NCBI RefSeq assembly: GCF_023051145.1
Contig: NZ_JALKFS010000005.1
Span: 930,001 to 994,000 of the forward strand
DNA length: 64,000 nt
Origin: Williamsia sp. DF01-3
Lineage (GTDB): Bacteria; Actinomycetota; Actinomycetes; Mycobacteriales; Mycobacteriaceae
Direction: 5' to 3'
In this document: positions 1 through 64,000 of the stretch, piece after piece
Position numbering within the stretch: position 1 is the stretch's first letter
Layout of the letters: each line of letters opens with the position of its first letter
Notes under the pieces: model-generated
The model's database searches: none
What the model was told of the DNA's origin: nothing
The model's input: the letters and a program-made list of their open reading frames with translations, nothing else
Translations under genes and position numbers: made by a program

Positions 1-482
1 AACACTTCCGTCTGCGCGAGTCCGGCAGTGGTCGCTCGTCGTTCCGGCTCGCTGCCCGGCACGGTGGACGCAGCAGATGTGAACGCGTCCAGCGACTTCA
101 CCCGGCCACCGGCTGCCGCGCCCACCCCGGCGCCGACGGTCACGCCCGCCATGGTGCGCTGGGCGATGAGGGGGATGGACAACGCCGACACCACCAAGAT
201 CGTGCCTTGCATGAACAGTGCCGGGCCGTCGACAGTCACGGCACCGACCGCCACCGATTCGCGGGTACCGGCCAGTGCGACAACAGCTGTGAATGCTGCC
301 ACCAGGCCACCGACGCTCAGGATGAGTTGCAACGCGTACCGGAATCGATCGGGTGCAAACGCCTCGACCAGTACCGCGGCCACCGCAACCGCGAACACGA
401 TCAACATCGGTGAGAGTTGTGCGTATTCGATCGACGGCGCAGGCAGCACGTCCTGGGCCGTATCCAGCGCCCAACCGTTCAT
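1..482 (-). CDS. nuoN: NADH-quinone oxidoreductase subunit N (partial, 3' end beyond window)
   Basis: This is the N-terminal part of the last membrane subunit of complex I, an antiporter-like proton-pumping subunit. Only about 160 codons lie in the window; the frame runs off the left edge without a stop. The ATG at 482 overlaps the nuoM stop by four bases (ATGA), so the two are translationally coupled. The protein begins [20 protein letters not shown], followed by hydrophobic segments. The identification rests mainly on being the gene after nuoM in a canonical nuo operon and on the hydrophobic N-terminus. It would be the final gene of the 14-gene cluster. Confidence 0.9.
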   Translation of the reverse strand, partial: MNGWALDTAQDVLPAPSIEYAQLSPMLIVFAVAVAAVLVEAFAPDRFRYALQLILSVGGLVAAFTAVVALAGTRESVAVGAVTVDGPALFMQGTILVVSALSIPLIAQRTMAGVTVGAGVGAAAGGRVKSLDAFTSAASTVPGSEPERRATTAGLAQTEV

Positions 483-2050
483 CGGTCACCTCCATCGGGC
501 TCGGCAACAGCCGGTGCGGGGTCACGCTCGTCGATGACGGTGAGGGTGTGGCCCACGGCTGGATCGATGACGTCGAGCACCGGTGCGGGATAGATGCCCA
601 GCGCCAGCAGCAGCGCCAGAAGGGGTGCCACCACCAGCATTTCGCGGCCGTGCAGATCGGTGAGGCGCTCGGTGCTCTTGTTCACGGGACCGGTCATCAC
701 CCGCTGGTACATCCACAGCACGTATATCGCGGCAAGCACCAGAGCCACCGAGGCGCAGACGGCCGCCACCGGGTAGCGGGTGAAAGTGCCGATCAGGACC
801 AGGAACTCGCTGACAAACGGACCCAGCCCGGGAAGCGACAGAGTCGCCAGTCCCGCCACCAGGAAAGTGCCGGCCAGCAGTGGTGCAACTTTCTGAACCC
901 CACCGAAGTCGGCGATGGCCCGTGATCCGCGCCGCGACACCAGGAACCCGGCAATCAACATCAGTGCCGCGGTGGCGATGCCGTGATTCACCATGTAGAG
1001 CGTGGAACCGGACTGTCCCTGACTGGTGAGTGCAAAGATACCCAGGATGATGAAGCCGAAGTGGGAGATCGACGTGTAGGCGATCAGACGCATCAGGTCG
1101 GTCTGGCCGATCGCGAGGATGGAGCCATAGATGATCCCGATGACCGCCAGTGTGACGACCAACGGGGTGAAATATCTTGTGGCATCGGGGAACAACTGCA
1201 CGCAGTACCGGAGCATCGCGAAGGTGCCCACCTTGTCCACCACGGCCATCATCAGCACGGCGCCGGCAGGGGTGGCCTGTACTGCCGCGTCCGGGAGCCA
1301 TGTGTGCAGCGGCCACAGCGGCGCCTTCACCGCAAAGGCGAACATGAAGCCCAGGAACAGGGCTTTGCCGACAGTAGGGTCGATGTCCAGCGAGCCGGAG
1401 GAGACGGCCGAGACGATCTCGCGGAAGTCGAACGTACCGCCGCCCTGGTCGGCGGTCACCACGTACAGGCCGATCACCGCGGCCAGCATGACAAGGCCCC
1501 CGGCGAGGTTGTACAGCAAGAACTTCACCGCCGCCCGCGACCGCTGGCCCGGGGCTTGTTCTGCCGCACCGAAACCCGCGATGAGGAAGTACATCGGGAT
1601 CAGCATGGCTTCGAAGAAGATGTAGAAGAGGAAGATGTCGAGCGCGGTGAACGACACCATCACCATGGCCTCGACCAGCAACATCAGTGCCATGTAGCGA
1701 TGGGTCGCACGCCGTCGGTCGGCGTCGGCGTCATTCCACCCGGCCAGGAGCAGAAGGGGGAGCAGCACGGCGGTCAACACCACGAGCGCCAGCGCGATGC
1801 CGTCGATACCGAGCTCGTAGCGGGTCCCGAAAGCGGGTATCCACGAGCGTGATTCCACGAACTGGTATTGGTCGCCACCGGGATCGAAGCGGACCGCCAA
1901 CACAAGCGCGAGGGCGAGCACCCCTACCGACGTTGCCAGCGCTACCCATTTGGCGACCACTCGTAGTCGAGGAGGCAGCATCAAGATGACAACCGCACCG
2001 ATCGCCGGTACCACCCACAACAGTGTCAGCCAGGGGATTGCGTTCACCAC
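479..2050 (-). CDS. nuoM: NADH-quinone oxidoreductase subunit M
   Basis: A 523-residue antiporter-like membrane subunit of complex I that takes part in proton translocation in the cytoplasmic membrane. The sequence is strongly hydrophobic with many membrane segments. It carries the Mrp/NuoM hallmark region ([19 protein letters not shown]) with its conserved lysine and histidine, and an upstream glutamate helix ([16 protein letters not shown]). Two GTG codons compete as the start, at 2050 and 2047. The second would give a four-base GTGA overlap with the nuoL stop, like most other junctions in the operon. Length is normal for the family and the frame is intact. Confidence 0.97.
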
Positions 2051-3938
2051 ACCCTCACCAACATCATCATCGCGACCAACAGGGCGCCTCCGGCGAACAT
2101 CGACAACGCGTACGAGCGGACGTATCCGGTCTGCACTTTGCGGAACAGCGTGGATGTGGCGCCGACGGCGCCGGCGAGTCCGTTCACCAGGCCGTCAACG
2201 CCTTTCAAGTCCGCCGACCCCAGTGCTCCGGTCAGCTTCTGGCCGGGTCGCATGAACGCCGCCTCGTTGAATGCGTCGCCGTAGAGGTCGCGGCGGGCTG
2301 CGACGGTGAGCGCGCGTCCCTTCGGTGCGACAACGGGGATGTCGCGTCGGGCGTACTGCCGCCAGGCCACGGCGAAGCCGGCCAGTACCACCGCGAGTGT
2401 GCCGGCGGTGATCACCCAGATGGGAACGGGCAGCTCGTCGTGGTGCTCACCGACCACCGGTTCGAGCCAGTGCTGCAGTGAACCTCCGAATGCCAAGAAC
2501 CCACCGGCAAAAACGGATCCGAGGGCCAGCAGGATCATCGGTCCGGTCATCAAGGCAGGCGACTCGTGTGGGTGCGCGGTCGCCCCGTGGGTGTCAGCCG
2601 GCCAGCGCTTCGTGCCGAAGAAGGTCATCAGCATCACGCGTGTCATGTAGAACGCGGTGATACCGGCGCCGAGCACAGTGACGACGCCCAGGATCACGCC
2701 TTTCACACCACCTGCTGCCCAGGCTGTTTCGATGATCTTGTCCTTGGAGAAGAAGCCTGCGAACGGCGGGATTCCGATGATGGCCAGATAGCCGAACCCA
2801 AAGGTGATGAAGGTGATCGGCATCAGCGCACGCAAGCCGCCGAAACGGCGCATGTCGGTCTCGTCGTTCATCGCATGCATCACCGACCCGGCGCCGAGGA
2901 ACAGACCGGCCTTGAAGAAGCCGTGTGTGATGAGATGCATGATGGCGAAGGCATATCCGGCCGGTCCCAGTCCGGCGGCGAGCACCATGTAACCGATCTG
3001 GCTCATGGTGGAGGCGGCGAGGGCCTTTTGATGTCGTCCTTGGCGCAGCCGATGATCGCGCCGAACAAGAGCGTGACCGCGCCGACGACCACCACCGCGA
3101 GTTGCGCTCCGGGCGCCAGGTCGAAGATCGGGCCCGACCGGGTGATGAGGTAGACGCCGGCGGTCACCATGGTCGCGGCGTGGATGAGCGCGGACACCGG
3201 CGTGGGGCCCTCCATGGCATCCCCGAGCCAGGATTGCAGCGGCACCTGCGCAGATTTGCCGCACGCGGCGAGCAGCAACATCAGGCCGAGGAAGGTCAGT
3301 ACTGTCTCACCGGCCTCGCCGGCTCCGGCGAACACCTCGGCGAAGCCCACCGACCCGAATGTCGCGAACATGATCATCATCCCGATGGCAAGACCCATGT
3401 CGCCGACGCGGTTGACCACAAAGGCCTTCTTCGCGGCTGCGGCCGCAGACGGACGCTGATGCCAGAAGCCGATCAGCAGGTAGGAGGCAAGTCCGACGCC
3501 CTCCCAGCCGAGGTAGAGGCCGAGATAGTTGTCGGCAAGGACCAGCAGAAGCATGGCTGCCAGAAAGAGGTTGAGGTAGGCGAAGAATCGCCGACGATCA
3601 GGGTCATCGGCCATGTAGCTGATCGAATAGATGTGGATGAGCGAGCCCACACCGGTGATCAGCAGGACAAAACACATCGACAACTGGTCAAGTTGCAGAC
3701 CGAAGTCCACACGTAGCTCACCGACGGGCACCCAGGTGAAGAGGTTCTCGTGTACGGCGCGTTCGTCGCCGGGGCGTCCGAGCATGTCGGTGAAGAGCAT
3801 CAACCCGTAGACGAAAGAGGCGAGCGCCATGAGGGAGCCGAGCAGATGACCCCACGGGTCGGTGCGCCTGCCTGCGAGCAGCAACACGATCGATCCGACG
3901 AGCGGGAGCGCCGGCAGGATCCAGACGGTTGTGTTCAT
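2044..3938 (-). pseudogene. nuoL: NADH-quinone oxidoreductase subunit L, reading frame broken by one missing base
   Basis: This encodes the large antiporter-like subunit of complex I, whose long lateral helix lies along the membrane arm. The N-terminal half (3938 down to about 3030) and the C-terminal half (about 3026 down to 2044) are both clear NuoL but lie in different frames. At 3026-3029 the coding strand reads ATC AAA AGG CCC. One more A would give ATC AAA AAG GCC and the expected [17 protein letters not shown]. With that base restored the product is 631 residues, normal for the family. As read, the first frame ends at 3003. All other operon subunits except nuoD are intact, so a homopolymer sequencing error is more likely than true loss. 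Ribosomal slippage is possible, but the site is not a canonical slippery heptamer. Confidence 0.93.
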
Positions 3939-3945
3939 CCGTGTC

Positions 3946-4245
3946 TCATAGCTTCAGCAGGTCGGCATCGTCGACCGAGGCCGAGTGGCGGGTCCGGAAG
4001 ATGGTCATGATGATCGCCAGTCCCACAACAACTTCGGTGGCCGCGACGACCATGGTGAAGAAGGCGATGACCTGACCGTCGAGATTGCCGTGCATCCGGG
4101 CGAAGGTGACGAAGGTCAGGTTGCAGGCGTTGAGCATCAGTTCCACGCACATGAACACGACCACGGCATTGCGGCGGATCAGTACGCCGGATGCCCCGAT
4201 CGTGAACAGCAGAGCCGAGACGTACAGGTAGTTCTCGGGATTCAT
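3946..4245 (-). CDS. nuoK: NADH-quinone oxidoreductase subunit K
   Basis: A 99-residue complex I membrane subunit with three membrane segments. It is homologous to MrpC and bears conserved membrane glutamates of the proton path (for example [13 protein letters not shown]). The ATG at 4245 overlaps the nuoJ stop by four bases (ATGA). Seven bases separate its stop from nuoL. Length and hydrophobicity match the family exactly. Confidence 0.97.
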
Positions 4246-5057
4246 GACCGCCGCCCACCGGCGCGATCCGACTTGGCCGACCCGAGGTTGGGGCCCGCCG
4301 GATCCCGGGGCTCGAGAACATCACTCACCGACAAATCGGAGAACGAGCCGTCGGGTAGCAGGGCCGGCATGTCGACGGCGTTGTGCCGGGCGTAGACACC
4401 GGGATTCGGCAGAGGGGTGCGGCGCCCGGCTTCGCGGAAGCGTCGGATGGAGAGCTCGCGCTGACTGTCCCGATCGCCGAGGCGTTCGCGGTGGGCCAGC
4501 ACCATCGCTCCGATGGTCGCGGTGATGAGCAACGCGCCGGTGAGCTCGAACGCCCACAGGTACCGGACGAAGATCAGCTCGGCGAGTCCTTCGACGTTGC
4601 CTCCGGTCGCGGCCCCCGGTGAACGGTCCGACACCACCGTCGTCGAGTCGTCGACTCCGGCAAAGGCTGTGACCGTGGCACTTCCGATCCCCGCGATCAG
4701 CAAGATCCCGAATCCGAGCCCGGCGCAGATGGCGCCGAGTCGTTGTCCACGTAGTGTCTCGACCAGTGAATCGGACGAGTCCACCCCGACCAGCATGAGA
4801 ACGAACAGGAACAGCATCATCACTGCGCCGGTGTAGACGACGATCTGGGCCACCCCAAGGAACAGTGCGCCCTGCGCGATGTAGAAGACCGCAACGATGA
4901 TCATCGTCATGGCCAGGAACACTGCCGAGTACACAGCCTTGGTTGCGCACACCACACCCAGCGCGCCCAGGACGGCGACAGTGCCGAGTACCCAGAACTG
5001 GACCGCCTCACCTGTGGACGTACGGGTGAGCGACTCAGCTGCTAATGCCGGGTTCAT
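4242..5057 (-). CDS. nuoJ: NADH-quinone oxidoreductase subunit J
   Basis: A 271-residue membrane subunit of complex I. I chose the ATG at 5057 ([20 protein letters not shown]) because it overlaps the nuoI stop by four bases. The frame stays open further upstream, but that would run into nuoI. Five membrane segments are visible. The family signature around [19 protein letters not shown] forms the glycine/tyrosine-rich helix implicated in coupling. The last 60 or so residues are a soluble, charged C-terminal tail, as in mycobacterial NuoJ. Confidence 0.96.
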
Positions 5058-5578
5058 TGCGGCACTTCGTTTGTGGCGATCACCGAGCCGCGGTAGTAGT
5101 CCTCGTCGGTGCTGCCCGGTTGCATCGGGTGGGGCGGTGACTCCATGCCCGGTTCGAGCGGGGCGAGGAGTTTGTCCTTGCCGTAGATGAGGTCGGCCCG
5201 GTTGTCGTCGGCCATCTCGTACTCGTTTGTCATGGTGAGGGCCCGGGTGGGGCACGCTTCGATGCACAGCCCGCATCCGATGCAGCGTAGGTAGTTGATC
5301 TGGTAGACGCTCCCGTACCGCTCACCGGGTGAGAAGCGTTGCTCTTCGGTGTTGTCCGCACCCTCGACGTAGATCGCGTCGGCAGGGCACGCCCAGGCGC
5401 ACAGCTCGCAGCCGATGCACTTCTCGAGTCCATCGGCGTAGCGGTTGAGCTGGTGTCGCCCGTGATAACGCGCCGCCGTCGGAGCCTTCTCCTCCGGATA
5501 CAACTCGGTGTTGTTCTTCTTGAACATCGACGAGAACGTGACCCCGAAGCCGGCAAGTGGTTCAAGCGGATTACGCAT
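5054..5578 (-). CDS. nuoI: NADH-quinone oxidoreductase subunit I (two 4Fe-4S clusters)
   Basis: A 174-residue ferredoxin-like subunit of the connecting arm, carrying clusters N6a and N6b that pass electrons to NuoB. Both CxxCxxCxxxCP motifs are complete: Cys54, 57, 60 and 64 ([12 protein letters not shown]), and Cys99, 102, 105 and 109 ([12 protein letters not shown]). The start at 5578 overlaps the end of nuoH by eight bases. The acidic C-terminal tail is typical of actinobacterial NuoI. Confidence 0.98.
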
Positions 5579-6914
5579 CGCTGCTCTCCTTCATCGGAAC
5601 GGGTTGCGAGGCCTGTGTCGGCTCCGAACGTCTTGTGGCCGGTAATGCGGATCCGGTCTGTCCCCGCGATGTCTGGCCGGGCCGGCTCTGCCCGGTCAGT
5701 GGCGGCACCGGGAATCCTCCGGCCATGGGGTCGAACGGTGCGGAAAGGTCGGGGCCTGCGTTCGCCTCACCGGCTCGGCGTCGCTTGGAACGACTCATCG
5801 CCCAGAACACAGCCAGCAAGGCGATAGCAAAGACCACACCGGCGATGATGTCGACCACCGAACCGATGTCATGGCCCTCTACCCGCAGAGCACGGATGGT
5901 TGCGACGACCATGACCCATCCCAGTGACACCGGGATGAGGATCTTCCACCCCAGCGTCATGAACTGGTCGTAGCGCAGCCGCGGCAGCGTGGCCCGCAAC
6001 CAGATGAAGAAGAAGAGGAAACCCCAGACCTTGGCGACAAACCAGATCAGCGGGACCCAGCCGGAGTTGGCGCCGTCCCAGATCGAAAGCGGCCACGGCG
6101 CATGCCATCCGCCGAGGAACATCGTTGCGGCGAGGGCCGATACCGTGGCCATGTTGATGTACTCCGCCAGCATGAACATGGCGAACCGCAGCGATGAGTA
6201 CTCGGTATGGAAGCCGCCGACCAGTTCGCCTTCTGCCTCGGGGAGATCGAAGGGCGCCCGGTTGGTCTCGCCGACCATCGAGAACACATAGACGACAAAC
6301 GAGGGCAGGAGGAGAAAGACGTACCAGGTGTCGAGTTGACCGTCGACTATCCCCGACGTGGACATGGTGCCGGCATGGAGGAAGACCGCCGCGAACGTCA
6401 AACCCATCGCGATCTCGTACGAGATGACCTGCGCCGTCGAACGCAACCCACCGAGGAGTGGATACGTTGAGCCGGAAGCCCATCCGGCGAGAACGATGCC
6501 GTACACACCCACCGAGGTGACGGCGAGGATGTACAGCACGGCCACCGGAAGATCGGTCAATTGAAGTGGGGTTCGGTGACCGAACACCGAGACCACCGGT
6601 CCGAACGGGACCACGGCAAACGCCATGATGGCCGGGATGACGGCGATGATCGGAGCGAGCAGATAGATCGGCTTGTCGATCCCGCGGGGAATGATGCCCT
6701 CTTTGAGGGCGAGCTTCACACCGTCAGCCAGGCTCTGGAGCAATCCCATGGGCCCCACACGGTTGGGTCCGACGCGGGTTTGCATCCACGCCATCACCTT
6801 TCGTTCAGCGAGAATGGCGACCAGCGTGGTCAGCAGCAGGAAGACGAAGACGATCAACGCCTTGGCGACGATGAGCCACCAGGGGTCGTGGCCGAACTCG
6901 GACAGGTCGTTCAT
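5571..6914 (-). CDS. nuoH: NADH-quinone oxidoreductase subunit H
   Basis: A 447-residue membrane subunit forming much of the quinone entry site next to NuoB and NuoD. Recognisable stretches include [19 protein letters not shown] (quinone-site loop), the glutamate-rich [20 protein letters not shown] loop and [18 protein letters not shown]. The C-terminal 70 residues form a polar, Pro/Gln/Ser-rich extension (after [11 protein letters not shown]) that is longer than in E. coli and common in actinobacteria. The ATG at 6914 overlaps the nuoG stop by four bases. Confidence 0.98.
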
Positions 6915-9322
6915 GGCCGTACCCCTGCGTCCGCTCGGTACACCTTCACGATGCTGCCGATCGCCGGCCCGAGTTCGGCATAGACCTGGCTGCCCGGCGA
7001 ATTGAGCGGCAGCCAGACCACCCGGTCGGGCATGTCGACCGTGTCCACCGGGAGAGTGATGGCCCCACGGCCCGTGCTGACCGTGACGAGATCGTCTGCC
7101 GCGAGGCCATTCTCGACAGCGGTGACCGCCGACATGCGTGCCACCGGTCGCCGAGCGGTACCCGCGAGGTGGGGCTCACCGTCTTGCAGACGACCGGAGT
7201 CGAGCAACAAGCGCCAGCCGGTCAGGATGGCCTCGCCACGCCGAGCTGTGGGCAGTTCTGCCGCAGAGGTGTCGGGAGCTGGGGCGCCGGCACCCGACCA
7301 GGCTCCGAGACCGGCCAGCTCAGCTCGGGCTCTACCGGGGTCGGGGAGCCCGAGATCCATACCCATCTGCCGCGCGATTGCATCGAGGACACGGAGATCG
7401 GGCATCGAGTCGGTGGCGGGAAGTGCGGTTGCGAACGATCTGGGGCGTCCCTCCCAGTCCACGAAAGTGCCGCTCTTCTCGACCACCGGTGCCACCGGAA
7501 ACACCACGTCGGCGCGATCGGTGACGTCGCTGGTCCGCACTTCCAGACTCACGACAAAGGGCGCGGTGTCCAGTGCGGAGCGTGCGGCGTCAGGGTCGGG
7601 AAGGTCGTCGAGTTCGACACCGCCCACGAGCAGCGCCCCCAGTGACCCGGCACCCGCCGCCGCCAGGATCTGACCGGTGTCCAAGCCGGGTTCCTGCGGC
7701 AGATCGGGCCCCCACACGGATGCGAGCTCTGCGCGTGCCTCGGGGTCGGCCACGGGCCGCCCGCCCGGCAGAAGACCGGGCAGAGCACCGACTTCCAGTG
7801 CGCCACGGTCACCGGCTCTGCGGGGGATCCAGGCGAGTCTGGCGCCGGTCGCACGGGAAAGAGCGGCCGCCGCCGACAGTGCGCCGCGCACCGACGCGAG
7901 GCGTTCGCCGACCACGATGATGGAGCCGGGCCGGGCGAGGGGAGCCGAGTCGGTCAGCGCCGTGAGTGCGCCGGGTTCGTCGCCCGGTACCACCGGGATG
8001 ACCCGGGCCGACAGCTTCTCCAGGCCGCGGCTGCGGTAGGGCGCGATGGCCTGCACCGCCATTCCCCTCGTGCGCACCGCTTTGCGCAGTCGGAGAAACA
8101 CGATCGGCGATTCCTCTTCGGGTTCGAAGCCGGCGAGTAGTACCGAGGGCGCGTTCTCGAGGTCGGTGTAGGTGACGTCCAGGAGACGTCCGGCCACGTG
8201 GGCCGCCAGGAACTGTGCTTCCTCGACCGAATGGTCGCGGCTACGGAAATCGATGTTGTTGGTGTGCAGCCCTGTTCGAGCGAACTTGGCGTAGGCATAC
8301 GCGTCCTCGACCGTTGCGCGTCCACCGACGAGAACCCCGGCCCGACCGCGGGCCGCCCGCAGTCCGCGTGCGGCGATGTCCAGCGCATGCGACCAGGATG
8401 CCGGCACCAACTCTCCGTCCGCGTCGCGGATGAGGGGTGTGGTGATGCGATCGCGAGCAGTGGCATAGGTGAATGCCCATCGGCCTTTGTCGCAGTTCCA
8501 CTCTTCGTTCACCTCTGGGTCGTCCCCGGCCAGTCGGCGCATCACTTTGCCCCGCCGATGATCGGTGCGCTGTGCGCAACCGCTTGCGCAGTGCTCACAG
8601 ACGCTGGGGCTGGAAACGAGGTCGAACGGCCGGGCGCGGAAGCGATACGCCGCACCCGTCAATGCCCCCACCGGACAGATCTGCACGGTGTTACCCGAGA
8701 AATAGGACTCGAATGGTTCGTCTGCCGCGATCCCCACCTGCTGCTGGGCTCCTCGTTCGAGGAGATCGATGAACGGGTCGCCGGCGACCTGTTCGGAAAA
8801 CCGGGTGCACCGTGCGCACAGTACGCACCGCTCGCGGTCGAGCAGCACCTCGCTCGACAGTGGAATCGGTTTGGGGAAGGTACGTTTGACTCCCTCGAAG
8901 CGAGACTCCGCCCGCCCGGTGGACATCGCCTGGTTCTGTAGCGGGCACTCACCGCCCTTGTCGCACACCGGGCAGTCCAGCGGGTGGTTGATCAGGAGCA
9001 GTTCCATCACCCCACGCTGGGCCTTCTCCGCAATCGGCGAGGTGATCTGAGTGCGCACCACCATGCCCTCGGTTGCCGTGGTGGTGCAGGAGGCGAGGGG
9101 TTTGCGTTGACCCTCCACCTCCACCAGGCATTGCCTGCATGCCCCGACCGGTTCGAGCAGGGGATGGTCGCAGAACCTCGGGATCTGTACGCCGATCAGT
9201 TCAGCGGCGCGAATCACCAAGGTGCCCTTGGGCACACTGAGCTCGACGCCATCGATGGTGATCGTCACGAGATCGAGGGCCGCCGAGCCCCCCGACGCCG
9301 GGCTGTTGTCGACGGCCGTCAT
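6911..9322 (-). CDS. nuoG: NADH-quinone oxidoreductase subunit G
   Basis: An 803-residue peripheral-arm subunit that carries much of the iron-sulfur wire. In order it has a 2Fe-2S ferredoxin domain ([15 protein letters not shown]...C), the CxxCxxC region with [19 protein letters not shown], the [14 protein letters not shown] motif with CPVGALT, then a molybdopterin-oxidoreductase-like domain. That domain begins VCEHCASGC and has a fourth Cys in EWNCDKGRW, so the off-pathway N7 cluster ligands are retained. The start at 9322 overlaps the nuoF stop by four bases. The frame is intact throughout. Confidence 0.98.
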
Positions 9323-10638
9323 CGCGCACCTGCGTTCATGGGAGCACCTGCAGACGCGAACAGTGTTGCTCGCTCCGGATCGAACGGGCAGCCGCCGTGT
9401 TCGGCATGGGCCACGTACTCGTCACGGAAGTATTTGAGAGACGACATGATCGGGCTGGCTGCACCGTCACCGAGAGCGCAGAACGACTTGCCGAGAATGC
9501 TGTCGGAGATGTCGAGGAGTTTGTCGAGATCGGCTTCGGAACCGCTGCCGCTCTCCAGATCTCGGAGTATCTGCACCAGCCAATAGGTGCCCTCGCGGCA
9601 GGGAGTGCACTTTCCACACGACTCGTGGGCATAGAACTCGGTCCACCGCAAGACCGCGCGGACGATGCAGGTGGTCTCGTCGAAGATCTGTAAGGCCTTG
9701 GTGCCCAGCATCGATCCGGCTGCGCTGACGCCTTCGTAGTCCAGGGCGACGTCGAGGTGCTCGTCGGTGAAGATCGGGGTGGACGAGCCACCGGGGGTCC
9801 AGAACTTGAGTTGGTGTCCGGCGCGAACACCGCCTGCGTAGTCGAGCAGCTCGCGCAGCGTGATGCCCAACGGTGCCTCGTACTGTCCCGGTTGTGTCAC
9901 ATGGCCGGACAACGAGTACAGGGTGAACCCCGGCGACTTCTCACTCCCCATCGATCGGAACCACTCGTTGCCGTACTGGATGATCGGCGGCACGCTGGCG
10001 ATGGACTCGACATTGTTGACCACGGTGGGGCTGGCGTAGAGGCCCGCGACGGCGGGGAAAGGTGGACGCAGACGCGGTTGTCCGCGGCGCCCTTCCAGCG
10101 AATCGAGCAGCGCGGTCTCCTCACCACAGATGTAGGCGCCGGCGCCGGCGTGCACCACCACGTCGAGATGGAAACCACTGCCGAGGATGTTGTCGCCGAG
10201 GTATCCGGCGGCGTATGCCTCGGCGACGGCGTTGTGCAATCGGCGTAATACCGGGACCACCTCGCCGCGCACGTAGATGAAAGCGTGTGCCGCACGAATG
10301 GCATACGCGGCGATGATGATCCCCTCGATCAGCACGTGTGGGGTGGCGAGGAGGAGCGGCATGTCCTTGCACGTGCCCGGTTCGGATTCGTCGGCGTTGA
10401 CCACGAGGTAGTGGGGTTTGCCGTCGCCCTGGGGAATGAACGACCACTTCATCCCGGTGGGGAATCCGGCCCCTCCTCGTCCTCGCAACCCCGACTCCTT
10501 GATCGTCGCGATGACCGTGTCGGGTTCCATCGCCAGTGCCTTCGAAAGCGCTTGGTAGCCCTCGTGTTCGCGGTAGGTGTCGAGCGTCCAGGATTCGGGC
10601 TCGTCCCAGTAGCGGCTCAGAACCGGTGCCAGCGGCAT
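9319..10638 (-). CDS. nuoF: NADH-quinone oxidoreductase subunit F (NADH/FMN site)
   Basis: A 439-residue subunit that oxidises NADH through FMN and passes electrons to the N3 cluster. [10 protein letters not shown] at residues 53-62 forms the NADH/FMN glycine loop, and [12 protein letters not shown] follows at about 81-92. The 4Fe-4S ligands are in [14 protein letters not shown] with the fourth Cys in [12 protein letters not shown] set the start at the ATG at 10638 because a strong Shine-Dalgarno (AAGGAGGTG) sits just before it. The open frame continues upstream only through nuoE in another frame. One base separates it from nuoE. Confidence 0.98.
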
Positions 10639-10639
10639 C

Positions 10640-11509
10640 TCACACCTCCTTGCTGTCCGTGGTCGCAGTGTGATCGCGCGGTTGCGCATCCGGCGCCGGT
10701 GCCGGCTTGTCTGCGGCCGTCCGGGATGCTTCGGCTTCATCTGCCGCAGCGGTACGGCCCGCGTCGGGGGATGCATTGTTCGGAAGGTCTGGGCGACCGG
10801 TGGCGGGGGCCTGCATACCCCGGTCCCTGGCGATGAGGAGGCCGGCCAGGCTGGGATCACCGGCACTCCCGGCAGCATCCGAGCTACCAGGCCGGGCATC
10901 TGGGAAACCTGCCAGAATGCGGGCTGTTTCGCGAAAGGTGCACAGCGGCGCACCCCGTGTAGGGGTGACCTGTTCGCCTGAACGCAATGCGTCCACAAGC
11001 TCGCGGCCCGACTCCGGCGTCTGATTGTCGAAGAACTCCCAGTTCACCATCACCACGGGTGCGAAGTCGCACGCCGCATTGCACTCGAGATGTTCGAGCG
11101 TGATCGAGCCGTCCGCAGTGGTGCCTCCCGGCGACACCCCGAGATGGTCGATGAGGTCGGCAAGGATCGCATCACCGCCCATGACCGCGCACAAGGTGTT
11201 GGTGCAGACCCCGACCAGGAAATCCCCGGTAGGTTGCCGGCGGTACATCGAGTAGAACGTGGACACCGCGGTCACCTCCGCCGGCGTCAGCTCGAGAAGC
11301 CCTCCGCAGAAGGCGATCCCGGCCGGCGTGATGTATCCGTCCTCGCTCTGGACCAGGTGCAGCAGCGGCAGCAGTGCGGACCGCGCATCGGGATATCGGG
11401 CGATGATCTCGCGGGCATCCGGCTCGAGCCGGGCCACCACATCGGCGGGATAGCGCTGCTCCGGCGGCACCGGATCACCGAAGGTGAGGAAGACGGGCTC
11501 AGCAGTCAT
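10640..11509 (-). CDS. nuoE: NADH-quinone oxidoreductase subunit E (2Fe-2S)
   Basis: A 289-residue subunit with a thioredoxin-like fold holding cluster N1a. The four ligands are visible as CTNTLC and CNAAC. The ATG at 11509 overlaps the nuoD stop by four bases; an upstream extension of the frame is not needed. The first 190 or so residues cover the family domain. Beyond that is a tail of roughly 90 residues rich in Ala, Asp, Pro and Arg, likely disordered and of a kind common in mycobacterial-type NuoE. Confidence 0.97.
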
Positions 11510-12812
11510 CGGTCCACTCCGCCCATCACGGGGTCGATGCTCGCGACCGCAGCGATCACGTCCGAGATCATCCCGCCCTCGCACATGGCAGCCACCGCTT
11601 GCAGATTGGTGAAGGAGGGGTCGCGGAAGTGCACCCGGTACGGTCGGGTCCCGCCGTCACTGACCATGTGCACACCCAGCTCCCCCGGGGCGATTCGACC
11701 GACACGTACACCTGGCCCGGCGGCACCCGCATGCCCTCCGTGACCAGTTTGAAATGGTGGATGAGCCCCTCCATCGACGAGCCCATGATCTCGGCGATGT
11801 GTTCGCGTGAATTGCCCAACCCGTCGCTGCCCACAACAAGATCGGCAGGCCATGCGATCTTCTTGTCCTCCACCATGATCGGGCCGGGACGCAATCGGTC
11901 GAGGCATTGCTCGACGATCTTCAGGGACTCTTTCATCTCCTTGACACGAATCAGGTAACGACCGTAGGAATCGCACGCCGCATCGGTGATCACGTCGAAC
12001 TCATAGTTCTCGTAACCGCAGTACGGCGCAGACCGTCGGAGGTCGTGCGCCAGACCGGTCGCGCGGAGAATGGGGCCGGTGACCCCCAACGCCATACAGC
12101 CGGTGAGGTCCAGGTAGCCGATCCCCTGAGTGCGTGCCTTCCAGATGTAGTTCTCGCTCAACAGGTCTTCCATGTCCCGTAGTCGCCCGGGGAGCACCTC
12201 GAGAACTTCGCCGATCTTTTCCACCGCCCCGTCGGGCAGATCTTGAGCCAGACCACCCGGCCGGATGAAGGCGTGATTCATCCGCAATCCGGTGATCATC
12301 TCGAAGATGTCGAGGATCAGTTCGCGCTCACGAAAGCCGAACAGCATGGCGGTCACCGCGCCGAGTTCCATGCCGCCGGTCGCCAGCGCGACCAGATGCG
12401 AGGAGATGCGATTCAACTCCATCAGCAACACCCGGATCACGTTCACCCGTTCCGGTATCTGATCGGTGATGTCGAGGAGCTTCTCCACGCCCAGGCAGTA
12501 GGCGGTTTCGTTGAAGAACGGCGACAGGTAGTCCATCCGGGTCACGAACGTGACACCTTGCGTCCAGTTGCGGAACTCGAGATTCTTCTCGATGCCGGTG
12601 TGAAGGTAGCCGATGCCGCAGCGGGCCTCCGTGACCGTTTCCCCTTCGAGTACCAGGATCAACCGCAGCACACCGTGAGTCGAGGGATGCTGCGGCCCCA
12701 TGTTCACCACGATGCGTTCCTCGCCGGACTCAGCGGCCGAACTCACGATGTGGTCCCAGTCCTGGCCTGTGGCAGTGAACAGGTTGCTGCCCGTGTCGAT
12801 GTTGTCGCTCAT
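11506..12812 (-). pseudogene. nuoD: NADH-quinone oxidoreductase subunit D, reading frame broken by one missing base
   Basis: The 49-kDa-type subunit that forms the quinone pocket with NuoB. The frame from the ATG at 12812 is textbook NuoD through [12 protein letters not shown] and then goes out of frame. The remaining residues, starting [19 protein letters not shown] and ending in VMGGVDR, sit in the next frame down to 11506. The break is at the G5 run of the coding strand (C5 at 11682-11686 on the plus strand). Six Gs would restore CGG GGG GAG CTG and a 435-residue protein. As read, the shifted frame stops at 11568. A homopolymer miscall is the simplest explanation. A one-base TGATG overlap joins it to nuoC. 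Confidence 0.93.
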
Positions 12813-13519
12813 CAGTTGTAGGACCTCCGCTGATCAGGCGGCGGTATGCGCGCGCCCTTGAACTCCACAGGAATTCCACCGAGGGGGTAGTCCTTGCGCT
12901 GTGGATGTCCCGCCCAGTCGTCCGGCATCTCGATCCGCGTCAGTGACGGATGGCCGTCGAAGACGATGCCGAAGAAGTCGTAGGTCTCGCGTTCATGCCA
13001 GTCGGTGGTGGGGTAGATCGCGTGCAGTGAAGGGATGTGCGGATCGGCGTCGGGAACGGCGACCTCGAGCCGGACTCGCCGGTTATGGGTGATCGACATG
13101 AGCGGATAGACCGCGTGGAGTTCGCGGCCGGTCTCGTCGGGGTAGTGAACTCCATTGACACCCAGGCACAGCTCGAAACGCAACTTCCGGTCGTCTCGCA
13201 GTGTCTGTGCGATCACCGGCAGATGCGCGGGAAAAACATGCAGGGTGAGTTCCTCGCGGTAGACCACGATCTTCTCGAGGGCGTCGTTGATCCCGACAGG
13301 TGTGTCGACCTCTTCCAGCGCCTGCCCGAGGGTGTCCACCACCTCGTCGAAGTAGCCACCGTACGGACGAGGAGTGCTGCCCGGCAGGGTGATCGGCCGG
13401 ATGAGGCGACCGTAACCAGACGTGTCGCCGCTGCCGCGTACGCCGAACAGCCCCCGACGGACACCGATGACCTCGCCGGGAGCGTCGTCGCGGGTGGGCC
13501 GGTCATCTGGCGGCGTCAT
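12812..13519 (-). CDS. nuoC: NADH-quinone oxidoreductase subunit C
   Basis: A 235-residue peripheral-arm subunit (30-kDa type). The family signature [20 protein letters not shown] is present at the C-terminal side, followed by [18 protein letters not shown]. NuoC and NuoD are separate genes here, not fused as in E. coli. The start at 13519 overlaps the nuoB stop by four bases. The N-terminal 60 residues are less conserved and Gly/Arg-rich, as in other actinobacteria. Confidence 0.97.
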
Positions 13520-14070
13520 CGCAGCAACCCCTTCATCTCGATGGTGGGGGTGGCGGTGAGTGCTGCGGCCTCAGCGGCTTTGACGGCCTCCACCCGGTCG
13601 ACCCCGAGCGGCATGTCCTGGATCTTCTCGTGCAGCTTGAGGATGGCGTGCAACAGCATCTCGGGCCGCGGCGGACAGCCGGGCAGGTAGATGTCGACCG
13701 GCACGACGTGGTCGACGCCCTGCACGATCGCGTAATTGTTGAACATGCCGCCCGATGAAGCGCAGACACCCATGGCCAGAACCCATTTGGGTTCAGCCAT
13801 CTGGTCGTAGATCTGCCGTAGCACCGGTGCCATCTTCTGGCTGACCCGGCCGGCGACGATCATCAGGTCAGCCTGCCTCGGCGACGCCCGGAAGGCTTCC
13901 ATGCCGAACCTGGCGATGTCGAAGCGCCCACCGCTGGTGGCCATCATCTCGATTGCGCAGCAGGCCAATCCGAAAGTGGCGGGCCACAGGGAGCCCTTGC
14001 GCATGTATCCGGCGAGACCTTCGACGGTGCTCAGCAGGAACCCGCTCGGCAGCTTCTCTTCGAGTCCCAT
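13516..14070 (-). CDS. nuoB: NADH-quinone oxidoreductase subunit B (cluster N2)
   Basis: A 184-residue subunit that binds the terminal 4Fe-4S cluster N2, the direct electron donor to quinone. The four ligands are all present: the unusual adjacent pair Cys37-Cys38 (LACCAIEMM), Cys103 (MGVCASSGG) and Cys132 (LPGCPPRPE). The ATG at 14070 is preceded by purine-rich AAAAGAGAGTAACC. About 37 bases separate it from nuoA, the widest gap in the operon. Confidence 0.98.
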
Positions 14071-14107
14071 GGTGGTTACTCTCTTTTCGAATGTGTCCAG
14101 CAGACAA

Positions 14108-14500
14108 TCAATCCCAGCTCAGGCCGCCCCGCCTCCATTCGTACGCGTAGGCAACCGAAACGTTGAAGATGAACAGCGCCATGGCAATCAAGCCGAACAA
14201 GCCGAGCGAGTCGAAGTAGATCGCCCACGGGTACAGGAAGACGATCTCGATGTCGAAGATGATGAAGAGCATGGCTGTGAGGTAGTACTTGACGGGTATG
14301 CGCTGACCGGCAGATAGCCCGGCGCTCCCAGAGTCTTTGCCTCGCAGGGGGTTCGGAATGGGTTCTATCCCGCATTCATACGCTTCGAGTTTGGCACGGT
14401 TGTAGCGACGGGGCCCCACCGCCGAGGCGAGCATTGCCGAGAAGACCGCGAAGGCGGCGGCGATGGCACCGAGAACGAGGATCGGCACGTAGAGATTCAT
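14108..14500 (-). CDS. nuoA: NADH-quinone oxidoreductase subunit A
   Basis: First gene of the complex I operon: a 130-residue membrane subunit with three membrane segments. I chose the ATG at 14500 ([17 protein letters not shown]) because AAAGGAGG lies just upstream. The conserved loop [11 protein letters not shown], with the cysteine that marks the quinone-site loop, and the helix [19 protein letters not shown] are diagnostic. Confidence 0.97.
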
Positions 14501-14725
14501 GGCACCGATTCCTCCTTTCCCGCGAGTGGCGGTGGAGCGGCGGTCATCGACCGGGCGGACGGGCGCGCTGTCCGAGGGTGCGACCGCACATGGGCTGTGT
14601 GTGATCTGAGACACACGCTACTCGTGAGACCTCGGTGCCCGGCAGGGTTCTCGCGGTGACACGGGTTGTCGATTTGTCATCCCAGTTATCTCGATCGTGC
14701 ATAAATGTGCACGGAGACAGCGGAG
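14501..14725 (-). promoter_or_regulatory. nuo operon leader and likely promoter region
   Basis: A 225-base non-coding stretch between the receiver-like gene and nuoA, the only place before nuoA where the operon promoter can lie unless the receiver gene is cotranscribed. At 14600-14615 it carries TGTGA-N6-ACACA, one mismatch from the CRP/GlxR-type palindrome TGTGA-N6-TCACA, about 100 bases upstream of nuoA. A second inverted repeat, GTGCA-N6-TGCAC, lies at 14697-14712, closer to the receiver gene. I could not place -10/-35 boxes with confidence. Confidence 0.45.
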
Positions 14726-15141
14726 TCAGAGGGAGGGACGCAGGACTTCCACAACGGCCTGGGTGAGGGTGAACGGATCAAGAGGCCGAGGGACAACCGC
14801 CTCGGCCTGCGACCAGTTGGCAAGCCAACTGTCCTCGGCACGGCCGGTCAGAACGACCACGGGAGGGCAGCGGTCCACCTCGTCTTTGAGTTGTTTGGCG
14901 ATACCCATGCCGCCCGCGGGAGACGCCTCACCATCGAGGATGACCAGATCGATGCCGCCCTCGTCCATCCTGGCTTGCACGGCGGGCTGAGTTGCCAACT
15001 CGACATAGGTGAACGGGGCGAGTCCGGAAGGGGGTGGTCGCCCAGGGCCTCGATGACCTGCCGGCGGGTGGCAGCGTCGCTGCTGTAGACCAGAACCCGC
15101 AGCACATCAAGGCGATTGGAACGCGACGGTGCCTCTGTCAC
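14726..15141 (-). pseudogene. Response-regulator receiver-like protein (Rv3143 type), frame broken by one missing base
   Basis: A stand-alone receiver-like protein without an output domain, located immediately upstream of nuoA, as Rv3143 is in M. tuberculosis (from memory). The N-terminal part (GTG at 15141, LRVLVYSSDAATRRQVIEAL) and the C-terminal part (MDEGGIDLVILDGEASPAGG, then CPPVVVLTGRAEDSWLANW) lie in different frames. The break is near 15022, where GAC TCG would become GAC CTC GCC with one more C; a missing base in the G5 run at 15030-15034 is an alternative. Restored, it is about 138 residues. The acidic pocket and a central LVILDGEA in place of the usual phospho-acceptor context suggest an atypical receiver. 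A role in nuo regulation is only inferred from position. Confidence 0.75.
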
Positions 15142-15209
15142 CAGGCCGATGCTACGCGCCGGGCACTGTCAGGAGCGGGCAGTTGATGAATCTGCGGAGC
15201 CGCTGGCAG

Positions 15210-17336
15210 TCACGTCGCCATCGGGCCCCGAGGTGGTGACTCCTTCGGCCCGGCGGGCACGTCGTTCGCCGGCCACCAGAACGCCTTGCGCTGCAACACC
15301 GAGAGAGCAGGCACCAGCGTGGGTGCCATCACAAGCGATGCGAGCAGGACACCGATCGCGACTCCCGCGCCGAGCTCCTTCAGGTTGTCGAGTCCGGTGA
15401 GTGTGAGCGAGGCGAAGGTCAGCGCCAAGATGGTGCCCGCCGCCGCGACCGTCGGACCGTCGTTGGCGATCGCTATCCGCGCCGCGTCCGGAGGTGAATG
15501 GCCGTCGCGGAACTCCTCTCGCAACCGCTCGGCGAGCAGGATGTTGTAGTCGGTGCCGATTGCGACCACGAACAGATAGAGGACGATCGGCGTCGAGAAG
15601 TCGATACCTGCGAGGCCGGCGGCGTGCAGGAAGACGATGACAAGAGCGCCGAGTGTGGCGGCGAAAGTGAGCCCGACACAGATGAGCAGGTTGATCGGTG
15701 CGAGAACCGACATCAGGAGCAGTCCGAGGATCACACCGACGATCACCACGGCCACCGGGAACACCAGACCGGTGTCGGAACCGAGCTGTTTGCGCACGTC
15801 GACCAAGGTCGATGTCTGTCCGCCGACGTAGACCTCGGCCCCGGGGATCGAATCGTGTGCTGTCTGCCGCACAGGGCCTTCCACCGTGTCGAGAGCGTCG
15901 GTTGTGTACGGACTCTGGGTCAAGATGACGTTGATCAGGGCGGCCGTGCCGTCCTGACTGATCCTGGGTGGCTGCACCGACGCCACGCCGGGGACCTTCG
16001 CAAGGTCTGCCTCGAGCGTGGCCAACTGGTCCTGTGGGACCGGGCCAGGTGTCTTGACGTACACCTGGGTGGGGCTCAGGGCCCCTGGGGGCAATGAGTC
16101 GGCAAGCGTGTCGAACGCCTGCTGAGACGGTGTGTCCGAGGGCATCTCGGCCAGGGTGTCGTAGGTGGCCTTGTATCCGGTGCTGAAAACCGCCAGCACG
16201 ATCAGGCCCGCCGCCACCGTGCCGACCACGATGATCGGTCGGCCGCCCACGAATCGGCCGATCCCGGCGAATGGCGAGCGTCTGGGGTCGTGGCCCGGTC
16301 CGAGGGGCCAGAAGAGGTGGCGATGCAGGATGGTGAAAATGGCGGGGATGAGCGTCAGCGCGGTCATCAACATGACTGCCACGGCGATGATCAGACCTGG
16401 TGCCAGCGAACTGAGTGAGCCCAGCTTGGCGAGGAACAGCGCGGAGAAGGCCCCGATCACCGTCAGTGCCGAGGACGCGACCACCCGGCCGACAACTCGA
16501 GTCGAGAGAATGATCGCCGGATTGTGAGAGTCGCCCTGCCGCAACTCCTCCCGGTAACGGAAGAGCAGGAAGACGATGTAGTCGGTGCCGACACCGAAGA
16601 GCACGACCACCAGGATCGCGTCGAGGGTGGTGCTCACCTCGAAGTCGAAAAGGCTTGCCGCCATGGCTGTCACACCACGAACAGCGATGAAGACCACACC
16701 GATCACGACGATGGGCAGGATCGCGATGATGGGACTGCGGAACACCAGCCCGAGTGTGAGCAGGATGATCACCACCGTCGCAATGGTGATGACCTGCTCG
16801 GCATCAGCGTAGGCAGCGTTGCTGTCGACAGATATCGCGGCGTTGCCGGTGAGACCCGCTGTGAGCCCGGTGCCTTCGAGGTCCTTGGTGGCGTCGTCGC
16901 GCACATCGGCCACCGCATCGTTCACCGTCTCGTCACCGGGCTGCCCGGCGAAGGTCACCTGGAGTGCGGCCACCTTGCCGTCCGGCGAGAACGATTGAGG
17001 ACTGCCGACGACACTCGTGACGCCGGGAATCTTGGCGTCCTGCAACGTTGTTGCCAAACCCAGGGCGGTCTGTTGATCATCCGGTGTCAGCGGGGCACCG
17101 TCCGGACGAGATACCACCAGGCTGCCGGTGGCCCCGGCCGTGGCCGGAAAGTACTCGTCACCCAACTCCTGAGCGTGGACCGATTCGAACGACGATGGCA
17201 GGAAGTCTTGCTGATTGTTGCTCGTGCGGTCCTCGAGGTTGGGCGAGAACAGGATGATCAACACTGCGATGACCACCCAACCGGCGATGAACCGCCACGG
17301 ATGAGCGACAACTGTGCGGGCGATGACAGCGAACAT
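15210..17336 (-). CDS. MmpL/RND-family membrane exporter
   Basis: A 708-residue transporter with two MMPL domains, each made of one N-terminal membrane helix, a periplasmic domain and a five-helix bundle. The proton-relay motifs GVGTDYIVFLLFRYREE and AIGTDYNILLAERLREE mark helices 4 and 10. I preferred the ATG at 17336 (MFAVIARTVVAHPWRFIAGW) to an upstream ATG because the first membrane helix follows directly. Members of this family export lipids or siderophores, or act in drug efflux; the substrate here is unknown. It is transcribed divergently from the crotonase gene across a promoter region with CGCAA/TTGCG repeats. Confidence 0.93.
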   Translation of the reverse strand: MFAVIARTVVAHPWRFIAGWVVIAVLIILFSPNLEDRTSNNQQDFLPSSFESVHAQELGDEYFPATAGATGSLVVSRPDGAPLTPDDQQTALGLATTLQDAKIPGVTSVVGSPQSFSPDGKVAALQVTFAGQPGDETVNDAVADVRDDATKDLEGTGLTAGLTGNAAISVDSNAAYADAEQVITIATVVIILLTLGLVFRSPIIAILPIVVIGVVFIAVRGVTAMAASLFDFEVSTTLDAILVVVLFGVGTDYIVFLLFRYREELRQGDSHNPAIILSTRVVGRVVASSALTVIGAFSALFLAKLGSLSSLAPGLIIAVAVMLMTALTLIPAIFTILHRHLFWPLGPGHDPRRSPFAGIGRFVGGRPIIVVGTVAAGLIVLAVFSTGYKATYDTLAEMPSDTPSQQAFDTLADSLPPGALSPTQVYVKTPGPVPQDQLATLEADLAKVPGVASVQPPRISQDGTAALINVILTQSPYTTDALDTVEGPVRQTAHDSIPGAEVYVGGQTSTLVDVRKQLGSDTGLVFPVAVVIVGVILGLLLMSVLAPINLLICVGLTFAATLGALVIVFLHAAGLAGIDFSTPIVLYLFVVAIGTDYNILLAERLREEFRDGHSPPDAARIAIANDGPTVAAAGTILALTFASLTLTGLDNLKELGAGVAIGVLLASLVMAPTLVPALSVLQRKAFWWPANDVPAGPKESPPRGPMAT

Positions 17337-17480
17337 GGGTACTTCCGTCTGAGAGTCAGGGCACGTACATGCTCGCTCCGCGTCTCGCAATCTTGCGCGA
17401 GTGCGGTCGCAAGATGTCGCCCGGGTCGAAGCGGGAAAAGCATATCGCCTGGCGGCGGGCGAAGGGGGAGAATCCTTTGC
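17337..17480. promoter_or_regulatory. Divergent promoter region with CGCAA/TTGCG operator-like repeats
   Basis: A 144-base region between the divergent MmpL and crotonase genes. It holds a perfect inverted repeat, ATCTTGCG-N10-CGCAAGAT, at 17390-17415. Another CGCAA half-site at 17386-17390 pairs with TTGCG at 17393-17397 in a tight palindrome. Three half-sites of the same sequence in 30 bases look like a repressor-binding cluster, perhaps TetR-type. No regulator gene is adjacent. Confidence 0.5.
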
Positions 17481-18308
17481 ATGACCAACCCCAACGATGT
17501 GACCGGGTCACATGAAGTCGTCGTCGCCCATACCGAGGACAGCATCACCACCTGGACGCTCAACATGCCCGAAGCGCGCAACCCCATCTCAGGCGACGAG
17601 GTCGTGTCCCGGATGGTGGACCTGGCCGCGGCCGCCAACGCAGACCGGAACGTACGAGTGGTGATCCTCACCGGAGCGGGGTCGGCGTTCTCGGCCGGTG
17701 GCAATGTCAAGGACATGGTGGACCGGGTCGGCATGTTCGGCGGCAGTCAGGCCGACATCCAGCACGGGTACACCAGCGGGATACAGCGGCTGACGCGGGC
17801 GATCTACGGTTGCGAGGCGCCGATCATCGCAGCGGTGAACGGACCTGCAGTGGGCGCCGGATGTGATCTGGCGTTGATGGCAGACATGCGAATCGCCTCG
17901 GAGAACGCCTTTTTCGCGGAGAGCTTTGTGAAGCTGGGCCTGATTCCAGGCGATGGTGGAGCATGGCTGCTGCCGCGTGCGGTGGGTGCGGCGCGCGCCG
18001 CGGAGATGGCCTTCACCGGAGACCGCGTGGATGCGGCGACCGCGCTGGAGTGGGGACTCGTGTCGCGGGTGGTGGCCGCCGACGCCCTCATGGACACCGC
18101 CCGACAGCTGGCCGCTCGCGTGGCCTCGAACCCACCGAATGCATTGCGTCTCACGAAGAAGCTGTTACGCGAAGCGGATACGCAACACCTCGGCGGCATC
18201 CTGGAGTTGTCGGCCGCCATGCAGGCGATCTCGCACGGCACGGCTGATCATCGCGAAGCGCTGTCCGCCTTTGTCGAACGTAGGCCCGGGCAGTTCACGG
18301 GAGACTGA
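17481..18308 (+). CDS. Crotonase / enoyl-CoA hydratase family protein
   Basis: A 275-residue crotonase-fold enzyme acting on a CoA thioester. The oxyanion-hole segments are visible as FSAGGNVKDM and NGPAVGAGCDLALMADMRIA. Aligning by eye to classical hydratase, the second catalytic Glu is kept (AAEMAFTGDR) but the first (usually in the QPE motif) is replaced: here the segment reads AESFVKLGLIPGDGG. It may therefore be an isomerase or another crotonase activity. The ATG at 17481 follows a GGGGGAG box. It faces fatty-acid-oxidation genes on the other strand and shares a terminator hairpin with them. Confidence 0.9.
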   Translation: MTNPNDVTGSHEVVVAHTEDSITTWTLNMPEARNPISGDEVVSRMVDLAAAANADRNVRVVILTGAGSAFSAGGNVKDMVDRVGMFGGSQADIQHGYTSGIQRLTRAIYGCEAPIIAAVNGPAVGAGCDLALMADMRIASENAFFAESFVKLGLIPGDGGAWLLPRAVGAARAAEMAFTGDRVDAATALEWGLVSRVVAADALMDTARQLAARVASNPPNALRLTKKLLREADTQHLGGILELSAAMQAISHGTADHREALSAFVERRPGQFTGD

Positions 18309-18338
18309 CGGGCCACCTCAAACCCGTTCACGCACAGA

Positions 18339-18367
18339 GCGGCTGCCCCCAGTGCGGTGGCAGCCGC
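18339..18367. terminator. Bidirectional terminator hairpin between convergent genes
   Basis: A perfect 9-bp stem (GCGGCTGCC at 18339-18347, GGCAGCCGC at 18359-18367) with an 11-base loop lies between the crotonase stop at 18308 and the thiolase stop at 18386. No strong U-tract follows on either strand, as is common in actinobacteria. Confidence 0.65.
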
Positions 18368-18385
18368 CTGAGCGGATCGATCGGG

Positions 18386-19551
18386 TCAGAGCAATTCGAG
18401 GATGGTCGCGTTGGCCATGCCGCCGCCCTCGCACATCGACTGCAGTCCGTACTGGATGCCCTGCGCCCGCATCCGGTGGATCATCGTGGTCATCAGTCGT
18501 GCACCAGACCCGCCCAGCGGGTGGCCGAGCGCCATGGCTCCGCCGTCCGGATTGAGCAGCTTGTAGTCGGCGCCCGTGCTCTTCTGCCAGCCGAGGGACA
18601 CCGACGCGAACGCCTCGTTGATCTCGAAGGTGCCGATCTGGTCGATGGACATTCCGGCGCGCTGCAACACCTTCGCGGTGGCCGGGATCGGGCCTTTCAG
18701 CATCGTGATCGGGTCGGCGCCCACCACCGCCACCGAATGCACGCGGGCGATGGGGGTCCATCCGTACACCGATGCAAGTTCGCTGGTGGTGACCAGCAGC
18801 GCGGCGGCGCCGTCGGAGATCTGAGAGGCGTTGCCGGCGGAGATCACCCCGTCTTCCTTGAACGGTGTCTTGAGTCCCGCCAGCTTCTCGAGTGTGCCGC
18901 CTCGGCGAACCCCCTCGTCGGTGGTGACCACGGTTGTGGTGCCGTCTTCGGCCGTGACGGTGATGGGTGCGATCTGATCGACGAAACGTCCTTCGTCGAT
19001 GGCATTGCCCGCCCTTTCGTGGGAGTCGAGGGCGTGCTGGTCCAGATCTGTTCTGCTCAGCCGAATTCCTCGGCGATCATCTCCGCGCCGATACCCTGAT
19101 TGAACACGAAGTTGTCGTAACGCTTGCGCACCATCGGCCCAAAGGGTTCGCCGTGTTCGCCACTGGCACGGGCCGCACCCATCACCACACGCGACATCGA
19201 CTCCACACCGCCGGCAACGGCCACGTCATAGTGGCCCGCGACAACTCCGGCCGCAGCCAGATGTACTGCCTGCTGCGAAGATCCGCACTGGCGGTCCACG
19301 GTGAGCCCAGGCACCGACTCGGGCCAGCCGGCAGCCAGTACCGAATACCGGCCGATGCAGCCGGCCTGTTCACCGACCTGGGAAACGCATCCCCAGATCA
19401 CGTCGTCCACCCGTTCGGGATCGAGGCCGTTACGGGCGGCGAGCGCCTGCAACACCTGGGCGGACAAATCGACCGGGTGAATACCGGACAGGCCGCCGTT
19501 ACGTTTGCCGACTGGACTTCGAACGGCATCGACGATCACTGCATCACGCAT
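18386..19551 (-). pseudogene. Acetyl-CoA acetyltransferase (thiolase), frame broken by one missing base
   Basis: Thiolase family, cleaving or forming 3-ketoacyl-CoA. The N-terminal frame from the ATG at 19551 contains the acyl-accepting cysteine in DRQCGSSQQAVH and ends at GAEMIAEEFG plus a stop at 19057. The C-terminal frame resumes immediately (SRTDLDQHALDSHERAGNAI) and holds FEINEAFASVSLGW, GHPLGGSGAR and the second catalytic Cys in MCEGGGMANATIL. One extra C at 19060-19061 (GGC CTG AGC in place of GGC TGA GC) would restore a 388-residue enzyme. Either a base-call error or a recent inactivation. It lies about 45 bases downstream of the acyl-CoA dehydrogenase gene, in the same direction, consistent with a beta-oxidation unit. 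Confidence 0.92.
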
Positions 19552-19596
19552 TGTTTGTTCTCCTGCTGTTTCGGATCACTGAGATGGGACGGGCTT

Positions 19597-20754
19597 TCAG
19601 ATGCCCAGGGATTTGGCGATGATGGTCTTCATGACTTCGCTTGTGCCACCGTAGATCCGCGACACACGCGTGTCCGCATAAAGACGGGCGATGGGGTATT
19701 CGGTGACGTACCCGTATCCGCCGTGCAGTTGCAGGCACTTGTCGATCACCCGCCCCGCACCCTCGGTGCAGAACAGCTTGACCTTGGCCGCATCGGCCAC
19801 GGTGAGGTCACCCGAATCGTGGAGCTCGAGCGCGCGGTCGGCCATCAGCACGATGGCTTCGACGTCGGTGGCGCACTCGGCGAGTACGAACTTGGTGTTC
19901 TGGAAAGCCGCCAGCGGCTTACCGAAGATGTTGCGGTCCTTGACGTAGTCCAGCGCATGGCGCAACGCGGCCTGGGCGGCGGCCGACGACTGCAATGCGA
20001 TCGTCAGGCGTTCCTGCGCGAGGTTGTGGGTGAGGTAGTTGAAGCCCTCGCCCTCCTCACCGAGGCGGTCTTCTACCGGGACGCGAACGTTGTCGAACGA
20101 GAGTTCGGCAGTATCAGAGGCCTTGAGCCCGATCTTCTGCAGCTTGCGTCCCACCGAGTATCCCTGCGATGTGGTGTCGACACACAGGATGCTCAGACCG
20201 CCGCGTCGGTTCTCGGGGGTGCTCGCCGCCGTTCGGCAGACCACCAGGACAAGATCGGCAAGCGCGCCGCCGGTGATGAAGGTCTTGGCACCGTTGAGGA
20301 GATAGTGGCTGCCGTCATCGGACAGCTTGGCAGTCGTTGCGATGTTGGCCAGGTCCGAGCCGGTGCCGGGTTCGGTCATCGCGATCGACGTCATGATGTC
20401 GCCAGAGATGAATCCGGGAAGCCAGCGCTTCTTCTGTTCGTCGGTTGCGTACTTCACCAGGTACGGCAGGATGAGGTTCGAGTGAACCGAGTAGGTGCCG
20501 AACGTGACACCTGCGCGTGCCGCCTCTTCGGTGACCACGGCACTGAACTTGAAGGTGTTCGCTCCACCTCCGCCGAACTCTTCGGGCGCCTCGATTCCGA
20601 GGATGCCCATCTCGCCGAGACGGCGATAGAAGTCGCGGGGCGGATGGCCCTGCTCCTCCCATTCGTGGTGCACCGGTGCGACTTCGCGTGCGATGAAGTC
20701 GCGCACCACCTTTCGGAAAGCTTCATGTTCTTCGTCGAACACCGTGCGGAGCAT
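19597..20754 (-). CDS. Acyl-CoA dehydrogenase
   Basis: A 385-residue FAD-dependent acyl-CoA dehydrogenase, the first step of beta-oxidation or of a related acyl-CoA pathway. The signature TEPGTGSDLANIAT (flavin and substrate loop) and the C-terminal QLHGGYGYVTEYPIARLYAD are clear. EVMKTIIAKSLGI closes the protein. I chose the ATG at 20754, preceded by GGAGGAG, over an earlier start. It is upstream of and co-directional with the thiolase gene. Confidence 0.95.
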   Translation of the reverse strand: MLRTVFDEEHEAFRKVVRDFIAREVAPVHHEWEEQGHPPRDFYRRLGEMGILGIEAPEEFGGGGANTFKFSAVVTEEAARAGVTFGTYSVHSNLILPYLVKYATDEQKKRWLPGFISGDIMTSIAMTEPGTGSDLANIATTAKLSDDGSHYLLNGAKTFITGGALADLVLVVCRTAASTPENRRGGLSILCVDTTSQGYSVGRKLQKIGLKASDTAELSFDNVRVPVEDRLGEEGEGFNYLTHNLAQERLTIALQSSAAAQAALRHALDYVKDRNIFGKPLAAFQNTKFVLAECATDVEAIVLMADRALELHDSGDLTVADAAKVKLFCTEGAGRVIDKCLQLHGGYGYVTEYPIARLYADTRVSRIYGGTSEVMKTIIAKSLGI

Positions 20755-20860
20755 TGCTCCTCCATCTTCAAGTGCACCGATCGCGGTCGGTCCGCGACGC
20801 AAGGTTCACTTAGCAAACTAGAACACCAGGTGATGGAGGGTGAGTGCTATCGCCGGAATC

Positions 20861-20896
20861 GGGGCCCGAAACTCACATGGATGAGTCTCGGGCCCC
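20861..20896 (-). terminator. Rho-independent-type terminator hairpin
   Basis: A 15-bp stem with one mismatch (20861-20875 with 20882-20896, GGGGCCC base, 6-base loop) begins seven bases after the stop of the secreted-protein gene read on the minus strand. It insulates that gene from the acyl-CoA dehydrogenase downstream. Confidence 0.75.
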
Positions 20897-20902
20897 AACC
20901 GG

Positions 20903-21349
20903 TCAGCCGAGTGGGATCTGGGTGGTGCCGTTGTTGAAGCAGCCGCTCCAGGTCTGGAAGTCCCCGGCGAAGCTGATCCCGTCAGTGCACTGGACCCGGT
21001 TCTGGCCGTCGACCACCACAGTCGCTCCCGGCCCCGCGATACCGATGGACAACCCCGGATTCACACCCTGCATCTCAACAACCGCCCCTGGTCCCAGCGC
21101 GATGGCAGCCGGACCTGAGAAGTTGTTGCCGGTGGACACGGCGACGCCGCCATCTGCGGTGATGGCGAGTGTCAGGCCGGTCGGACCCGAGGACGAGTAG
21201 CAGTTCGCACCTGCGCTGGTCTGGCCGGGCAGGCTCGGGCAGATCTCGGGAGCGGCGGTGGCGGTAGGTGCGGCGGCGAAGGTGAGGGCGGCGGCACCCG
21301 CGCCTGCTGCTGCGGCGGCGACGACGGACTTGCGAGTGAAACGAATCAT
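20903..21349 (-). CDS. Small secreted protein of unknown function (possibly DUF6764-like)
   Basis: A 148-residue protein with a clear Sec signal peptide: MIRFTRKSVV, an Ala/Gly core, and a likely cleavage after TATAA. The mature part begins APEICPSLPGQTSAGANCY and is Gly/Ala-rich, low in charge, with four cysteines that could form two disulfides. The ATG at 21349 follows AAGGAG; a longer in-frame start is less likely. The overall layout resembles small secreted mycobacterial proteins of the DUF6764 type, from memory and not certain. Its own terminator suggests a single-gene unit. Confidence 0.8.
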   Translation of the reverse strand: MIRFTRKSVVAAAAAGAGAAALTFAAAPTATAAPEICPSLPGQTSAGANCYSSSGPTGLTLAITADGGVAVSTGNNFSGPAAIALGPGAVVEMQGVNPGLSIGIAGPGATVVVDGQNRVQCTDGISFAGDFQTWSGCFNNGTTQIPLG

Positions 21350-21653
21350 TCTCGAGCTCCTTTTTCGATGCGGCATTTTGTGACGACTACCACACGTGTT
21401 CGGAGCCGAAACAAAGCTGGATTGCTTGGGTGTGAGAAAAGTCGAAAAAGGTGGTTCGGGGCTCGGGATTCTCGTCGTTGCGCGGTCTGTAGGGCGAGCG
21501 TTTGACGGTTAGCTGCGGCGCTGACGGCCTGCTCGCGAATCTCGCCGATGCTCGGTCTGCAGACCGAGCGTTTGCCGGTTGGCGGAGCGGCCCGAATGTT
21601 CGCCGACGCGCAGCCGTCAGTCACGCGACCCCATCTGCGACAGGACAGCCAGA
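21350..21653. other. 304-base intergenic region with a perfect 18-bp palindrome and imperfect direct repeats
   Basis: I see no gene here. It contains the promoter of the secreted protein and a perfect palindrome, CTCGGTCTGCAGACCGAG, at 21551-21568. The stretches near 21482-21513 and 21553-21583 are imperfect direct repeats of about 31 bases (CGGTCTG...GAGCGTTTG.CGGTT), offset by about 71 bases. The region looks like a degenerate intergenic repeat or a regulatory element. Confidence 0.5.
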
Positions 21654-22169
21654 TCACTCGATGGCAAAACCGAATGCGTCAGATCCACGGGTGCATCGCG
21701 AGAGCACCCCGCGGGTTTGTGACGGGCCGCAATCCCATCCGCTGACCTGCTGCTGAGTTCCTGTCGCGATCTTCGGGCCGTACTCTCTGGCGACCGGCAT
21801 CACTGCGGCGCAGTCCACGCCGCTGCCGGCGAAGATGACGACCTGTAGCGCGCCGTCGGGACCATTGACCGTCTCGCACCGGACGCCTTCGATGGCGGGA
21901 AGTCGCTTCGAGTCGGGAATCGAGGTGGCCGGCGGCAATGACGGGCCGGGTACGGCGGGTGCGTTCGAGTTCTCGGTCGACGGCGTGCGCGATGAGGTGG
22001 TGCCGGGCTCGGCCGGAGAACTCGAACCGATCGCGGCGCTGCCCGAACTCTTCGCGGCCGACGAATTGCCAGGCGCGGCCGAGTCGTCCCCGCCGCAGGC
22101 GGAAAGCGTGACGACCGCGCCCGTGACGATCACCAATGGTCCGGCAAGACGGAGAAGAGCGGTACGCAT
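21654..22169 (-). CDS. Putative lipoprotein
   Basis: A 171-residue lipoprotein. The start at 22169 (MRTALLRLAGPLVIVTGAVV) gives a signal peptide ending in the lipobox LSAC, so the cysteine would be lipidated and membrane-anchored. A Ser/Ala/Pro-rich linker of about 70 residues follows. A small C-terminal domain contains three cysteines and the segments GVRCETVNGPDGALQVVIF and QVSGWDCGPSQTRGVLSRC. Function unknown. It is divergent from the TetR gene. Confidence 0.82.
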   Translation of the reverse strand: MRTALLRLAGPLVIVTGAVVTLSACGGDDSAAPGNSSAAKSSGSAAIGSSSPAEPGTTSSRTPSTENSNAPAVPGPSLPPATSIPDSKRLPAIEGVRCETVNGPDGALQVVIFAGSGVDCAAVMPVAREYGPKIATGTQQQVSGWDCGPSQTRGVLSRCTRGSDAFGFAIE

Positions 22170-22290
22170 GGGGCAACCGTAGCGAACCGCATCCCGGCCC
22201 ACATGACGGCGACGCATCCACCGCGTCAGGTGATGCCCGCCACTCCAGCCGCCCGGTGTGACGCGTTCTATCTTTTTGCACCCGACAGAA

Positions 22291-22312
22291 AAGTTGCAGA
22301 ACTCTGCAAGTT
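22291..22312. promoter_or_regulatory. Likely TetR operator
   Basis: An inverted repeat with 10-base arms and a 2-base centre: TTGCAGA and TCTGCAA pair perfectly at 22294-22309, and the arms extend to 22291-22312 with one mismatch. It lies 16 bases upstream of the TetR start, where it would overlap the promoter. Autoregulation of the TetR gene and of the MmpL gene behind it is the natural inference. Confidence 0.65.
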
Positions 22313-22328
22313 CCGTACGGTGGAAGTC

Positions 22329-22949
22329 ATGCAAGAAATGGGCTTACGCGAATCCAAGAAGGCAGCCACGCGGCTGGCTCTGGCGACTGCGGTGCTCCGT
22401 CATGCGTCGGACGGCGGCCTCGAGTCGGTGTCCGTGGAGACCGTCGCTGCCGAGGTCGGAGTATCCGCAAGAACTTTCCACAACTACTTTCCGAGCAAAG
22501 AAGATGCGCTGATCTATTTCGTCGGCGTCATGCTCGACCGCCTGGCCGATCTGATCGAGTCGCGACCCGGGGGAGAGGTGCTGTGGGACTCGGTCGAGTA
22601 CGCCCTGACCGAGATCGCCTGCGACACCGAAGCCGATCCGGGGCAGTTCCTGACCCTGATCCGTCTGCTCGAGACCGAGCCGACACTGGCCGACCACAAA
22701 CACAGTGACGGACTGGCCGCGGAACAGAAGGCCCGGTTCGAGTCGGTGGTCGGATGCCGCGGTGAATCCACCGACTTGGGCCGGTACGAGCGCGTGGTCT
22801 TCGGGAACGCGTTGGTGACCCTGCGTGTGGGGTTGGAGATGTGGAGCGAAGGGCTCGCCCCGCACACCGACCTCCGTGAATTCCTCGGCGAAGCATTCCG
22901 TCTCACCAAGTGCGGCTTGTCCCGCCCGATGTCGACACCAAATCCCTGA
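22329..22949 (+). CDS. TetR-family transcriptional regulator
   Basis: A 206-residue repressor-type protein. The N-terminal helix-turn-helix is visible as SVETVAAEVGVSARTFHNYF followed by PSKEDALIYF, the standard TetR recognition helix. The C-terminal two thirds would form the ligand-binding and dimer domain. I took the ATG at 22329 (MQEMGLRESKKAATRLALAT). It is followed after 56 bases by an MmpL exporter on the same strand, and a palindrome lies just upstream. The likely role is to control that exporter in response to a small molecule or lipid. Confidence 0.93.
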   Translation: MQEMGLRESKKAATRLALATAVLRHASDGGLESVSVETVAAEVGVSARTFHNYFPSKEDALIYFVGVMLDRLADLIESRPGGEVLWDSVEYALTEIACDTEADPGQFLTLIRLLETEPTLADHKHSDGLAAEQKARFESVVGCRGESTDLGRYERVVFGNALVTLRVGLEMWSEGLAPHTDLREFLGEAFRLTKCGLSRPMSTPNP

Positions 22950-23005
22950 CCTGACGCCTACCGGCGCACCCAAACCTCCCGAAGACCCACTGGAAGGACC
23001 AGCAC

Positions 23006-25351
23006 ATGGCCACTTATCTCTATCGAATAGGCAAATGGGCCTATTTGAACAAGTTCAAGATGATCGCGATCTGGCTACTCGTGCTGGTCGCGATGGGTGT
23101 GGCGGCCGCAACGCTGTCGAAGCCCAATTCCGAGAGCTTCTCGATTCCTGGCATTCCGTCGGAAAAAGCTCAGAATCAGATGGTCGAGGCCTTCCCGGAA
23201 AAGCCGAAGTTCTCCGAGGACACGTCGGTCAAGTACGTGGTGAAGGCCCCGGAGGGTTCGAATCTGAACACTCCGCAGAATCAGGCCACCATCAACGCCA
23301 TGGTCGAGCAGATGAAGCAGTTCGACAAGGTCAAGCAGCCTGAGTCGATCGTCAACCCATTCGAGACCTACGGCACACCAGATCGTCCCGGGCCCGGCTG
23401 GAACGCGGTCACCGAGTTCCAGTCCCAGCAGTTCGGGAAGTCGCCCGTCGAAGCGGCGGCCGACGCGCAGGCCGGGTCACCGATCAACAAAGACCAGACC
23501 ATGGCCCAGCTCGCTGCGTCCTTCGACGTCGAGGCCAGCGCGGATGTGAGCGCAAAGGCTCACGAACAGATGGAAGACGTTGCCGATCAAGCGCGCCAGG
23601 GAGGCCTCACGGTCGAGATGTCGGGTACGGCCCTGCCTCAACCCGCAATCGGTCTCACCTCTGAGCTCATCGGTATGGGCGTCGGTGCGATCGTCATGAT
23701 CCTCACCTTCGCGTCGCTGGTCGCCTGGGGCATGCCGCTCATCACCGCAATCGTCGGTGTTGTGATCGGCATGATGGGAGTCACGGCAGCCACGTTCTTC
23801 TTCGATCTCAGCTCGGAGACCCCGATCCTCGCGACGATGATCGGTCTCGCGGTCGGCATCGACTACGCGCTGTTCATCCTCTCCCGCTACCGGCATGAGG
23901 TGCACACCTCCAAGTCTCGTGCCGAAGCAGCCGGAAAGGCCGTCGGCACAGCGGGTTCGGCCGTTGTCTTTGCCGGTGCGACCGTGTTCATCGCGCTCGC
24001 AGCCCTTTTCATCGTCAACATCCCGTTCCTCACGGCGATGGGCCTGGCCGCGGCCGGCACGGTGCTGGTAGCCGTCCTCGTCGCGCTCACGTTGCTGCCT
24101 GCGATCCTCGGTCTCTTCGGCGGCAAGGTGTTCGCCGGCCGGATCAAGGCCCTCAACGCACCTGATGTGACGCCCTCCGATCCGGCGCGCCGCCACAACG
24201 GACAGCGTTGGATCAACCAGGTGGTCAAGCGCCCCGCGCTCTTCGCGATCGCACCGATCATCCTGCTCGCGCTGATCGCACTTCCGATGGCCGGTCTGAA
24301 GTTGGCTCTGCCCAACGACGGCAGCGGAGACCCCAGCACCACACAGCGCAAGGCGTACGAGCTGGTGGCCGAGGGCTATGGTCCGGGCCAGAACAACCCG
24401 TTTGTGGTTGTTGTCGACGGCAGCGCCATCGCGGACGAGACGCAGCGGATCGACGCGTTCAACGGTCTGGTCAACCAGATCAAGGGCGTCGACGATGTCG
24501 CCACGGCGCTGATCAGCCCCGGCGACGTGAACGCGTCCGGCGACACCGCGATCATCTCGGTGCTCCCTGCGAGTTCGTCGGGAGAAGAGGCCACACAGCA
24601 GCTCGTGAAGGATCTGCGAGGCCTGGAATCGAGTGTCACCGAGTCGACCGGACTCACCTACGGTGTCACCGGGCAGACGGCGATCGAGATCGATGTGTCC
24701 GATCAGCTCAGCTCGGCTCTGATCCCGTACCTGATCGTGGTGGTCGGACTGGCGTTCATCTTGTTGATGATCGTGTTCCGCTCGATCCTGGTTCCGCTGA
24801 CCGCCGCACTGGGCTTCCTGCTCAGCGTGGGCGCCACCTTCGGTGCCACGGTGGCGATCTTCACCAATGGTGACCTCGGGCTGATCGGTAATCCGCAGCC
24901 TCTGGTCAGCTTCTTGCCGATCATGCTGATCGGCGTGGTGTTCGGACTCGCGATGGATTACCAGGTGTTCCTGGTGACCCGGATGCGTGAGGCGTACGTC
25001 CACGGTTCGTCGGCCAAGGATGCGATCGTGTCGGGCTTCAGTCACAGTGCCCGCGTGGTGGCAGCCGCAGCCGCCATCATGATCTCGGTGTTCGCGGCGT
25101 TCATGTTGCAAGAGATGGTGTTCATCAAGGCGATGGGATTTGCGCTGGCGATCGCGGTGTTCTTCGACGCCTTCATCGTCCGCATGACGCTGATCCCGGC
25201 CGTGCTCGCCCTCCTGGGCGACAAGGCGTGGTCGCTGCCCAAGTGGCTGGACAAGATCCTGCCCAACGTCGACATCGAGGGCGAGAAGCTCAACAAGACG
25301 CTTGCCGCCGAGCAAGCGGAAATCGACAGGCGTGAACAAGTGTCCGTCTGA
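23006..25351 (+). CDS. MmpL/RND-family membrane exporter
   Basis: A 781-residue two-domain MMPL transporter. The proton-relay motifs are GLAVGIDYALFILSRYRHE and GLAMDYQVFLVTRMREAY, and the periplasmic domains lie at about residues 40-200 and 450-560. A C-terminal cytoplasmic tail of about 40 residues follows the last helix. The ATG at 23006 follows GGAAGG. It is unrelated in detail to the MmpL at 15210-17336. The TetR gene immediately upstream and the strong terminator downstream define a two-gene unit. Export of a lipid or a toxic compound is inferred; the substrate is unknown. Confidence 0.95.
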   Translation: MATYLYRIGKWAYLNKFKMIAIWLLVLVAMGVAAATLSKPNSESFSIPGIPSEKAQNQMVEAFPEKPKFSEDTSVKYVVKAPEGSNLNTPQNQATINAMVEQMKQFDKVKQPESIVNPFETYGTPDRPGPGWNAVTEFQSQQFGKSPVEAAADAQAGSPINKDQTMAQLAASFDVEASADVSAKAHEQMEDVADQARQGGLTVEMSGTALPQPAIGLTSELIGMGVGAIVMILTFASLVAWGMPLITAIVGVVIGMMGVTAATFFFDLSSETPILATMIGLAVGIDYALFILSRYRHEVHTSKSRAEAAGKAVGTAGSAVVFAGATVFIALAALFIVNIPFLTAMGLAAAGTVLVAVLVALTLLPAILGLFGGKVFAGRIKALNAPDVTPSDPARRHNGQRWINQVVKRPALFAIAPIILLALIALPMAGLKLALPNDGSGDPSTTQRKAYELVAEGYGPGQNNPFVVVVDGSAIADETQRIDAFNGLVNQIKGVDDVATALISPGDVNASGDTAIISVLPASSSGEEATQQLVKDLRGLESSVTESTGLTYGVTGQTAIEIDVSDQLSSALIPYLIVVVGLAFILLMIVFRSILVPLTAALGFLLSVGATFGATVAIFTNGDLGLIGNPQPLVSFLPIMLIGVVFGLAMDYQVFLVTRMREAYVHGSSAKDAIVSGFSHSARVVAAAAAIMISVFAAFMLQEMVFIKAMGFALAIAVFFDAFIVRMTLIPAVLALLGDKAWSLPKWLDKILPNVDIEGEKLNKTLAAEQAEIDRREQVSV

Positions 25352-25368
25352 TCGTCGTCGCGCACAAC

Positions 25369-25405
25369 ACTCACCCCACCAGCTCGCTGAGCTGGTGGGG
25401 TGAGT
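25369..25405 (+). terminator. Strong terminator hairpin after the TetR-MmpL unit
   Basis: A perfect 17-bp stem (25369-25385 with 25389-25405, loop GCT) followed by TCGTTTGTT, 18 bases after the MmpL stop. It also faces the 3' end of the convergent aldo-keto reductase gene. Confidence 0.85.
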
Positions 25406-25430
25406 TCGTTTGTTGGAGAGTATCTCTCGG

Positions 25431-26304
25431 CTAGGGCCCAGCTATGGTGCTCAACTCGGCATAGTCAGCGTCGGACAGCTGCACGCCGGCGCCGGCAGCG
25501 TTGTCGCGCAGGTGGGTGACCGATGAGGTGCCAGGGATCAGCAGGATGTTCGGTGAACGCCGGAGGAGCCACGCCAGAGCAACCGACATCGGTGTCGCGT
25601 CGAGCCGAGTCGACACCGAGCTCAGCACCGCCGACTGCAACGGGCTGAAGCCGCCGAGGGGAAAGAACGGTACGTAGGCGATGCCATCGGTGTTCAACGA
25701 GTCGATCAGCTCGTCGTCATGTCGATTGGCCACGTTGTAGAAGTTCTGGACGCAGACGATCGGCGCGAGCGCGCGCGCCTCGGCGACCTGGTCAGGTGTC
25801 ACATTGCTGAGCCCGAGGTGCCGGATCAGCCCGTTCTGCTGCAACTCCGCCAGGGTCGTAAAGGCCTCTTCGATGGATCCCGACTCCGGGCCCGCGGGAC
25901 TTCCCACCCGCAGATTGACCACGTCGACCACGTCGAGTCCGAGATTCTCGAGATTGGAATGGACGCTGTCGCGCAGCTGCTGAGGCGATCGAGCCGGCGG
26001 CCAGCCGCCCTGGGCGTCACGATGCGCCGACCTTCGTGATGACGCGGAGCGAGTCTGGGTACGGGTGAAGTGCCTGTCTGATGAGCTGATTGGTGATGTA
26101 GGGCCCGTACGCGTCGCTGGTGTCGATGTGGGTGATGCCCAGCTCCACCACCTCGCGCAGGACGCTGACTGCAGCGCTGCGGTCGGCCGGAGGTCCCATC
26201 ACGCCGGGGCCTGCCAGTTGCATTGCGCCGTAGCCGAAACGGGTGAGCTCGAGCTGATCGGTGAGCGGAAAGACCCCGCCGGGAAGTTGTGTTGCGTTTG
26301 TCAT
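25431..26304 (-). pseudogene. Aldo-keto reductase, frame broken by a small indel
   Basis: NADPH-dependent aldo-keto reductase family. The N-terminal part from the ATG at 26304 has the cofactor strand FGYGAMQLAG, the catalytic segment THIDTSDAYGPYI (Asp and Tyr of the tetrad) and VITKVGAS, the catalytic Lys region, then a stop at 26017. The C-terminal part (GLSNVTPDQVAEARAL, QNFYNVANRHDD, LLIPGTSSVTHLRDN) is one frame away. Two bases are missing (TCG CGT GAC in place of TCG TGAC) or one T is extra near 26018-26020. Restored, the protein would be about 291 residues. It is divergent from an MmyB-type regulator, a frequent pairing in actinobacteria. Confidence 0.9.
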
Positions 26305-26406
26305 GTCCCCACCGTGCGAGACGCGACGAGACCGTGCCAGTGCCCCGGTCTTCCTGGGAGTGACAGGGACAGTCACGCCGAGCGCAAGTCTGAGTACGGT
26401 CGACGT
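26305..26406. promoter_or_regulatory. Divergent promoter region between aldo-keto reductase and MmyB-type regulator
   Basis: A 102-base region holding both promoters. An inverted repeat, GTGAC-N7-GTCAC, at 26360-26376 lies 30 bases upstream of the regulator start and is a candidate operator for the MmyB-type protein. Confidence 0.45.
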
Positions 26407-27270
26407 ATGGGCGGCAACGGACAACTCGGCGACTACCTTCGTGCCCGACGGGAGCTCGTTCGGCCGGAGGACGTCGGGCTGCCGGTGGTGGGGCAGCGCC
26501 GCGTGTCGGGGTTACGCCGCGAGGAGGTGGCGATGCTCGCCGGCATCAGCTCCGACTACTACCTCCGGCTGGAGCAAGGGCGCGACCACAACCCGTCGGT
26601 GCAGGTGCTCGAATCACTTGGCCGCGTACTGCAACTCGACGAGACGGCTACGTCCTATCTCATCGGACTCGCTGCGCCCCAGACACGCAAACGCACGCGA
26701 CGTCACCGCCGCGAGACGGTGCCCGAGGGCATCCGCCAACTACTTGCCACCATCGGAATGCCTGCCTTCGTGGAGAGTCGACACTTCGACGTGCTCGCCG
26801 CCAACGACCTTGCCCGCGCCGTGTCACCTAATCTGCGTGTCGGTCAGAATCGCTTGAAAGCCTTGTTCCTCGACCCCGGCGAACAAGCACTCTGCCCGAA
26901 TCATGAATTGGCCATGAGCCACCTCGTCGCGGGCTTCCGACAGTCGGTCGGCCCCGACGTCGATGATCCGCGTGTCGTGCAGATAGTGGGGGAGCTGTCC
27001 CTGGCGAGCGAGCAGTTCCGTCGACTGTGGGCTCGGCACGACGTGCAGGTCCGGGTGGGCACTCAGACCCCGATGTACCACCCGCAGGTCGGCGAGCTGA
27101 TGCTCTACAAAGACCGGCTTGCCGTCGATGCATCCGAAGGCCTTGTCTTGGTCATCTATCACGCGGCGCCCGGAACCGACAGCGCAGACAAGCTCGCTCT
27201 GCTCGCATCGCTGGCCGCGCCGTCGGCGCCGGAGTTGTCGGCGCGTGCAGTGGACGTGACGGACGGCTGA
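26407..27270 (+). CDS. MmyB-type helix-turn-helix transcriptional regulator
   Basis: A 287-residue regulator with an N-terminal Xre-like helix-turn-helix (VSGLRREEVAMLAGISSDYY, then LEQGRDHNPSVQVLESLGRV). A C-terminal PAS-like MmyB ligand-binding domain (about residues 100-270) contains GTQTPMYHPQVGELMLYKDR. I set the start at the ATG at 26407 (MGGNGQLGDYLRARRELVRP). Proteins of this type usually control the divergently transcribed oxidoreductase, here the aldo-keto reductase. The ligand is unknown. Confidence 0.93.
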   Translation: MGGNGQLGDYLRARRELVRPEDVGLPVVGQRRVSGLRREEVAMLAGISSDYYLRLEQGRDHNPSVQVLESLGRVLQLDETATSYLIGLAAPQTRKRTRRHRRETVPEGIRQLLATIGMPAFVESRHFDVLAANDLARAVSPNLRVGQNRLKALFLDPGEQALCPNHELAMSHLVAGFRQSVGPDVDDPRVVQIVGELSLASEQFRRLWARHDVQVRVGTQTPMYHPQVGELMLYKDRLAVDASEGLVLVIYHAAPGTDSADKLALLASLAAPSAPELSARAVDVTDG

Positions 27271-27353
27271 ACGCCGGGGCCTCTGGTCGAGAAGTCTCGC
27301 CGCCACACCCCGGCGTTTTGCCCGGTGGTGCGGCGCACTGGGAAGATGCATCG

Positions 27354-28616
27354 GTGAACGATCCCCAACAAGGCCCCGACCGCAGCTTCACCCTCGGGAC
27401 CAGCCTGGCCGGCACGCTCGGACGAACCGGGACGATCAATACGCCGCACGGGCAGATCCAGACGCCGGCATTCGTTCCGGTCGGGACCAAGGCGACGGTG
27501 AAGACCGTGGTTCCCGAGGCGGTGCGCGACCTCGGCGCCCAGGCGGTCCTGGCCAACGCCTATCACCTGTATCTGCAGCCCGGTCCGCACATCATCGACG
27601 AGGCGGGTGGTCTCGGGAAGTTCATGAATTGGCCCGGCCCCACCTACACCGACAGTGGCGGCTTCCAGGTGATGTCACTCGGGGCCGGCTTCAAGAAGGT
27701 CATCGCGATGGACGTGACCGGGATGCAGAACGACGAGGTGATCGCCGAGGGCAAGGAACGATTGGCCCGCGTCGACGACGACGGGGTCACGTTCAAATCG
27801 CATCTGGATGGTTCGCCCCATCGGTTCACCCCTGAGGTGTCGATGCAGATTCAACACCAGTTGGGCGCCGACATCATCTTTGCGTTCGATGAACTCACCA
27901 CGTTGATGAACACCCGTGAGTACCAGGAGACGTCGCTCGAGCGGACACGGCTCTGGGCGATCAGGTGCCTGGCCGAACACAACCGGCTGACCGCCGAACG
28001 CAGCCATCGACCGACCCAGTCGCTCTGGGGAGTGTTGCAGGGCGCGCAGTACGAAGACCTGCGGCGCAAGGCGGCGCGTGATCTGGTTGCGATGAGCGAA
28101 CGCGACGTCGACAACGGCGGCCGCGGTTTCGGTGGCTACGGAATCGGGGGTGCACTGGAGAAACAGAACCTGGGCACCATCGTCCGGTGGGTGAACGAGG
28201 AACTGCCACAGGACAAAGCGCGACATCTCCTGGGGATCAGCGAACCGGACGACATCTTCACCGCGATCGAGAACGGGGTCGACACGTTCGACTGCGTGTC
28301 GCCGTCGCGGGTGGCGCGCAACGGGGCCATCTATTCACTCGATGGTCGCTACAACGTGACGAACAGCCGGTTCCGCAACGACTTCGGACCACTGGATCCC
28401 GCGATCGAGAACTACACAACGCAATACACCCGGGCGTACATCCACCACTTGTTCAAAGCCAAAGAAGGCCTGGCGGCCACACTCTGCACCATCCACAATG
28501 AGCACTTCATCGTGACGTTGGTGGAGCGGGCGCGCCAGGCCATCGAAGACGGGACCTACTTCGAGTTCCGGGACGAGTTCCTCGGCCGGTACTACGCGCA
28601 GGCGAAAACCTCGTGA
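27354..28616 (+). CDS. tgt: tRNA-guanine transglycosylase lacking the usual zinc cysteines
   Basis: A 420-residue TGT-family enzyme, which exchanges the guanine at position 34 of GUN-anticodon tRNAs for a deazaguanine base. Both catalytic aspartates are kept: TDSGGFQVMSL and DTFDCVSPSRVARNGAIYS. The usual CxCxxC zinc motif before the tRNA-binding histidine helix is absent: the segment reads DPAIENYTTQYTRAYIHHLF. The loop normally GGLAVGE reads GIGGALEKQN, so the base pocket may differ. No cysteines appear there in any other frame, so this is not a frameshift artefact. Start is GTG at 27354. A GluQ synthetase gene lies nearby, which supports a queuosine-type role. No queuosine synthesis genes are in the window, so salvage is inferred. 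Confidence 0.9.
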   Translation: MNDPQQGPDRSFTLGTSLAGTLGRTGTINTPHGQIQTPAFVPVGTKATVKTVVPEAVRDLGAQAVLANAYHLYLQPGPHIIDEAGGLGKFMNWPGPTYTDSGGFQVMSLGAGFKKVIAMDVTGMQNDEVIAEGKERLARVDDDGVTFKSHLDGSPHRFTPEVSMQIQHQLGADIIFAFDELTTLMNTREYQETSLERTRLWAIRCLAEHNRLTAERSHRPTQSLWGVLQGAQYEDLRRKAARDLVAMSERDVDNGGRGFGGYGIGGALEKQNLGTIVRWVNEELPQDKARHLLGISEPDDIFTAIENGVDTFDCVSPSRVARNGAIYSLDGRYNVTNSRFRNDFGPLDPAIENYTTQYTRAYIHHLFKAKEGLAATLCTIHNEHFIVTLVERARQAIEDGTYFEFRDEFLGRYYAQAKTS

Positions 28617-28617
28617 A

Positions 28618-29334
28618 CTAGCCGGTCTTGACGACCTTGGTGCCACCGGCGAACTTGTCGTGGATGCCCTGGTTGTTCGGGTCACTGTTGATGGTGACAC
28701 CGATGGCGATCAGGATTCCGAGCGAGGCGAGGCTCAACAGGAACGGCAAGATCGGCACGAACGACAGCAGCGACGACAGGAAGCCGATCAGCATCCAGGA
28801 GTTCCGCTTGAGGGACTCTTCCTGGGTGGGCAGTCCGCCCGACACGCCCTGAACCTTCAGCTTCAGGAGCTGCTTGCCCAACGTTGCGCCCGAACGGGTT
28901 TCGAAGAACACGAAGTAAGCCAACCCGGCGAGGCTCAGGATTAGGGAGACGATCAGCGACACGATGAAGATGTCGACGACCAGCACGACGATCGTCGAAA
29001 CGATGGCCAATACCACGCCGACGATGATGGCGTCGATGATCCTGGCGCCCAAGCGAATTCCGGCGCCTGCGGTCTGCCCGAATCCGGCGCCCGCCTGCGG
29101 CTGTCCGTAGCTGGACTGGTCGCCGAACTGGGGCGGCGGGGGATAGCTGCCCTGCGAGGGCGGAGGGTAGCTGCCCTGCGGCGGCGGGTACGAACCTGCC
29201 GACGGCGGGGTACCTGGCTGCTGGTAGGAACCGGGAGGCGGACCTGCCGGGCCGCCTTTACCCAGGTCCGGGTTCGGCGGGGGATTGTTGCCCGGGTAGT
29301 TGGGGTCGGGGCCTGGGTACTGCGGTCCGCTCAT
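28618..29334 (-). CDS. RDD-family membrane protein with Pro/Gly-rich N-terminus
   Basis: A 238-residue membrane protein. The first 95 residues are a low-complexity, disordered tract of Pro, Gly, Ser, Tyr and Gln (repeats of the type GSYPPP). An RDD domain follows: GIRLGARIIDAIIVG (the Arg and Asp of RDD), several membrane segments, and FFETRSGATLGKQLLKLKV. Start at the ATG at 29334. Its stop lies one base from the tgt stop, tail to tail. Function unknown; RDD proteins are sometimes linked to transport or stress. Confidence 0.88.
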   Translation of the reverse strand: MSGPQYPGPDPNYPGNNPPPNPDLGKGGPAGPPPGSYQQPGTPPSAGSYPPPQGSYPPPSQGSYPPPPQFGDQSSYGQPQAGAGFGQTAGAGIRLGARIIDAIIVGVVLAIVSTIVVLVVDIFIVSLIVSLILSLAGLAYFVFFETRSGATLGKQLLKLKVQGVSGGLPTQEESLKRNSWMLIGFLSSLLSFVPILPFLLSLASLGILIAIGVTINSDPNNQGIHDKFAGGTKVVKTG

Positions 29335-29657
29335 GACGTTCGTTTCCTCTCGCGGCGAAGGCACGCTTCGCACCTACCTGATGGTCGTGACGAGTCTAAA
29401 CCGGACAAAGGTGGGTTGCCGGTTGTTTGGACCCCTGAGGGGTGTCTAGCCAGCGTTGATTCGAGTAAGCGATCATCGACCGCCGCTTGGTGTTTGAGCA
29501 GGTCAGTCGATTTTCGGCGTCGACCGGTTGCCCGCATCTGCGGCGCTCACCGGTTACCGGCAGCGTGAATCCAAGGCCGGATCGCTATTCCATTCGAATG
29601 ATCGCTCGGCGTGCCGTCTGCCCGTGGACTTGTCATGGCGCGGCGTTCTGGTGCCGA
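29335..29657. other. 323-base intergenic region upstream of the RDD gene
   Basis: No gene is visible. It should contain the promoter of the RDD protein and the 3' region of gluQ. A perfect 6-1-6 palindrome, ACCCCT-G-AGGGGT, lies at 29431-29443, about 97 bases upstream of the RDD start, and could be an operator. I see no clear terminator for gluQ. Confidence 0.4.
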
Positions 29658-30602
29658 TCAGCAACTCAGCATTGCGCTCGGTTCGAGGACCCAGGGATCG
29701 CGCGGCAGATCGTCGGGATCGAATCGGGCGAGTAGCTGATCGATGGTCACCGGCTCGTTGGGGGCTGCCATTTTCAACGACGCGGCGATGAGTGACAGAA
29801 CACGCTGTGTGTCAATGCCGCCCAGGGCCAGGTCCGACAACGTGACAGCGCCGTCGCGTTTGGCGAGCCTTGCGCCCAGCGTGTTGAGGACCAGTGGCAC
29901 ATGTGCGTAGACAGGTGGCGAAATGTGAAGCAGTGTGGCCAGATAACTCTGTCGAGGAGCTGAGCTGAGGAGGTCGTCGGCACGAACCACCTGATCCACT
30001 CCCTGGGCGTCGTCGTCGATGACCACGGCCAGGTTGTATGCCGGTATGCCATCGCCGCGGCGGAGGACGAAGTCGTCGACCATGCCGGTATGACTGCCGA
30101 GAAGTGTGTCGACGACGGTGAACTCGGCAACCTCCGCGCGAAGCCGGATGGCAGGCGGCCGGCCGGTATCGCGTTTGGCTTGTCGTTGCTTTTCGGTGAG
30201 GTCGCGGCAGGTCCCCGGGTAGGCGCCCGCCGGCGCATGCGGTGCGGACGGGGCCTCGAGGATTTCGCGTCGAGTGCAGAAGCACTCGTACGTCAGTGCC
30301 CGTCGTTGCAGATCGTTGATGGCGACGTCGTAGGAGAGTCGACGTTGCGACTGCCACATCATCGGAGGGTCCCAGGTGATCCCCAATGCCGCCAGATCGG
30401 CGAGCTGCCGGTCTGCTGCCCCCGGTGCCACCCGATCGAGGTCTTCCATTCGCATGACGAAGCGCCGGCCGGTCGAACGGGCAAACAACCAGGCGAGCAA
30501 CGCGGTACGGAGATTGCCGATGTGCAGATCGCCCGACGGCGACGGCGCGTACCGTCCCGCACCGCTCGGGCGGCCCGGTTCGTCTCGGCGGCAATCGTTC
30601 AC
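29658..30602 (-). CDS. gluQ: Glutamyl-Q tRNA(Asp) synthetase
   Basis: A 314-residue catalytic-core paralogue of glutamyl-tRNA synthetase without the anticodon-binding domain. It attaches glutamate to the queuosine base of tRNA(Asp). The class I signature is PSGDLHIGNLRTALLAW. ARLAKRDGAVTL replaces the KMSKS-type loop. A zinc-type cysteine set is suggested by YECFCTRRE and GTCRDL. The length (about 300) and missing C-terminal domain separate it from true GluRS. I took GTG at 30602 (VNDCRRDEPG) as start. It is divergent from the DNA ligase gene with only 34 bases between starts, and sits about 1 kb from tgt, consistent with a shared tRNA-modification role. Confidence 0.9.
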   Translation of the reverse strand: MNDCRRDEPGRPSGAGRYAPSPSGDLHIGNLRTALLAWLFARSTGRRFVMRMEDLDRVAPGAADRQLADLAALGITWDPPMMWQSQRRLSYDVAINDLQRRALTYECFCTRREILEAPSAPHAPAGAYPGTCRDLTEKQRQAKRDTGRPPAIRLRAEVAEFTVVDTLLGSHTGMVDDFVLRRGDGIPAYNLAVVIDDDAQGVDQVVRADDLLSSAPRQSYLATLLHISPPVYAHVPLVLNTLGARLAKRDGAVTLSDLALGGIDTQRVLSLIAASLKMAAPNEPVTIDQLLARFDPDDLPRDPWVLEPSAMLSC

Positions 30603-30636
30603 CCGAACGAGGGTACAAGTGCAAGGATGGGACATC

Positions 30637-31677
30637 ATGGACCTTCCTGTGATGCCGCCGGTGGTACCGATGCTGGCCAAATCAGCTGCCAAGATCCCCG
30701 ATGAGGCCGGCGCCGCGGTGTGGTCGCATGAGCCCAAATGGGACGGGTTTCGGGCCATCATCTTTCGCGATGGCGATGAGGTGGTCATTGGGTCGCGCGG
30801 TGGCAAGGACCTCGGACGGTACTTCCCCGAACTGATCGAGGCGGCCCGAGAAGAATTGCCGGACAGGGTGGTTGTCGACGGTGAGATCGGCGTACAAGCC
30901 GATCTCGGTGGGGTTCGCCGGCTCAGCTGGGACGCCCTGTCCATCCGGATCCATCCAGCGAAATCCCGGGTCACGATGCTCGCCGAACAGACCCCGGCGA
31001 TGTTCATCGGGTTCGACGCACTGGCCACCGGCGACAGGGATCTCACCCGGGAGCCGTTCTCCACCCGCCGCGAGGTCCTCCTCGAATCGATCCCCGGAGC
31101 CGGGCGTTGCCGGGTGAGTCGGGTGACCACCGATGCCGACCTTGCGCAGAACTGGTTCTCCGAGTTCGAGGGCGCAGGTCTCGACGGCGTCGTCAGCAAG
31201 CGCCTCGACGGGATCTACCTGCCGGGCAAGCGGGAGATGATCAAGGTCAAGCACAAGCGCAGCGCCGACTGCGTCGTGATCGGGTACCGCGTCCACAAGA
31301 GTGGTACCGGTCTGGGTTCGATGTTGCTGGGGCTCTACAGAGACGGTGATCTCCGCATGGTCGGCGGAGCCGGCGCGTTCTCGGACGCGAAGCGAATCGA
31401 GTTGCAGGAGATGCTCGAACCAATGCGGCTCGACCCCGACAACGTCGCGGAGGGTGAACCGAGCCGCTGGAAAGAGAAGGGGTCGTCGCAGTGGATCCCC
31501 ATCCGCCCGGAACTCGTCGTCGAGGTCGCCTACGACCAGATGGAGGGCGACAGGTTCCGGCACACCGTGCAATTCGTGCGGTGGCGTCCCGACCGTGAAC
31601 CCGAGAGTTGTGGCTATGAACAACTCGAGGTCCCGCTCACCTACGACCTTTTCGACGTTCTGGAGGGACAAGACTGA
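30637..31677 (+). CDS. ligC: ATP-dependent DNA ligase (LigC type)
   Basis: A 346-residue ATP-dependent DNA ligase. The adenylation motif is EPKWDGFR with the nucleophile Lys34. Further nucleotidyl-transferase motifs are VVDGEIG, GLDGVVSKRLDG and MIKVKHKRSADCVVIGY, followed by an OB-fold domain (about residues 230-340). It has no polymerase or nuclease domain, so it is of the LigC type and not LigD. Start at the ATG at 30637 after AAGGA. The stop overlaps the next start by one base (TGATG), and the next gene is the LigD-like polymerase. Together they look like a two-gene gap-filling and end-sealing unit. Confidence 0.94.
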   Translation: MDLPVMPPVVPMLAKSAAKIPDEAGAAVWSHEPKWDGFRAIIFRDGDEVVIGSRGGKDLGRYFPELIEAAREELPDRVVVDGEIGVQADLGGVRRLSWDALSIRIHPAKSRVTMLAEQTPAMFIGFDALATGDRDLTREPFSTRREVLLESIPGAGRCRVSRVTTDADLAQNWFSEFEGAGLDGVVSKRLDGIYLPGKREMIKVKHKRSADCVVIGYRVHKSGTGLGSMLLGLYRDGDLRMVGGAGAFSDAKRIELQEMLEPMRLDPDNVAEGEPSRWKEKGSSQWIPIRPELVVEVAYDQMEGDRFRHTVQFVRWRPDREPESCGYEQLEVPLTYDLFDVLEGQD

Positions 31678-32720
31678 TGGCGAAAGCTCCGGCCGAAGAA
31701 CTCGATGTCGACGGGACCGCGGTGCGGTTGTCCAACCCCGACAAGATCTACTTCACCCAGCTCGGCGAGAAGGGCGGCCGGAAAAGGGATTTGGTGGAGT
31801 ACTACCGCACCGTGGCGCTGCAGGGTGCGATGTTGACGGCCCTGCGCGACCGACCGACCTTCTTGCAGCGTTTCCCCGACGGCATCGAAGGTGAAGAGAT
31901 CTACCAGAAGCGCGTGGCGGCCAAACGCCCCGACTTCGTGGAGTCGACGTCGATCACCTTTCCCTCCGGTCGCAAGGCCGACGCCATCCGGACCACTAGC
32001 GCGCCGGTCATCGTGTGGGCGGCCAATCTGGGGACTGTCACATTTCATCCGTGGCCCACGATCGCCCCGGACAACGACCATCCCGACCAGCTGCGGATCG
32101 ACCTCGATCCGCAGCCGGGCACGGACTTCGCCGACGCGCGCCGTGTTGCCATCGACGTGTTGCGGCCACTGCTCGACGAATTGGGTCTCGTCGGTTTCCC
32201 CAAGACCTCGGGCGGACGCGGTCTGCACGTGTTCGTGCCCATCGAGCCGCGCTGGGATTTCATCGAGACCCGGCGTGCGGTGATCGCCCTGGCGCGTGAG
32301 CTCGAACGCCGCGACAGTGCGTCGGTCACCACCTCGTGGTGGAAAGAAGAGCGCGGAGAGCGGCTCTTCATCGACTTCAATCAGAACGCCCGCGACCGCA
32401 CGATGGCCGCCGGATATTCGGCGCGGCGCACCCCGACGGCGACGGTGTCGACGCCGGTGACCTGGGACGAGCTGGTCGACGTCGATCCCCTGGACTGCAC
32501 CATCGCCACAGTCCCGGCGCTGCTGGAACGCCGGGTAGATCCCATGGCGGACATCGGCGATCATCCTGGGAGTCTCGAGCCGCTGCTCGAATGGGTGGCA
32601 CGCGACGAGAAGGACGGGCTGGGCGACATGCCGTATCCGCCGAGCTACCCGAAGATGCCGGGTGAACCCAAGCGTGTTCAGCCGTCGCGGGCGCGTCACG
32701 ACGACGAGTCGGAGTCCTGA
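31677..32720 (+). CDS. LigD-like DNA polymerase/primase domain protein (PolD1/PrimC type)
   Basis: A 347-residue stand-alone member of the archaeo-eukaryotic primase family that forms the polymerase domain of LigD. Key segments are RIDLDPQPGTDFADAR with the metal-binding aspartates, KTSGGRGLHVFVPI, and DFNQNARDRTMAAGYSAR. Mycobacterial homologues fill short gaps with ribo- or deoxynucleotides during repair. It is translationally coupled to ligC. The C-terminal 40 residues are polar and Pro-rich. Confidence 0.92.
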   Translation: MAKAPAEELDVDGTAVRLSNPDKIYFTQLGEKGGRKRDLVEYYRTVALQGAMLTALRDRPTFLQRFPDGIEGEEIYQKRVAAKRPDFVESTSITFPSGRKADAIRTTSAPVIVWAANLGTVTFHPWPTIAPDNDHPDQLRIDLDPQPGTDFADARRVAIDVLRPLLDELGLVGFPKTSGGRGLHVFVPIEPRWDFIETRRAVIALARELERRDSASVTTSWWKEERGERLFIDFNQNARDRTMAAGYSARRTPTATVSTPVTWDELVDVDPLDCTIATVPALLERRVDPMADIGDHPGSLEPLLEWVARDEKDGLGDMPYPPSYPKMPGEPKRVQPSRARHDDESES

Positions 32721-32732
32721 GCCGTTCGTTTT

Positions 32733-32787
32733 GTCCCCGTGAGACCCGGCCGAGGGTGTGTTGCCCTCGGCGGCCCGTCACGGGGAC
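32733..32787. terminator. Nested stem-loop after the ligase-polymerase unit
   Basis: An outer 10-bp stem (GTCCCCGTGA at 32733-32742 with TCACGGGGAC at 32778-32787) encloses an inner 8-bp hairpin (GCCGAGGG at 32749-32756 with CCCTCGGC at 32764-32771). It lies 12 bases after the polymerase stop. It may act as a terminator or as a structured 5' element for the antiporter gene downstream. Confidence 0.55.
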
Positions 32788-32868
32788 GAGCTGTGCGGGA
32801 ACCCCGGGCCGGTGAGTCCAGCAGATTCACATCGAGCAGACTCGGACATCACCTGACAGAATCCGGCC

Positions 32869-34593
32869 ATGGAACTGCTGCTTCTGGTACTTCTCGGCGC
32901 GGTTGTCGTCACGGCCTTCGCGGATCGTCGCGGAATGCAGCCCGCGCTCATCATTCTGGTGGTCGGACTCCTGGTGTCGTTCATCCCCGGTCTGCCCCGG
33001 GTGGAGCTGGAGTCCGACATCCTGCTGACGGTGGTGTTGCCGCCATTGCTCTATTCGGCGGCGCTGAACTTCTCGTTCCCGAGCTTTCTGCGCAACATCA
33101 AACCGATCCTGGGTCTCGGCGTGGCGATGGTGGTGGTCACGGCGTTTGCGGTGGGAGCCGTTGCCACGGTCGCCATCCCGGAGTTCACATTCCTGCTCGC
33201 GCTGTTGCTCGGGGCCATCGTCGCGCCACCCGATGCCGTGACGGCCGTCGCGATCGGTCGCAAGTTGGGCCTGCCAAAACGGGTGATGGCAATCCTGACC
33301 GGCGAATCCCTCGTGAACGACGCAGCGGCGCTGTCGCTGTTCGCCATTGCGGTATCCCAGATCGCGCACACCCACGCGTTCATCGGGAATCCGTTGCTGC
33401 TCTTCAGCTACAGCGCGGTGCTCGGGCCCGTCGTCGGAATCGTCATCGGGTTCGGCACCCTGTGGATCCGGCGTCACCTGCAGAACCCCGCGCTGGAAAC
33501 GGTTCTCGGCTTCACCGTCCCGTTCGCGGCTTTTGTTGCCGCCGAACACATCCATGCGTCCGGGGTGCTCGCGGTGGTGATCGCCGGATTCGTGGTCGGG
33601 TCGGGTTCGGTTCATGCCGGCTACCAGACTCGTCTGCAGGAGCGCTATGTGTGGAACTCGGTGGATGTGCTCCTGGAAGCATTTGTGTTCGCCTACATAG
33701 GTTTACAGCTCAGATTCATCATCGACGAGCTGCGCGAGGCGCGTGAGTCGCTCGTCGGTGTGGCGGTGGCCTCGGTTGTTGTCCTGCTCGTGGTGCTTGT
33801 CATCCGCCCGTTCGCCGTGTTCCTCATGTTCGGCCGGGGCTTGCTGCAACGGCACGTCGAGAAGACGGTCAGCTCGTCGCAGATCGCCGCGGGCCCTCGT
33901 GTTCCGCGACGGATCAGTGAGTCGGGCAGAGATCCAACCGCCAAGCGCGAGAAGAAGAGGCCGGCTGCCGTCAAACGCCTGACCGCCTCGATGGACAAGC
34001 GGACGCTGACCTTCCAGGAGAGTCTGGTGGTGTCGTGGACAGGTATGCGTGGTGTGGTGACGTTGGCCGCCGCGTCCGGTATCCCGGCGACCCTGGAATC
34101 GGGGGAGCCGTTCCCGGAGCGGGCTGCGATCCAGGCAATTGCCTTTGTGGTCGCGGTGGGCACCATCTTGATCCAGGGCACCAGCCTGCCCTGGCTCATC
34201 GCACGCTTGCACCTGCACTCCGAGGAGGAAGAACAGTACGCAGCTCGCGAGACGTCGAAAGCGGAGAGCATCGTGCACTTCGCCGGCGACGGGGTGATCG
34301 AGGACTTCGTGGCCGAACCACCCGCCACCCTGGATGCGAAGACGGTCGAGTTCATCCGGTCGACCGTCGCGCGGCAGGTGCGTGACGCCGAGGAGATGCC
34401 CGACCCCGAAGCGCACACCGAGCGTGCGGAGACGTTCGCCAAGCTCTATCGGGAGGTGCTGGCGGCGCAGCGTCATGCCTTGATCGCCAGTCGCGACGCC
34501 GGTGAGGTGGACGACGAGGCCGTCCGCGCGATGCTCGAACGTCTCGATCTGCAGGAAGCCGGCCTGTCGGCGAGGCTCGAAAGTCGCCTCTGA
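32869..34593 (+). CDS. Na+/H+ (monovalent cation/proton) antiporter, CPA1 family
   Basis: A 574-residue membrane antiporter. About 12 membrane helices occupy residues 1-440. The ion-binding helix is GAIVAPPDAVTAVAIGRK and the second motif is GESLVNDAAALSLF. A 60-residue polar insert (around SSQIAAGPRVPRRISESGRD) splits the last helices. The C-terminal 120 residues are cytosolic and rich in Glu and Arg. It exchanges Na+ or K+ for protons for pH or salt homeostasis. Start at the ATG at 32869. Confidence 0.93.
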   Translation: MELLLLVLLGAVVVTAFADRRGMQPALIILVVGLLVSFIPGLPRVELESDILLTVVLPPLLYSAALNFSFPSFLRNIKPILGLGVAMVVVTAFAVGAVATVAIPEFTFLLALLLGAIVAPPDAVTAVAIGRKLGLPKRVMAILTGESLVNDAAALSLFAIAVSQIAHTHAFIGNPLLLFSYSAVLGPVVGIVIGFGTLWIRRHLQNPALETVLGFTVPFAAFVAAEHIHASGVLAVVIAGFVVGSGSVHAGYQTRLQERYVWNSVDVLLEAFVFAYIGLQLRFIIDELREARESLVGVAVASVVVLLVVLVIRPFAVFLMFGRGLLQRHVEKTVSSSQIAAGPRVPRRISESGRDPTAKREKKRPAAVKRLTASMDKRTLTFQESLVVSWTGMRGVVTLAAASGIPATLESGEPFPERAAIQAIAFVVAVGTILIQGTSLPWLIARLHLHSEEEEQYAARETSKAESIVHFAGDGVIEDFVAEPPATLDAKTVEFIRSTVARQVRDAEEMPDPEAHTERAETFAKLYREVLAAQRHALIASRDAGEVDDEAVRAMLERLDLQEAGLSARLESRL

Positions 34594-34664
34594 CTTCCCG
34601 AAATGGTGGGTTCGGGTGAGGCTCACCTGGGCGAATGCTCACCCGAAGCCACCACTTTCGGAAG
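34594..34664. terminator. Large imperfect hairpin between the antiporter gene and tRNA-Ser
   Basis: Arms 34594-34620 and 34638-34664 are about 27 bases each, nearly perfect with two single-base bulges and one mismatch. They lie directly after the antiporter stop and directly after the tRNA 3' end on the other strand. Probably a bidirectional terminator. Confidence 0.7.
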
Positions 34665-34665
34665 T

Positions 34666-34754
34666 TGGCGGAGGATAGGGGATTCGAACCCCTGAGGGCT
34701 GTTAACCCAACCCGCGTTCCAGGCGAGCGCCATAGGCCACTAGGCGAATCCTCC
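34666..34754 (-). tRNA. tRNA-Ser (GGA anticodon)
   Basis: An 89-base gene including an encoded CCA end. The acceptor stem pairs GGAGGAT with ATCCTCC, the discriminator base is G as expected for serine, and the T-loop reads GGTTCGAATCC. The anticodon stem CTCGC/GCGGG closes the loop CTGGAAC, giving anticodon GGA, which decodes UCC/UCU. A long variable arm is present, as in all serine tRNAs. It lies head to head with the SRP RNA. Confidence 0.95.
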
Positions 34755-34851
34755 GTGGGGGAGCTTACCGGTCGCGAGGTGACCTGCCAAAAACGGGCTG
34801 GTGAGGTGACCAGTTTCAGGCACCGCGCACCGGGCGGCTACACTCGATCCC

Positions 34852-34938
34852 GGATCCCGCGCGGCGTGCATCCTGTGAACTCCCCCAGGGCCGGAAGGCA
34901 GCAAGGGTCAGCGGGCTCTCTCGGGTGCGCGGGGTCCC
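34852..34938 (+). ncRNA. ffs: Signal recognition particle RNA, small bacterial type (4.5S)
   Basis: The conserved helix 8 core is visible: AGGGCCGGAAGGCAGCAAGG with its GGAA tetraloop and asymmetric internal loop, at about 34887-34906. The ends pair (GGATCCCGCGC with GCGCGGGGTCC) into one long hairpin. It would bind Ffh to target membrane proteins. The neighbours, tRNA-Ser and an AspC-type aminotransferase followed by dnaX, match mycobacterial order. The exact ends are estimated from the terminal helix. Confidence 0.93.
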
Positions 34939-34969
34939 CTACTTTGTTCCCCAGCGAAGCGCGCGATGA

Positions 34970-36289
<1,320 letters not shown>

Positions 36290-36329
36290 CATCACGCAGG
36301 AACCCTCGCTCGGTGATCGAGAAGGGCCG

Positions 36330-37682
36330 ATGCTCGAGAAAGGCGCATCCCGGTTGGGCATCGAGTCCGCTCCACACGTCCGTCCGCAGGAGCGCGCGGC
36401 AGTGACAAACGGCCCGGTGTTGCCGAGGCCTGCCGTTGTTGTCGCGGTGTCCCTCGCGCTCGGGCTGCTCGCGGTGTATCTGCACCATCTGGCCGTCCCG
36501 ATCGACACCCCGTACTGGGGGGTCTTCGGTAATCAACTCGACCTGGCGGTGTATCGAGAAGGCGCGCAAGCGGTACTCGACGGTGACCGCCTGTACGAGG
36601 CCAAACTCGTGGGCGTCATGGATTACACCTATGCGCCGGTATCGGTGATCCTGTTCATGCCCTTCGCGGCGATGTCGCTTGAATTCGCGCGGATCGTCTG
36701 GATGGTCGGCATCTTCGTCGCCCTCTATCTCTGTATCACTCTGAGCTTCAAAAGCCTGCGGTACCAGATTAATTGGTCGGTTCGGATCTCTGCCGGTGCA
36801 CTCGTCCTGGTGAGTGCGCTGATGGAGCCGGTCCGCACCACCATGTGGTACGGCCAGATCAACGTGTTCCTCATGCTGCTCATCCTCTGGGATCTGCTGC
36901 AGGGCAGGCACAGTCGGATCCGCGGTCTCGGGGTGGGGATCGCTGCCGGGATCAAGCTGACGCCCCTGATCTTCGTGTTCTATCTCCTGATCAATCGCAA
37001 CTGGCGCGCGGTGTGGCTGGCGGGTGCGGGGTTCGCGGGCACAATCGCGCTCGGGTTCGCGGTGATGCCCCGTGATTCCTGGAAGTACTGGAGCGGGACG
37101 TTCATCGACTCCAAGCGGGTCGGTGCTCCCAACACCGTCGGCAATCAATCGATCAGGGGAGCGTTGGCGAACCTGTGGCAGACCGATGCTCCCAACCCGT
37201 TGGTGTGGATCACCTTGGCCGTTGCGGCGCTTGCGCTCGGGATGACGGCGGCCTCACTGGCTCATCGAGCCGGGCATGAGCTGCTCGCCGTCACCCTCGT
37301 CGGTATGACGGGGACCGCGGTGTCGCCGATGTCGTGGGGACACCACTGGGTGTGGTTCGTCCCGGCCCTCGTGATCGGAATCCACCTGACGCTGCAGGCA
37401 CGGGGTGCGGTGTCCAAAGCGCTGGCGGCGACGGCGGTGGTCGCGTTGCTCGCGACGACGTTCATCTGGCGCACCTACCGTTCGTATCCGGTATTGCAGA
37501 TCGAACGGGTCCTCCCGGACGGTTACTTCACCGGGCTGTATCACAAGGTCGGCATCCCTGAGCTGCGCTGGTTCACCTACGACCCTTACAACTGGGTGTT
37601 CGTGGTGACAGCGGTGGCTGCGATCGTGTGTCTCACCTGCAGGCGCCGCGTCGACGTTCCGGAGCCGGTCGCGGCGGGTTAG
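36330..37682 (+). CDS. GT87-family polyprenol-phosphate-mannose-dependent mannosyltransferase
   Basis: A 450-residue membrane glycosyltransferase of the GT87 (DUF2029) group, which adds alpha-1,2-mannose to cell-envelope glycolipids in mycobacteria (PimE and related). Typical segments are NQLDLAVYREGAQAVLDG (acidic catalytic loop after helix 1), MEPVRTTMWYGQINVFLMLL and SPMSWGHHWVWFVPALV. About ten membrane helices. Starts at ATG 36330 or GTG 36402; both have purine-rich boxes, and the second gives a shorter N-terminus. It is followed after 30 bases by a paralogue. Confidence 0.88.
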   Translation: MLEKGASRLGIESAPHVRPQERAAVTNGPVLPRPAVVVAVSLALGLLAVYLHHLAVPIDTPYWGVFGNQLDLAVYREGAQAVLDGDRLYEAKLVGVMDYTYAPVSVILFMPFAAMSLEFARIVWMVGIFVALYLCITLSFKSLRYQINWSVRISAGALVLVSALMEPVRTTMWYGQINVFLMLLILWDLLQGRHSRIRGLGVGIAAGIKLTPLIFVFYLLINRNWRAVWLAGAGFAGTIALGFAVMPRDSWKYWSGTFIDSKRVGAPNTVGNQSIRGALANLWQTDAPNPLVWITLAVAALALGMTAASLAHRAGHELLAVTLVGMTGTAVSPMSWGHHWVWFVPALVIGIHLTLQARGAVSKALAATAVVALLATTFIWRTYRSYPVLQIERVLPDGYFTGLYHKVGIPELRWFTYDPYNWVFVVTAVAAIVCLTCRRRVDVPEPVAAG

Positions 37683-37712
37683 CATCCCTGGACACGGGGT
37701 GAGGAGTAATGG

Positions 37713-39056
37713 GTGACAGCGGATCAAGCGCGCGCTGAGACAACGGACGACACGAGTACACAGCAACGGTTTCCGAGTCACCCTCTTCTGCTGATCGCGT
37801 TCGTGGTGGGCGCGGCCATTGCGCTCCTCGTGCAAGTCCGGTTCATTCCTCTGGACGCCCCCATCTTCGGGTTGTTCAAGAACCAGGTCGACCTCGACGT
37901 GTACCGCGCCGGGGCTCAGCACCTGTTGCACGGCCGGCAGCTGTATGACTTGCCGATGCTCCGGAACGGCCTGCTGTACACCTACACCCCGTTCTCGACC
38001 ATCGTCTTCCAACCTTTCGGCTGGATGAGCGCCGAGATGGCCGTGGACGTCTGGAGTGGCCTCATCTTCGTCACCCTGTACTGGGTGATCCTGGCCTCGT
38101 TCCGGAGTCTGGGCTACGAGATGAGCTGGTCGCTGGCCATCGTGGCCGCGGCGATGGTCTGTGCCGTCACCTTGATGGAGCCGGTCCGCACCACGATCTG
38201 GTACGGGCAGATCAACGTCTTCTTGATGGCGATCGTCTTGTGGGACCTGCTTCGGCCAGATGGCAGTCGGCTCAAGGGCATCGGTGTCGGTGTCGCGGCG
38301 GGCATCAAACTGACCCCCGCATTCTTTGTCGTCTACCTCGCCATCACGAGACGGTGGCGCGCGGTGCTCGTGGTGGTCGCGACCTTCGGCGCCACGATCC
38401 TGATCGGCTTTCCCGCGACGCCCCGGCAGTCGTGGAACTACTGGACCGACCGGGTGGTGAACTCCGACCGCGTCGGCCCCACAGACGCTCCCAGCAATCA
38501 GTCGATCAAGGGCGCCCTGGCCACGGTGTTCGACACGACCACGCCCAGCAATCTGCTGTGGCTTGTCTGTTCTGCATTTGCGGTGGTCCTGGGGATCGGA
38601 GCGGCCTGGCTGGCGCACCGCTCAGGCCAAGAGCTCCTTGCCCTGTGTCTGACCGGGATGACCACTGCCGCGGTGTCACCGTTCAGCTGGGGCCATCACT
38701 GGGTGTGGTTTGTACCCCTGCTCGTGTTCGCGGTGCACCTGCCCATCGCGGCGTGGCGCGCCGGCTCACGACCACTCGCCGGATTGTTGTGCCTCGCGCC
38801 GCCCGCGCTCTTCACCGCCGTGTTCATCTGGCGCAACTACCTCCCCGGCGGCGCCCTGGGCTTCAAGCCCTTCTACGGCACCGGCATGTTCATGACGCCG
38901 TTCCCGGATTGGCTCCGATGGTTCTCTGCCGAGCCCTACCTGTGGGTGTTCGGCGTGACCGCGGTGTTGTGCATCGCCGTCTGGGGCCCTGGCGAAGTGC
39001 GGGCCAGGGATTTTGCACGTCGCTCGAACGGTACGGCAGGTTCGCGGGCGGCCTGA
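37713..39056 (+). CDS. GT87-family mannosyltransferase, tandem paralogue
   Basis: A 447-residue membrane protein closely similar in layout to its upstream neighbour. It shares LFKNQVDLDVYRAGAQHLL, MEPVRTTIWYGQINVFL, the GVAAGIKLTPAFFV helix and SPFSWGHHWVWFVPLLV. The shared anchors and tandem position point to gene duplication. GTG at 37713 is preceded by GGTGAGGAG. It likely acts on the same lipoglycan pathway (PIM, LM or LAM type); the acceptor is unknown. An 8-bp inverted repeat lies downstream at 39143-39163. Confidence 0.88.
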   Translation: MTADQARAETTDDTSTQQRFPSHPLLLIAFVVGAAIALLVQVRFIPLDAPIFGLFKNQVDLDVYRAGAQHLLHGRQLYDLPMLRNGLLYTYTPFSTIVFQPFGWMSAEMAVDVWSGLIFVTLYWVILASFRSLGYEMSWSLAIVAAAMVCAVTLMEPVRTTIWYGQINVFLMAIVLWDLLRPDGSRLKGIGVGVAAGIKLTPAFFVVYLAITRRWRAVLVVVATFGATILIGFPATPRQSWNYWTDRVVNSDRVGPTDAPSNQSIKGALATVFDTTTPSNLLWLVCSAFAVVLGIGAAWLAHRSGQELLALCLTGMTTAAVSPFSWGHHWVWFVPLLVFAVHLPIAAWRAGSRPLAGLLCLAPPALFTAVFIWRNYLPGGALGFKPFYGTGMFMTPFPDWLRWFSAEPYLWVFGVTAVLCIAVWGPGEVRARDFARRSNGTAGSRAA

Positions 39057-39343
39057 ACACGCCTGGATTGTTTCGTCTCCTCTCGAGATCGGGTGCATCG
39101 GAGCGGTCGGCATGCTGCGGACAAGTGTTGTGACGTAGCCATATTCGGGCTCGACGCCCGAATGGACGGCTCACAAATGCAGTCGAGAAGTCACTTCCAT
39201 CCGCCGAGGTCCGATTGCCGTGAAATCGAGCGCGGCGGGCAGCCTGCTGTTGGAAGTCCGATCCTGGCCGCGCGGGCCGTGCGGCGCGCGACCGACGTCC
39301 ACCGGGGGCCACGAACGTCGGACCGCGCCGGTAGGCTGCCACC
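39057..39343. other. 287-base intergenic region upstream of dnaX
   Basis: No gene is visible. A perfect inverted repeat, ATTCGGGC-N5-GCCCGAAT, at 39143-39163 may end the mannosyltransferase transcript or serve as an operator. The remainder should hold the dnaX promoter; I could not assign boxes. Confidence 0.45.
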
Positions 39344-41617
39344 GTGGCTCTCTACCGGACGTATCGACCCGCGACCTTTGCCGAGGTCGTCGGGCAGGAA
39401 CATGTCACCGAGCCGCTCGGTCGCGCGCTCGACTCCGGCCGCATCAACCACGCGTATCTGTTCTCCGGTCCGCGTGGTTGCGGTAAGACCTCGTCGGCGC
39501 GCATCTTGGCCCGGTCGCTCAACTGTGAACAGGGGCCGACGTCCACCCCATGCGGGGTGTGTTCGTCATGTGTGGCCCTGGCCCCGGGTGGCCCCGGCAA
39601 TCTCGACGTGATCGAACTCGACGCCGCCAGCCATGGCGGTGTCGAAGACACCCGCGAGCTACGCGATCAGGCCTTCTATGCGCCGGCGGAGTCCCGCTAT
39701 CGGGTGTTCATCATCGACGAGGCGCACATGGTGAGCAACGCGGGATTCAACGCCCTGCTCAAGATCGTCGAGGAACCACCCGAGCACCTCATCTTCGTCT
39801 TCGCCACCACCGAGCCGGAGAAGGTGCTGCCCACCATCCGCTCGCGCACCCATCACTACCCGTTCCGTCTGTTGGCTCCGGCCGTGATGCGCACCCTGCT
39901 CGAACGCATCTGTGCCAGCGAGAAAGTCACGGTGGAGCCGCCGGTGTTCCCCCTGGTGATCCGTGCCGGGGGCGGCTCACCCCGTGATTCGCTCAGCGTG
40001 CTGGATCAACTGCTGGCCGGGGCATCGGCGGAAGGCGTCACGTACCAACGCGCACTGACCCTCCTCGGTGTCACCGATGTCGCGCTGATCGACGACGCCG
40101 TCAACGCCCTCGCAGACCATGACGGGGCGAAGCTGTTCGGAACCATCGAATCGGTTGTGGATGCCGGCCACGACCCGCGCCGATTCGCGGTCGACCTCCT
40201 CGAACGTCTCCGCGACCTGATCCTGATGGACGCGGTACCCGACGCCGCCGAGCGCGGGCTGGTGGAAGCGCCCGACGACCAGGTCGAGCGGATGACCGAG
40301 CAGGCGGCCAAGCTGGCGCCGGGAACGTTGGCGCGTTTCGCCGAGACCGTGCACGACGCGCTCGGTGAGATGCGGGGAACCACGTCGCCGCGGCTCCTGC
40401 TCGAGGTGATGTGTGCCCGGATGCTGCTTCCGGCGGCGTCCGACGCCGAGTCTGCGGTGCTGCAACGGATCGAGCGCATCGAGGCACAGCTGGCGGGAGG
40501 CGCGGCGATTCCGGCTGCTGCACCCCTCGGCTCGTCACCGGCTGGGGCGCCCGCGGAACCGCCTCCGAGCAAGTTCGTCCGCGCGTCACAGCGCAAGCAA
40601 TCCGAGGGTGCGGCCGAATCGACCTCTCCCGCAACCGCTTCGGCGACGGTTCCCGCGTCCGCGCCGATCCCGGCCCCTGCGCCTGAACCCACTCCCACGC
40701 CGGAACCGGCGCCGAGTCCAGAACCCACGCCGGCACCCGAACCCACCCCGACTCCGGAACCGGCCCCGGCACCAGAGCCCACCCCGACTCCGGAACCGGC
40801 CCCGGCGCCCCAGCCGACCGCATCCGCGAAACCGGCCCCTGCTCCAGCCCCCGAGCCGGTCGTCCGCACGCCCGAGCCGTCTGCCGGCCCCGCGGCCGAC
40901 TCGCCCGTCGACACAGCGGTGTCCGTCCCCGATGATGCGGACGTCCCACTACCGCCGGAACCCGACTACGAGCCCGAGCCGGAACCCGCTGTCGAGCCGG
41001 CAGCGGCGCCCGCCGCGCCTGCCGCAGCTCCCGCCGCCGGAGGTCCGGATCTCGCTGCGGTGCAGGCGAAGTGGCAGGAAGTGCGCACCGAGGTCCGTAC
41101 CGCCAACAAGGTCACCGAGGTGATGCTGTCCGGCGCCACGGTTCGCGGCGTCAACGGCACCACGCTTGTGCTCAGTCACGACTCCGCGCCACTCGTGCAG
41201 CGGCTCAGCTCTCCGCATGCGGTCGAAGTGCTCACCGGAGCGATGAAGAAAGTCTTCGGTGGTAGCTGGGAGATCTCGGTGCACGCGGCGTCGTCGCTGC
41301 CCGCGGACACCGCCAAACCTCAGGCCTCCGCGCCTGGGAGCACCCGCAAGCCCGAGGCGAAGGCGCCGTACGTCCGCCCGAGCCGCGGCGCGGGAGCCGC
41401 GAGCGCCTCGGGTGACGCGCCTGAACCGGAGCCCGAACCGGAACCTGAGCCGGTACAAGCACCACCAGAGCCCGTTGACGACGAAGACCTCACCGATGCC
41501 GAACGCGACGAGATGATCGCCACGGCACGAGATTCCACACCGGATCCGCGGCAGGATCCCGAACAGGTGGCAATCGAACTCCTTGCCACCGAGCTGGGCG
41601 CCCGCCCGATCACCTGA
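39344..41617 (+). CDS. dnaX: DNA polymerase III subunit gamma/tau with long Pro-rich insert
   Basis: A 757-residue clamp-loader ATPase. Walker A is SGPRGCGKTS at residues 41-50, the zinc module uses Cys61, 70, 73 and 76, Walker B is DEAH at 125-128, and SRTHHYPF marks the SRC region. Domain III ends near residue 380. A strongly Pro/Glu/Thr/Ala-rich region (about 400-560) holds tandem PEPTPTPEP-type repeats, coded by near-identical units of about 36 bases at 40740-40812. The C-terminal part (from KWQEVRTEVRTANKVTEVML) resembles the DNA- or alpha-binding end. It is longer than mycobacterial DnaX (about 580), mainly because of the insert. Start at GTG 39344. Confidence 0.96.
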   Translation: MALYRTYRPATFAEVVGQEHVTEPLGRALDSGRINHAYLFSGPRGCGKTSSARILARSLNCEQGPTSTPCGVCSSCVALAPGGPGNLDVIELDAASHGGVEDTRELRDQAFYAPAESRYRVFIIDEAHMVSNAGFNALLKIVEEPPEHLIFVFATTEPEKVLPTIRSRTHHYPFRLLAPAVMRTLLERICASEKVTVEPPVFPLVIRAGGGSPRDSLSVLDQLLAGASAEGVTYQRALTLLGVTDVALIDDAVNALADHDGAKLFGTIESVVDAGHDPRRFAVDLLERLRDLILMDAVPDAAERGLVEAPDDQVERMTEQAAKLAPGTLARFAETVHDALGEMRGTTSPRLLLEVMCARMLLPAASDAESAVLQRIERIEAQLAGGAAIPAAAPLGSSPAGAPAEPPPSKFVRASQRKQSEGAAESTSPATASATVPASAPIPAPAPEPTPTPEPAPSPEPTPAPEPTPTPEPAPAPEPTPTPEPAPAPQPTASAKPAPAPAPEPVVRTPEPSAGPAADSPVDTAVSVPDDADVPLPPEPDYEPEPEPAVEPAAAPAAPAAAPAAGGPDLAAVQAKWQEVRTEVRTANKVTEVMLSGATVRGVNGTTLVLSHDSAPLVQRLSSPHAVEVLTGAMKKVFGGSWEISVHAASSLPADTAKPQASAPGSTRKPEAKAPYVRPSRGAGAASASGDAPEPEPEPEPEPVQAPPEPVDDEDLTDAERDEMIATARDSTPDPRQDPEQVAIELLATELGARPIT
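40680..40812 (+). repeat. Pro/Glu/Thr-coding tandem repeat inside dnaX
   Basis: Repeated blocks code for PEPTPTPEPAPAPE-type peptide. Two adjacent units of about 36 bases, each containing CCCACCCCGACTCCGGAACC, are almost identical, with more degenerate copies upstream. Copy number may vary between strains and assemblies. Confidence 0.75.
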
Positions 41618-41659
41618 CCTTCGCTGCCGCGGGACGCGCGACACCGACCGGGTCCACAG

Positions 41660-41725
41660 ATTCGCGCCATGTACCGGCGGACGCGCCGGTTGCAACTGGC
41701 GCGTGCGTCGGCAGCTGGCGCGAAT
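41660..41725. terminator. Structured terminator region between dnaX and tmsB
   Basis: An outer inverted repeat (ATTCGCGCCA at 41660-41669 with TGGCGCGAAT at 41716-41725, followed by TTTT) encloses a perfect 7-bp hairpin (ACCGGCG-GACG-CGCCGGT at 41673-41690). It lies 43 bases after the dnaX stop and 39 before the tmsB stop, so it could serve both convergent genes. Confidence 0.55.
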
Positions 41726-41763
41726 TTTCTGGAGGCGGCGGGGAACCGCAGGTTCAGGTCAGA

Positions 41764-43086
41764 TCAGGCGTTCCACCACGGGCGCAGCGGCAGATCGCCG
41801 TTGCCGCCCTTGTTGTCCAATTTCACCGCGAGAACCTGATGTAGCTGAATGATGTTGCGCTCGAATCCGATCCGGCATCCGGCCATGTACAGACCCCAGA
41901 GCCGCGCGGTGCCGATGCCCACTTCTTCGACTGCCTCGTCCCAGTGGTCGACCAGGTTCTTGTTCCAGTCGCGAAGGGTCATCGCGTAGTGCTCGCGCAA
42001 GTTCTCCTCGTGCACCACCTCCATCGCACCGATGTTCTGGATGGCCGAGATGATGGTGCCCGAGCCGGTCAACTCCCCGTCCGGGAACACATAGCGGTCG
42101 ATGAACGGTCCGGCCTTGCCTCGGCTCACGTTGTTCGACCGGGTGATGCAGTGGTTCAGCAGGATTCCGCCATCACGCAGTTTGCTGCGGATGAACTTGA
42201 AGTACGACGGGTAGTTCTGGATCCCGATGTGCTCGGTCAATCCGATGGACGAGACCGCATCGAACTCGTCTTCGGTGACGTCGCGGTAATCGCTGTGCCG
42301 CACTTCGGCGAACTCGCTCAGACCCTCGTCGATGATTGCCTGCTGTGCCCACTGGGCCTGCTCGGCCGACAAGGTCACGCCGATGACGTGTACACCGCGG
42401 CGAGCCGCGTACCGCACCATCGAGCCCCAGCCGCAGCCGATGTCGAGCAGTCGATCGCCGGCCTTGAGCTTCAGCTTCTCGAACACGAGGCGATACTTGT
42501 TGTCCTGCGCCTCTTCCAGGCTCGCCTCATGATTCGGATAGCAGGCACACGTGTATGTCATCGACGGCCCGAGCACCCATTCGTAGAAGGTGTTCGAGAC
42601 GTCGTAGTGATAGTGGATCGCTTCGGCATCACGAGTCTTGCTGTGCCGCAAACCCTCTGCGATGCGGCGCCACCGGGGGAGCTGCTCCTGGGGCGGGGGT
42701 GTGATGGGCTTGAAATGTTCGAGTCCGAGTGACCGGGTGATCTGTGCCAGCGTGCGGGCCGACGGCCTGGAGAACTGCACGTCCTCGGAGATCGCTCGCA
42801 ATGCGGGGTAGGGGTCGCCCTCGTGGCACCCCTTCAGCGAAAGGTCCCCCGCGATGTAGGCGCGGGCCAACCCGAGGTCGCTGGGTGCGGTGGCCAGATA
42901 GCGGGTACCCCGAGGGGTGAGCAGTTCGAGCCCGTACTCGGCATCGGCCGGGCCGGCTGAACTGCCGTCGTAGGCGGTGACGCTGATCTGGAGATCGCCA
43001 CCCGCGACGGCCTCCACCACCTCGGCCAGGCTGAGTTTCGGCCCGACCACCGACCCGGGCACCTCGTTGTTCTTCACAGTTGTCAT
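41764..43086 (-). CDS. tmsB: S-adenosylmethionine-dependent fatty acyl methyltransferase (10-methylene/cyclopropane type)
   Basis: A 440-residue protein of the cyclopropane-fatty-acid synthase family. Motif I is LLDIGCGWGSMVRYAARRG, and the family bicarbonate and active-site segments EAIHYHYDVSNTFYEW and SSIGLTEHIG are present. With the adjacent FAD protein it matches the two-gene system (TmsB/TmsA, also called BfaB/BfaA; Rv3720/Rv3719) that makes 10-methyl branched acids such as tuberculostearic acid from oleoyl phospholipids. The start at 43086 overlaps the tmsA stop by four bases. The N-terminal 120 residues are the family's non-catalytic domain. Confidence 0.88.
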   Translation of the reverse strand: MTTVKNNEVPGSVVGPKLSLAEVVEAVAGGDLQISVTAYDGSSAGPADAEYGLELLTPRGTRYLATAPSDLGLARAYIAGDLSLKGCHEGDPYPALRAISEDVQFSRPSARTLAQITRSLGLEHFKPITPPPQEQLPRWRRIAEGLRHSKTRDAEAIHYHYDVSNTFYEWVLGPSMTYTCACYPNHEASLEEAQDNKYRLVFEKLKLKAGDRLLDIGCGWGSMVRYAARRGVHVIGVTLSAEQAQWAQQAIIDEGLSEFAEVRHSDYRDVTEDEFDAVSSIGLTEHIGIQNYPSYFKFIRSKLRDGGILLNHCITRSNNVSRGKAGPFIDRYVFPDGELTGSGTIISAIQNIGAMEVVHEENLREHYAMTLRDWNKNLVDHWDEAVEEVGIGTARLWGLYMAGCRIGFERNIIQLHQVLAVKLDNKGGNGDLPLRPWWNA

Positions 43087-44495
43087 TGCCGCTTCACCGC
43101 CTTTGAGTACAGGTCGAGTAACCGCGACCCGGGATCGTAACGTTTCTTGAGCAGGCGGTAGGGCTCACCGCCATAGAGCTGATCGAATTCCTCTTCGCCA
43201 TAGAACGACTCGGAATACAGCGATTTGTGTCCGTCGAGTTCGGAGACCTTGATCTCGATCTGCCGGTTGGCGTAACCCTCCGGCTTGTCCTCGCGTTTGG
43301 GCACCGCAGACCAGAACCCCACGTTGACGTAGGTGCGGTGGGGCTCGAGCGGATACAGCGGCCACGGACGGTGTGTGTCGGCGCCGGCGGGGGAGGGGTC
43401 GCGAAGTCGCAGCGGGCACAACCAGATCGGCTCGATCGGAATGTTCTCCAAGAACCAGTGCACGAACTCGGAGGTGCGCTCGATCGGAACCTCGATGTCC
43501 TGGACCACCCGTTCACCGGGCGGTTGACCTTTGCGGGCATTGAGCTTGTCACCGATGTCGAACCGGTGGTCGAGCGCGATCAATTTCCAATAGAAGCTGC
43601 TGCGCAGCAGTGGCTTTGGCCACAGACGGCGGATGCGGGGGTTCTGCGCGCCGAACGCCCGCGAGCACCAGAACCAGTCGGTGTCCCAGCGCCACAGGTA
43701 GTCGGCGATGGTGAGCCGGTCGCGGATGGGAGTGGAATCGGCGCTGTGCTGGATCGACCGGTAGTAGATCTGATCGCCGGTGTAGTCGCTGACCGGGCCA
43801 GGAACGCTCGTCTGCGCGCCCAGAACGAGGTAGCTCTCGGTGGCGGAGAACACGACACCGTCGAGATAGTCGACGCGTTCGCCTGCGTAGGTGCCCTGCT
43901 CGACGATGTCGTTCATCGTGGACTGCAGGGTGTCGACGTCGGTGAACCGTACGTGGCGCAACTCGACGTAGGGCGCGACCTCCTCGAGCTCGATGCGTAG
44001 CCGCGTCGAATAGCCAAGCGTTCCATAGGAATTGGCGAACCCGAAGAACAGGTCTGAGTTCTCGCTGGTGGCCGAGGTGGTGACGATCTCGCCGGCTCCG
44101 GTCAAGATGTCGATCTCGAGTACCGATTCGTGGGGGAGACCGTTCCGGAAAGATGTCGACTCGATCCCGAGGCCGGTGACCGCGCCGCCCAAGGTGATCG
44201 TCTTGAGCTGGGGAACGACCTTGGGCGCCAGACCATATTTGAGCGTCGTCGCCACAAGTTCTTCGTACGTACACATTCCGGCCACGTCGGCCGTACGGGC
44301 CTGCGGGTCAACCGAGATCACCCGGTCCAGCCCGGAAACGTCCAATCCGGGATAAGGATTCTTCGCCCGCTTGCGGAACAGGTTCGACGTCTTCTTGGCC
44401 AGCCGGACACGGCCAGAGGTCGGGATGGCCCGGTAGCTGGCCAGCAACCTCTCGACGCCTTCGTCGAAAACCTCTCGCCCTGTTTCGGAACCCAT
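43083..44495 (-). CDS. tmsA: FAD-binding oxidoreductase for 10-methyl fatty acid synthesis
   Basis: A 470-residue flavoprotein with an N-terminal FAD-binding domain of the vanillyl-alcohol oxidase type (VQVD-like VISVDPQARTADVAGMCTYE, then TITLGGAVTGLGIESTSF). Its role would be to reduce the methylene intermediate made by TmsB. I chose the ATG at 44495 (MGSETGREVFDEGVERLL) because it gives the same length as the mycobacterial homologue, and the four-base overlap with tmsB indicates coupling. The longer in-frame extension upstream is not needed. Confidence 0.87.
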   Translation of the reverse strand: MGSETGREVFDEGVERLLASYRAIPTSGRVRLAKKTSNLFRKRAKNPYPGLDVSGLDRVISVDPQARTADVAGMCTYEELVATTLKYGLAPKVVPQLKTITLGGAVTGLGIESTSFRNGLPHESVLEIDILTGAGEIVTTSATSENSDLFFGFANSYGTLGYSTRLRIELEEVAPYVELRHVRFTDVDTLQSTMNDIVEQGTYAGERVDYLDGVVFSATESYLVLGAQTSVPGPVSDYTGDQIYYRSIQHSADSTPIRDRLTIADYLWRWDTDWFWCSRAFGAQNPRIRRLWPKPLLRSSFYWKLIALDHRFDIGDKLNARKGQPPGERVVQDIEVPIERTSEFVHWFLENIPIEPIWLCPLRLRDPSPAGADTHRPWPLYPLEPHRTYVNVGFWSAVPKREDKPEGYANRQIEIKVSELDGHKSLYSESFYGEEEFDQLYGGEPYRLLKKRYDPGSRLLDLYSKAVKRQ

Positions 44496-44672
44496 TACCC
44501 GCGACACGCCTAAGAGCCTAGGACCCTCGTCCAGTAGTTGCCAGCTCACCCACCACATGACCGATTTGCCGTAGTTCGGTCCCGCACGGGCCGGCTGCGC
44601 CGCGCGAAGTCATCCGATGGCGTTCTGGCAGGCTCGACGTGACACCTACCAACAACCGAAAGGTGATATCTC

Positions 44673-45113
44673 GTGGCACAGGTAACCGCATCCCAGTCGA
44701 TCGTCATCAATGCCGCGCCGGAGAAGGTGCTCGCGGCACTGTCCGACTACCAGACGGTGCGTCCCAGCATCCTCCCCGGCCAGTACCGCGACTACAAGAT
44801 CGTCGAGGGTGGCGTCGGCGCAGGCACCGTCGCGTCCTGGACCCTCCAGGCAACAAAGAAGCGCTCGCGCAACGTCCAGGCCCGCGTGGGCGTGGTCGGC
44901 TCCACCGTCACCGAGACCGACGTCAATTCGTCGATGGTGACCACGTATCAGGTCGATGCCTCCGGGGCCAGCTCGAAGGTCACCACCACCACCACGTGGC
45001 AGGGAGCCGGTGGTATCGGCGGATTCTTCGAGAAGACGTTTGCACCCAAGGGACTGGCGAAGATCCAGGCCGAACTGCTCGGCAACCTCAAGTCGCACGT
45101 CGAACGCGTCTGA
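44673..45113 (+). CDS. SRPBCC-family protein (polyketide cyclase/START-like)
   Basis: A 146-residue helix-grip protein. It begins SQSIVINAAPEKVLAALSDYQ, typical of SRPBCC hydrophobic-pocket proteins, and ends with an amphipathic helix. The GTG at 44673 follows AAAGGTGA. It is divergent from tmsA, the position held by Rv3718c in M. tuberculosis (from memory), so a role in lipid handling is possible. No catalytic residues are evident. Confidence 0.85.
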   Translation: MAQVTASQSIVINAAPEKVLAALSDYQTVRPSILPGQYRDYKIVEGGVGAGTVASWTLQATKKRSRNVQARVGVVGSTVTETDVNSSMVTTYQVDASGASSKVTTTTTWQGAGGIGGFFEKTFAPKGLAKIQAELLGNLKSHVERV

Positions 45114-45153
45114 GCCGGATCGCGCCGAGAACAACGTCCAGAAGACGACCCGA

Positions 45154-46071
45154 GTGCGACACCGCAAACCTGCGCCGCTCCCATTGCGCGACGGTGTGGA
45201 CCCCACTCGGGTCGTTCTGCGTTCCGCTGATCGCACGATCGGCGAGGCGATGCTGGCCGCACCGGCGTGTGAGGGCCTGACGCTCGACGATCTGCTGATG
45301 CGGGCCGAGCGCGGGGAGGTGCTCGGCATCGGTGGTGAAGCCGTCGATCTGACTGCACCGGCCCAGATCGGACGGCCGGTCTACTTCTACCGCGACCTGC
45401 CCGTGGAGACGGAGATACCGTTCGACCTGCCGATCATCCATCAGGACAACGATCTGGTGGTCGTGGACAAACCGCACTACCTGGCGACGATGCCTCGGGG
45501 AACGCACGTGGTGCAGACCGCGCTGGTCCGGTTGCGCCGAGAACTCGACAACCCTTCGATCAGCCCGGTGCACCGGCTGGACCGGCTCACGGCCGGAGTG
45601 CTCATGTTCACCGTGCGCCCGAAAGCGCGCGCCCCCTACCAACAGCTCTTCGCCGACCGTGCGGTGAACAAGGAATACCGCGCCCGCGCACCGATCCACC
45701 CCGGCCTGCAACTGCCGGTGACCGTTCGCAATCGCATCCTCAAAGACGCCGGCGACCTGCGAGCTCGGGTGGAACCCGGGGAGGTCAACGCTGTCTCGAC
45801 CATCGATCTCCTGAGCGCCTCGCACGATCGGGGGGTCTACCGGCTGAGGCCGCAGACCGGTCGCACACATCAGCTCAGACTGCACATGGCGGGTTTGGGT
45901 GTCCCGATCGAGGGAGACCCGCTGTACCCGGAGGTTCGGCCCGAAGTGGCCGCAGCCCCGGACCGCGGTGATTTCTCCGATCCGCTTCGCCTTCTTGCCT
46001 ACTCTGTCGAGTTCACCGACCCGTTCAGCGGCGAGCTGCGACGCTTCGTCAGTACCCGCGAACTGCTCTGA
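45154..46071 (+). CDS. RluA-family RNA pseudouridine synthase
   Basis: A 305-residue pseudouridine synthase. The catalytic Asp is in SPVHRLDRLTAGVLMFT. LVVVDKPHYLATMPRG and YRLRPQTGRTHQLRLHMAGLG are the other family motifs. There is no S4 domain at the N-terminus. I took GTG at 45154 as start. The substrate (23S rRNA or tRNA) cannot be told from sequence. Confidence 0.92.
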   Translation: MRHRKPAPLPLRDGVDPTRVVLRSADRTIGEAMLAAPACEGLTLDDLLMRAERGEVLGIGGEAVDLTAPAQIGRPVYFYRDLPVETEIPFDLPIIHQDNDLVVVDKPHYLATMPRGTHVVQTALVRLRRELDNPSISPVHRLDRLTAGVLMFTVRPKARAPYQQLFADRAVNKEYRARAPIHPGLQLPVTVRNRILKDAGDLRARVEPGEVNAVSTIDLLSASHDRGVYRLRPQTGRTHQLRLHMAGLGVPIEGDPLYPEVRPEVAAAPDRGDFSDPLRLLAYSVEFTDPFSGELRRFVSTRELL

Positions 46072-46083
46072 GAGGAGAACCGA

Positions 46084-46476
46084 GTGGCCATCATCGTCTC
46101 CTACGACCGCTACCCGGACCTGCGTTGCGAGGTGGTGCTCTTCCTCGACGACGAGAGTGGGGATTGTTTCCAGGTCCAGCGCGACCTCCCCGCCGGCGAC
46201 AACGGCTACGAGATCAGTGCCGGGGTCGGGCCGCCGGTGCGAGGGGGTATCGCCGCGTGGCAACGGGTCGGCGACGAGTTCCAGTTCGCGCTGACACCCA
46301 AGGCGTCGATGATGTTCGGTGGCAACGCGCGACTGCGGTTCGAGGCCGAGTCGGCGGGCGGCGATACCATCGACAGCATTGCTGCTCATCTCGAACGCAT
46401 GATGCGCCCGCAAAACAACCCGCCCGACGGCCCGATCGGGCCCGATGAGACAGAGGACAGCAGTGGAACCAGATAA
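46084..46476 (+). CDS. Hypothetical protein
   Basis: A 130-residue soluble protein I do not recognise. It starts [19 protein letters not shown], is mostly beta-like and acidic, and ends in a Pro/Asp/Gly-rich tail. The GTG at 46084 follows GAGAGGAG. It sits between the pseudouridine synthase (12 bases upstream) and ybaB (14-base overlap), so it is likely in one transcript with recR. No membrane segment or signal peptide is visible. Confidence 0.75.
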
Positions 46477-46801
46477 CCCGATGGCCGGACTCCTGCAGCA
46501 GGCTCAGCAGATGCAGCAGCAGTTGCTGGCCGCGCAGGAACAGATCGCCGCCGCCGAGGTCACCGGAACCGCCGGTGGAGGGCTCGTCACGGTCACCGGC
46601 AACGGCACCGGCGAGGTCACCGCGGTGACCATCGACCCCAAGGTCGTGGACGCCGACGACGTCGAGACCCTGCAAGACCTCATCGTCGGTGCTCTTGCCG
46701 ATCTGAACAGCAAACGCGACGAGCTCACCCAGCAGAAGATGGGTCCGCTCGCCGGCGGACTCGGCGGCCTGGGCGGCGGGTTCCCCGGTCTGGGTGGATA
46801 G
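46463..46801 (+). CDS. ybaB: YbaB/EbfC-family nucleoid-associated protein
   Basis: A 112-residue DNA-binding protein found next to recR in most bacteria. It has the typical Gln-rich first helix ([19 protein letters not shown]) and the conserved strands [20 protein letters not shown]. The C-terminal Gly-rich tail ([15 protein letters not shown]) is common. GTG at 46463 or ATG at 46481 may be the start. It ends eight bases before recR. Confidence 0.93.
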
Positions 46802-46808
46802 CTGACCC

Positions 46809-47420
46809 GTGTATGAAGGACCGATCCAGGATCTGATCGACGAGCTGGCGAAGCTGCCAGGGCTCGGTCCCAAGGGTGCCCAGAGGATCGCGTTCCATCT
46901 GCTGGCCGTTCCGGCAGGCGACATCGACCGGCTGACCGCCGCATTGGTGCACGTCCGCGACGACGTGGTCTTCTGCGAGGTCTGCGGCAACGTCTCGGCG
47001 CAGGTGCGTTGCAGGATCTGCCGTGATGCCCGGCGTGATGCCAGCAAGATATGTGTGGTCGAAGAGCCCAAGGACGTGCAGGCCATCGAGCGAACCAAGG
47101 AATTCACCGGCCGCTACCACGTTCTCGGTGGGGCCCTGGACCCGCTCGGCGGGGTCGGCCCGGACCAACTGCGGATCCGAGAGTTGTTGCGCCGCTTGGG
47201 TAACCAGGAAGACGGCGTGGACGTCAGCGAGGTGATCGTTGCCACCGACCCCAACACGGAGGGCGAGGCGACGGCGACCTACCTGCAACGGATGCTGCGG
47301 GACTTCCCCGGTCTGTCGGTGACCCGGCTCGCGTCGGGTCTGCCGATGGGCGGCGACCTCGAGTTCGCCGACGAATTGACGCTCGGCCGGGCGCTGTCCG
47401 GTCGCCGGATCCTGACGTAG
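46809..47420 (+). CDS. recR: Recombination protein RecR
   Basis: A 203-residue recombination mediator that works with RecF/RecO. It has a helix-hairpin-helix ([19 protein letters not shown]), a zinc finger [18 protein letters not shown] with four cysteines, and a Toprim domain ([16 protein letters not shown], then [18 protein letters not shown]). Standard length. The start is GTG at 46809. Confidence 0.97.
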
Positions 47421-47425
47421 CTCTC

Positions 47426-47983
47426 ATGGTCGACGACGCGTGGATCGAACATTTCGCCCGGCAACTCAAGTCGGGCATCGTTGCCATCGACGGCCCGTCC
47501 GGCGCGGGCAAGTCGACGTTCGCGGACCGATTGATGGCCGTGCTCCACGATGTCGGTACCCCAGCTGTGCTGGTGCGTACCGACGACTTCGCGACATGGG
47601 ACGACCCGGTCGGTTGGTGGCCCGAACTCGACGAAGAGGTGATCCGGTCGTACTGGCGTGGACATGACTTCCGCTACCACCCGCGTGTGTGGCGGGACGG
47701 CCGTCCCGAACACGGTCCTCGCGTCTGGGTGAGATGGGAGCCGTTGTTGGTGATCGAGGGTGTGTCCAGTGCTCGTGCGCCGGTTCGCAGGCAGCTCACC
47801 AGGGCGCTGTGGCTCGATGGCGGCGACGAATCGGAACGTCTGGAACGAGCGGTCGCCCGCGACGGTGAGGATGAGCGCGGGCACCTGGTCCGGTGGCAGA
47901 ACTTCGAGCGCGGCTGGTTCGCTGTCGACCGCACCCGCGAGCACTGTGAAGTGGTGCCCGAGTTCGCGCCGGAATCGGTCTGA
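47426..47983 (+). CDS. P-loop kinase, uridine-kinase-like
   Basis: A 185-residue protein with Walker A GIVAIDGPSGAGKSTFADR and a DDF motif (VRTDDFATWDD) as in uridine kinase-like enzymes. It also has LLVIEGVSSARAPVRRQLTR, the family's glutamate-containing strand. It is shorter than true uridine kinases and the substrate is unknown. It starts six bases after the recR stop and ends four bases from the convergent phosphoribosyltransferase. Confidence 0.85.
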   Translation: MVDDAWIEHFARQLKSGIVAIDGPSGAGKSTFADRLMAVLHDVGTPAVLVRTDDFATWDDPVGWWPELDEEVIRSYWRGHDFRYHPRVWRDGRPEHGPRVWVRWEPLLVIEGVSSARAPVRRQLTRALWLDGGDESERLERAVARDGEDERGHLVRWQNFERGWFAVDRTREHCEVVPEFAPESV

Positions 47984-47987
47984 CCTG

Positions 47988-48722
47988 TCAGTCTGCTTCG
48001 GTTGTCGGGGTGCGCAGCAGCTCCTGCACCTCGGAGTCGGACACCTGAGTGAAGTCGCGGTATGACCGCCCGACCGCCGTGAAGTCGTCAGGTAGTGCGC
48101 CGCAGACGATTTCGTCCGCGGCCCCGGTGAGCAGCGAACAGGTCGACTCCGGTGCGGTACCGGCGGCGACGATCACCTGTGCGGGCCGGCGGCTGCGCAC
48201 CGCATCGACCGCCACACGCATGCTCGCTCCCGTCGCCAGTCCGTCGTCGACGAGGATGACAACCTTGCCGGTCACCTCGGCGGGTGGGCGCCCCTCCCGA
48301 TAGACCTTCTCGCGGCGCATCAGCTCCCGGGTCTCGGCCTCCAGAACGCGCTGTACGTCGTCGCGGTTGATACCGAATTCCCGGATCATCCGGTGATTGA
48401 GCACCGGTTCGCCGCCCGAGGCCACCGCACCCATCGCGAGCTCCTCGCGTCCGGGTACCCCCAGTTTCCGGACCACCATCGCATCGAGTGGGGCATTGAG
48501 TGCGTAGGCGATCTCCCAGGCGACCGGCACACCCCCGCGAGCGAGTCCCAGGACGAGAACGTCCTGGCGGTCGGCGAGTTCCAACTCGCCGTACTTGAGC
48601 TGGTCACCGAGAGCTCGGCCTGCCGCACGTCGGTCCGGGAACTCCCGGGTCTCTTCGCGGCTTCGTCGCAGTCGCATCTGCCTGTCCACCTGCTCCCGTT
48701 CACGCTCGGTTTCGGCCGACAT
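47988..48722 (-). CDS. Phosphoribosyltransferase-family protein
   Basis: A 244-residue protein with a type I phosphoribosyltransferase fold. The PRPP loop is VVILVDDGLATGASMRVAVD. LVLGLARGGVPVAWEIA and DAMVVRKLGVPGREELAMGAV are the N-terminal family segments seen in predicted phosphoribosyltransferases next to dienelactone-hydrolase-like genes. Start at the ATG at 48722. No specific base or substrate can be assigned. Confidence 0.87.
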   Translation of the reverse strand: MSAETEREREQVDRQMRLRRSREETREFPDRRAAGRALGDQLKYGELELADRQDVLVLGLARGGVPVAWEIAYALNAPLDAMVVRKLGVPGREELAMGAVASGGEPVLNHRMIREFGINRDDVQRVLEAETRELMRREKVYREGRPPAEVTGKVVILVDDGLATGASMRVAVDAVRSRRPAQVIVAAGTAPESTCSLLTGAADEIVCGALPDDFTAVGRSYRDFTQVSDSEVQELLRTPTTEAD

Positions 48723-48741
48723 CTCCGCCGGCGCGGCGTTG

Positions 48742-49284
48742 CTAGAAGAACTGGGCGGTGGTGATGCACGGCCGGCCGGCTTCGTCGGCCACCTGATACA
48801 CCGCCCGCGTCTTCTCCGAGATGTCACCTTGCTCCCACGAGAATGCCACGATCACCTCGGCTTGGGCAGAGGGCGCAGGGCGCGGCACCACCGCCATCGA
48901 ATCGATGGTCAAGGTGCTCGACGAGTTACGCGTCTTGAGCTGGTCGGTGGACGTGATCAGGTCGGGCAACGTCTTCTTGGCGAACTCGCCACAGCTGTTC
49001 GCCTTGAACACCGCAACCTGCTCGTCCGCGGTCGCCGGGCCGACGTCGTACATGCTGCGCGTCACCGCGGTCGCGACGTCGCGGGCCTGCTGATCGGTGA
49101 TCGCCGGGCCTGCCGGCGTCGTCGGTGACCGTGTCTCGCCGTCACCGTTGTCGGGAGCGGTGAGTGTCGCGACGACGGCGGTGAGGGCCACGAGCACGAT
49201 CAGCACGCCGCCGAGGACCAGTAGCAGTCGGAGGCGGCGGTGTGACCCGGGCGGACGGGTCGGGCGCACATGTAGGTCTGTCAT
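48742..49284 (-). CDS. Membrane-anchored protein, Mce-associated-like
   Basis: A 180-residue protein with a short cytosolic N-terminus, one membrane helix (LLLVLGGVLIVLVALTAVVA) and an external domain with a cone-fold-like sequence containing two cysteines. The ATG at 49284 overlaps the stop of the upstream gene by one base. The two neighbours share the same architecture and are probably a paralogous pair. They resemble Mce-associated membrane proteins in layout, but no mce genes are nearby, so the name is tentative. Confidence 0.65.
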   Translation of the reverse strand: MTDLHVRPTRPPGSHRRLRLLLVLGGVLIVLVALTAVVATLTAPDNGDGETRSPTTPAGPAITDQQARDVATAVTRSMYDVGPATADEQVAVFKANSCGEFAKKTLPDLITSTDQLKTRNSSSTLTIDSMAVVPRPAPSAQAEVIVAFSWEQGDISEKTRAVYQVADEAGRPCITTAQFF

Positions 49285-49841
49285 CACAGCACCTTCATCA
49301 TGTTGACGCACAGGGGGATTGCGGAACGGCTCACGGTGAACTCGATGGCAGCGGGTTCGATGGGGGCCGGTTCGGCGTCGTCTTGACTCGCGGACACCTC
49401 GAAGACCGCCAGCACGGTCACCGACTCCGCGTCTTGCCGGGCGATGCCGTAGTGCGCGTTGCTGGTCACCAGGCTGCGGCCCGTGGTGGTGACAGTCTGC
49501 AGCAGCGAATCGGCGGTGTCGTTCCACTCCTGAAGGGCCGTTCCACAGAGCAGGGCCTGCGCGGACTTCATCGTCGATCTGATGGTGTCAGGAGTGAAGT
49601 TGTAGATCGATTCCGTAGTGGCGCGCACCGTGTCGAGGATGGTGTCTTCGTTCGACACGGCGGTAGACGCGGAGGGAGCGCTGGCAGGCGAATCGTCTTC
49701 GCCCACAACCGACCACGTGATCATCCACGTTGCGGTGACCACCACCGCGACCACCACCAGGGCGGCGGCGAACAACGCGGGGGCGGCGCGGCGTTGGCCG
49801 CCCGGATGTGGTGATGTGGGCGTCGACCGGGGAGATGTCAT
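49284..49841 (-). CDS. Membrane-anchored protein, Mce-associated-like (pair partner)
   Basis: A 185-residue protein with a Pro/Thr-rich N-terminus, one membrane helix (ALFAAALVVVAVVVTATWMI) and an outer domain with two cysteines (ALLCGTALQEW, AIPLCVNMMKVL). I prefer the ATG at 49841 over an in-frame ATG at 49895, which would overlap gatD. The overall arrangement parallels the next gene. Function unknown; the two may act as a complex. Confidence 0.65.
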   Translation of the reverse strand: MTSPRSTPTSPHPGGQRRAAPALFAAALVVVAVVVTATWMITWSVVGEDDSPASAPSASTAVSNEDTILDTVRATTESIYNFTPDTIRSTMKSAQALLCGTALQEWNDTADSLLQTVTTTGRSLVTSNAHYGIARQDAESVTVLAVFEVSASQDDAEPAPIEPAAIEFTVSRSAIPLCVNMMKVL

Positions 49842-49863
49842 CGGTGTCGGGGTCTGGAGTTGT

Positions 49864-50589
49864 TCACCCTCGACGGCCCGCGGCAAGGCGCTCACGGCGC
49901 AGCAGATCGACCTCTGCCAACGGCAGTGGATCGAGTTGTTCGACGCCCAGTGCGCGGGCGAGCAGCATGTCGGCCAGCTCGGGATTGCGGGCCAGGGCAG
50001 GGCCGTGCATGTAGGTTCCGATCACCGAACCCTGCACCACGCCTTCCACCTTCTCGCCCGCGCCGTTGCCGACCCCGTGCTTCACCTTGCCCAGCGCATG
50101 GGCGTCCGGCCCGAGAGTGGTTCCACCGCGGTGGTTTTCGAATCCCGTCAGTGGGGTGGTGAGCCCGGAGGCCGGTGACGGTTCGGTGATCAGCTCACCG
50201 ATGCTGCGTTTGTCCTGCGGTGTGGTGGTCACGTCGAGCATCGAGATCCCCTCGACGCGCTCACCGGAAGATGTCTCGTACCAGTGCCCGAGTACCTGGA
50301 TGGCGGCACAGATGGCGAGAACGGGCCGACCTGCTTCTGCCGCGCGCTGCAGGCCCGGATATTTGGTCAGGTGTCGCGTGGCCAGCCGTTGTGCGTAGTC
50401 CTCGGCGCCGCCGAGGGTATAGACGTCTAGCGATTCGGGCACGGGATCGGTGAGGTTGATCTGGATGATCTCCGCCTCGATGCCTCGCATGCGTGCGCGC
50501 TGGCGCAACACCAGGGCGTTACCGCCGTCGCCGTAGGTGCCCATCACATCGGGGAGTACTAGTCCGATGCGCAATGTGGAGTCGGACAT
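49864..50589 (-). CDS. gatD: Lipid II isoglutaminyl synthase, glutamine amidotransferase subunit GatD
   Basis: A 241-residue class I glutamine amidotransferase of the CobQ-like type. The nucleophile is Cys94 (LAICAAIQVLG) and His195 is in GTYMHGPALARN. With MurT it amidates D-isoglutamate of lipid II to D-isoglutamine. The start at 50589 overlaps the murT stop by one base. The old name is cobQ2, but there are no cobalamin genes here. Confidence 0.94.
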   Translation of the reverse strand: MSDSTLRIGLVLPDVMGTYGDGGNALVLRQRARMRGIEAEIIQINLTDPVPESLDVYTLGGAEDYAQRLATRHLTKYPGLQRAAEAGRPVLAICAAIQVLGHWYETSSGERVEGISMLDVTTTPQDKRSIGELITEPSPASGLTTPLTGFENHRGGTTLGPDAHALGKVKHGVGNGAGEKVEGVVQGSVIGTYMHGPALARNPELADMLLARALGVEQLDPLPLAEVDLLRRERLAAGRRG

Positions 50590-51860
50590 CAGCGAATTCC
50601 CTTCTGCGCGCGCGCCAATGCGTTGTTGAGGTCGCGAAAAGCGGTGTAGTTGGCGAGTACCTCCACCCGGCCGGGCGGGCAGGACTCGATGGCGGCCATC
50701 GGATCACCGATGGTGGTGTGCTCGGCGCCCGCATAGATCAACCGGACACCGAGGTCGGTGGCGCGTTCGCCGGAAGCGACCACCTGCATGTTCTCGAACG
50801 CTTCGAAACGGACGTCCCACAGCCACGAGAGGTCCTCGCCGTCCGGCACCTGGCCGTTGACGGCGATGACCAGGCCGTCGGCGTCCTGGTCGATCATCGC
50901 CATCGCTTCCTGCCATCCCGCAGGGTTTTTCGCCAGCAGCATGCGGACGCGATGTCGGCCGATCTGCTGTACCGAGTATCGGCCCGCGACCTCGCCGACG
51001 GTGCCCACCGCGGCAATGGCTTTCGCGGGGTCGGCGCCCATTGCCACTGCCGCGGCAACGGCCTGCGCCGCGTTACCGCGGTTGGCGTTGCCGGGCACTG
51101 CGAGCGTCATCGGGTGCTCGAAACCGTCTGGTCCGTAGAGGTTCTTGTCGTCGAACCACCAGTCGGGGGCCGGCCGCTCGAAATCGGTTCCGGTGGAATA
51201 CCAGTGGGAACCGTCACGCAGAATCGGCTCACCCGAACGGGGACAGCTCACCGAATCGCCGGCCCATCCTGCGCCCGCAGCGACCCACACCACCTTCGGT
51301 GCGTCGTAGGCGGCGGAGGTCACCAGCACGTCATCGCAGTTGGCGATCACGGTGGTCTCCGGGTGCCGTGCGATCCCGTCACGCAACCGGCGCTCGATCA
51401 TGTTGATCTCGCCGACCCGATCGAGCTGGTCTCGTGAGAGGTTCAGCAAGATAAGCGCTTCGGGGTTCACGGCGTCGCTCACGTGGGGGACGTGCAGTTC
51501 GTCTACTTCCAACGCAGCCCACTCGGCGGGCCGGTTCAACGACAGGGCGGCGACGATGCCCGCGTCCATGTTGGCGCCGTCGGCCTGCGAAGCCACCTCA
51601 CCGAGATCGGCCAGCGCTGCCGCCGTCATACGGGTGGTGGTCGATTTTCCGTTCGTTCCGGTGACGACCACCGATCGCTTCCCGCGCGCGAGCGCAGCCA
51701 TCAGGGTGGGGTCGATCTTGAGGGCCACCAGGCCGCCGATCATCGAGCCCTTCCCGCGACCGGTTTTCTGCGACGCCCATCGCGCCGTGGCAGCGGCTCG
51801 CAGGGCGAGTCGTGCCCGCATCGGCAAGCCTGTGGAACTCTTTCGGTCCTCGTCACGCAT
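50589..51860 (-). CDS. murT: Lipid II isoglutaminyl synthase subunit MurT
   Basis: A 423-residue Mur-ligase-like protein: P-loop VVVTGTNGKSTTTRM near residue 65, then the central domain, then a C-terminal DUF1727 domain that contacts GatD. Most Gram-positive MurT proteins carry a four-cysteine zinc ribbon in the central domain. Here the equivalent segment (SVSCPRSGEPILRDG, then WYSTGTDFERPAPDWW) has only one cysteine, so the ribbon is lost, apparently as in related actinobacteria. Start ATG 51860. Confidence 0.94.
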   Translation of the reverse strand: MRDEDRKSSTGLPMRARLALRAAATARWASQKTGRGKGSMIGGLVALKIDPTLMAALARGKRSVVVTGTNGKSTTTRMTAAALADLGEVASQADGANMDAGIVAALSLNRPAEWAALEVDELHVPHVSDAVNPEALILLNLSRDQLDRVGEINMIERRLRDGIARHPETTVIANCDDVLVTSAAYDAPKVVWVAAGAGWAGDSVSCPRSGEPILRDGSHWYSTGTDFERPAPDWWFDDKNLYGPDGFEHPMTLAVPGNANRGNAAQAVAAAVAMGADPAKAIAAVGTVGEVAGRYSVQQIGRHRVRMLLAKNPAGWQEAMAMIDQDADGLVIAVNGQVPDGEDLSWLWDVRFEAFENMQVVASGERATDLGVRLIYAGAEHTTIGDPMAAIESCPPGRVEVLANYTAFRDLNNALARAQKGIR

Positions 51861-51907
51861 GGCTGCGAGTTTGTCATATGCCGCCCGGCGTCCGCCGTAT
51901 GTGCAAG

Positions 51908-52846
51908 TCAGGGGACCGCCATCGGTTCGTCCGTGGACGAGGGTTCGACGTCCTTATCTTTGGCGGGTTTCGACTTGGCTCCGGTCACTCCCGCGAAGCA
52001 GCCGATGATCACCACTGCTCCGCCGACCAACTCCCAGACCGTCGGTGTCTCCCCGAGAATCGCCCAGGCCGCGCTGATGCCGACTATCGGGACGAGCAAC
52101 GAGAACGGTGCGACCTTGGATGCCGGATGCCGTGTCATCAGGTATGCCCAGAGCCCTGCGCCGCCGATGGTGCCGAGAACCACGATGTAGGCCAGGCCAC
52201 CGAGGGCCACGAGGCCTGTGTGCGTTCCCACTGTGGCGATCGACTCGAACCCGGCGGACGGTCCCTCGACAGCCAAGCTGAGGGCATAGAGCGGGATCGG
52301 TGGGATCACGGACATCCACAACGCCATGTAGAGGGCGTTGCGGGGGTGGGCAAGCCGTGACCCGATGTTGCCGAAGGCCCAGCCGAGCCCGGCGAGAAGT
52401 GTGAGCAGGACCGGGATCAATCCCGCAGAGGCCCCGTGTGCGGCGCGGTCCACGCCGATCACCACCATGCCGCCGACGGCCACGGTGATCCCGACCGTCT
52501 GCCGCAGCGACATCTTCTCGCCGAGCAGGAGGACACACAAGATGACCGTGAACGGAGCCGACGACTGCAGCACCAGGGACGCCAACCCGGTGGGCATGCC
52601 CTGGTCCATCGCGAGGAACAGGAAAGCGAATTGCAGCGTGCCGAAACCGAATCCGTAGAGCAGGAACCAGCGCAGGGGAACGTCGGGTCGCGGTACGAAC
52701 AGGATCACCGGAATGGCCATCACGGCAAAACGCAACGCCGCGAAGAACAGTGGCGGGAAGTGTTCGAGCCCGGCGTGGATCGCGAGGAAGTTCAGGCCCC
52801 AGAACACCACGACGGTCAGTGCCAGCAGGCGATCGCGGAGTGTCAT
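51908..52846 (-). CDS. EamA/DMT-family exporter
   Basis: A 312-residue membrane protein with ten membrane segments arranged in two EamA repeats (VVFWGLNFLAIHAGLEHFPP in the first; AGLGWAFGNIGSRLA in the second). It probably exports an amino acid, metabolite or drug. I chose the ATG at 52846 (MTLRDRLLALTVVVFWG). The C-terminus is a charged tail. The 70 AT-richer bases upstream are a likely promoter, with TTTAAT near 52890. Confidence 0.9.
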   Translation of the reverse strand: MTLRDRLLALTVVVFWGLNFLAIHAGLEHFPPLFFAALRFAVMAIPVILFVPRPDVPLRWFLLYGFGFGTLQFAFLFLAMDQGMPTGLASLVLQSSAPFTVILCVLLLGEKMSLRQTVGITVAVGGMVVIGVDRAAHGASAGLIPVLLTLLAGLGWAFGNIGSRLAHPRNALYMALWMSVIPPIPLYALSLAVEGPSAGFESIATVGTHTGLVALGGLAYIVVLGTIGGAGLWAYLMTRHPASKVAPFSLLVPIVGISAAWAILGETPTVWELVGGAVVIIGCFAGVTGAKSKPAKDKDVEPSSTDEPMAVP

Positions 52847-52916
52847 GGGGACAATTCTCGGGGCAACCAAAGGTTCAGTTCAATCGAATTAAAATGCATC
52901 GCTCGTGTAGTTGAAC

Positions 52917-54155
52917 TTAATCTTTGGTGGCGATCGCCCCACACGGTTCATTCGGCCCGAACGCCAGCCAATCGGGCAGCGCCGCGGTGAACTCCGCACG
53001 GATGGCCGGATCGGCCATCGTCCGCCAGTCGACCTGCGTGTCCGCCTCGGGTTCGTACCTGTCCCATTCGACCCAGTTGACCATCTTCAGCAGGGGGAAC
53101 TCGTTGGGCACCGTGGGCGCGAAGATCTGGGTCCACCACGACTTCTTGATCGCGAGGGCGCCGGGACCTTCGGGCTCGCCGGGATTGAACAGAGCTGCGG
53201 TCTCCGGGATCGCCACCGGCTTGTTCCGCTGGGTGCCGTATTCGTCGTAGAAGTCGGGCAACACGGCGTCGTCGCCATTTGCCCCGACATAGCTCCCCGT
53301 CAGTTGCTGTGCGAACTTGTTCGGTTCGGCGAGTTCGTTCTCGCTCCAGGGAAAACGGTTGCCCCAGTGATAGAGCGACATCCCGACCCAATCAACCGAT
53401 TCATCGCCCGGGTAGAAGGCGGCGTAGGGGTCGTCTTCTCGCGTCAGCTGTCCGTTGCGATCACTGTCCAGGTCTGTGAACTCGGCTGTGCCGGGCGCCG
53501 GCGAGTATTCACCGTCAGCGAAGGGATATCCACCGGCATAGCTGGGAGCCCACATCATCGCCGAGCCGGGAGCGGCGGCGTGCACGGCTGCAGCGACGCG
53601 AGCGAAAGTCTCTCTGTAGAGCGCCGGTTGCTGACCCCACGGATACCAGGAACCGTTCATCTCGTGGGCGAAGCGGACGACAACCGGGACTCCGGATTCA
53701 TTGAACTCTGCAAGATCGGCGGCAAAGGCCTCGGCGACCTCGGGGGTGACCGTGCGCAGACCACCCGACGGTTGCACTGTCAGCAACAAGACTTTCCCGT
53801 TTTCGCGGACGGTGTCGACGGTCTGTCTCAGGTCGGCTCGCGCGGCATCGTCGTAGGGGATCTCGGTGAAGAACACCGTCACCGCAGGATGGCTACCGAG
53901 GCTCTCCGAGTAGTCCGCGATCGTTGTCTTCTCCCAGTCGAAACTGGCGCCGTACCAGACCCCTGTGGACGGTGACACGGATTCTGCAACCGCTGCGGCG
54001 CAGTCTGTTGCCTTGCCGTCGGCTTCCGAGTCGGACGTCACGTACATGTTGCCGACTCCGATGATCAAGGCAATGAGCCCCGCGCCGATGGGCGCCCAGA
54101 ACGTCCTGACGAAGTAGCCGAGCCGGCCGAAGAACCTTTTGAGATGACTCGTCAC
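52917..54155 (-). CDS. Membrane-anchored glycoside hydrolase, GH26-like
   Basis: A 412-residue protein with one N-terminal membrane helix (FWAPIGAGLIALIIGVGNMY) and an extracytoplasmic (beta/alpha)8 domain. The acid/base Glu is probably in VVRFAHEMNGSWYPWG and the nucleophile Glu in KPVAIPETAALFN, as in GH26 beta-mannanase-like enzymes. I set the start at GTG 54155, which overlaps the upstream stop by four bases (GTGA). The substrate is unknown; a surface or matrix polysaccharide is likely. Confidence 0.85.
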   Translation of the reverse strand: MTSHLKRFFGRLGYFVRTFWAPIGAGLIALIIGVGNMYVTSDSEADGKATDCAAAVAESVSPSTGVWYGASFDWEKTTIADYSESLGSHPAVTVFFTEIPYDDAARADLRQTVDTVRENGKVLLLTVQPSGGLRTVTPEVAEAFAADLAEFNESGVPVVVRFAHEMNGSWYPWGQQPALYRETFARVAAAVHAAAPGSAMMWAPSYAGGYPFADGEYSPAPGTAEFTDLDSDRNGQLTREDDPYAAFYPGDESVDWVGMSLYHWGNRFPWSENELAEPNKFAQQLTGSYVGANGDDAVLPDFYDEYGTQRNKPVAIPETAALFNPGEPEGPGALAIKKSWWTQIFAPTVPNEFPLLKMVNWVEWDRYEPEADTQVDWRTMADPAIRAEFTAALPDWLAFGPNEPCGAIATKD

Positions 54156-54604
54156 TCTGCTGACGATATCGAATGTGCGCGCACGCGGACCCATTCCAAG
54201 GTCAAAGTTGTGCCCGATGCTTCCTTCAAAAATGTCGGACGGTCACACAGGGCCCGGATGAGGGGAAGACCTCGACCACGGAATCGATTGCCAGCCGGCG
54301 GGCGCCACTGCCCACGGTCGGAGATGGTTACCGCCAGATGGTCGCTCGACGGCGCGTGACTGGCCTCGATCGTCATGGTTCCGGGTTCGGCCTCGCCTGC
54401 GTAGGCGTGTTCTGCAGCGTTGGCCAGTGCCTCGTACGACGCGAGAATGATCGCGTACATGTGCTCGTCCGAGATCGCGAAGTTGTCGCTGAGCCACTCG
54501 CCGAACTCGTGACGCAGGTGACCGGCTCCTGCCGCCGTCGCCGGCACGTCGGTGCGGCTGAACGCGGGGCCGTCGTACAAGTCTGCTACCGGTTGGAGGG
54601 ACAT
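54152..54604 (-). CDS. Anti-sigma-factor-type ATP-binding protein (RsbW-like)
   Basis: A 150-residue GHKL ATPase domain without histidine-kinase parts. The N box is ASYEALANAAEHAYAG, with G-box-like VTISDRGQWRPP and GRGLPLIRALCD. Proteins of this kind inhibit sigma factors or phosphorylate anti-anti-sigma partners. No sigma factor gene is adjacent. The downstream glycosidase start overlaps its stop, so the two are coupled. ATG at 54604. Confidence 0.85.
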   Translation of the reverse strand: MSLQPVADLYDGPAFSRTDVPATAAGAGHLRHEFGEWLSDNFAISDEHMYAIILASYEALANAAEHAYAGEAEPGTMTIEASHAPSSDHLAVTISDRGQWRPPAGNRFRGRGLPLIRALCDRPTFLKEASGTTLTLEWVRVRAHSISSAE

Positions 54605-54839
54605 CTCATTCGCCTACCCATCCGCAGTCGAAGTATTCGTAACTGCTGCGAGTACCCGGACTTTTGTGGCCTTCGTCACTGTCCAAGAGTTCACGGAGCA
54701 GCTGCGAAGAGTCTTTCGATAGCCGATCCGGCCGCTGAGTCGTTGGTACAGTCAGGTGATTTTTCGGTGGTGCGGGCGCAGAGCGCCGCTACACATCACG
54801 GCTGTCGGGGGGCGGCCAGTACGTCGATGCAGTAGTGAC

Positions 54840-55967
54840 ATGGGGGAGTCCATCACCGTGGAGTTTCTTCGTTCGTGGTGGCGGCAGCCGTTCGACTACC
54901 AGTGGACGGTCAACTACCACCGAGTGCGTGGAACGCTGGCAGTCAATCGCATATCCGTCGGGCTGTGGTGCTGCTGCTTCAGCGTCGGAGCCTTCTGTGC
55001 GCTGACGTCGCCTGCCGGTCCCCGGGGTGGCGTTGCGATCGACATCCTCGTCGGCGTACTCGCTGTCGCCTGTGCAGTCATCGGGGTCGTCTGGCTTGCC
55101 GGGCGTTGGCCCCGCCAGTGGATGACCCGGCTGTTCGTCGTCTACACCGATGTCGGCGTCGCGGTGGTGCTGTTCACCTTCGCGGACCTGTTCATCGCGA
55201 TGATGGGGTGCTCGCTGTTCTCGGTGACCGGTGCGCACGTGACCGCTTTCCACAGTCCGCGGTGGCTGCTCGGGCACCTGAGTTTCGCGACGGCGGTGAC
55301 GCTGGCCCTCTACGCGTGCGTGGTGTTGGGCTCGGATGCGGACAAGGGCATCGCCACGGCGCTGTTGATGGTGCTCCTGCCGGTCCTGCTGGCAGCGCCG
55401 ATCATCATGCAGTCGGGCCTGCTGGATCTGCGCGAGGACGCCAATGGCGCATTCCGGGACCACCTGACCCAGCTACGCAATCGTCGTGGACTCGAGGCGG
55501 GATTCCATCAGCTCCAGTACAGCGGGATCCCGGTGGGGCTGGCCGTGCTGATGCTCGACATCGACGGCTTCAAACAGATCAACGACCAGCACGGACACAG
55601 CGGTGGAGACGCGGTACTCGAACTCGTCGCGGCCCGGCTGGTGGATGTCGCCGGTACTCACGCGCTGATCGCCCGAGTGGGCGGCGAGGAGTTCGCGATC
55701 ACGCTCGTCGGCACCCCCGAGCAGGCGATCGCATTGGCGCATCGGGTGCGTTCGACGCTGCACAACACGGACGATCGACATCCGATCACGGTGAGCGTCG
55801 GGGTTGCGGTCGCCACCCACCAGCAGCTGCGGGCGAACAAGCGGCAGCCGAGCACCGCAACCCTGAGGGCGCTGATGAGGTCTGCGGACGTTGCCATGTA
55901 TCAGGCGAAAAAGCTTGGTGGTAATGGTGTTTCGGTTGATTCCGATCTCGATGACGCGACCTGCTGA
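54840..55967 (+). CDS. Membrane diguanylate cyclase (GGDEF domain)
   Basis: A 375-residue protein. The N-terminal 190 residues hold about six membrane helices. A complete GGDEF domain follows: DHLTQLRNRRGLEAG, LMLDIDGFKQINDQHGHSGG, the active-site ARVGGEEFAITLVG, and a C-terminal SADVAMYQAKK. Synthesis of c-di-GMP is expected, and no EAL domain is fused. I set the start at the ATG at 54840 over a longer in-frame extension. Its stop region pairs with the convergent epimerase stop region in a hairpin. Confidence 0.92.
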   Translation: MGESITVEFLRSWWRQPFDYQWTVNYHRVRGTLAVNRISVGLWCCCFSVGAFCALTSPAGPRGGVAIDILVGVLAVACAVIGVVWLAGRWPRQWMTRLFVVYTDVGVAVVLFTFADLFIAMMGCSLFSVTGAHVTAFHSPRWLLGHLSFATAVTLALYACVVLGSDADKGIATALLMVLLPVLLAAPIIMQSGLLDLREDANGAFRDHLTQLRNRRGLEAGFHQLQYSGIPVGLAVLMLDIDGFKQINDQHGHSGGDAVLELVAARLVDVAGTHALIARVGGEEFAITLVGTPEQAIALAHRVRSTLHNTDDRHPITVSVGVAVATHQQLRANKRQPSTATLRALMRSADVAMYQAKKLGGNGVSVDSDLDDATC

Positions 55968-55980
55968 TCGCGGGGATCAG
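55964..55980. terminator. Hairpin spanning both convergent stop codons
   Basis: CTGATC at 55964-55969 pairs perfectly with GATCAG at 55975-55980 (5-base loop). The two arms contain the stop codons of the diguanylate cyclase and the epimerase. A weak candidate for a shared terminator. Confidence 0.4.
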
Positions 55981-56900
55981 TGGGGATCGGCCAATAGGTC
56001 GCGCGCCATCTGCTGGTATCCCTCGCGAACGCTCGGGTAACGGGGTTGCCAGTTCGCCGCATCCCGGAAGCGCGCGTTGGACGCCCGGATCGACCGGGTC
56101 ATCGATGTCAGTCGATCCCCCAGGAGTAGGCCGAGGCGACCGGGACCCTTGATCCAGGCAGCGGCGCCCGTTGCGTCGGCACACGCCTGCGCGTGTTGGT
56201 CCTTGGTGAGAGGCTCGTCGTCGACAACGTTGTAGGTGCCGCCCGGACATGCCAGTGCGGCAGCAACGGCATCGCCCGCGTCAGCGACGTGTATCGACGA
56301 CATGAAACTGCCCCGGGGGCCCGGTACAAAGCCGATGTGGTTTCGGGCGAGGGTCACGATCTGCTCACTGTGAGCTGCGCCGATGCCGTAGAACAGGCCG
56401 AAGCGCAGAACAACCGACCGGCCTCCGTCAGCAGCGAATCGGGCGGCGTTCGCCTCGGCGGCGTGGTTCCCCCTGGTGATCGGGTAGTGATCAACAGGAT
56501 GGTCCTCGTCGATCCATTCGCTGCCGCCGTCCCGATAGAGCATGGCCACCGATTCCTGGATCAACTGCGGCACATCGGCGTCGAGGCAAGCCCGGACCAC
56601 TGTTGCCGATCCCTCGGTGCGCACCCGTTCACACTCACGCCAGGCCGACTGGCGGACGAAGGAAGCGGTCGACGGTAACGCGGTGGCGAGATTGACCACG
56701 GCGTCGTGCCCGGCGATGGCAGCGGTCAGTCCCGGTCTGTCGAACAGTGACACCATCATCGGCCGGGCACCCTGGTCGGCGAGAGCCCGGGCCTTCTCCG
56801 AGCTGCGTGCCATCGCAGTGACGTCGTGCCCGGCTGCGACCATCGAGGGCACCGCGCGAGTGCCCACGGCACCCGTGCCCCCGGTTACGAAGACCCGCAT
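55977..56900 (-). CDS. NAD(P)-dependent epimerase/dehydratase family protein
   Basis: A 307-residue extended short-chain dehydrogenase. The Rossmann motif MRVFVTGGTGAVGTRAVPSM has the TGGTGxxG pattern, and AGHDAVVNLATALP follows. The active-site region reads LIQESVAMLYRDGG, so the usual YxxxK is not obvious; it may be an atypical member. The ATG at 56900 follows GGGGAGGTGG. The substrate is unknown. Confidence 0.85.
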   Translation of the reverse strand: MRVFVTGGTGAVGTRAVPSMVAAGHDVTAMARSSEKARALADQGARPMMVSLFDRPGLTAAIAGHDAVVNLATALPSTASFVRQSAWRECERVRTEGSATVVRACLDADVPQLIQESVAMLYRDGGSEWIDEDHPVDHYPITRGNHAAEANAARFAADGGRSVVLRFGLFYGIGAAHSEQIVTLARNHIGFVPGPRGSFMSSIHVADAGDAVAAALACPGGTYNVVDDEPLTKDQHAQACADATGAAAWIKGPGRLGLLLGDRLTSMTRSIRASNARFRDAANWQPRYPSVREGYQQMARDLLADPH

Positions 56901-57006
56901 GACCACCTCCCCGCCGAAGTCGAATCTGGCCATCACCCAACATAGTTCACCAATGATGAAGTTCCCGGGAAATTGAGCGACCGGCTCACCCCGGCGGGCG
57001 ACACCC

Positions 57007-57213
57007 TCAGTCGTCGATCCATTCCAGTAGATCCCCGGGCTGGCATTCGAGTACTCGGCACATCGCTTCCAGGGTGCTGAATCGAACTGCCTTGGCACGG
57101 CCGTTCTTCAGCACCGCGACATTCGCGGTAGTGAGACCCACACGCTCGGCGAACTCGCCGACGCTCATCTTCCGCTTTGCCAACTCCACGTCGATACGCA
57201 CGACGATCGACAT
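57007..57213 (-). CDS. Small Xre-type helix-turn-helix regulator (YozG-like)
   Basis: A 68-residue single-domain regulator. The helix-turn-helix is MSVGEFAERVGLTTANVAVLKNGRA, with the family end LECQPGDLLEWIDD. The ATG at 57213 overlaps the stop of the upstream DUF2975 gene by one base. Such pairs of small regulator and four-helix membrane protein are widespread, and the regulator probably controls the pair. Confidence 0.92.
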   Translation of the reverse strand: MSIVVRIDVELAKRKMSVGEFAERVGLTTANVAVLKNGRAKAVRFSTLEAMCRVLECQPGDLLEWIDD

Positions 57214-57692
57214 CAGATCACCGCGTCCATGTCCGACCGCAGCGTGGTGGCCTGGCGCAGCAGTGCGCGCATCACGACCATCAACAGGCCCAAGACGGCC
57301 CCGCCCATCAGCATCAGGAAGAGGAGAAGCGGCAAGCCTGGATCGTTCGCATTGAATCCGACGAAGAGGAACACGCCGAGAAGTGTGAGCCAACCGGCGC
57401 CGATCGCCCAGACGATTGCCGTGACCCAGACGAGTGAGGCGTGGGTGAAGATTCGGTCGCTGCGCACCAGAGTGAGCAACTTCCAGGTGCAGATGATGAC
57501 CACCTGGGCGCAGAGCACCCAGAACACGGTGACGGCTGTCGCCGGCCAACGCAGGTAGGCCTGGTCGGGTGCCTCCTCGGCCATGTGCGCGAATTGCCCT
57601 GGCAGGGACATGGTTTGGAACAAGACCAGTATTGCGAAGAGCGATACGAGGAAGACTCGCAGTGCGGTGACGACCCAGCGTTCATTGAACAT
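57213..57692 (-). CDS. DUF2975-family membrane protein
   Basis: A 159-residue membrane protein with four predicted helices (VTALRVFLVSLFAILVLFQ first). A central RSDRIFTHASLVWVTAI motif is typical of DUF2975. It is transcribed with the following helix-turn-helix gene. The promoter upstream places the transcript start at or next to the ATG, so translation may be leaderless. Function unknown. Confidence 0.87.
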   Translation of the reverse strand: MFNERWVVTALRVFLVSLFAILVLFQTMSLPGQFAHMAEEAPDQAYLRWPATAVTVFWVLCAQVVIICTWKLLTLVRSDRIFTHASLVWVTAIVWAIGAGWLTLLGVFLFVGFNANDPGLPLLLFLMLMGGAVLGLLMVVMRALLRQATTLRSDMDAVI

Positions 57693-57698
57693 GCATCG

Positions 57699-57732
57699 AC
57701 TATCACGGCAAATCTATCGAATGTCAATAGAT
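57699..57732 (-). promoter_or_regulatory. Promoter and operator of the DUF2975/HTH pair
   Basis: On the minus strand a perfect TTGACA (57722-57727) is followed by a 17-base spacer and GATAGT (57699-57704), six bases before the ATG. This predicts a leaderless or nearly leaderless mRNA. An inverted repeat TCTAT-N10-ATAGA spans 57713-57732 over the -35 and is a candidate site for the small HTH regulator. Confidence 0.65.
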
Positions 57733-57792
57733 CGCTTGGAGCAACGAACACCGGGTCTGTCCGGTGTCGGCACTACGGGTGAGCTGTGAGAC

Positions 57793-58556
57793 TCACCGAG
57801 GTGCGGGGAATAGTGTTGAAGCCAGGGTGATTTCCCCGTCGAGTTCGTTCACGAACTCCCCGGGACACCCACCGCTCAACGCGCTCGAGACGGCAGCGAT
57901 CACGCGGTCGTCTGCGGGCTCGACCGCGTGCTCGAGGTGCGGAATCGGGGCGAGCCTGCACTGGCCGCCATCGAGCCGCCCATCGGCGAGCTCCTCGTTG
58001 CTTCTGATCGAGTAGTACTCGACGTCTCCGGGTGTGTCGTCGCCGTTGTTGAGTTCGGCGACGAACGGGGTCACCGGGCACCCATCGAAGCCGAATCCGG
58101 GCAATTGGACGCAGCCGCCGGGCGAGCCGTATTGGGGGTGCCGATCGCGATGTAGTCGTCGATGCGCTCGGAGCCGCCCAGCGCTTTCAGGTAATGGCGC
58201 GACGACAAACCCCCGTAGCTGTGCGCCACCAGCGACAGGCTCTCCACTTCGACTCCGGCCGTGGCACTTTCGATCGATTCCTGGATGGCCCGCGAGTCCG
58301 CGTAGAGGTCGAGGCCCTTCACGTCGACCGTGTCGACGGTGTACCCCTCGGCAGCCAACTCGTCCGCCATGTCTCCGAAGATGTCCATGCTCAAGGTTCC
58401 CGGGGCCGGTTGCTGGCCTGGTACCAGCAGCACGATGCGTTGAGGCTGACCCGGCGCCGACCCGGCCGATGCGGTGGCGGAGCCGATGAGTGTGGCCACC
58501 GAAGCAACCGCGAGCGCGCCCATGAGTGTTGTGAGGGCACCCTTAGTGGAAGTCAT
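57793..58556 (-). pseudogene. Secreted lipase/esterase (alpha/beta hydrolase), frame broken by one missing base
   Basis: An extracellular lipase-like protein: a signal peptide (MTSTKGALTTLMGALAVASV, cleavage near TASAG), nucleophile Ser in LVAHSYGGLSSRHY, an acid residue near NNGDDTPGDVEYYS, and His in IPHLEHAVEPADD. The first frame reaches DDYIAIGTP and is then lost. The second begins with PGFGFDGCPVTPFVAEL in the next frame. The break is at the G5 run 58134-58138 (C5 on the coding strand); one more base gives IGTPQYGSPGGCVQLPGFG and a 254-residue product. Likely a homopolymer miscall. Two cysteines in the C-terminal half may form a disulfide. Confidence 0.88.
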
Positions 58557-58588
58557 GGAGGGAAGGTACCTGCCGGGCGGCGTCAGAG

Positions 58589-58882
58589 CTAGGCCCCCTC
58601 CACAAACCTCCCGTCGGGATATTTGCGACCGAACCGCGACACGGCCTTTCCGAACAGCGAGCGCCGACCGGTCTCGGTGACACGAACCCCGAGGGTGTAG
58701 ACATTTGCTCCCTGTTCACGCCACACGGTTGATTGGACAGTGTAGTGAACGCCGTCCTCGACCACTTCCCGGCTGGTCGTCGATTCGTTGTCGTCCGCCC
58801 ATGCGAGTTCGGTGTAGTCCACGCGCCGGCCCCATTCGGCCAAGTGGGTGTCTGCGAGCCTGCCGGCCACATGTTTGTCCAT
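58589..58882 (-). CDS. Hypothetical protein
   Basis: A 97-residue soluble protein that I do not recognise. The start is at the ATG at 58882 (MDKHVAGRLADTHLAEWGRR). It shows alternating beta-like segments (YTVQSTVWREQGANVYTLGV) and a basic C-terminus (FGKAVSRFGRKYPDGRF). No signal peptide or membrane segment. It lies upstream of the lipase on the same strand. Confidence 0.7.
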   Translation of the reverse strand: MDKHVAGRLADTHLAEWGRRVDYTELAWADDNESTTSREVVEDGVHYTVQSTVWREQGANVYTLGVRVTETGRRSLFGKAVSRFGRKYPDGRFVEGA

Positions 58883-58953
58883 GGGCAGCAATACTAGGCG
58901 GCGCCGAGGAGGCGCGACGTAGTACGCGAGCTACAAAAGAGCTGCCGGACAGA

Positions 58954-59613
58954 TTATTTCGGCAATCGGCCGACATCGAGCATGGGTACCAGGAATTGCC
59001 ATGCGATCGCGGCGAGTTGTTCGTCGTCATCGAGGTCGACGACATCGCTGCGGATCGTCAGGAACGACGCGGAGATGCGCACCATCATTTCCGCGATCAG
59101 GTCGATGTTCAACTGTCTGTCGACGTTGCCCGCCTGTTGCTCGCGACGGAGCTGACCCGCCACGAATTCACGGACCGCCGCGACCATGCGGCCGTCGTCG
59201 CCGATCATCGATCCGGCGACCAGGCCGGGTTCGGCGTCGATCAGCCCGCCGATCATCGGATTGCCGCGGATGGCGCGCAGGGAGCTCACGAATCCGAGAA
59301 CAACTCGCTCGGCCGCGGTTTCAGCGGATTGGATGTCGGTGAGGAACCGCTCGAAGTACCGCCGGAACTCTCGAAAGATGACCTGCTCGATCAGGGCGTC
59401 CTTGGTGGCGAACCGGCGATAGACCGTGATGCGGGACATGTTGGCCCGCCTTGCGACGTCCTCCATGGACGTGCGCTGGACACCGGTGCGGCTGAACTGC
59501 TCGTAGGCGGCGTCGAGCAACCGGGTGCGGGTGGTGTCGTCGCCGGCGTCGGTCCGTCTGATCGCGTCTTTGTACGCGCGTTCGAGCATCGCTCGGGTGC
59601 TCGACGTCGCCAT
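58954..59613 (-). CDS. lcpR: TetR-family regulator, probable LcpR (regulator of latex clearing protein)
   Basis: A 219-residue TetR protein. The helix-turn-helix is TSMEDVARRANMSRITVYRR followed by FATKDALIEQVIF. The rest is helical. I took the ATG at 59613 (MATSSTRAMLERAYKDAIRR). It is divergent from the lcp gene with a 175-base space between the starts. A TetR regulator named LcpR is known to control lcp in rubber-degrading Gordonia, so orthology is a reasonable inference from position, not proven. Confidence 0.85.
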   Translation of the reverse strand: MATSSTRAMLERAYKDAIRRTDAGDDTTRTRLLDAAYEQFSRTGVQRTSMEDVARRANMSRITVYRRFATKDALIEQVIFREFRRYFERFLTDIQSAETAAERVVLGFVSSLRAIRGNPMIGGLIDAEPGLVAGSMIGDDGRMVAAVREFVAGQLRREQQAGNVDRQLNIDLIAEMMVRISASFLTIRSDVVDLDDDEQLAAIAWQFLVPMLDVGRLPK

Positions 59614-59788
59614 AGACGAAGACGGTACCGGTTCCCGGGGCTCAGTTCGTTCGAACAGGTGTGAGTCGCACGAGGAAACTGCAGCGCTTGTGACCGGCAA
59701 CACTTTTGTGCTAACCATGTTACTAAGAAACGCTGACTGTTTCATTGCATCAGCGAATGAATTCATGGTCGGACGGGGAGTGAATAGC
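59614..59788. promoter_or_regulatory. lcpR-lcp divergent promoter region
   Basis: Contains a small palindrome, TAAC-CAT-GTTA, at 59712-59722 and an inverted repeat, CGCTGA-N13-TCAGCG, at 59731-59755. Both are candidates for repressor binding. GGGGAG at about 59775-59780 is the likely ribosome-binding site for the lcp GTG start at 59789. I could not place the -10/-35 boxes with confidence. Confidence 0.5.
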
Positions 59789-61012
59789 GTGGACAACTTC
59801 AGTAGGCGCAACGCGTTGAAGGCGGGCGGGGTGTTGGGTGCGGCCGGCGCTGCGGCGGTCATCGTTCCGGCGACCCCGTGGACATGGTCGCCGGCAGGTT
59901 CGGTACCGGGAACCGGTAGCGGGGCCGACCCCCGGGGCGTGTGGGACAACGAGGCCGATCCGGTGGTTGCGTCGTTGATCGACCGCGGCGAGGTGCCGCG
60001 CGTGAACGAGTTGTTGAAGCACTGGACCAAGAACGGCCAAGCGCTGCCGGCCGGCCTGCCGAATGACCTGCGGGACTTCATCGAGTACGCGCGGCAGATG
60101 CCGTCGTGGGCGGATCAGGGCAAGTTGGCCACAGCGGTCGAGTTCAACCAGAAGCGCGGGACCTATCTGGGTGTGCTGTACGGCTTCGCCAGCGGCATGA
60201 TGAGCACCGTCATCCCCAAAGAGGCGCGGGCGGTGTACTACTCCAAGGGCGGCGCGGACATGAAGGACCGCATCACCAAGACCGCGAAACTCGGGTACGA
60301 CATCGGTTCGCTCAATGCCTACCAACCTGACGGTGAAATGGTGATCACCTGCGTCAAGACCCGGCTCGCGCACGCGGCGGTTCGGCACCTGCTTCCGCAG
60401 TCGCCGCACTGGACGGGGTCTGCGCCAGAAGACATCCCGATCAGCCAGGCCGACATCATGGTCACCTGGCACAGCTTGCCCACCACCGTGATGCGGAACC
60501 TGAAGAAGTGGAACGTGCAGATCCCGGCCGCCGAGTCGGAGGGCTTCCTGCATTCCTGGCAACTGGCCGCACATCTGCTCGGTGTGAAAGACGAGTACAT
60601 CCCGGCGTCCTGGGATCAGGCCGACTCGCAGGCCAAGCAGGTTCTCGACCCGATCCTCGCGCCCACACCCGAAGGCATCAAACTCGCCGACATCCTCTTG
60701 GGTCTGGGTATGAATCTGGATCTGACGTTGCTCAGCCGGCCCATTCTCGGTGCGTTGACCCGATTCATGCTCGGCGATCAGGTGGCCGAGTGGCTACGGA
60801 TCCCGCGGGAGCCCGTCTGGACGCCGTTGCTCGAAACCGCATGGGGGCCGTACGTGGCTGTGCGCGAAGGGCTTCTCGATGTGGGCGTCCCGGAAGAGGC
60901 GTACTGGTTGTTCGACGAGTTCTTGCGCCAGTTCGTGTTGTTCTACACGTCGGAGCTTCGCATGCCGATCAACATCGAGATACCGGTGATCAACAATCCG
61001 AACTACAAGTGA
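59789..61012 (+). CDS. lcp: Latex clearing protein, rubber (poly-cis-1,4-isoprene) dioxygenase
   Basis: A 407-residue b-type haem dioxygenase of the MpaB/DUF2236 family that cleaves natural rubber outside the cell into oligo-isoprenoid aldehydes and ketones. A twin-arginine signal (NFSRRNALKAGG) precedes a hydrophobic stretch ending near PATPWTWS. Family residues match the Streptomyces K30 enzyme by eye: R161, K164 and T165 (RITKTAKLGYD), His195 as haem ligand (RLAHAAVRHLLPQS), and T226 and H228 (DIMVTWHSL). GTG at 59789 gives the usual length. A globin gene follows after 44 bases. Confidence 0.92.
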   Translation: MDNFSRRNALKAGGVLGAAGAAAVIVPATPWTWSPAGSVPGTGSGADPRGVWDNEADPVVASLIDRGEVPRVNELLKHWTKNGQALPAGLPNDLRDFIEYARQMPSWADQGKLATAVEFNQKRGTYLGVLYGFASGMMSTVIPKEARAVYYSKGGADMKDRITKTAKLGYDIGSLNAYQPDGEMVITCVKTRLAHAAVRHLLPQSPHWTGSAPEDIPISQADIMVTWHSLPTTVMRNLKKWNVQIPAAESEGFLHSWQLAAHLLGVKDEYIPASWDQADSQAKQVLDPILAPTPEGIKLADILLGLGMNLDLTLLSRPILGALTRFMLGDQVAEWLRIPREPVWTPLLETAWGPYVAVREGLLDVGVPEEAYWLFDEFLRQFVLFYTSELRMPINIEIPVINNPNYK

Positions 61013-61056
61013 TGCCACGGCGCGCATAAACCGCCGGAGTCTTGGAGAAGGTGAAC

Positions 61057-61473
61057 GTGGACAAGGTGTTGCTCGAGCGGAGCCTCATGTTGGTCGCCGA
61101 CGACGACGTGGGGCTCACGACCGACTTCTATGACCGCTTGTTCGCCGAACATCCCTCGGCAAGAGCGCTTTTCAGCAGCGACATCCGCCCGCAAGCGCGA
61201 ATGCTACAGGATGCGATCGTCGCCGTGCTCGACCACCTCGAGGACCCGACGTGGCTCCGTGCCTCGCTGGGGGCGCTGGGCCAGAGGCACGCATCGTGGG
61301 GCGTCACGCCTGAGATGTACAACTGGGTCGCGTCCACGATGATCGCCACCATGGCCGAACGCGGAGGTGCCGAGTGGACGGACGCCATGACGGATGCGTG
61401 GTCCGAGGCACTCGGAGCAGTCGCCGGCATGATGCTGGAGGCCTACCCCGTGCGCACGGATGGATTGGGCTGA
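61057..61473 (+). CDS. Single-domain globin
   Basis: A 138-residue globin of the flavohaemoglobin-like group, without a reductase domain. The proximal His is in LGQRHASWGVTPEMYNW. DFYDRLFAEHPSARALF is the B-helix region with a candidate tyrosine, and MLQDAIVAVLDHLEDP is the E-helix. I chose GTG at 61057 (VDKVLLERSLMLVADDD), with GGAGAAG at the right distance. It is downstream of lcp by 44 bases on the same strand, so likely cotranscribed. It could store, deliver or sense oxygen for the rubber dioxygenase; that is inference. Confidence 0.87.
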   Translation: MDKVLLERSLMLVADDDVGLTTDFYDRLFAEHPSARALFSSDIRPQARMLQDAIVAVLDHLEDPTWLRASLGALGQRHASWGVTPEMYNWVASTMIATMAERGGAEWTDAMTDAWSEALGAVAGMMLEAYPVRTDGLG

Positions 61474-61503
61474 CCGGGAGACGGTAAACCAGACGTCGTA
61501 GTC

Positions 61504-62097
61504 CTACTGTGAGCGGACAGCTTTCAGGACCGTGTCATGTGTGTGGTGTGAGTTTCCGGGAGGGGCGGTCGTCCGGGGCTGGGTGCGGTCGATCAGCACC
61601 GTCCACTCGTTGCCGAGTAGCTCGGCGAAGTCGTGTGGGTCGTAGAAGTCCCGCGGGTCGATTCCCTTCCAGTTGTGGCCTTCTCGGATCTCGTGGCCCA
61701 CGATGAGCAGCGTTCCGCCTGGCGCGACGGCGTTTGCGATCGCGCGGGCGGTCTGGCCGCCGTCGGACCGGGGAACGCTGTGGAGGTATTGCATCGACAC
61801 GAGGTCGTAGGAGGTCGGCGACGGCGGGTCGGCGAGCGGATCACCACGCACCCACGTGATGGCGTCCGAGTCGCCCAGTTTCACGGCGCGGTCGATGGCG
61901 ACCTGCGAGATGTCGACGGCCGTCACCTGCCATCCGCGTTCAGCGAGCCAGCGGGCATCGGCGCCCTCGCCGCATCCGAGGTCGAGCGCTCGTCCGGGTG
62001 GCAGGTCTGCCACCTCATCGACGAGGACGGGATTGGGGTTGTTGCTGAAGAGTTGTTCGGCGCTGCTGTAGTGCTCGTCCCAGAATTCTTGGCTCAT
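61504..62097 (-). CDS. Class I SAM-dependent methyltransferase
   Basis: A 197-residue methyltransferase. The SAM motif is ALDLGCGEGADARWLAERG, then VTAVDISQVAIDRAV and WVRGDPLADPPSP. The post-motif part is SYDLVSMQYLHSVPR, followed by APGGTLLIVGHE. Start at the ATG at 62097 (MSQEFWDEHYSSAEQLFSNN). The substrate is unknown; it resembles thiopurine/tellurite-type small-molecule methyltransferases in length and layout. It shares its 3' side with the convergent globin gene. Confidence 0.88.
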   Translation of the reverse strand: MSQEFWDEHYSSAEQLFSNNPNPVLVDEVADLPPGRALDLGCGEGADARWLAERGWQVTAVDISQVAIDRAVKLGDSDAITWVRGDPLADPPSPTSYDLVSMQYLHSVPRSDGGQTARAIANAVAPGGTLLIVGHEIREGHNWKGIDPRDFYDPHDFAELLGNEWTVLIDRTQPRTTAPPGNSHHTHDTVLKAVRSQ

Positions 62098-62133
62098 GTC
62101 TCCACAATGGCCTCGGACCACTGTTTTCGACAA

Positions 62134-62790
62134 CTATTCTTGCTGTTTCGGCAACTGCGTCCGGGGAACGTCCGGTCGCGGGCCCAGAAGGGCTATACAG
62201 GCCTCGACCATGGTCTCGGTCATCGACTTGATCGGTCTGCCGTCCTCGACCGCGACCGCTGTCAGTTCGCGTAGACCTCCCAGCAACAAGGTGGCCATCG
62301 ACCGCGACACCGTCTCGACGCCTGTTGCCCGCATCTGAGGTGTGCTCGTCAACATGACGAGGGTGCGGATCAGTTCTTCCATCGCGTGCCGCTGAACCGG
62401 TCGGGCGCTGGTTCCCAGGGCGGGGAGTTCGCGAATCCAGCTCAGTGTGATGGCCGGATCCATCTCGATCGACTTCACGTATGCGCCGATGGCCTGCCTG
62501 ATCTGCATGGTCCACCCGGCGTCCGGATCCACTGCGGCCACGATCTCATCGATCATCGAGGTGTTCGCGCGCCGCAGCAGCTCGATGAAGCAGTCTTCTT
62601 TTCCGGAGAATTCTTGGTAGAAGGTTCGCCGCGACGTCCGGGCGATGCTGACGATGTCGGCGATGGTGCTCGCCCGGTAGCCACGGACCTCGATCGAGGT
62701 GGCCAGCGCGTCGAGCAACCGAACCCGAAACGCTGACCCGCCGGCATCGGCAGGCTGCACTCGGTCGACTGACTGCGGGTTGATTGCCAT
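62134..62790 (-). CDS. TetR-family transcriptional regulator
   Basis: A 218-residue TetR protein: helix-turn-helix ASTIADIVSIARTSRRTFYQ followed by EFSGKEDCFIELL. The start is at the ATG at 62790. It is divergent from a cytochrome P450 gene, and two identical palindromes lie in the space between, so it most probably represses the P450 and itself. Ligand unknown. Confidence 0.93.
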   Translation of the reverse strand: MAINPQSVDRVQPADAGGSAFRVRLLDALATSIEVRGYRASTIADIVSIARTSRRTFYQEFSGKEDCFIELLRRANTSMIDEIVAAVDPDAGWTMQIRQAIGAYVKSIEMDPAITLSWIRELPALGTSARPVQRHAMEELIRTLVMLTSTPQMRATGVETVSRSMATLLLGGLRELTAVAVEDGRPIKSMTETMVEACIALLGPRPDVPRTQLPKQQE

Positions 62791-62822
62791 CGATGCAACG
62801 ATACGACCCCTTGTTCGACCGT

Positions 62823-62862
62823 GGTACCGGAGCGTACCGTCGCAGTGGTACGGCGTAGTACC
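62823..62862. promoter_or_regulatory. Double operator GGTAC-N6-GTACC
   Basis: Two perfect copies of GGTAC-N6-GTACC, at 62823-62838 and 62847-62862, with centres 24 bases apart (a little over two helical turns). They lie in the 101-base gap between the divergent TetR and P450 genes. Likely a cooperative pair of TetR dimer sites overlapping both promoters. Confidence 0.75.
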
Positions 62863-62891
62863 AGGCGGCGCCGAGACGGGAGCGTTCGAAC

Positions 62892-64000
62892 ATGGGGCCA
62901 GCTCATACAGAAACGAAAGACGGTCGGCAGGCAGAGGCGGCGGTGCACCTGCCGCCTGGCCCACGACTGCATCGGCACGTGCAAGGACTCGCGTTCGTCG
63001 CCGCTCGTCGGCAGACGATGGAGGTGCTTGCCCGGCGCTACGGGCCGGCGTTCACTCTGAACATCCCGGTTTTCGGGACCACTGTGGTGGTATCGGACCC
63101 GCACTTGGCCAAGCAGCTGTTCACCACGCCGGCCGGGGTGCTGAGCAACGTGCAACCCAACCTCGGCCGAATCCTCGGCGACCACTCGATGTTCTCGCTC
63201 GAAGGTGATGACCATCGCCGCAGACGAAAGCTGCTCACGCCTCCGCTACACGGCAAGAGCGTGAAGGGCTACGAACGGATCATCGAAGAAGAGGTCCTGC
63301 GCGAGACCGCGACCTGGCCGGAAGATCGCGAGTTCGAGAGTCTGGCTCCGATGATGCGGATCACGCTCAATGCGATTCTGCGTGCGGTGTTCGGTGCCGA
63401 CGGCGAGCAGCTCGATTCACTGCGACGGATCATTCCGCCAATGGTCGAATTGGGTTCGCGCCTCGCGACGTTGCCGACCACGACGATCAACCTCGGCAGG
63501 TTCGACCCCTGGGAACGCTTCCTGGCTCGCCGTCGCGAGTACGACTCGATCATCGAGGACCTGATCTCCACGGTGCGCAGCGACCCCGACTTCGCCGAAC
63601 GTACCGACATCGTCTCGCTGATGCTGCGAAGTACCTACGACGACGGGTCGCCGATGTCGACCACGGAGATCGCCGACGAACTGGCGACGCTGCTCGCCGC
63701 GGGCCACGAGACCACCGCCACCACGCTGGCGTGGGCGTTCGAGCGATTGCGCCGCAACCCGGATGTGTTGGCCCGCTTGACCGCTGAGGTCGACGAGGGG
63801 GACACCGTGTTCCGCCAGGCGACGATCCTGGAAGTGCAGCGCAGCCGGCCCGTGATCGATCTCGCCGGGCGAACAGTGGTGGCTCCGGTGCTGGAGTTGG
63901 GCGAGTGGCGCATCCCGCAGGGGCACACGGTGCTTGTCAGCATCTCTCTGCTGCACGACGACAGTGAGCAGTTCGCGGATCCAGAACGATTCGACCCCAG
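62892..64000 (+). CDS. Cytochrome P450 (partial, 3' end beyond window)
   Basis: A P450 of the mycobacterial CYP135/CYP138 type by general look. The I-helix motif is AAGHETTATTLAW, the ExxR motif appears as EVQRSRP, and DPERFDP marks the region before the haem loop. The cysteine ligand lies beyond the window. The ATG at 62892 is the first good start. About 369 codons are present with no stop, so the frame continues. Its substrate is unknown; the divergent TetR suggests induction by the substrate or a related compound. Confidence 0.9.
   Translation, partial: MGPAHTETKDGRQAEAAVHLPPGPRLHRHVQGLAFVAARRQTMEVLARRYGPAFTLNIPVFGTTVVVSDPHLAKQLFTTPAGVLSNVQPNLGRILGDHSMFSLEGDDHRRRRKLLTPPLHGKSVKGYERIIEEEVLRETATWPEDREFESLAPMMRITLNAILRAVFGADGEQLDSLRRIIPPMVELGSRLATLPTTTINLGRFDPWERFLARRREYDSIIEDLISTVRSDPDFAERTDIVSLMLRSTYDDGSPMSTTEIADELATLLAAGHETTATTLAWAFERLRRNPDVLARLTAEVDEGDTVFRQATILEVQRSRPVIDLAGRTVVAPVLELGEWRIPQGHTVLVSISLLHDDSEQFADPERFDP

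Follow-up and report, generated by a model that had tools for sequence, protein, structure and literature searches.

The window, i.e. the whole stretch of 64,000 nucleotides that was analysed, corresponds to positions 930001-994000 of contig C5 in the assembly of Williamsia sp. DF01-3 (G000:C5:930001-994000; the assembly comprises 5,592,969 bases, about 5.59 Mb, in 6 contigs). A literature search for a paper describing this Williamsia genome found none. Seven genes of the window, all on the reverse strand, were interrupted by a change of the reading frame:

2044..3938, reverse strand, nuoL (NADH-quinone oxidoreductase subunit L); one base lost at 3027, run of four T in the window
11506..12812, reverse strand, nuoD; one base lost at 11682, run of five C in the window
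14729..15141 (extent approximate), reverse strand, response regulator of the Rv3143 type adjacent to the nuo genes; one base lost in the G run 15030-15034 (site 15029)
15210..17511, reverse strand, MMPL-family transporter; one base lost at 15231, near the 3' end
18386..19551, reverse strand, acetyl-CoA C-acyltransferase (thiolase); one base lost at 19060
25431..26424, reverse strand, aldo-keto reductase type oxidoreductase; two bases lost at 26023 (one dinucleotide unit)
57793..58556, reverse strand, lipase-like alpha/beta hydrolase (weak family assignment); one base lost at 58134, run of five G in the window

The NuoG of the window is 98% identical to that of Williamsia muralis BULT 1.1 and 99% identical to those of the genomes G006 and G008, in line with the genus Williamsia. 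The close relatives used for comparison, G005, G006 and G008, aligned almost end to end with the window, with 94-97% identity in most blocks and 93% in one. At 39022-39312 of the window, this genome and G005 are without about 7.2 kb carried by G006 and G008 (in G006, L113:1836-9027); the G006 insert encodes a GntR/UTRA regulator, a DAO-type oxidoreductase, a solute-binding protein and an ABC ATPase and looks like an ordinary catabolic or transport island. Indel differences to all three relatives were dense at 54600-54760 and 21450-21640, which are apparently intergenic.

The breaks were examined by tblastn of the relatives' proteins against the window and by alignment to the relatives. The six broken genes proposed in the initial annotation (nuoL, nuoD, a receiver-like gene, a thiolase, an aldo-keto reductase and a lipase) were each recovered as two pieces in different frames meeting at or near the assigned place, and the alignments gave five one-base losses (3027, 11682, 15029, 19060 and 58134) and one two-base loss. 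The pieces were stop-free and 85-100% identical to the relative's protein, in agreement with the proposal that both halves are well conserved. The pieces covered residues 1-305 and 304-631 of NuoL, 1-377 and 377-435 of NuoD, 1-37 and 34-137 of the response regulator, 1-164 and 165-388 of the thiolase, 1-134 and 134-331 of the aldo-keto reductase, and 1-153 and 141-254 of the lipase-like protein. On the relative's genes, the family models NF005141 (NuoL), TIGR01962 (NuoD), TIGR01930 (thiolase) and NF007695 (aldo-keto reductase) were matched; the match of the response regulator to NF050825 was 190.1 bits, below the 200-bit cut-off, and all Pfam matches of the lipase-like protein were below cut-off (best E 0.0048).

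A comparison with close relatives had been suggested as a check, and each break was absent from every close relative aligning there: three relatives at five of the sites and two for the lipase-like gene. Wherever the genes were found in G005, G006 and G008, they were in a single open frame. For the lipase-like gene, tblastn gave no match in G005, and its intactness is therefore based on two relatives.

Some details of the individual breaks had to be revised. The aldo-keto reductase break, described earlier as a two-base loss or a one-base gain at 26018, was determined to be the loss of a GC dinucleotide repeat unit at 26023. Four of the six breaks (3027, 11682, 15029 and 58134), not three, touch a run of four or five identical bases in the window. 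Two sites had been read as CC shortened to C: the one placed at 15022 is a loss in the G run 15030-15034, which has five G in the window and six in all three relatives, and the one at 19060 is an A-rich step that is one base short. At 3027, 11682 and 58134, the window's run is broken up by a different letter in the relatives. The count of six was too low, as the window has at least seven breaks, the missed one being that of the MMPL transporter (PF03176; TIGR00833 below cut-off, both on the relative's gene). This loss at 15231 was seen against 3/3 relatives and is located about 20 codons before the end of the gene in the relatives. At 17356, a seemingly additional base was considered as a further break of the MMPL coding sequence and rejected. 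It lies about 50 codons into the reference ORF and upstream of the MMPL domain, in a part where the position of the start is uncertain and the frame of G008 also changes; it probably precedes the true start.

For the rate of such events, the DF01-3 genome was compared with G005 and G006 over 505,966 and 503,710 alignment columns with 95.0% and 96.1% identity, respectively; 496,125 bases (about 496 kb) of DF01-3 were aligned to both. Isolated indels of at most 30 bases with a flank identity of at least 85% were counted, and those of a length divisible by three were set aside (9, 7 and 4). Gene calls were ORF-based with a codon-GC rule and uncurated. DF01-3 had 68 private frame-changing indels, of which 40 were in genes of both references, 8 in genes of one only and 20 outside predicted genes. 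The corresponding numbers were 10, 3 and 30 (n = 43) for G005 and 2, 0 and 15 (n = 17) for G006. With the indels in genes of one reference dropped, the in-gene excess of DF01-3 gave Fisher p values of 8.3e-5 against G005 and 6.6e-5 against G006. The density was about one in-gene break per 12 kb in the part examined. Linear extrapolation from 40 events in 496 kb gives about 450 in-gene events genome-wide, a few of them probably real, which bears out the earlier warning that other features may be affected.

A first possibility is that the breaks are real and recent pseudogenes of a strain that lost these functions independently. Nuo is dispensable in some mycolic-acid bacteria, the breaks are strain-specific, and G005 also has a few mid-gene breaks. 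Against this stand the control rates: when only sites over 30 codons away from either end of the gene were counted in the same alignments, the private frame-changing indels were 26 in DF01-3, 5 in G005 and 1 in G006. The two controls lead to an expectation of about 0.1-0.7 real breaks for 64 kb. One of the seven window breaks could accordingly be real, and, as the control genomes carry some breaks themselves, this may apply to any single site. The set as a whole is very poorly explained by gene loss.

A protein-level check was made on the first sample. Frameshifts were detected in 15 of 215 found genes of DF01-3 compared with 4/206 in G006 and 5/211 in G005 (pooled Fisher p 0.004); 41 of the 256 references were not found, partly as they are located outside the sampled DF01-3 DNA. 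The scan misses some breaks, the thiolase and the lipase-like gene being unflagged. In-frame stops numbered 2 in DF01-3, 4 in G006 and 3 in G005, and the two of DF01-3 and two of those of G005 were in the same two reference ORFs. Next to the 15 frameshifts no clearly private stop was seen in the 215 found genes, of which 5 were partial matches that may or may not contain one. Among 80 named loci examined, 75 held enough of NuoL and all 75 had it in one frame; NuoD was in one frame in 74/75, a conservation that also disfavours gene loss. The NuoD exception, Mycolicibacterium litorale F4 (L086, 6679-7949), has a frame change at about residue 86, which may be an error of this type in a different genome.

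The in-gene indels of DF01-3 were mostly deletions, 34 against 6 insertions (34/40; binomial p 8e-6), whereas the ratios were 7:3 in G005 and 1:1 in G006. The dependence on homopolymers was determined with runs conserved in both relatives, and substituted runs were dropped. Conserved runs of at least six bases were shortened in 6/24 cases in DF01-3 and in 0/17 and 1/19 in the controls, and those of at least five in 10/273 compared with 0/262 and 2/264. By run length, the shortened fractions in DF01-3 were 10/42,967 for two, 2/7,142 for three, 0/1,318 for four, 4/249 for five and 6/24 for six or seven bases. DF01-3 exceeds G005 and G006 at runs of five and above; at runs of two, three and four, with 10, 2 and 0 shortened, DF01-3 was not clearly worse than G005 (5, 5 and 1; G006 1, 1 and 0). 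One-base losses touched a run of at least four in 25/51 cases in DF01-3, 2/22 in G005 and 2/13 in G006, compared with 4% of random sites. Long runs were also rarer in DF01-3 than in the relatives, with ratios of runs of six or more to runs of five of 52:628 vs 71:575 (p 0.037) and 50:631 vs 72:597 (p 0.029). Of the conserved runs of at least five bases, 7/241 G/C runs and 3/32 A/T runs were shortened, i.e. G/C was more frequent by count and A/T per run.

Homopolymers are only a part of the story, since 22/51 one-base losses of DF01-3 have no adjoining run longer than two and the losses described below for rpoC, pks13 and the FAS-I gene lie outside long runs. Private substitutions in the first sample were slightly denser within 10 bases of the losses (3.28% vs 1.96% background), but this clustering was weak and also seen in G006 (2.23% vs 1.42%); substitution errors are therefore not claimed.

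Four of the six initially listed breaks are on runs of four to five bases, where the genes could in principle be expressed despite real breaks, by programmed frameshifting or by transcriptional slippage. The affected genes are unrelated, however, the shift site is not conserved, and the relatives keep a single frame at the corresponding positions. Among the 4- to 6-mers near the losses, none was enriched except homopolymer-containing words, which gives neither a shift signal nor a methylation-like motif. Such recoding is regarded as exceedingly improbable.

Six long genes were searched by family elsewhere in the genome: RpoB, IleS, CarB and DnaE were in a single frame, and Pks13 and RpoC were split. 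Four intact genes of six are compatible with about one break per 12 kb, without proving it. RpoC was divided into frames of 637 and 779 codons, whereas a single frame of 1302-1327 codons was found in 12/12 other genomes; compared with three relatives, the rpoC DNA had a net loss of one base, together with a few gaps that cancel each other out. Pks13 was whole in all five same-genus relatives searched. A FAS-I-type synthase was present as frames of 2250 and 870 codons in comparison with 3076-3079 codons in five relatives. Over 11 kb, its DNA differs from the G005 copy, which carries the Fas1 domain, by just one gap, a loss of one base. Pks13 and FAS-I are essential in mycobacteria, and absence of RpoC is incompatible with life. 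Only one RmlA copy scored over cut-off, and it has lost one base in a run of six G at codon 9, where an alternative start is possible; RmlA is reported to be essential in mycobacteria (PMC8870461). The breaks are thus insensitive to the importance of the gene, with RpoC, Pks13, the FAS-I type synthase and RmlA among those hit, and they are not confined to genes that can be lost, as gene loss would predict.

Three further observations were made on long genes and their surroundings. A second DnaE-type gene (G000:C5:2360403-2363029), perhaps DnaE2, had matches in two open frames of 191 and 1051 codons, possibly of the same error type. Very long synthase frames at G000:C5:4245556, 4552879 and 5012488 had 2922, 4524 and 5742 codons compared with 4632, 5985 and 7053 in apparently matching frames of G005, the pairing being based only on matched query range and score. 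A C-rich tandem repeat is located 3' of rpoC (L230, reverse complement about 4440-4490); its units are six bases long here and mostly five bases long in G008.

The bias toward deletions and long homopolymers would also be expected of a natural indel-mutator strain living with many real small deletions. In such a strain, selection would spare RpoC, and also Pks13, FAS-I and RmlA if they are needed in Williamsia as in mycobacteria. The private in-gene substitutions looked ordinary, with 71.1% at third codon positions compared with 72.5% and 73.8% (first sample). The NucS mismatch repair of Actinobacteria is described to leave indels uncorrected, and its loss to raise transitions, not indels (PMC8228993); the first statement would suit a mutator and the second speaks against it. 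A mutator origin is hardly credible. The same low probability is given to a variant in which the breaks are real and polymerase or ribosome slippage at short runs allows the isolate to live with frameshifts by the hundreds, rpoC included.

RpoC is indispensable to any cell, and the set is therefore best explained by deletion errors that remained in an under-polished assembly. The six breaks, together with at least one other in the window, are almost certainly residual base-deletion errors of the assembly and no biological feature. The initial annotation had preferred systematic sequencing or assembly error to six gene losses, and this preference is supported by the privacy of the breaks, their in-gene density, the deletion bias with partial run-length dependence, and the breaks in essential genes. 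As for the technical cause, we infer that a basecaller or consensus step under-counted homopolymers of about five bases and longer and also dropped single bases or a dinucleotide unit elsewhere, and that the assembly was polished too little, or not at all, with accurate reads. Where the relatives' run is interrupted, real substitutions of the strain may have lengthened the run, and the under-count would then look like a loss of the interrupting base.

The main contig of 5,250,048 bases and the small number of contigs give only a hint of a long-read platform. The profile matches published long-read error profiles in the main points, the long-read platform being assumed here. Long-read-only assemblies are described by Homopolish (PMC8011154) and Kastor (PMC12007338) with homopolymer-linked indels, prominent deletions, mostly in genes, and many false pseudogenes per genome. 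For a nanopore assembly, Kastor (PMC12007338) reports that the indels were mostly false deletions, with runs of four to five bases as the most frequent preceding context, and that 67% of the indels were inside genes; the value here was 40/60, the eight indels in genes of one reference being left out. In contrast to Kastor (PMC12007338), where errors were commonest at A/T runs, A/T prevailed here per run and G/C by count. As in the assembly-made pseudogenes of public genomes (PMC11017572), the breaks are single changes and frameshifts exceed stops; that work is a survey, whereas the argument here is drawn from essential genes and the relatives of one assembly.

Claims of gene loss, pseudogenes or pathway completeness made from this assembly are unsafe unless checked against reads. 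Within the collection searched, this assembly represents its species, so that comparative work could inherit false absences of NuoL, NuoD, RpoC, Pks13 or RmlA.
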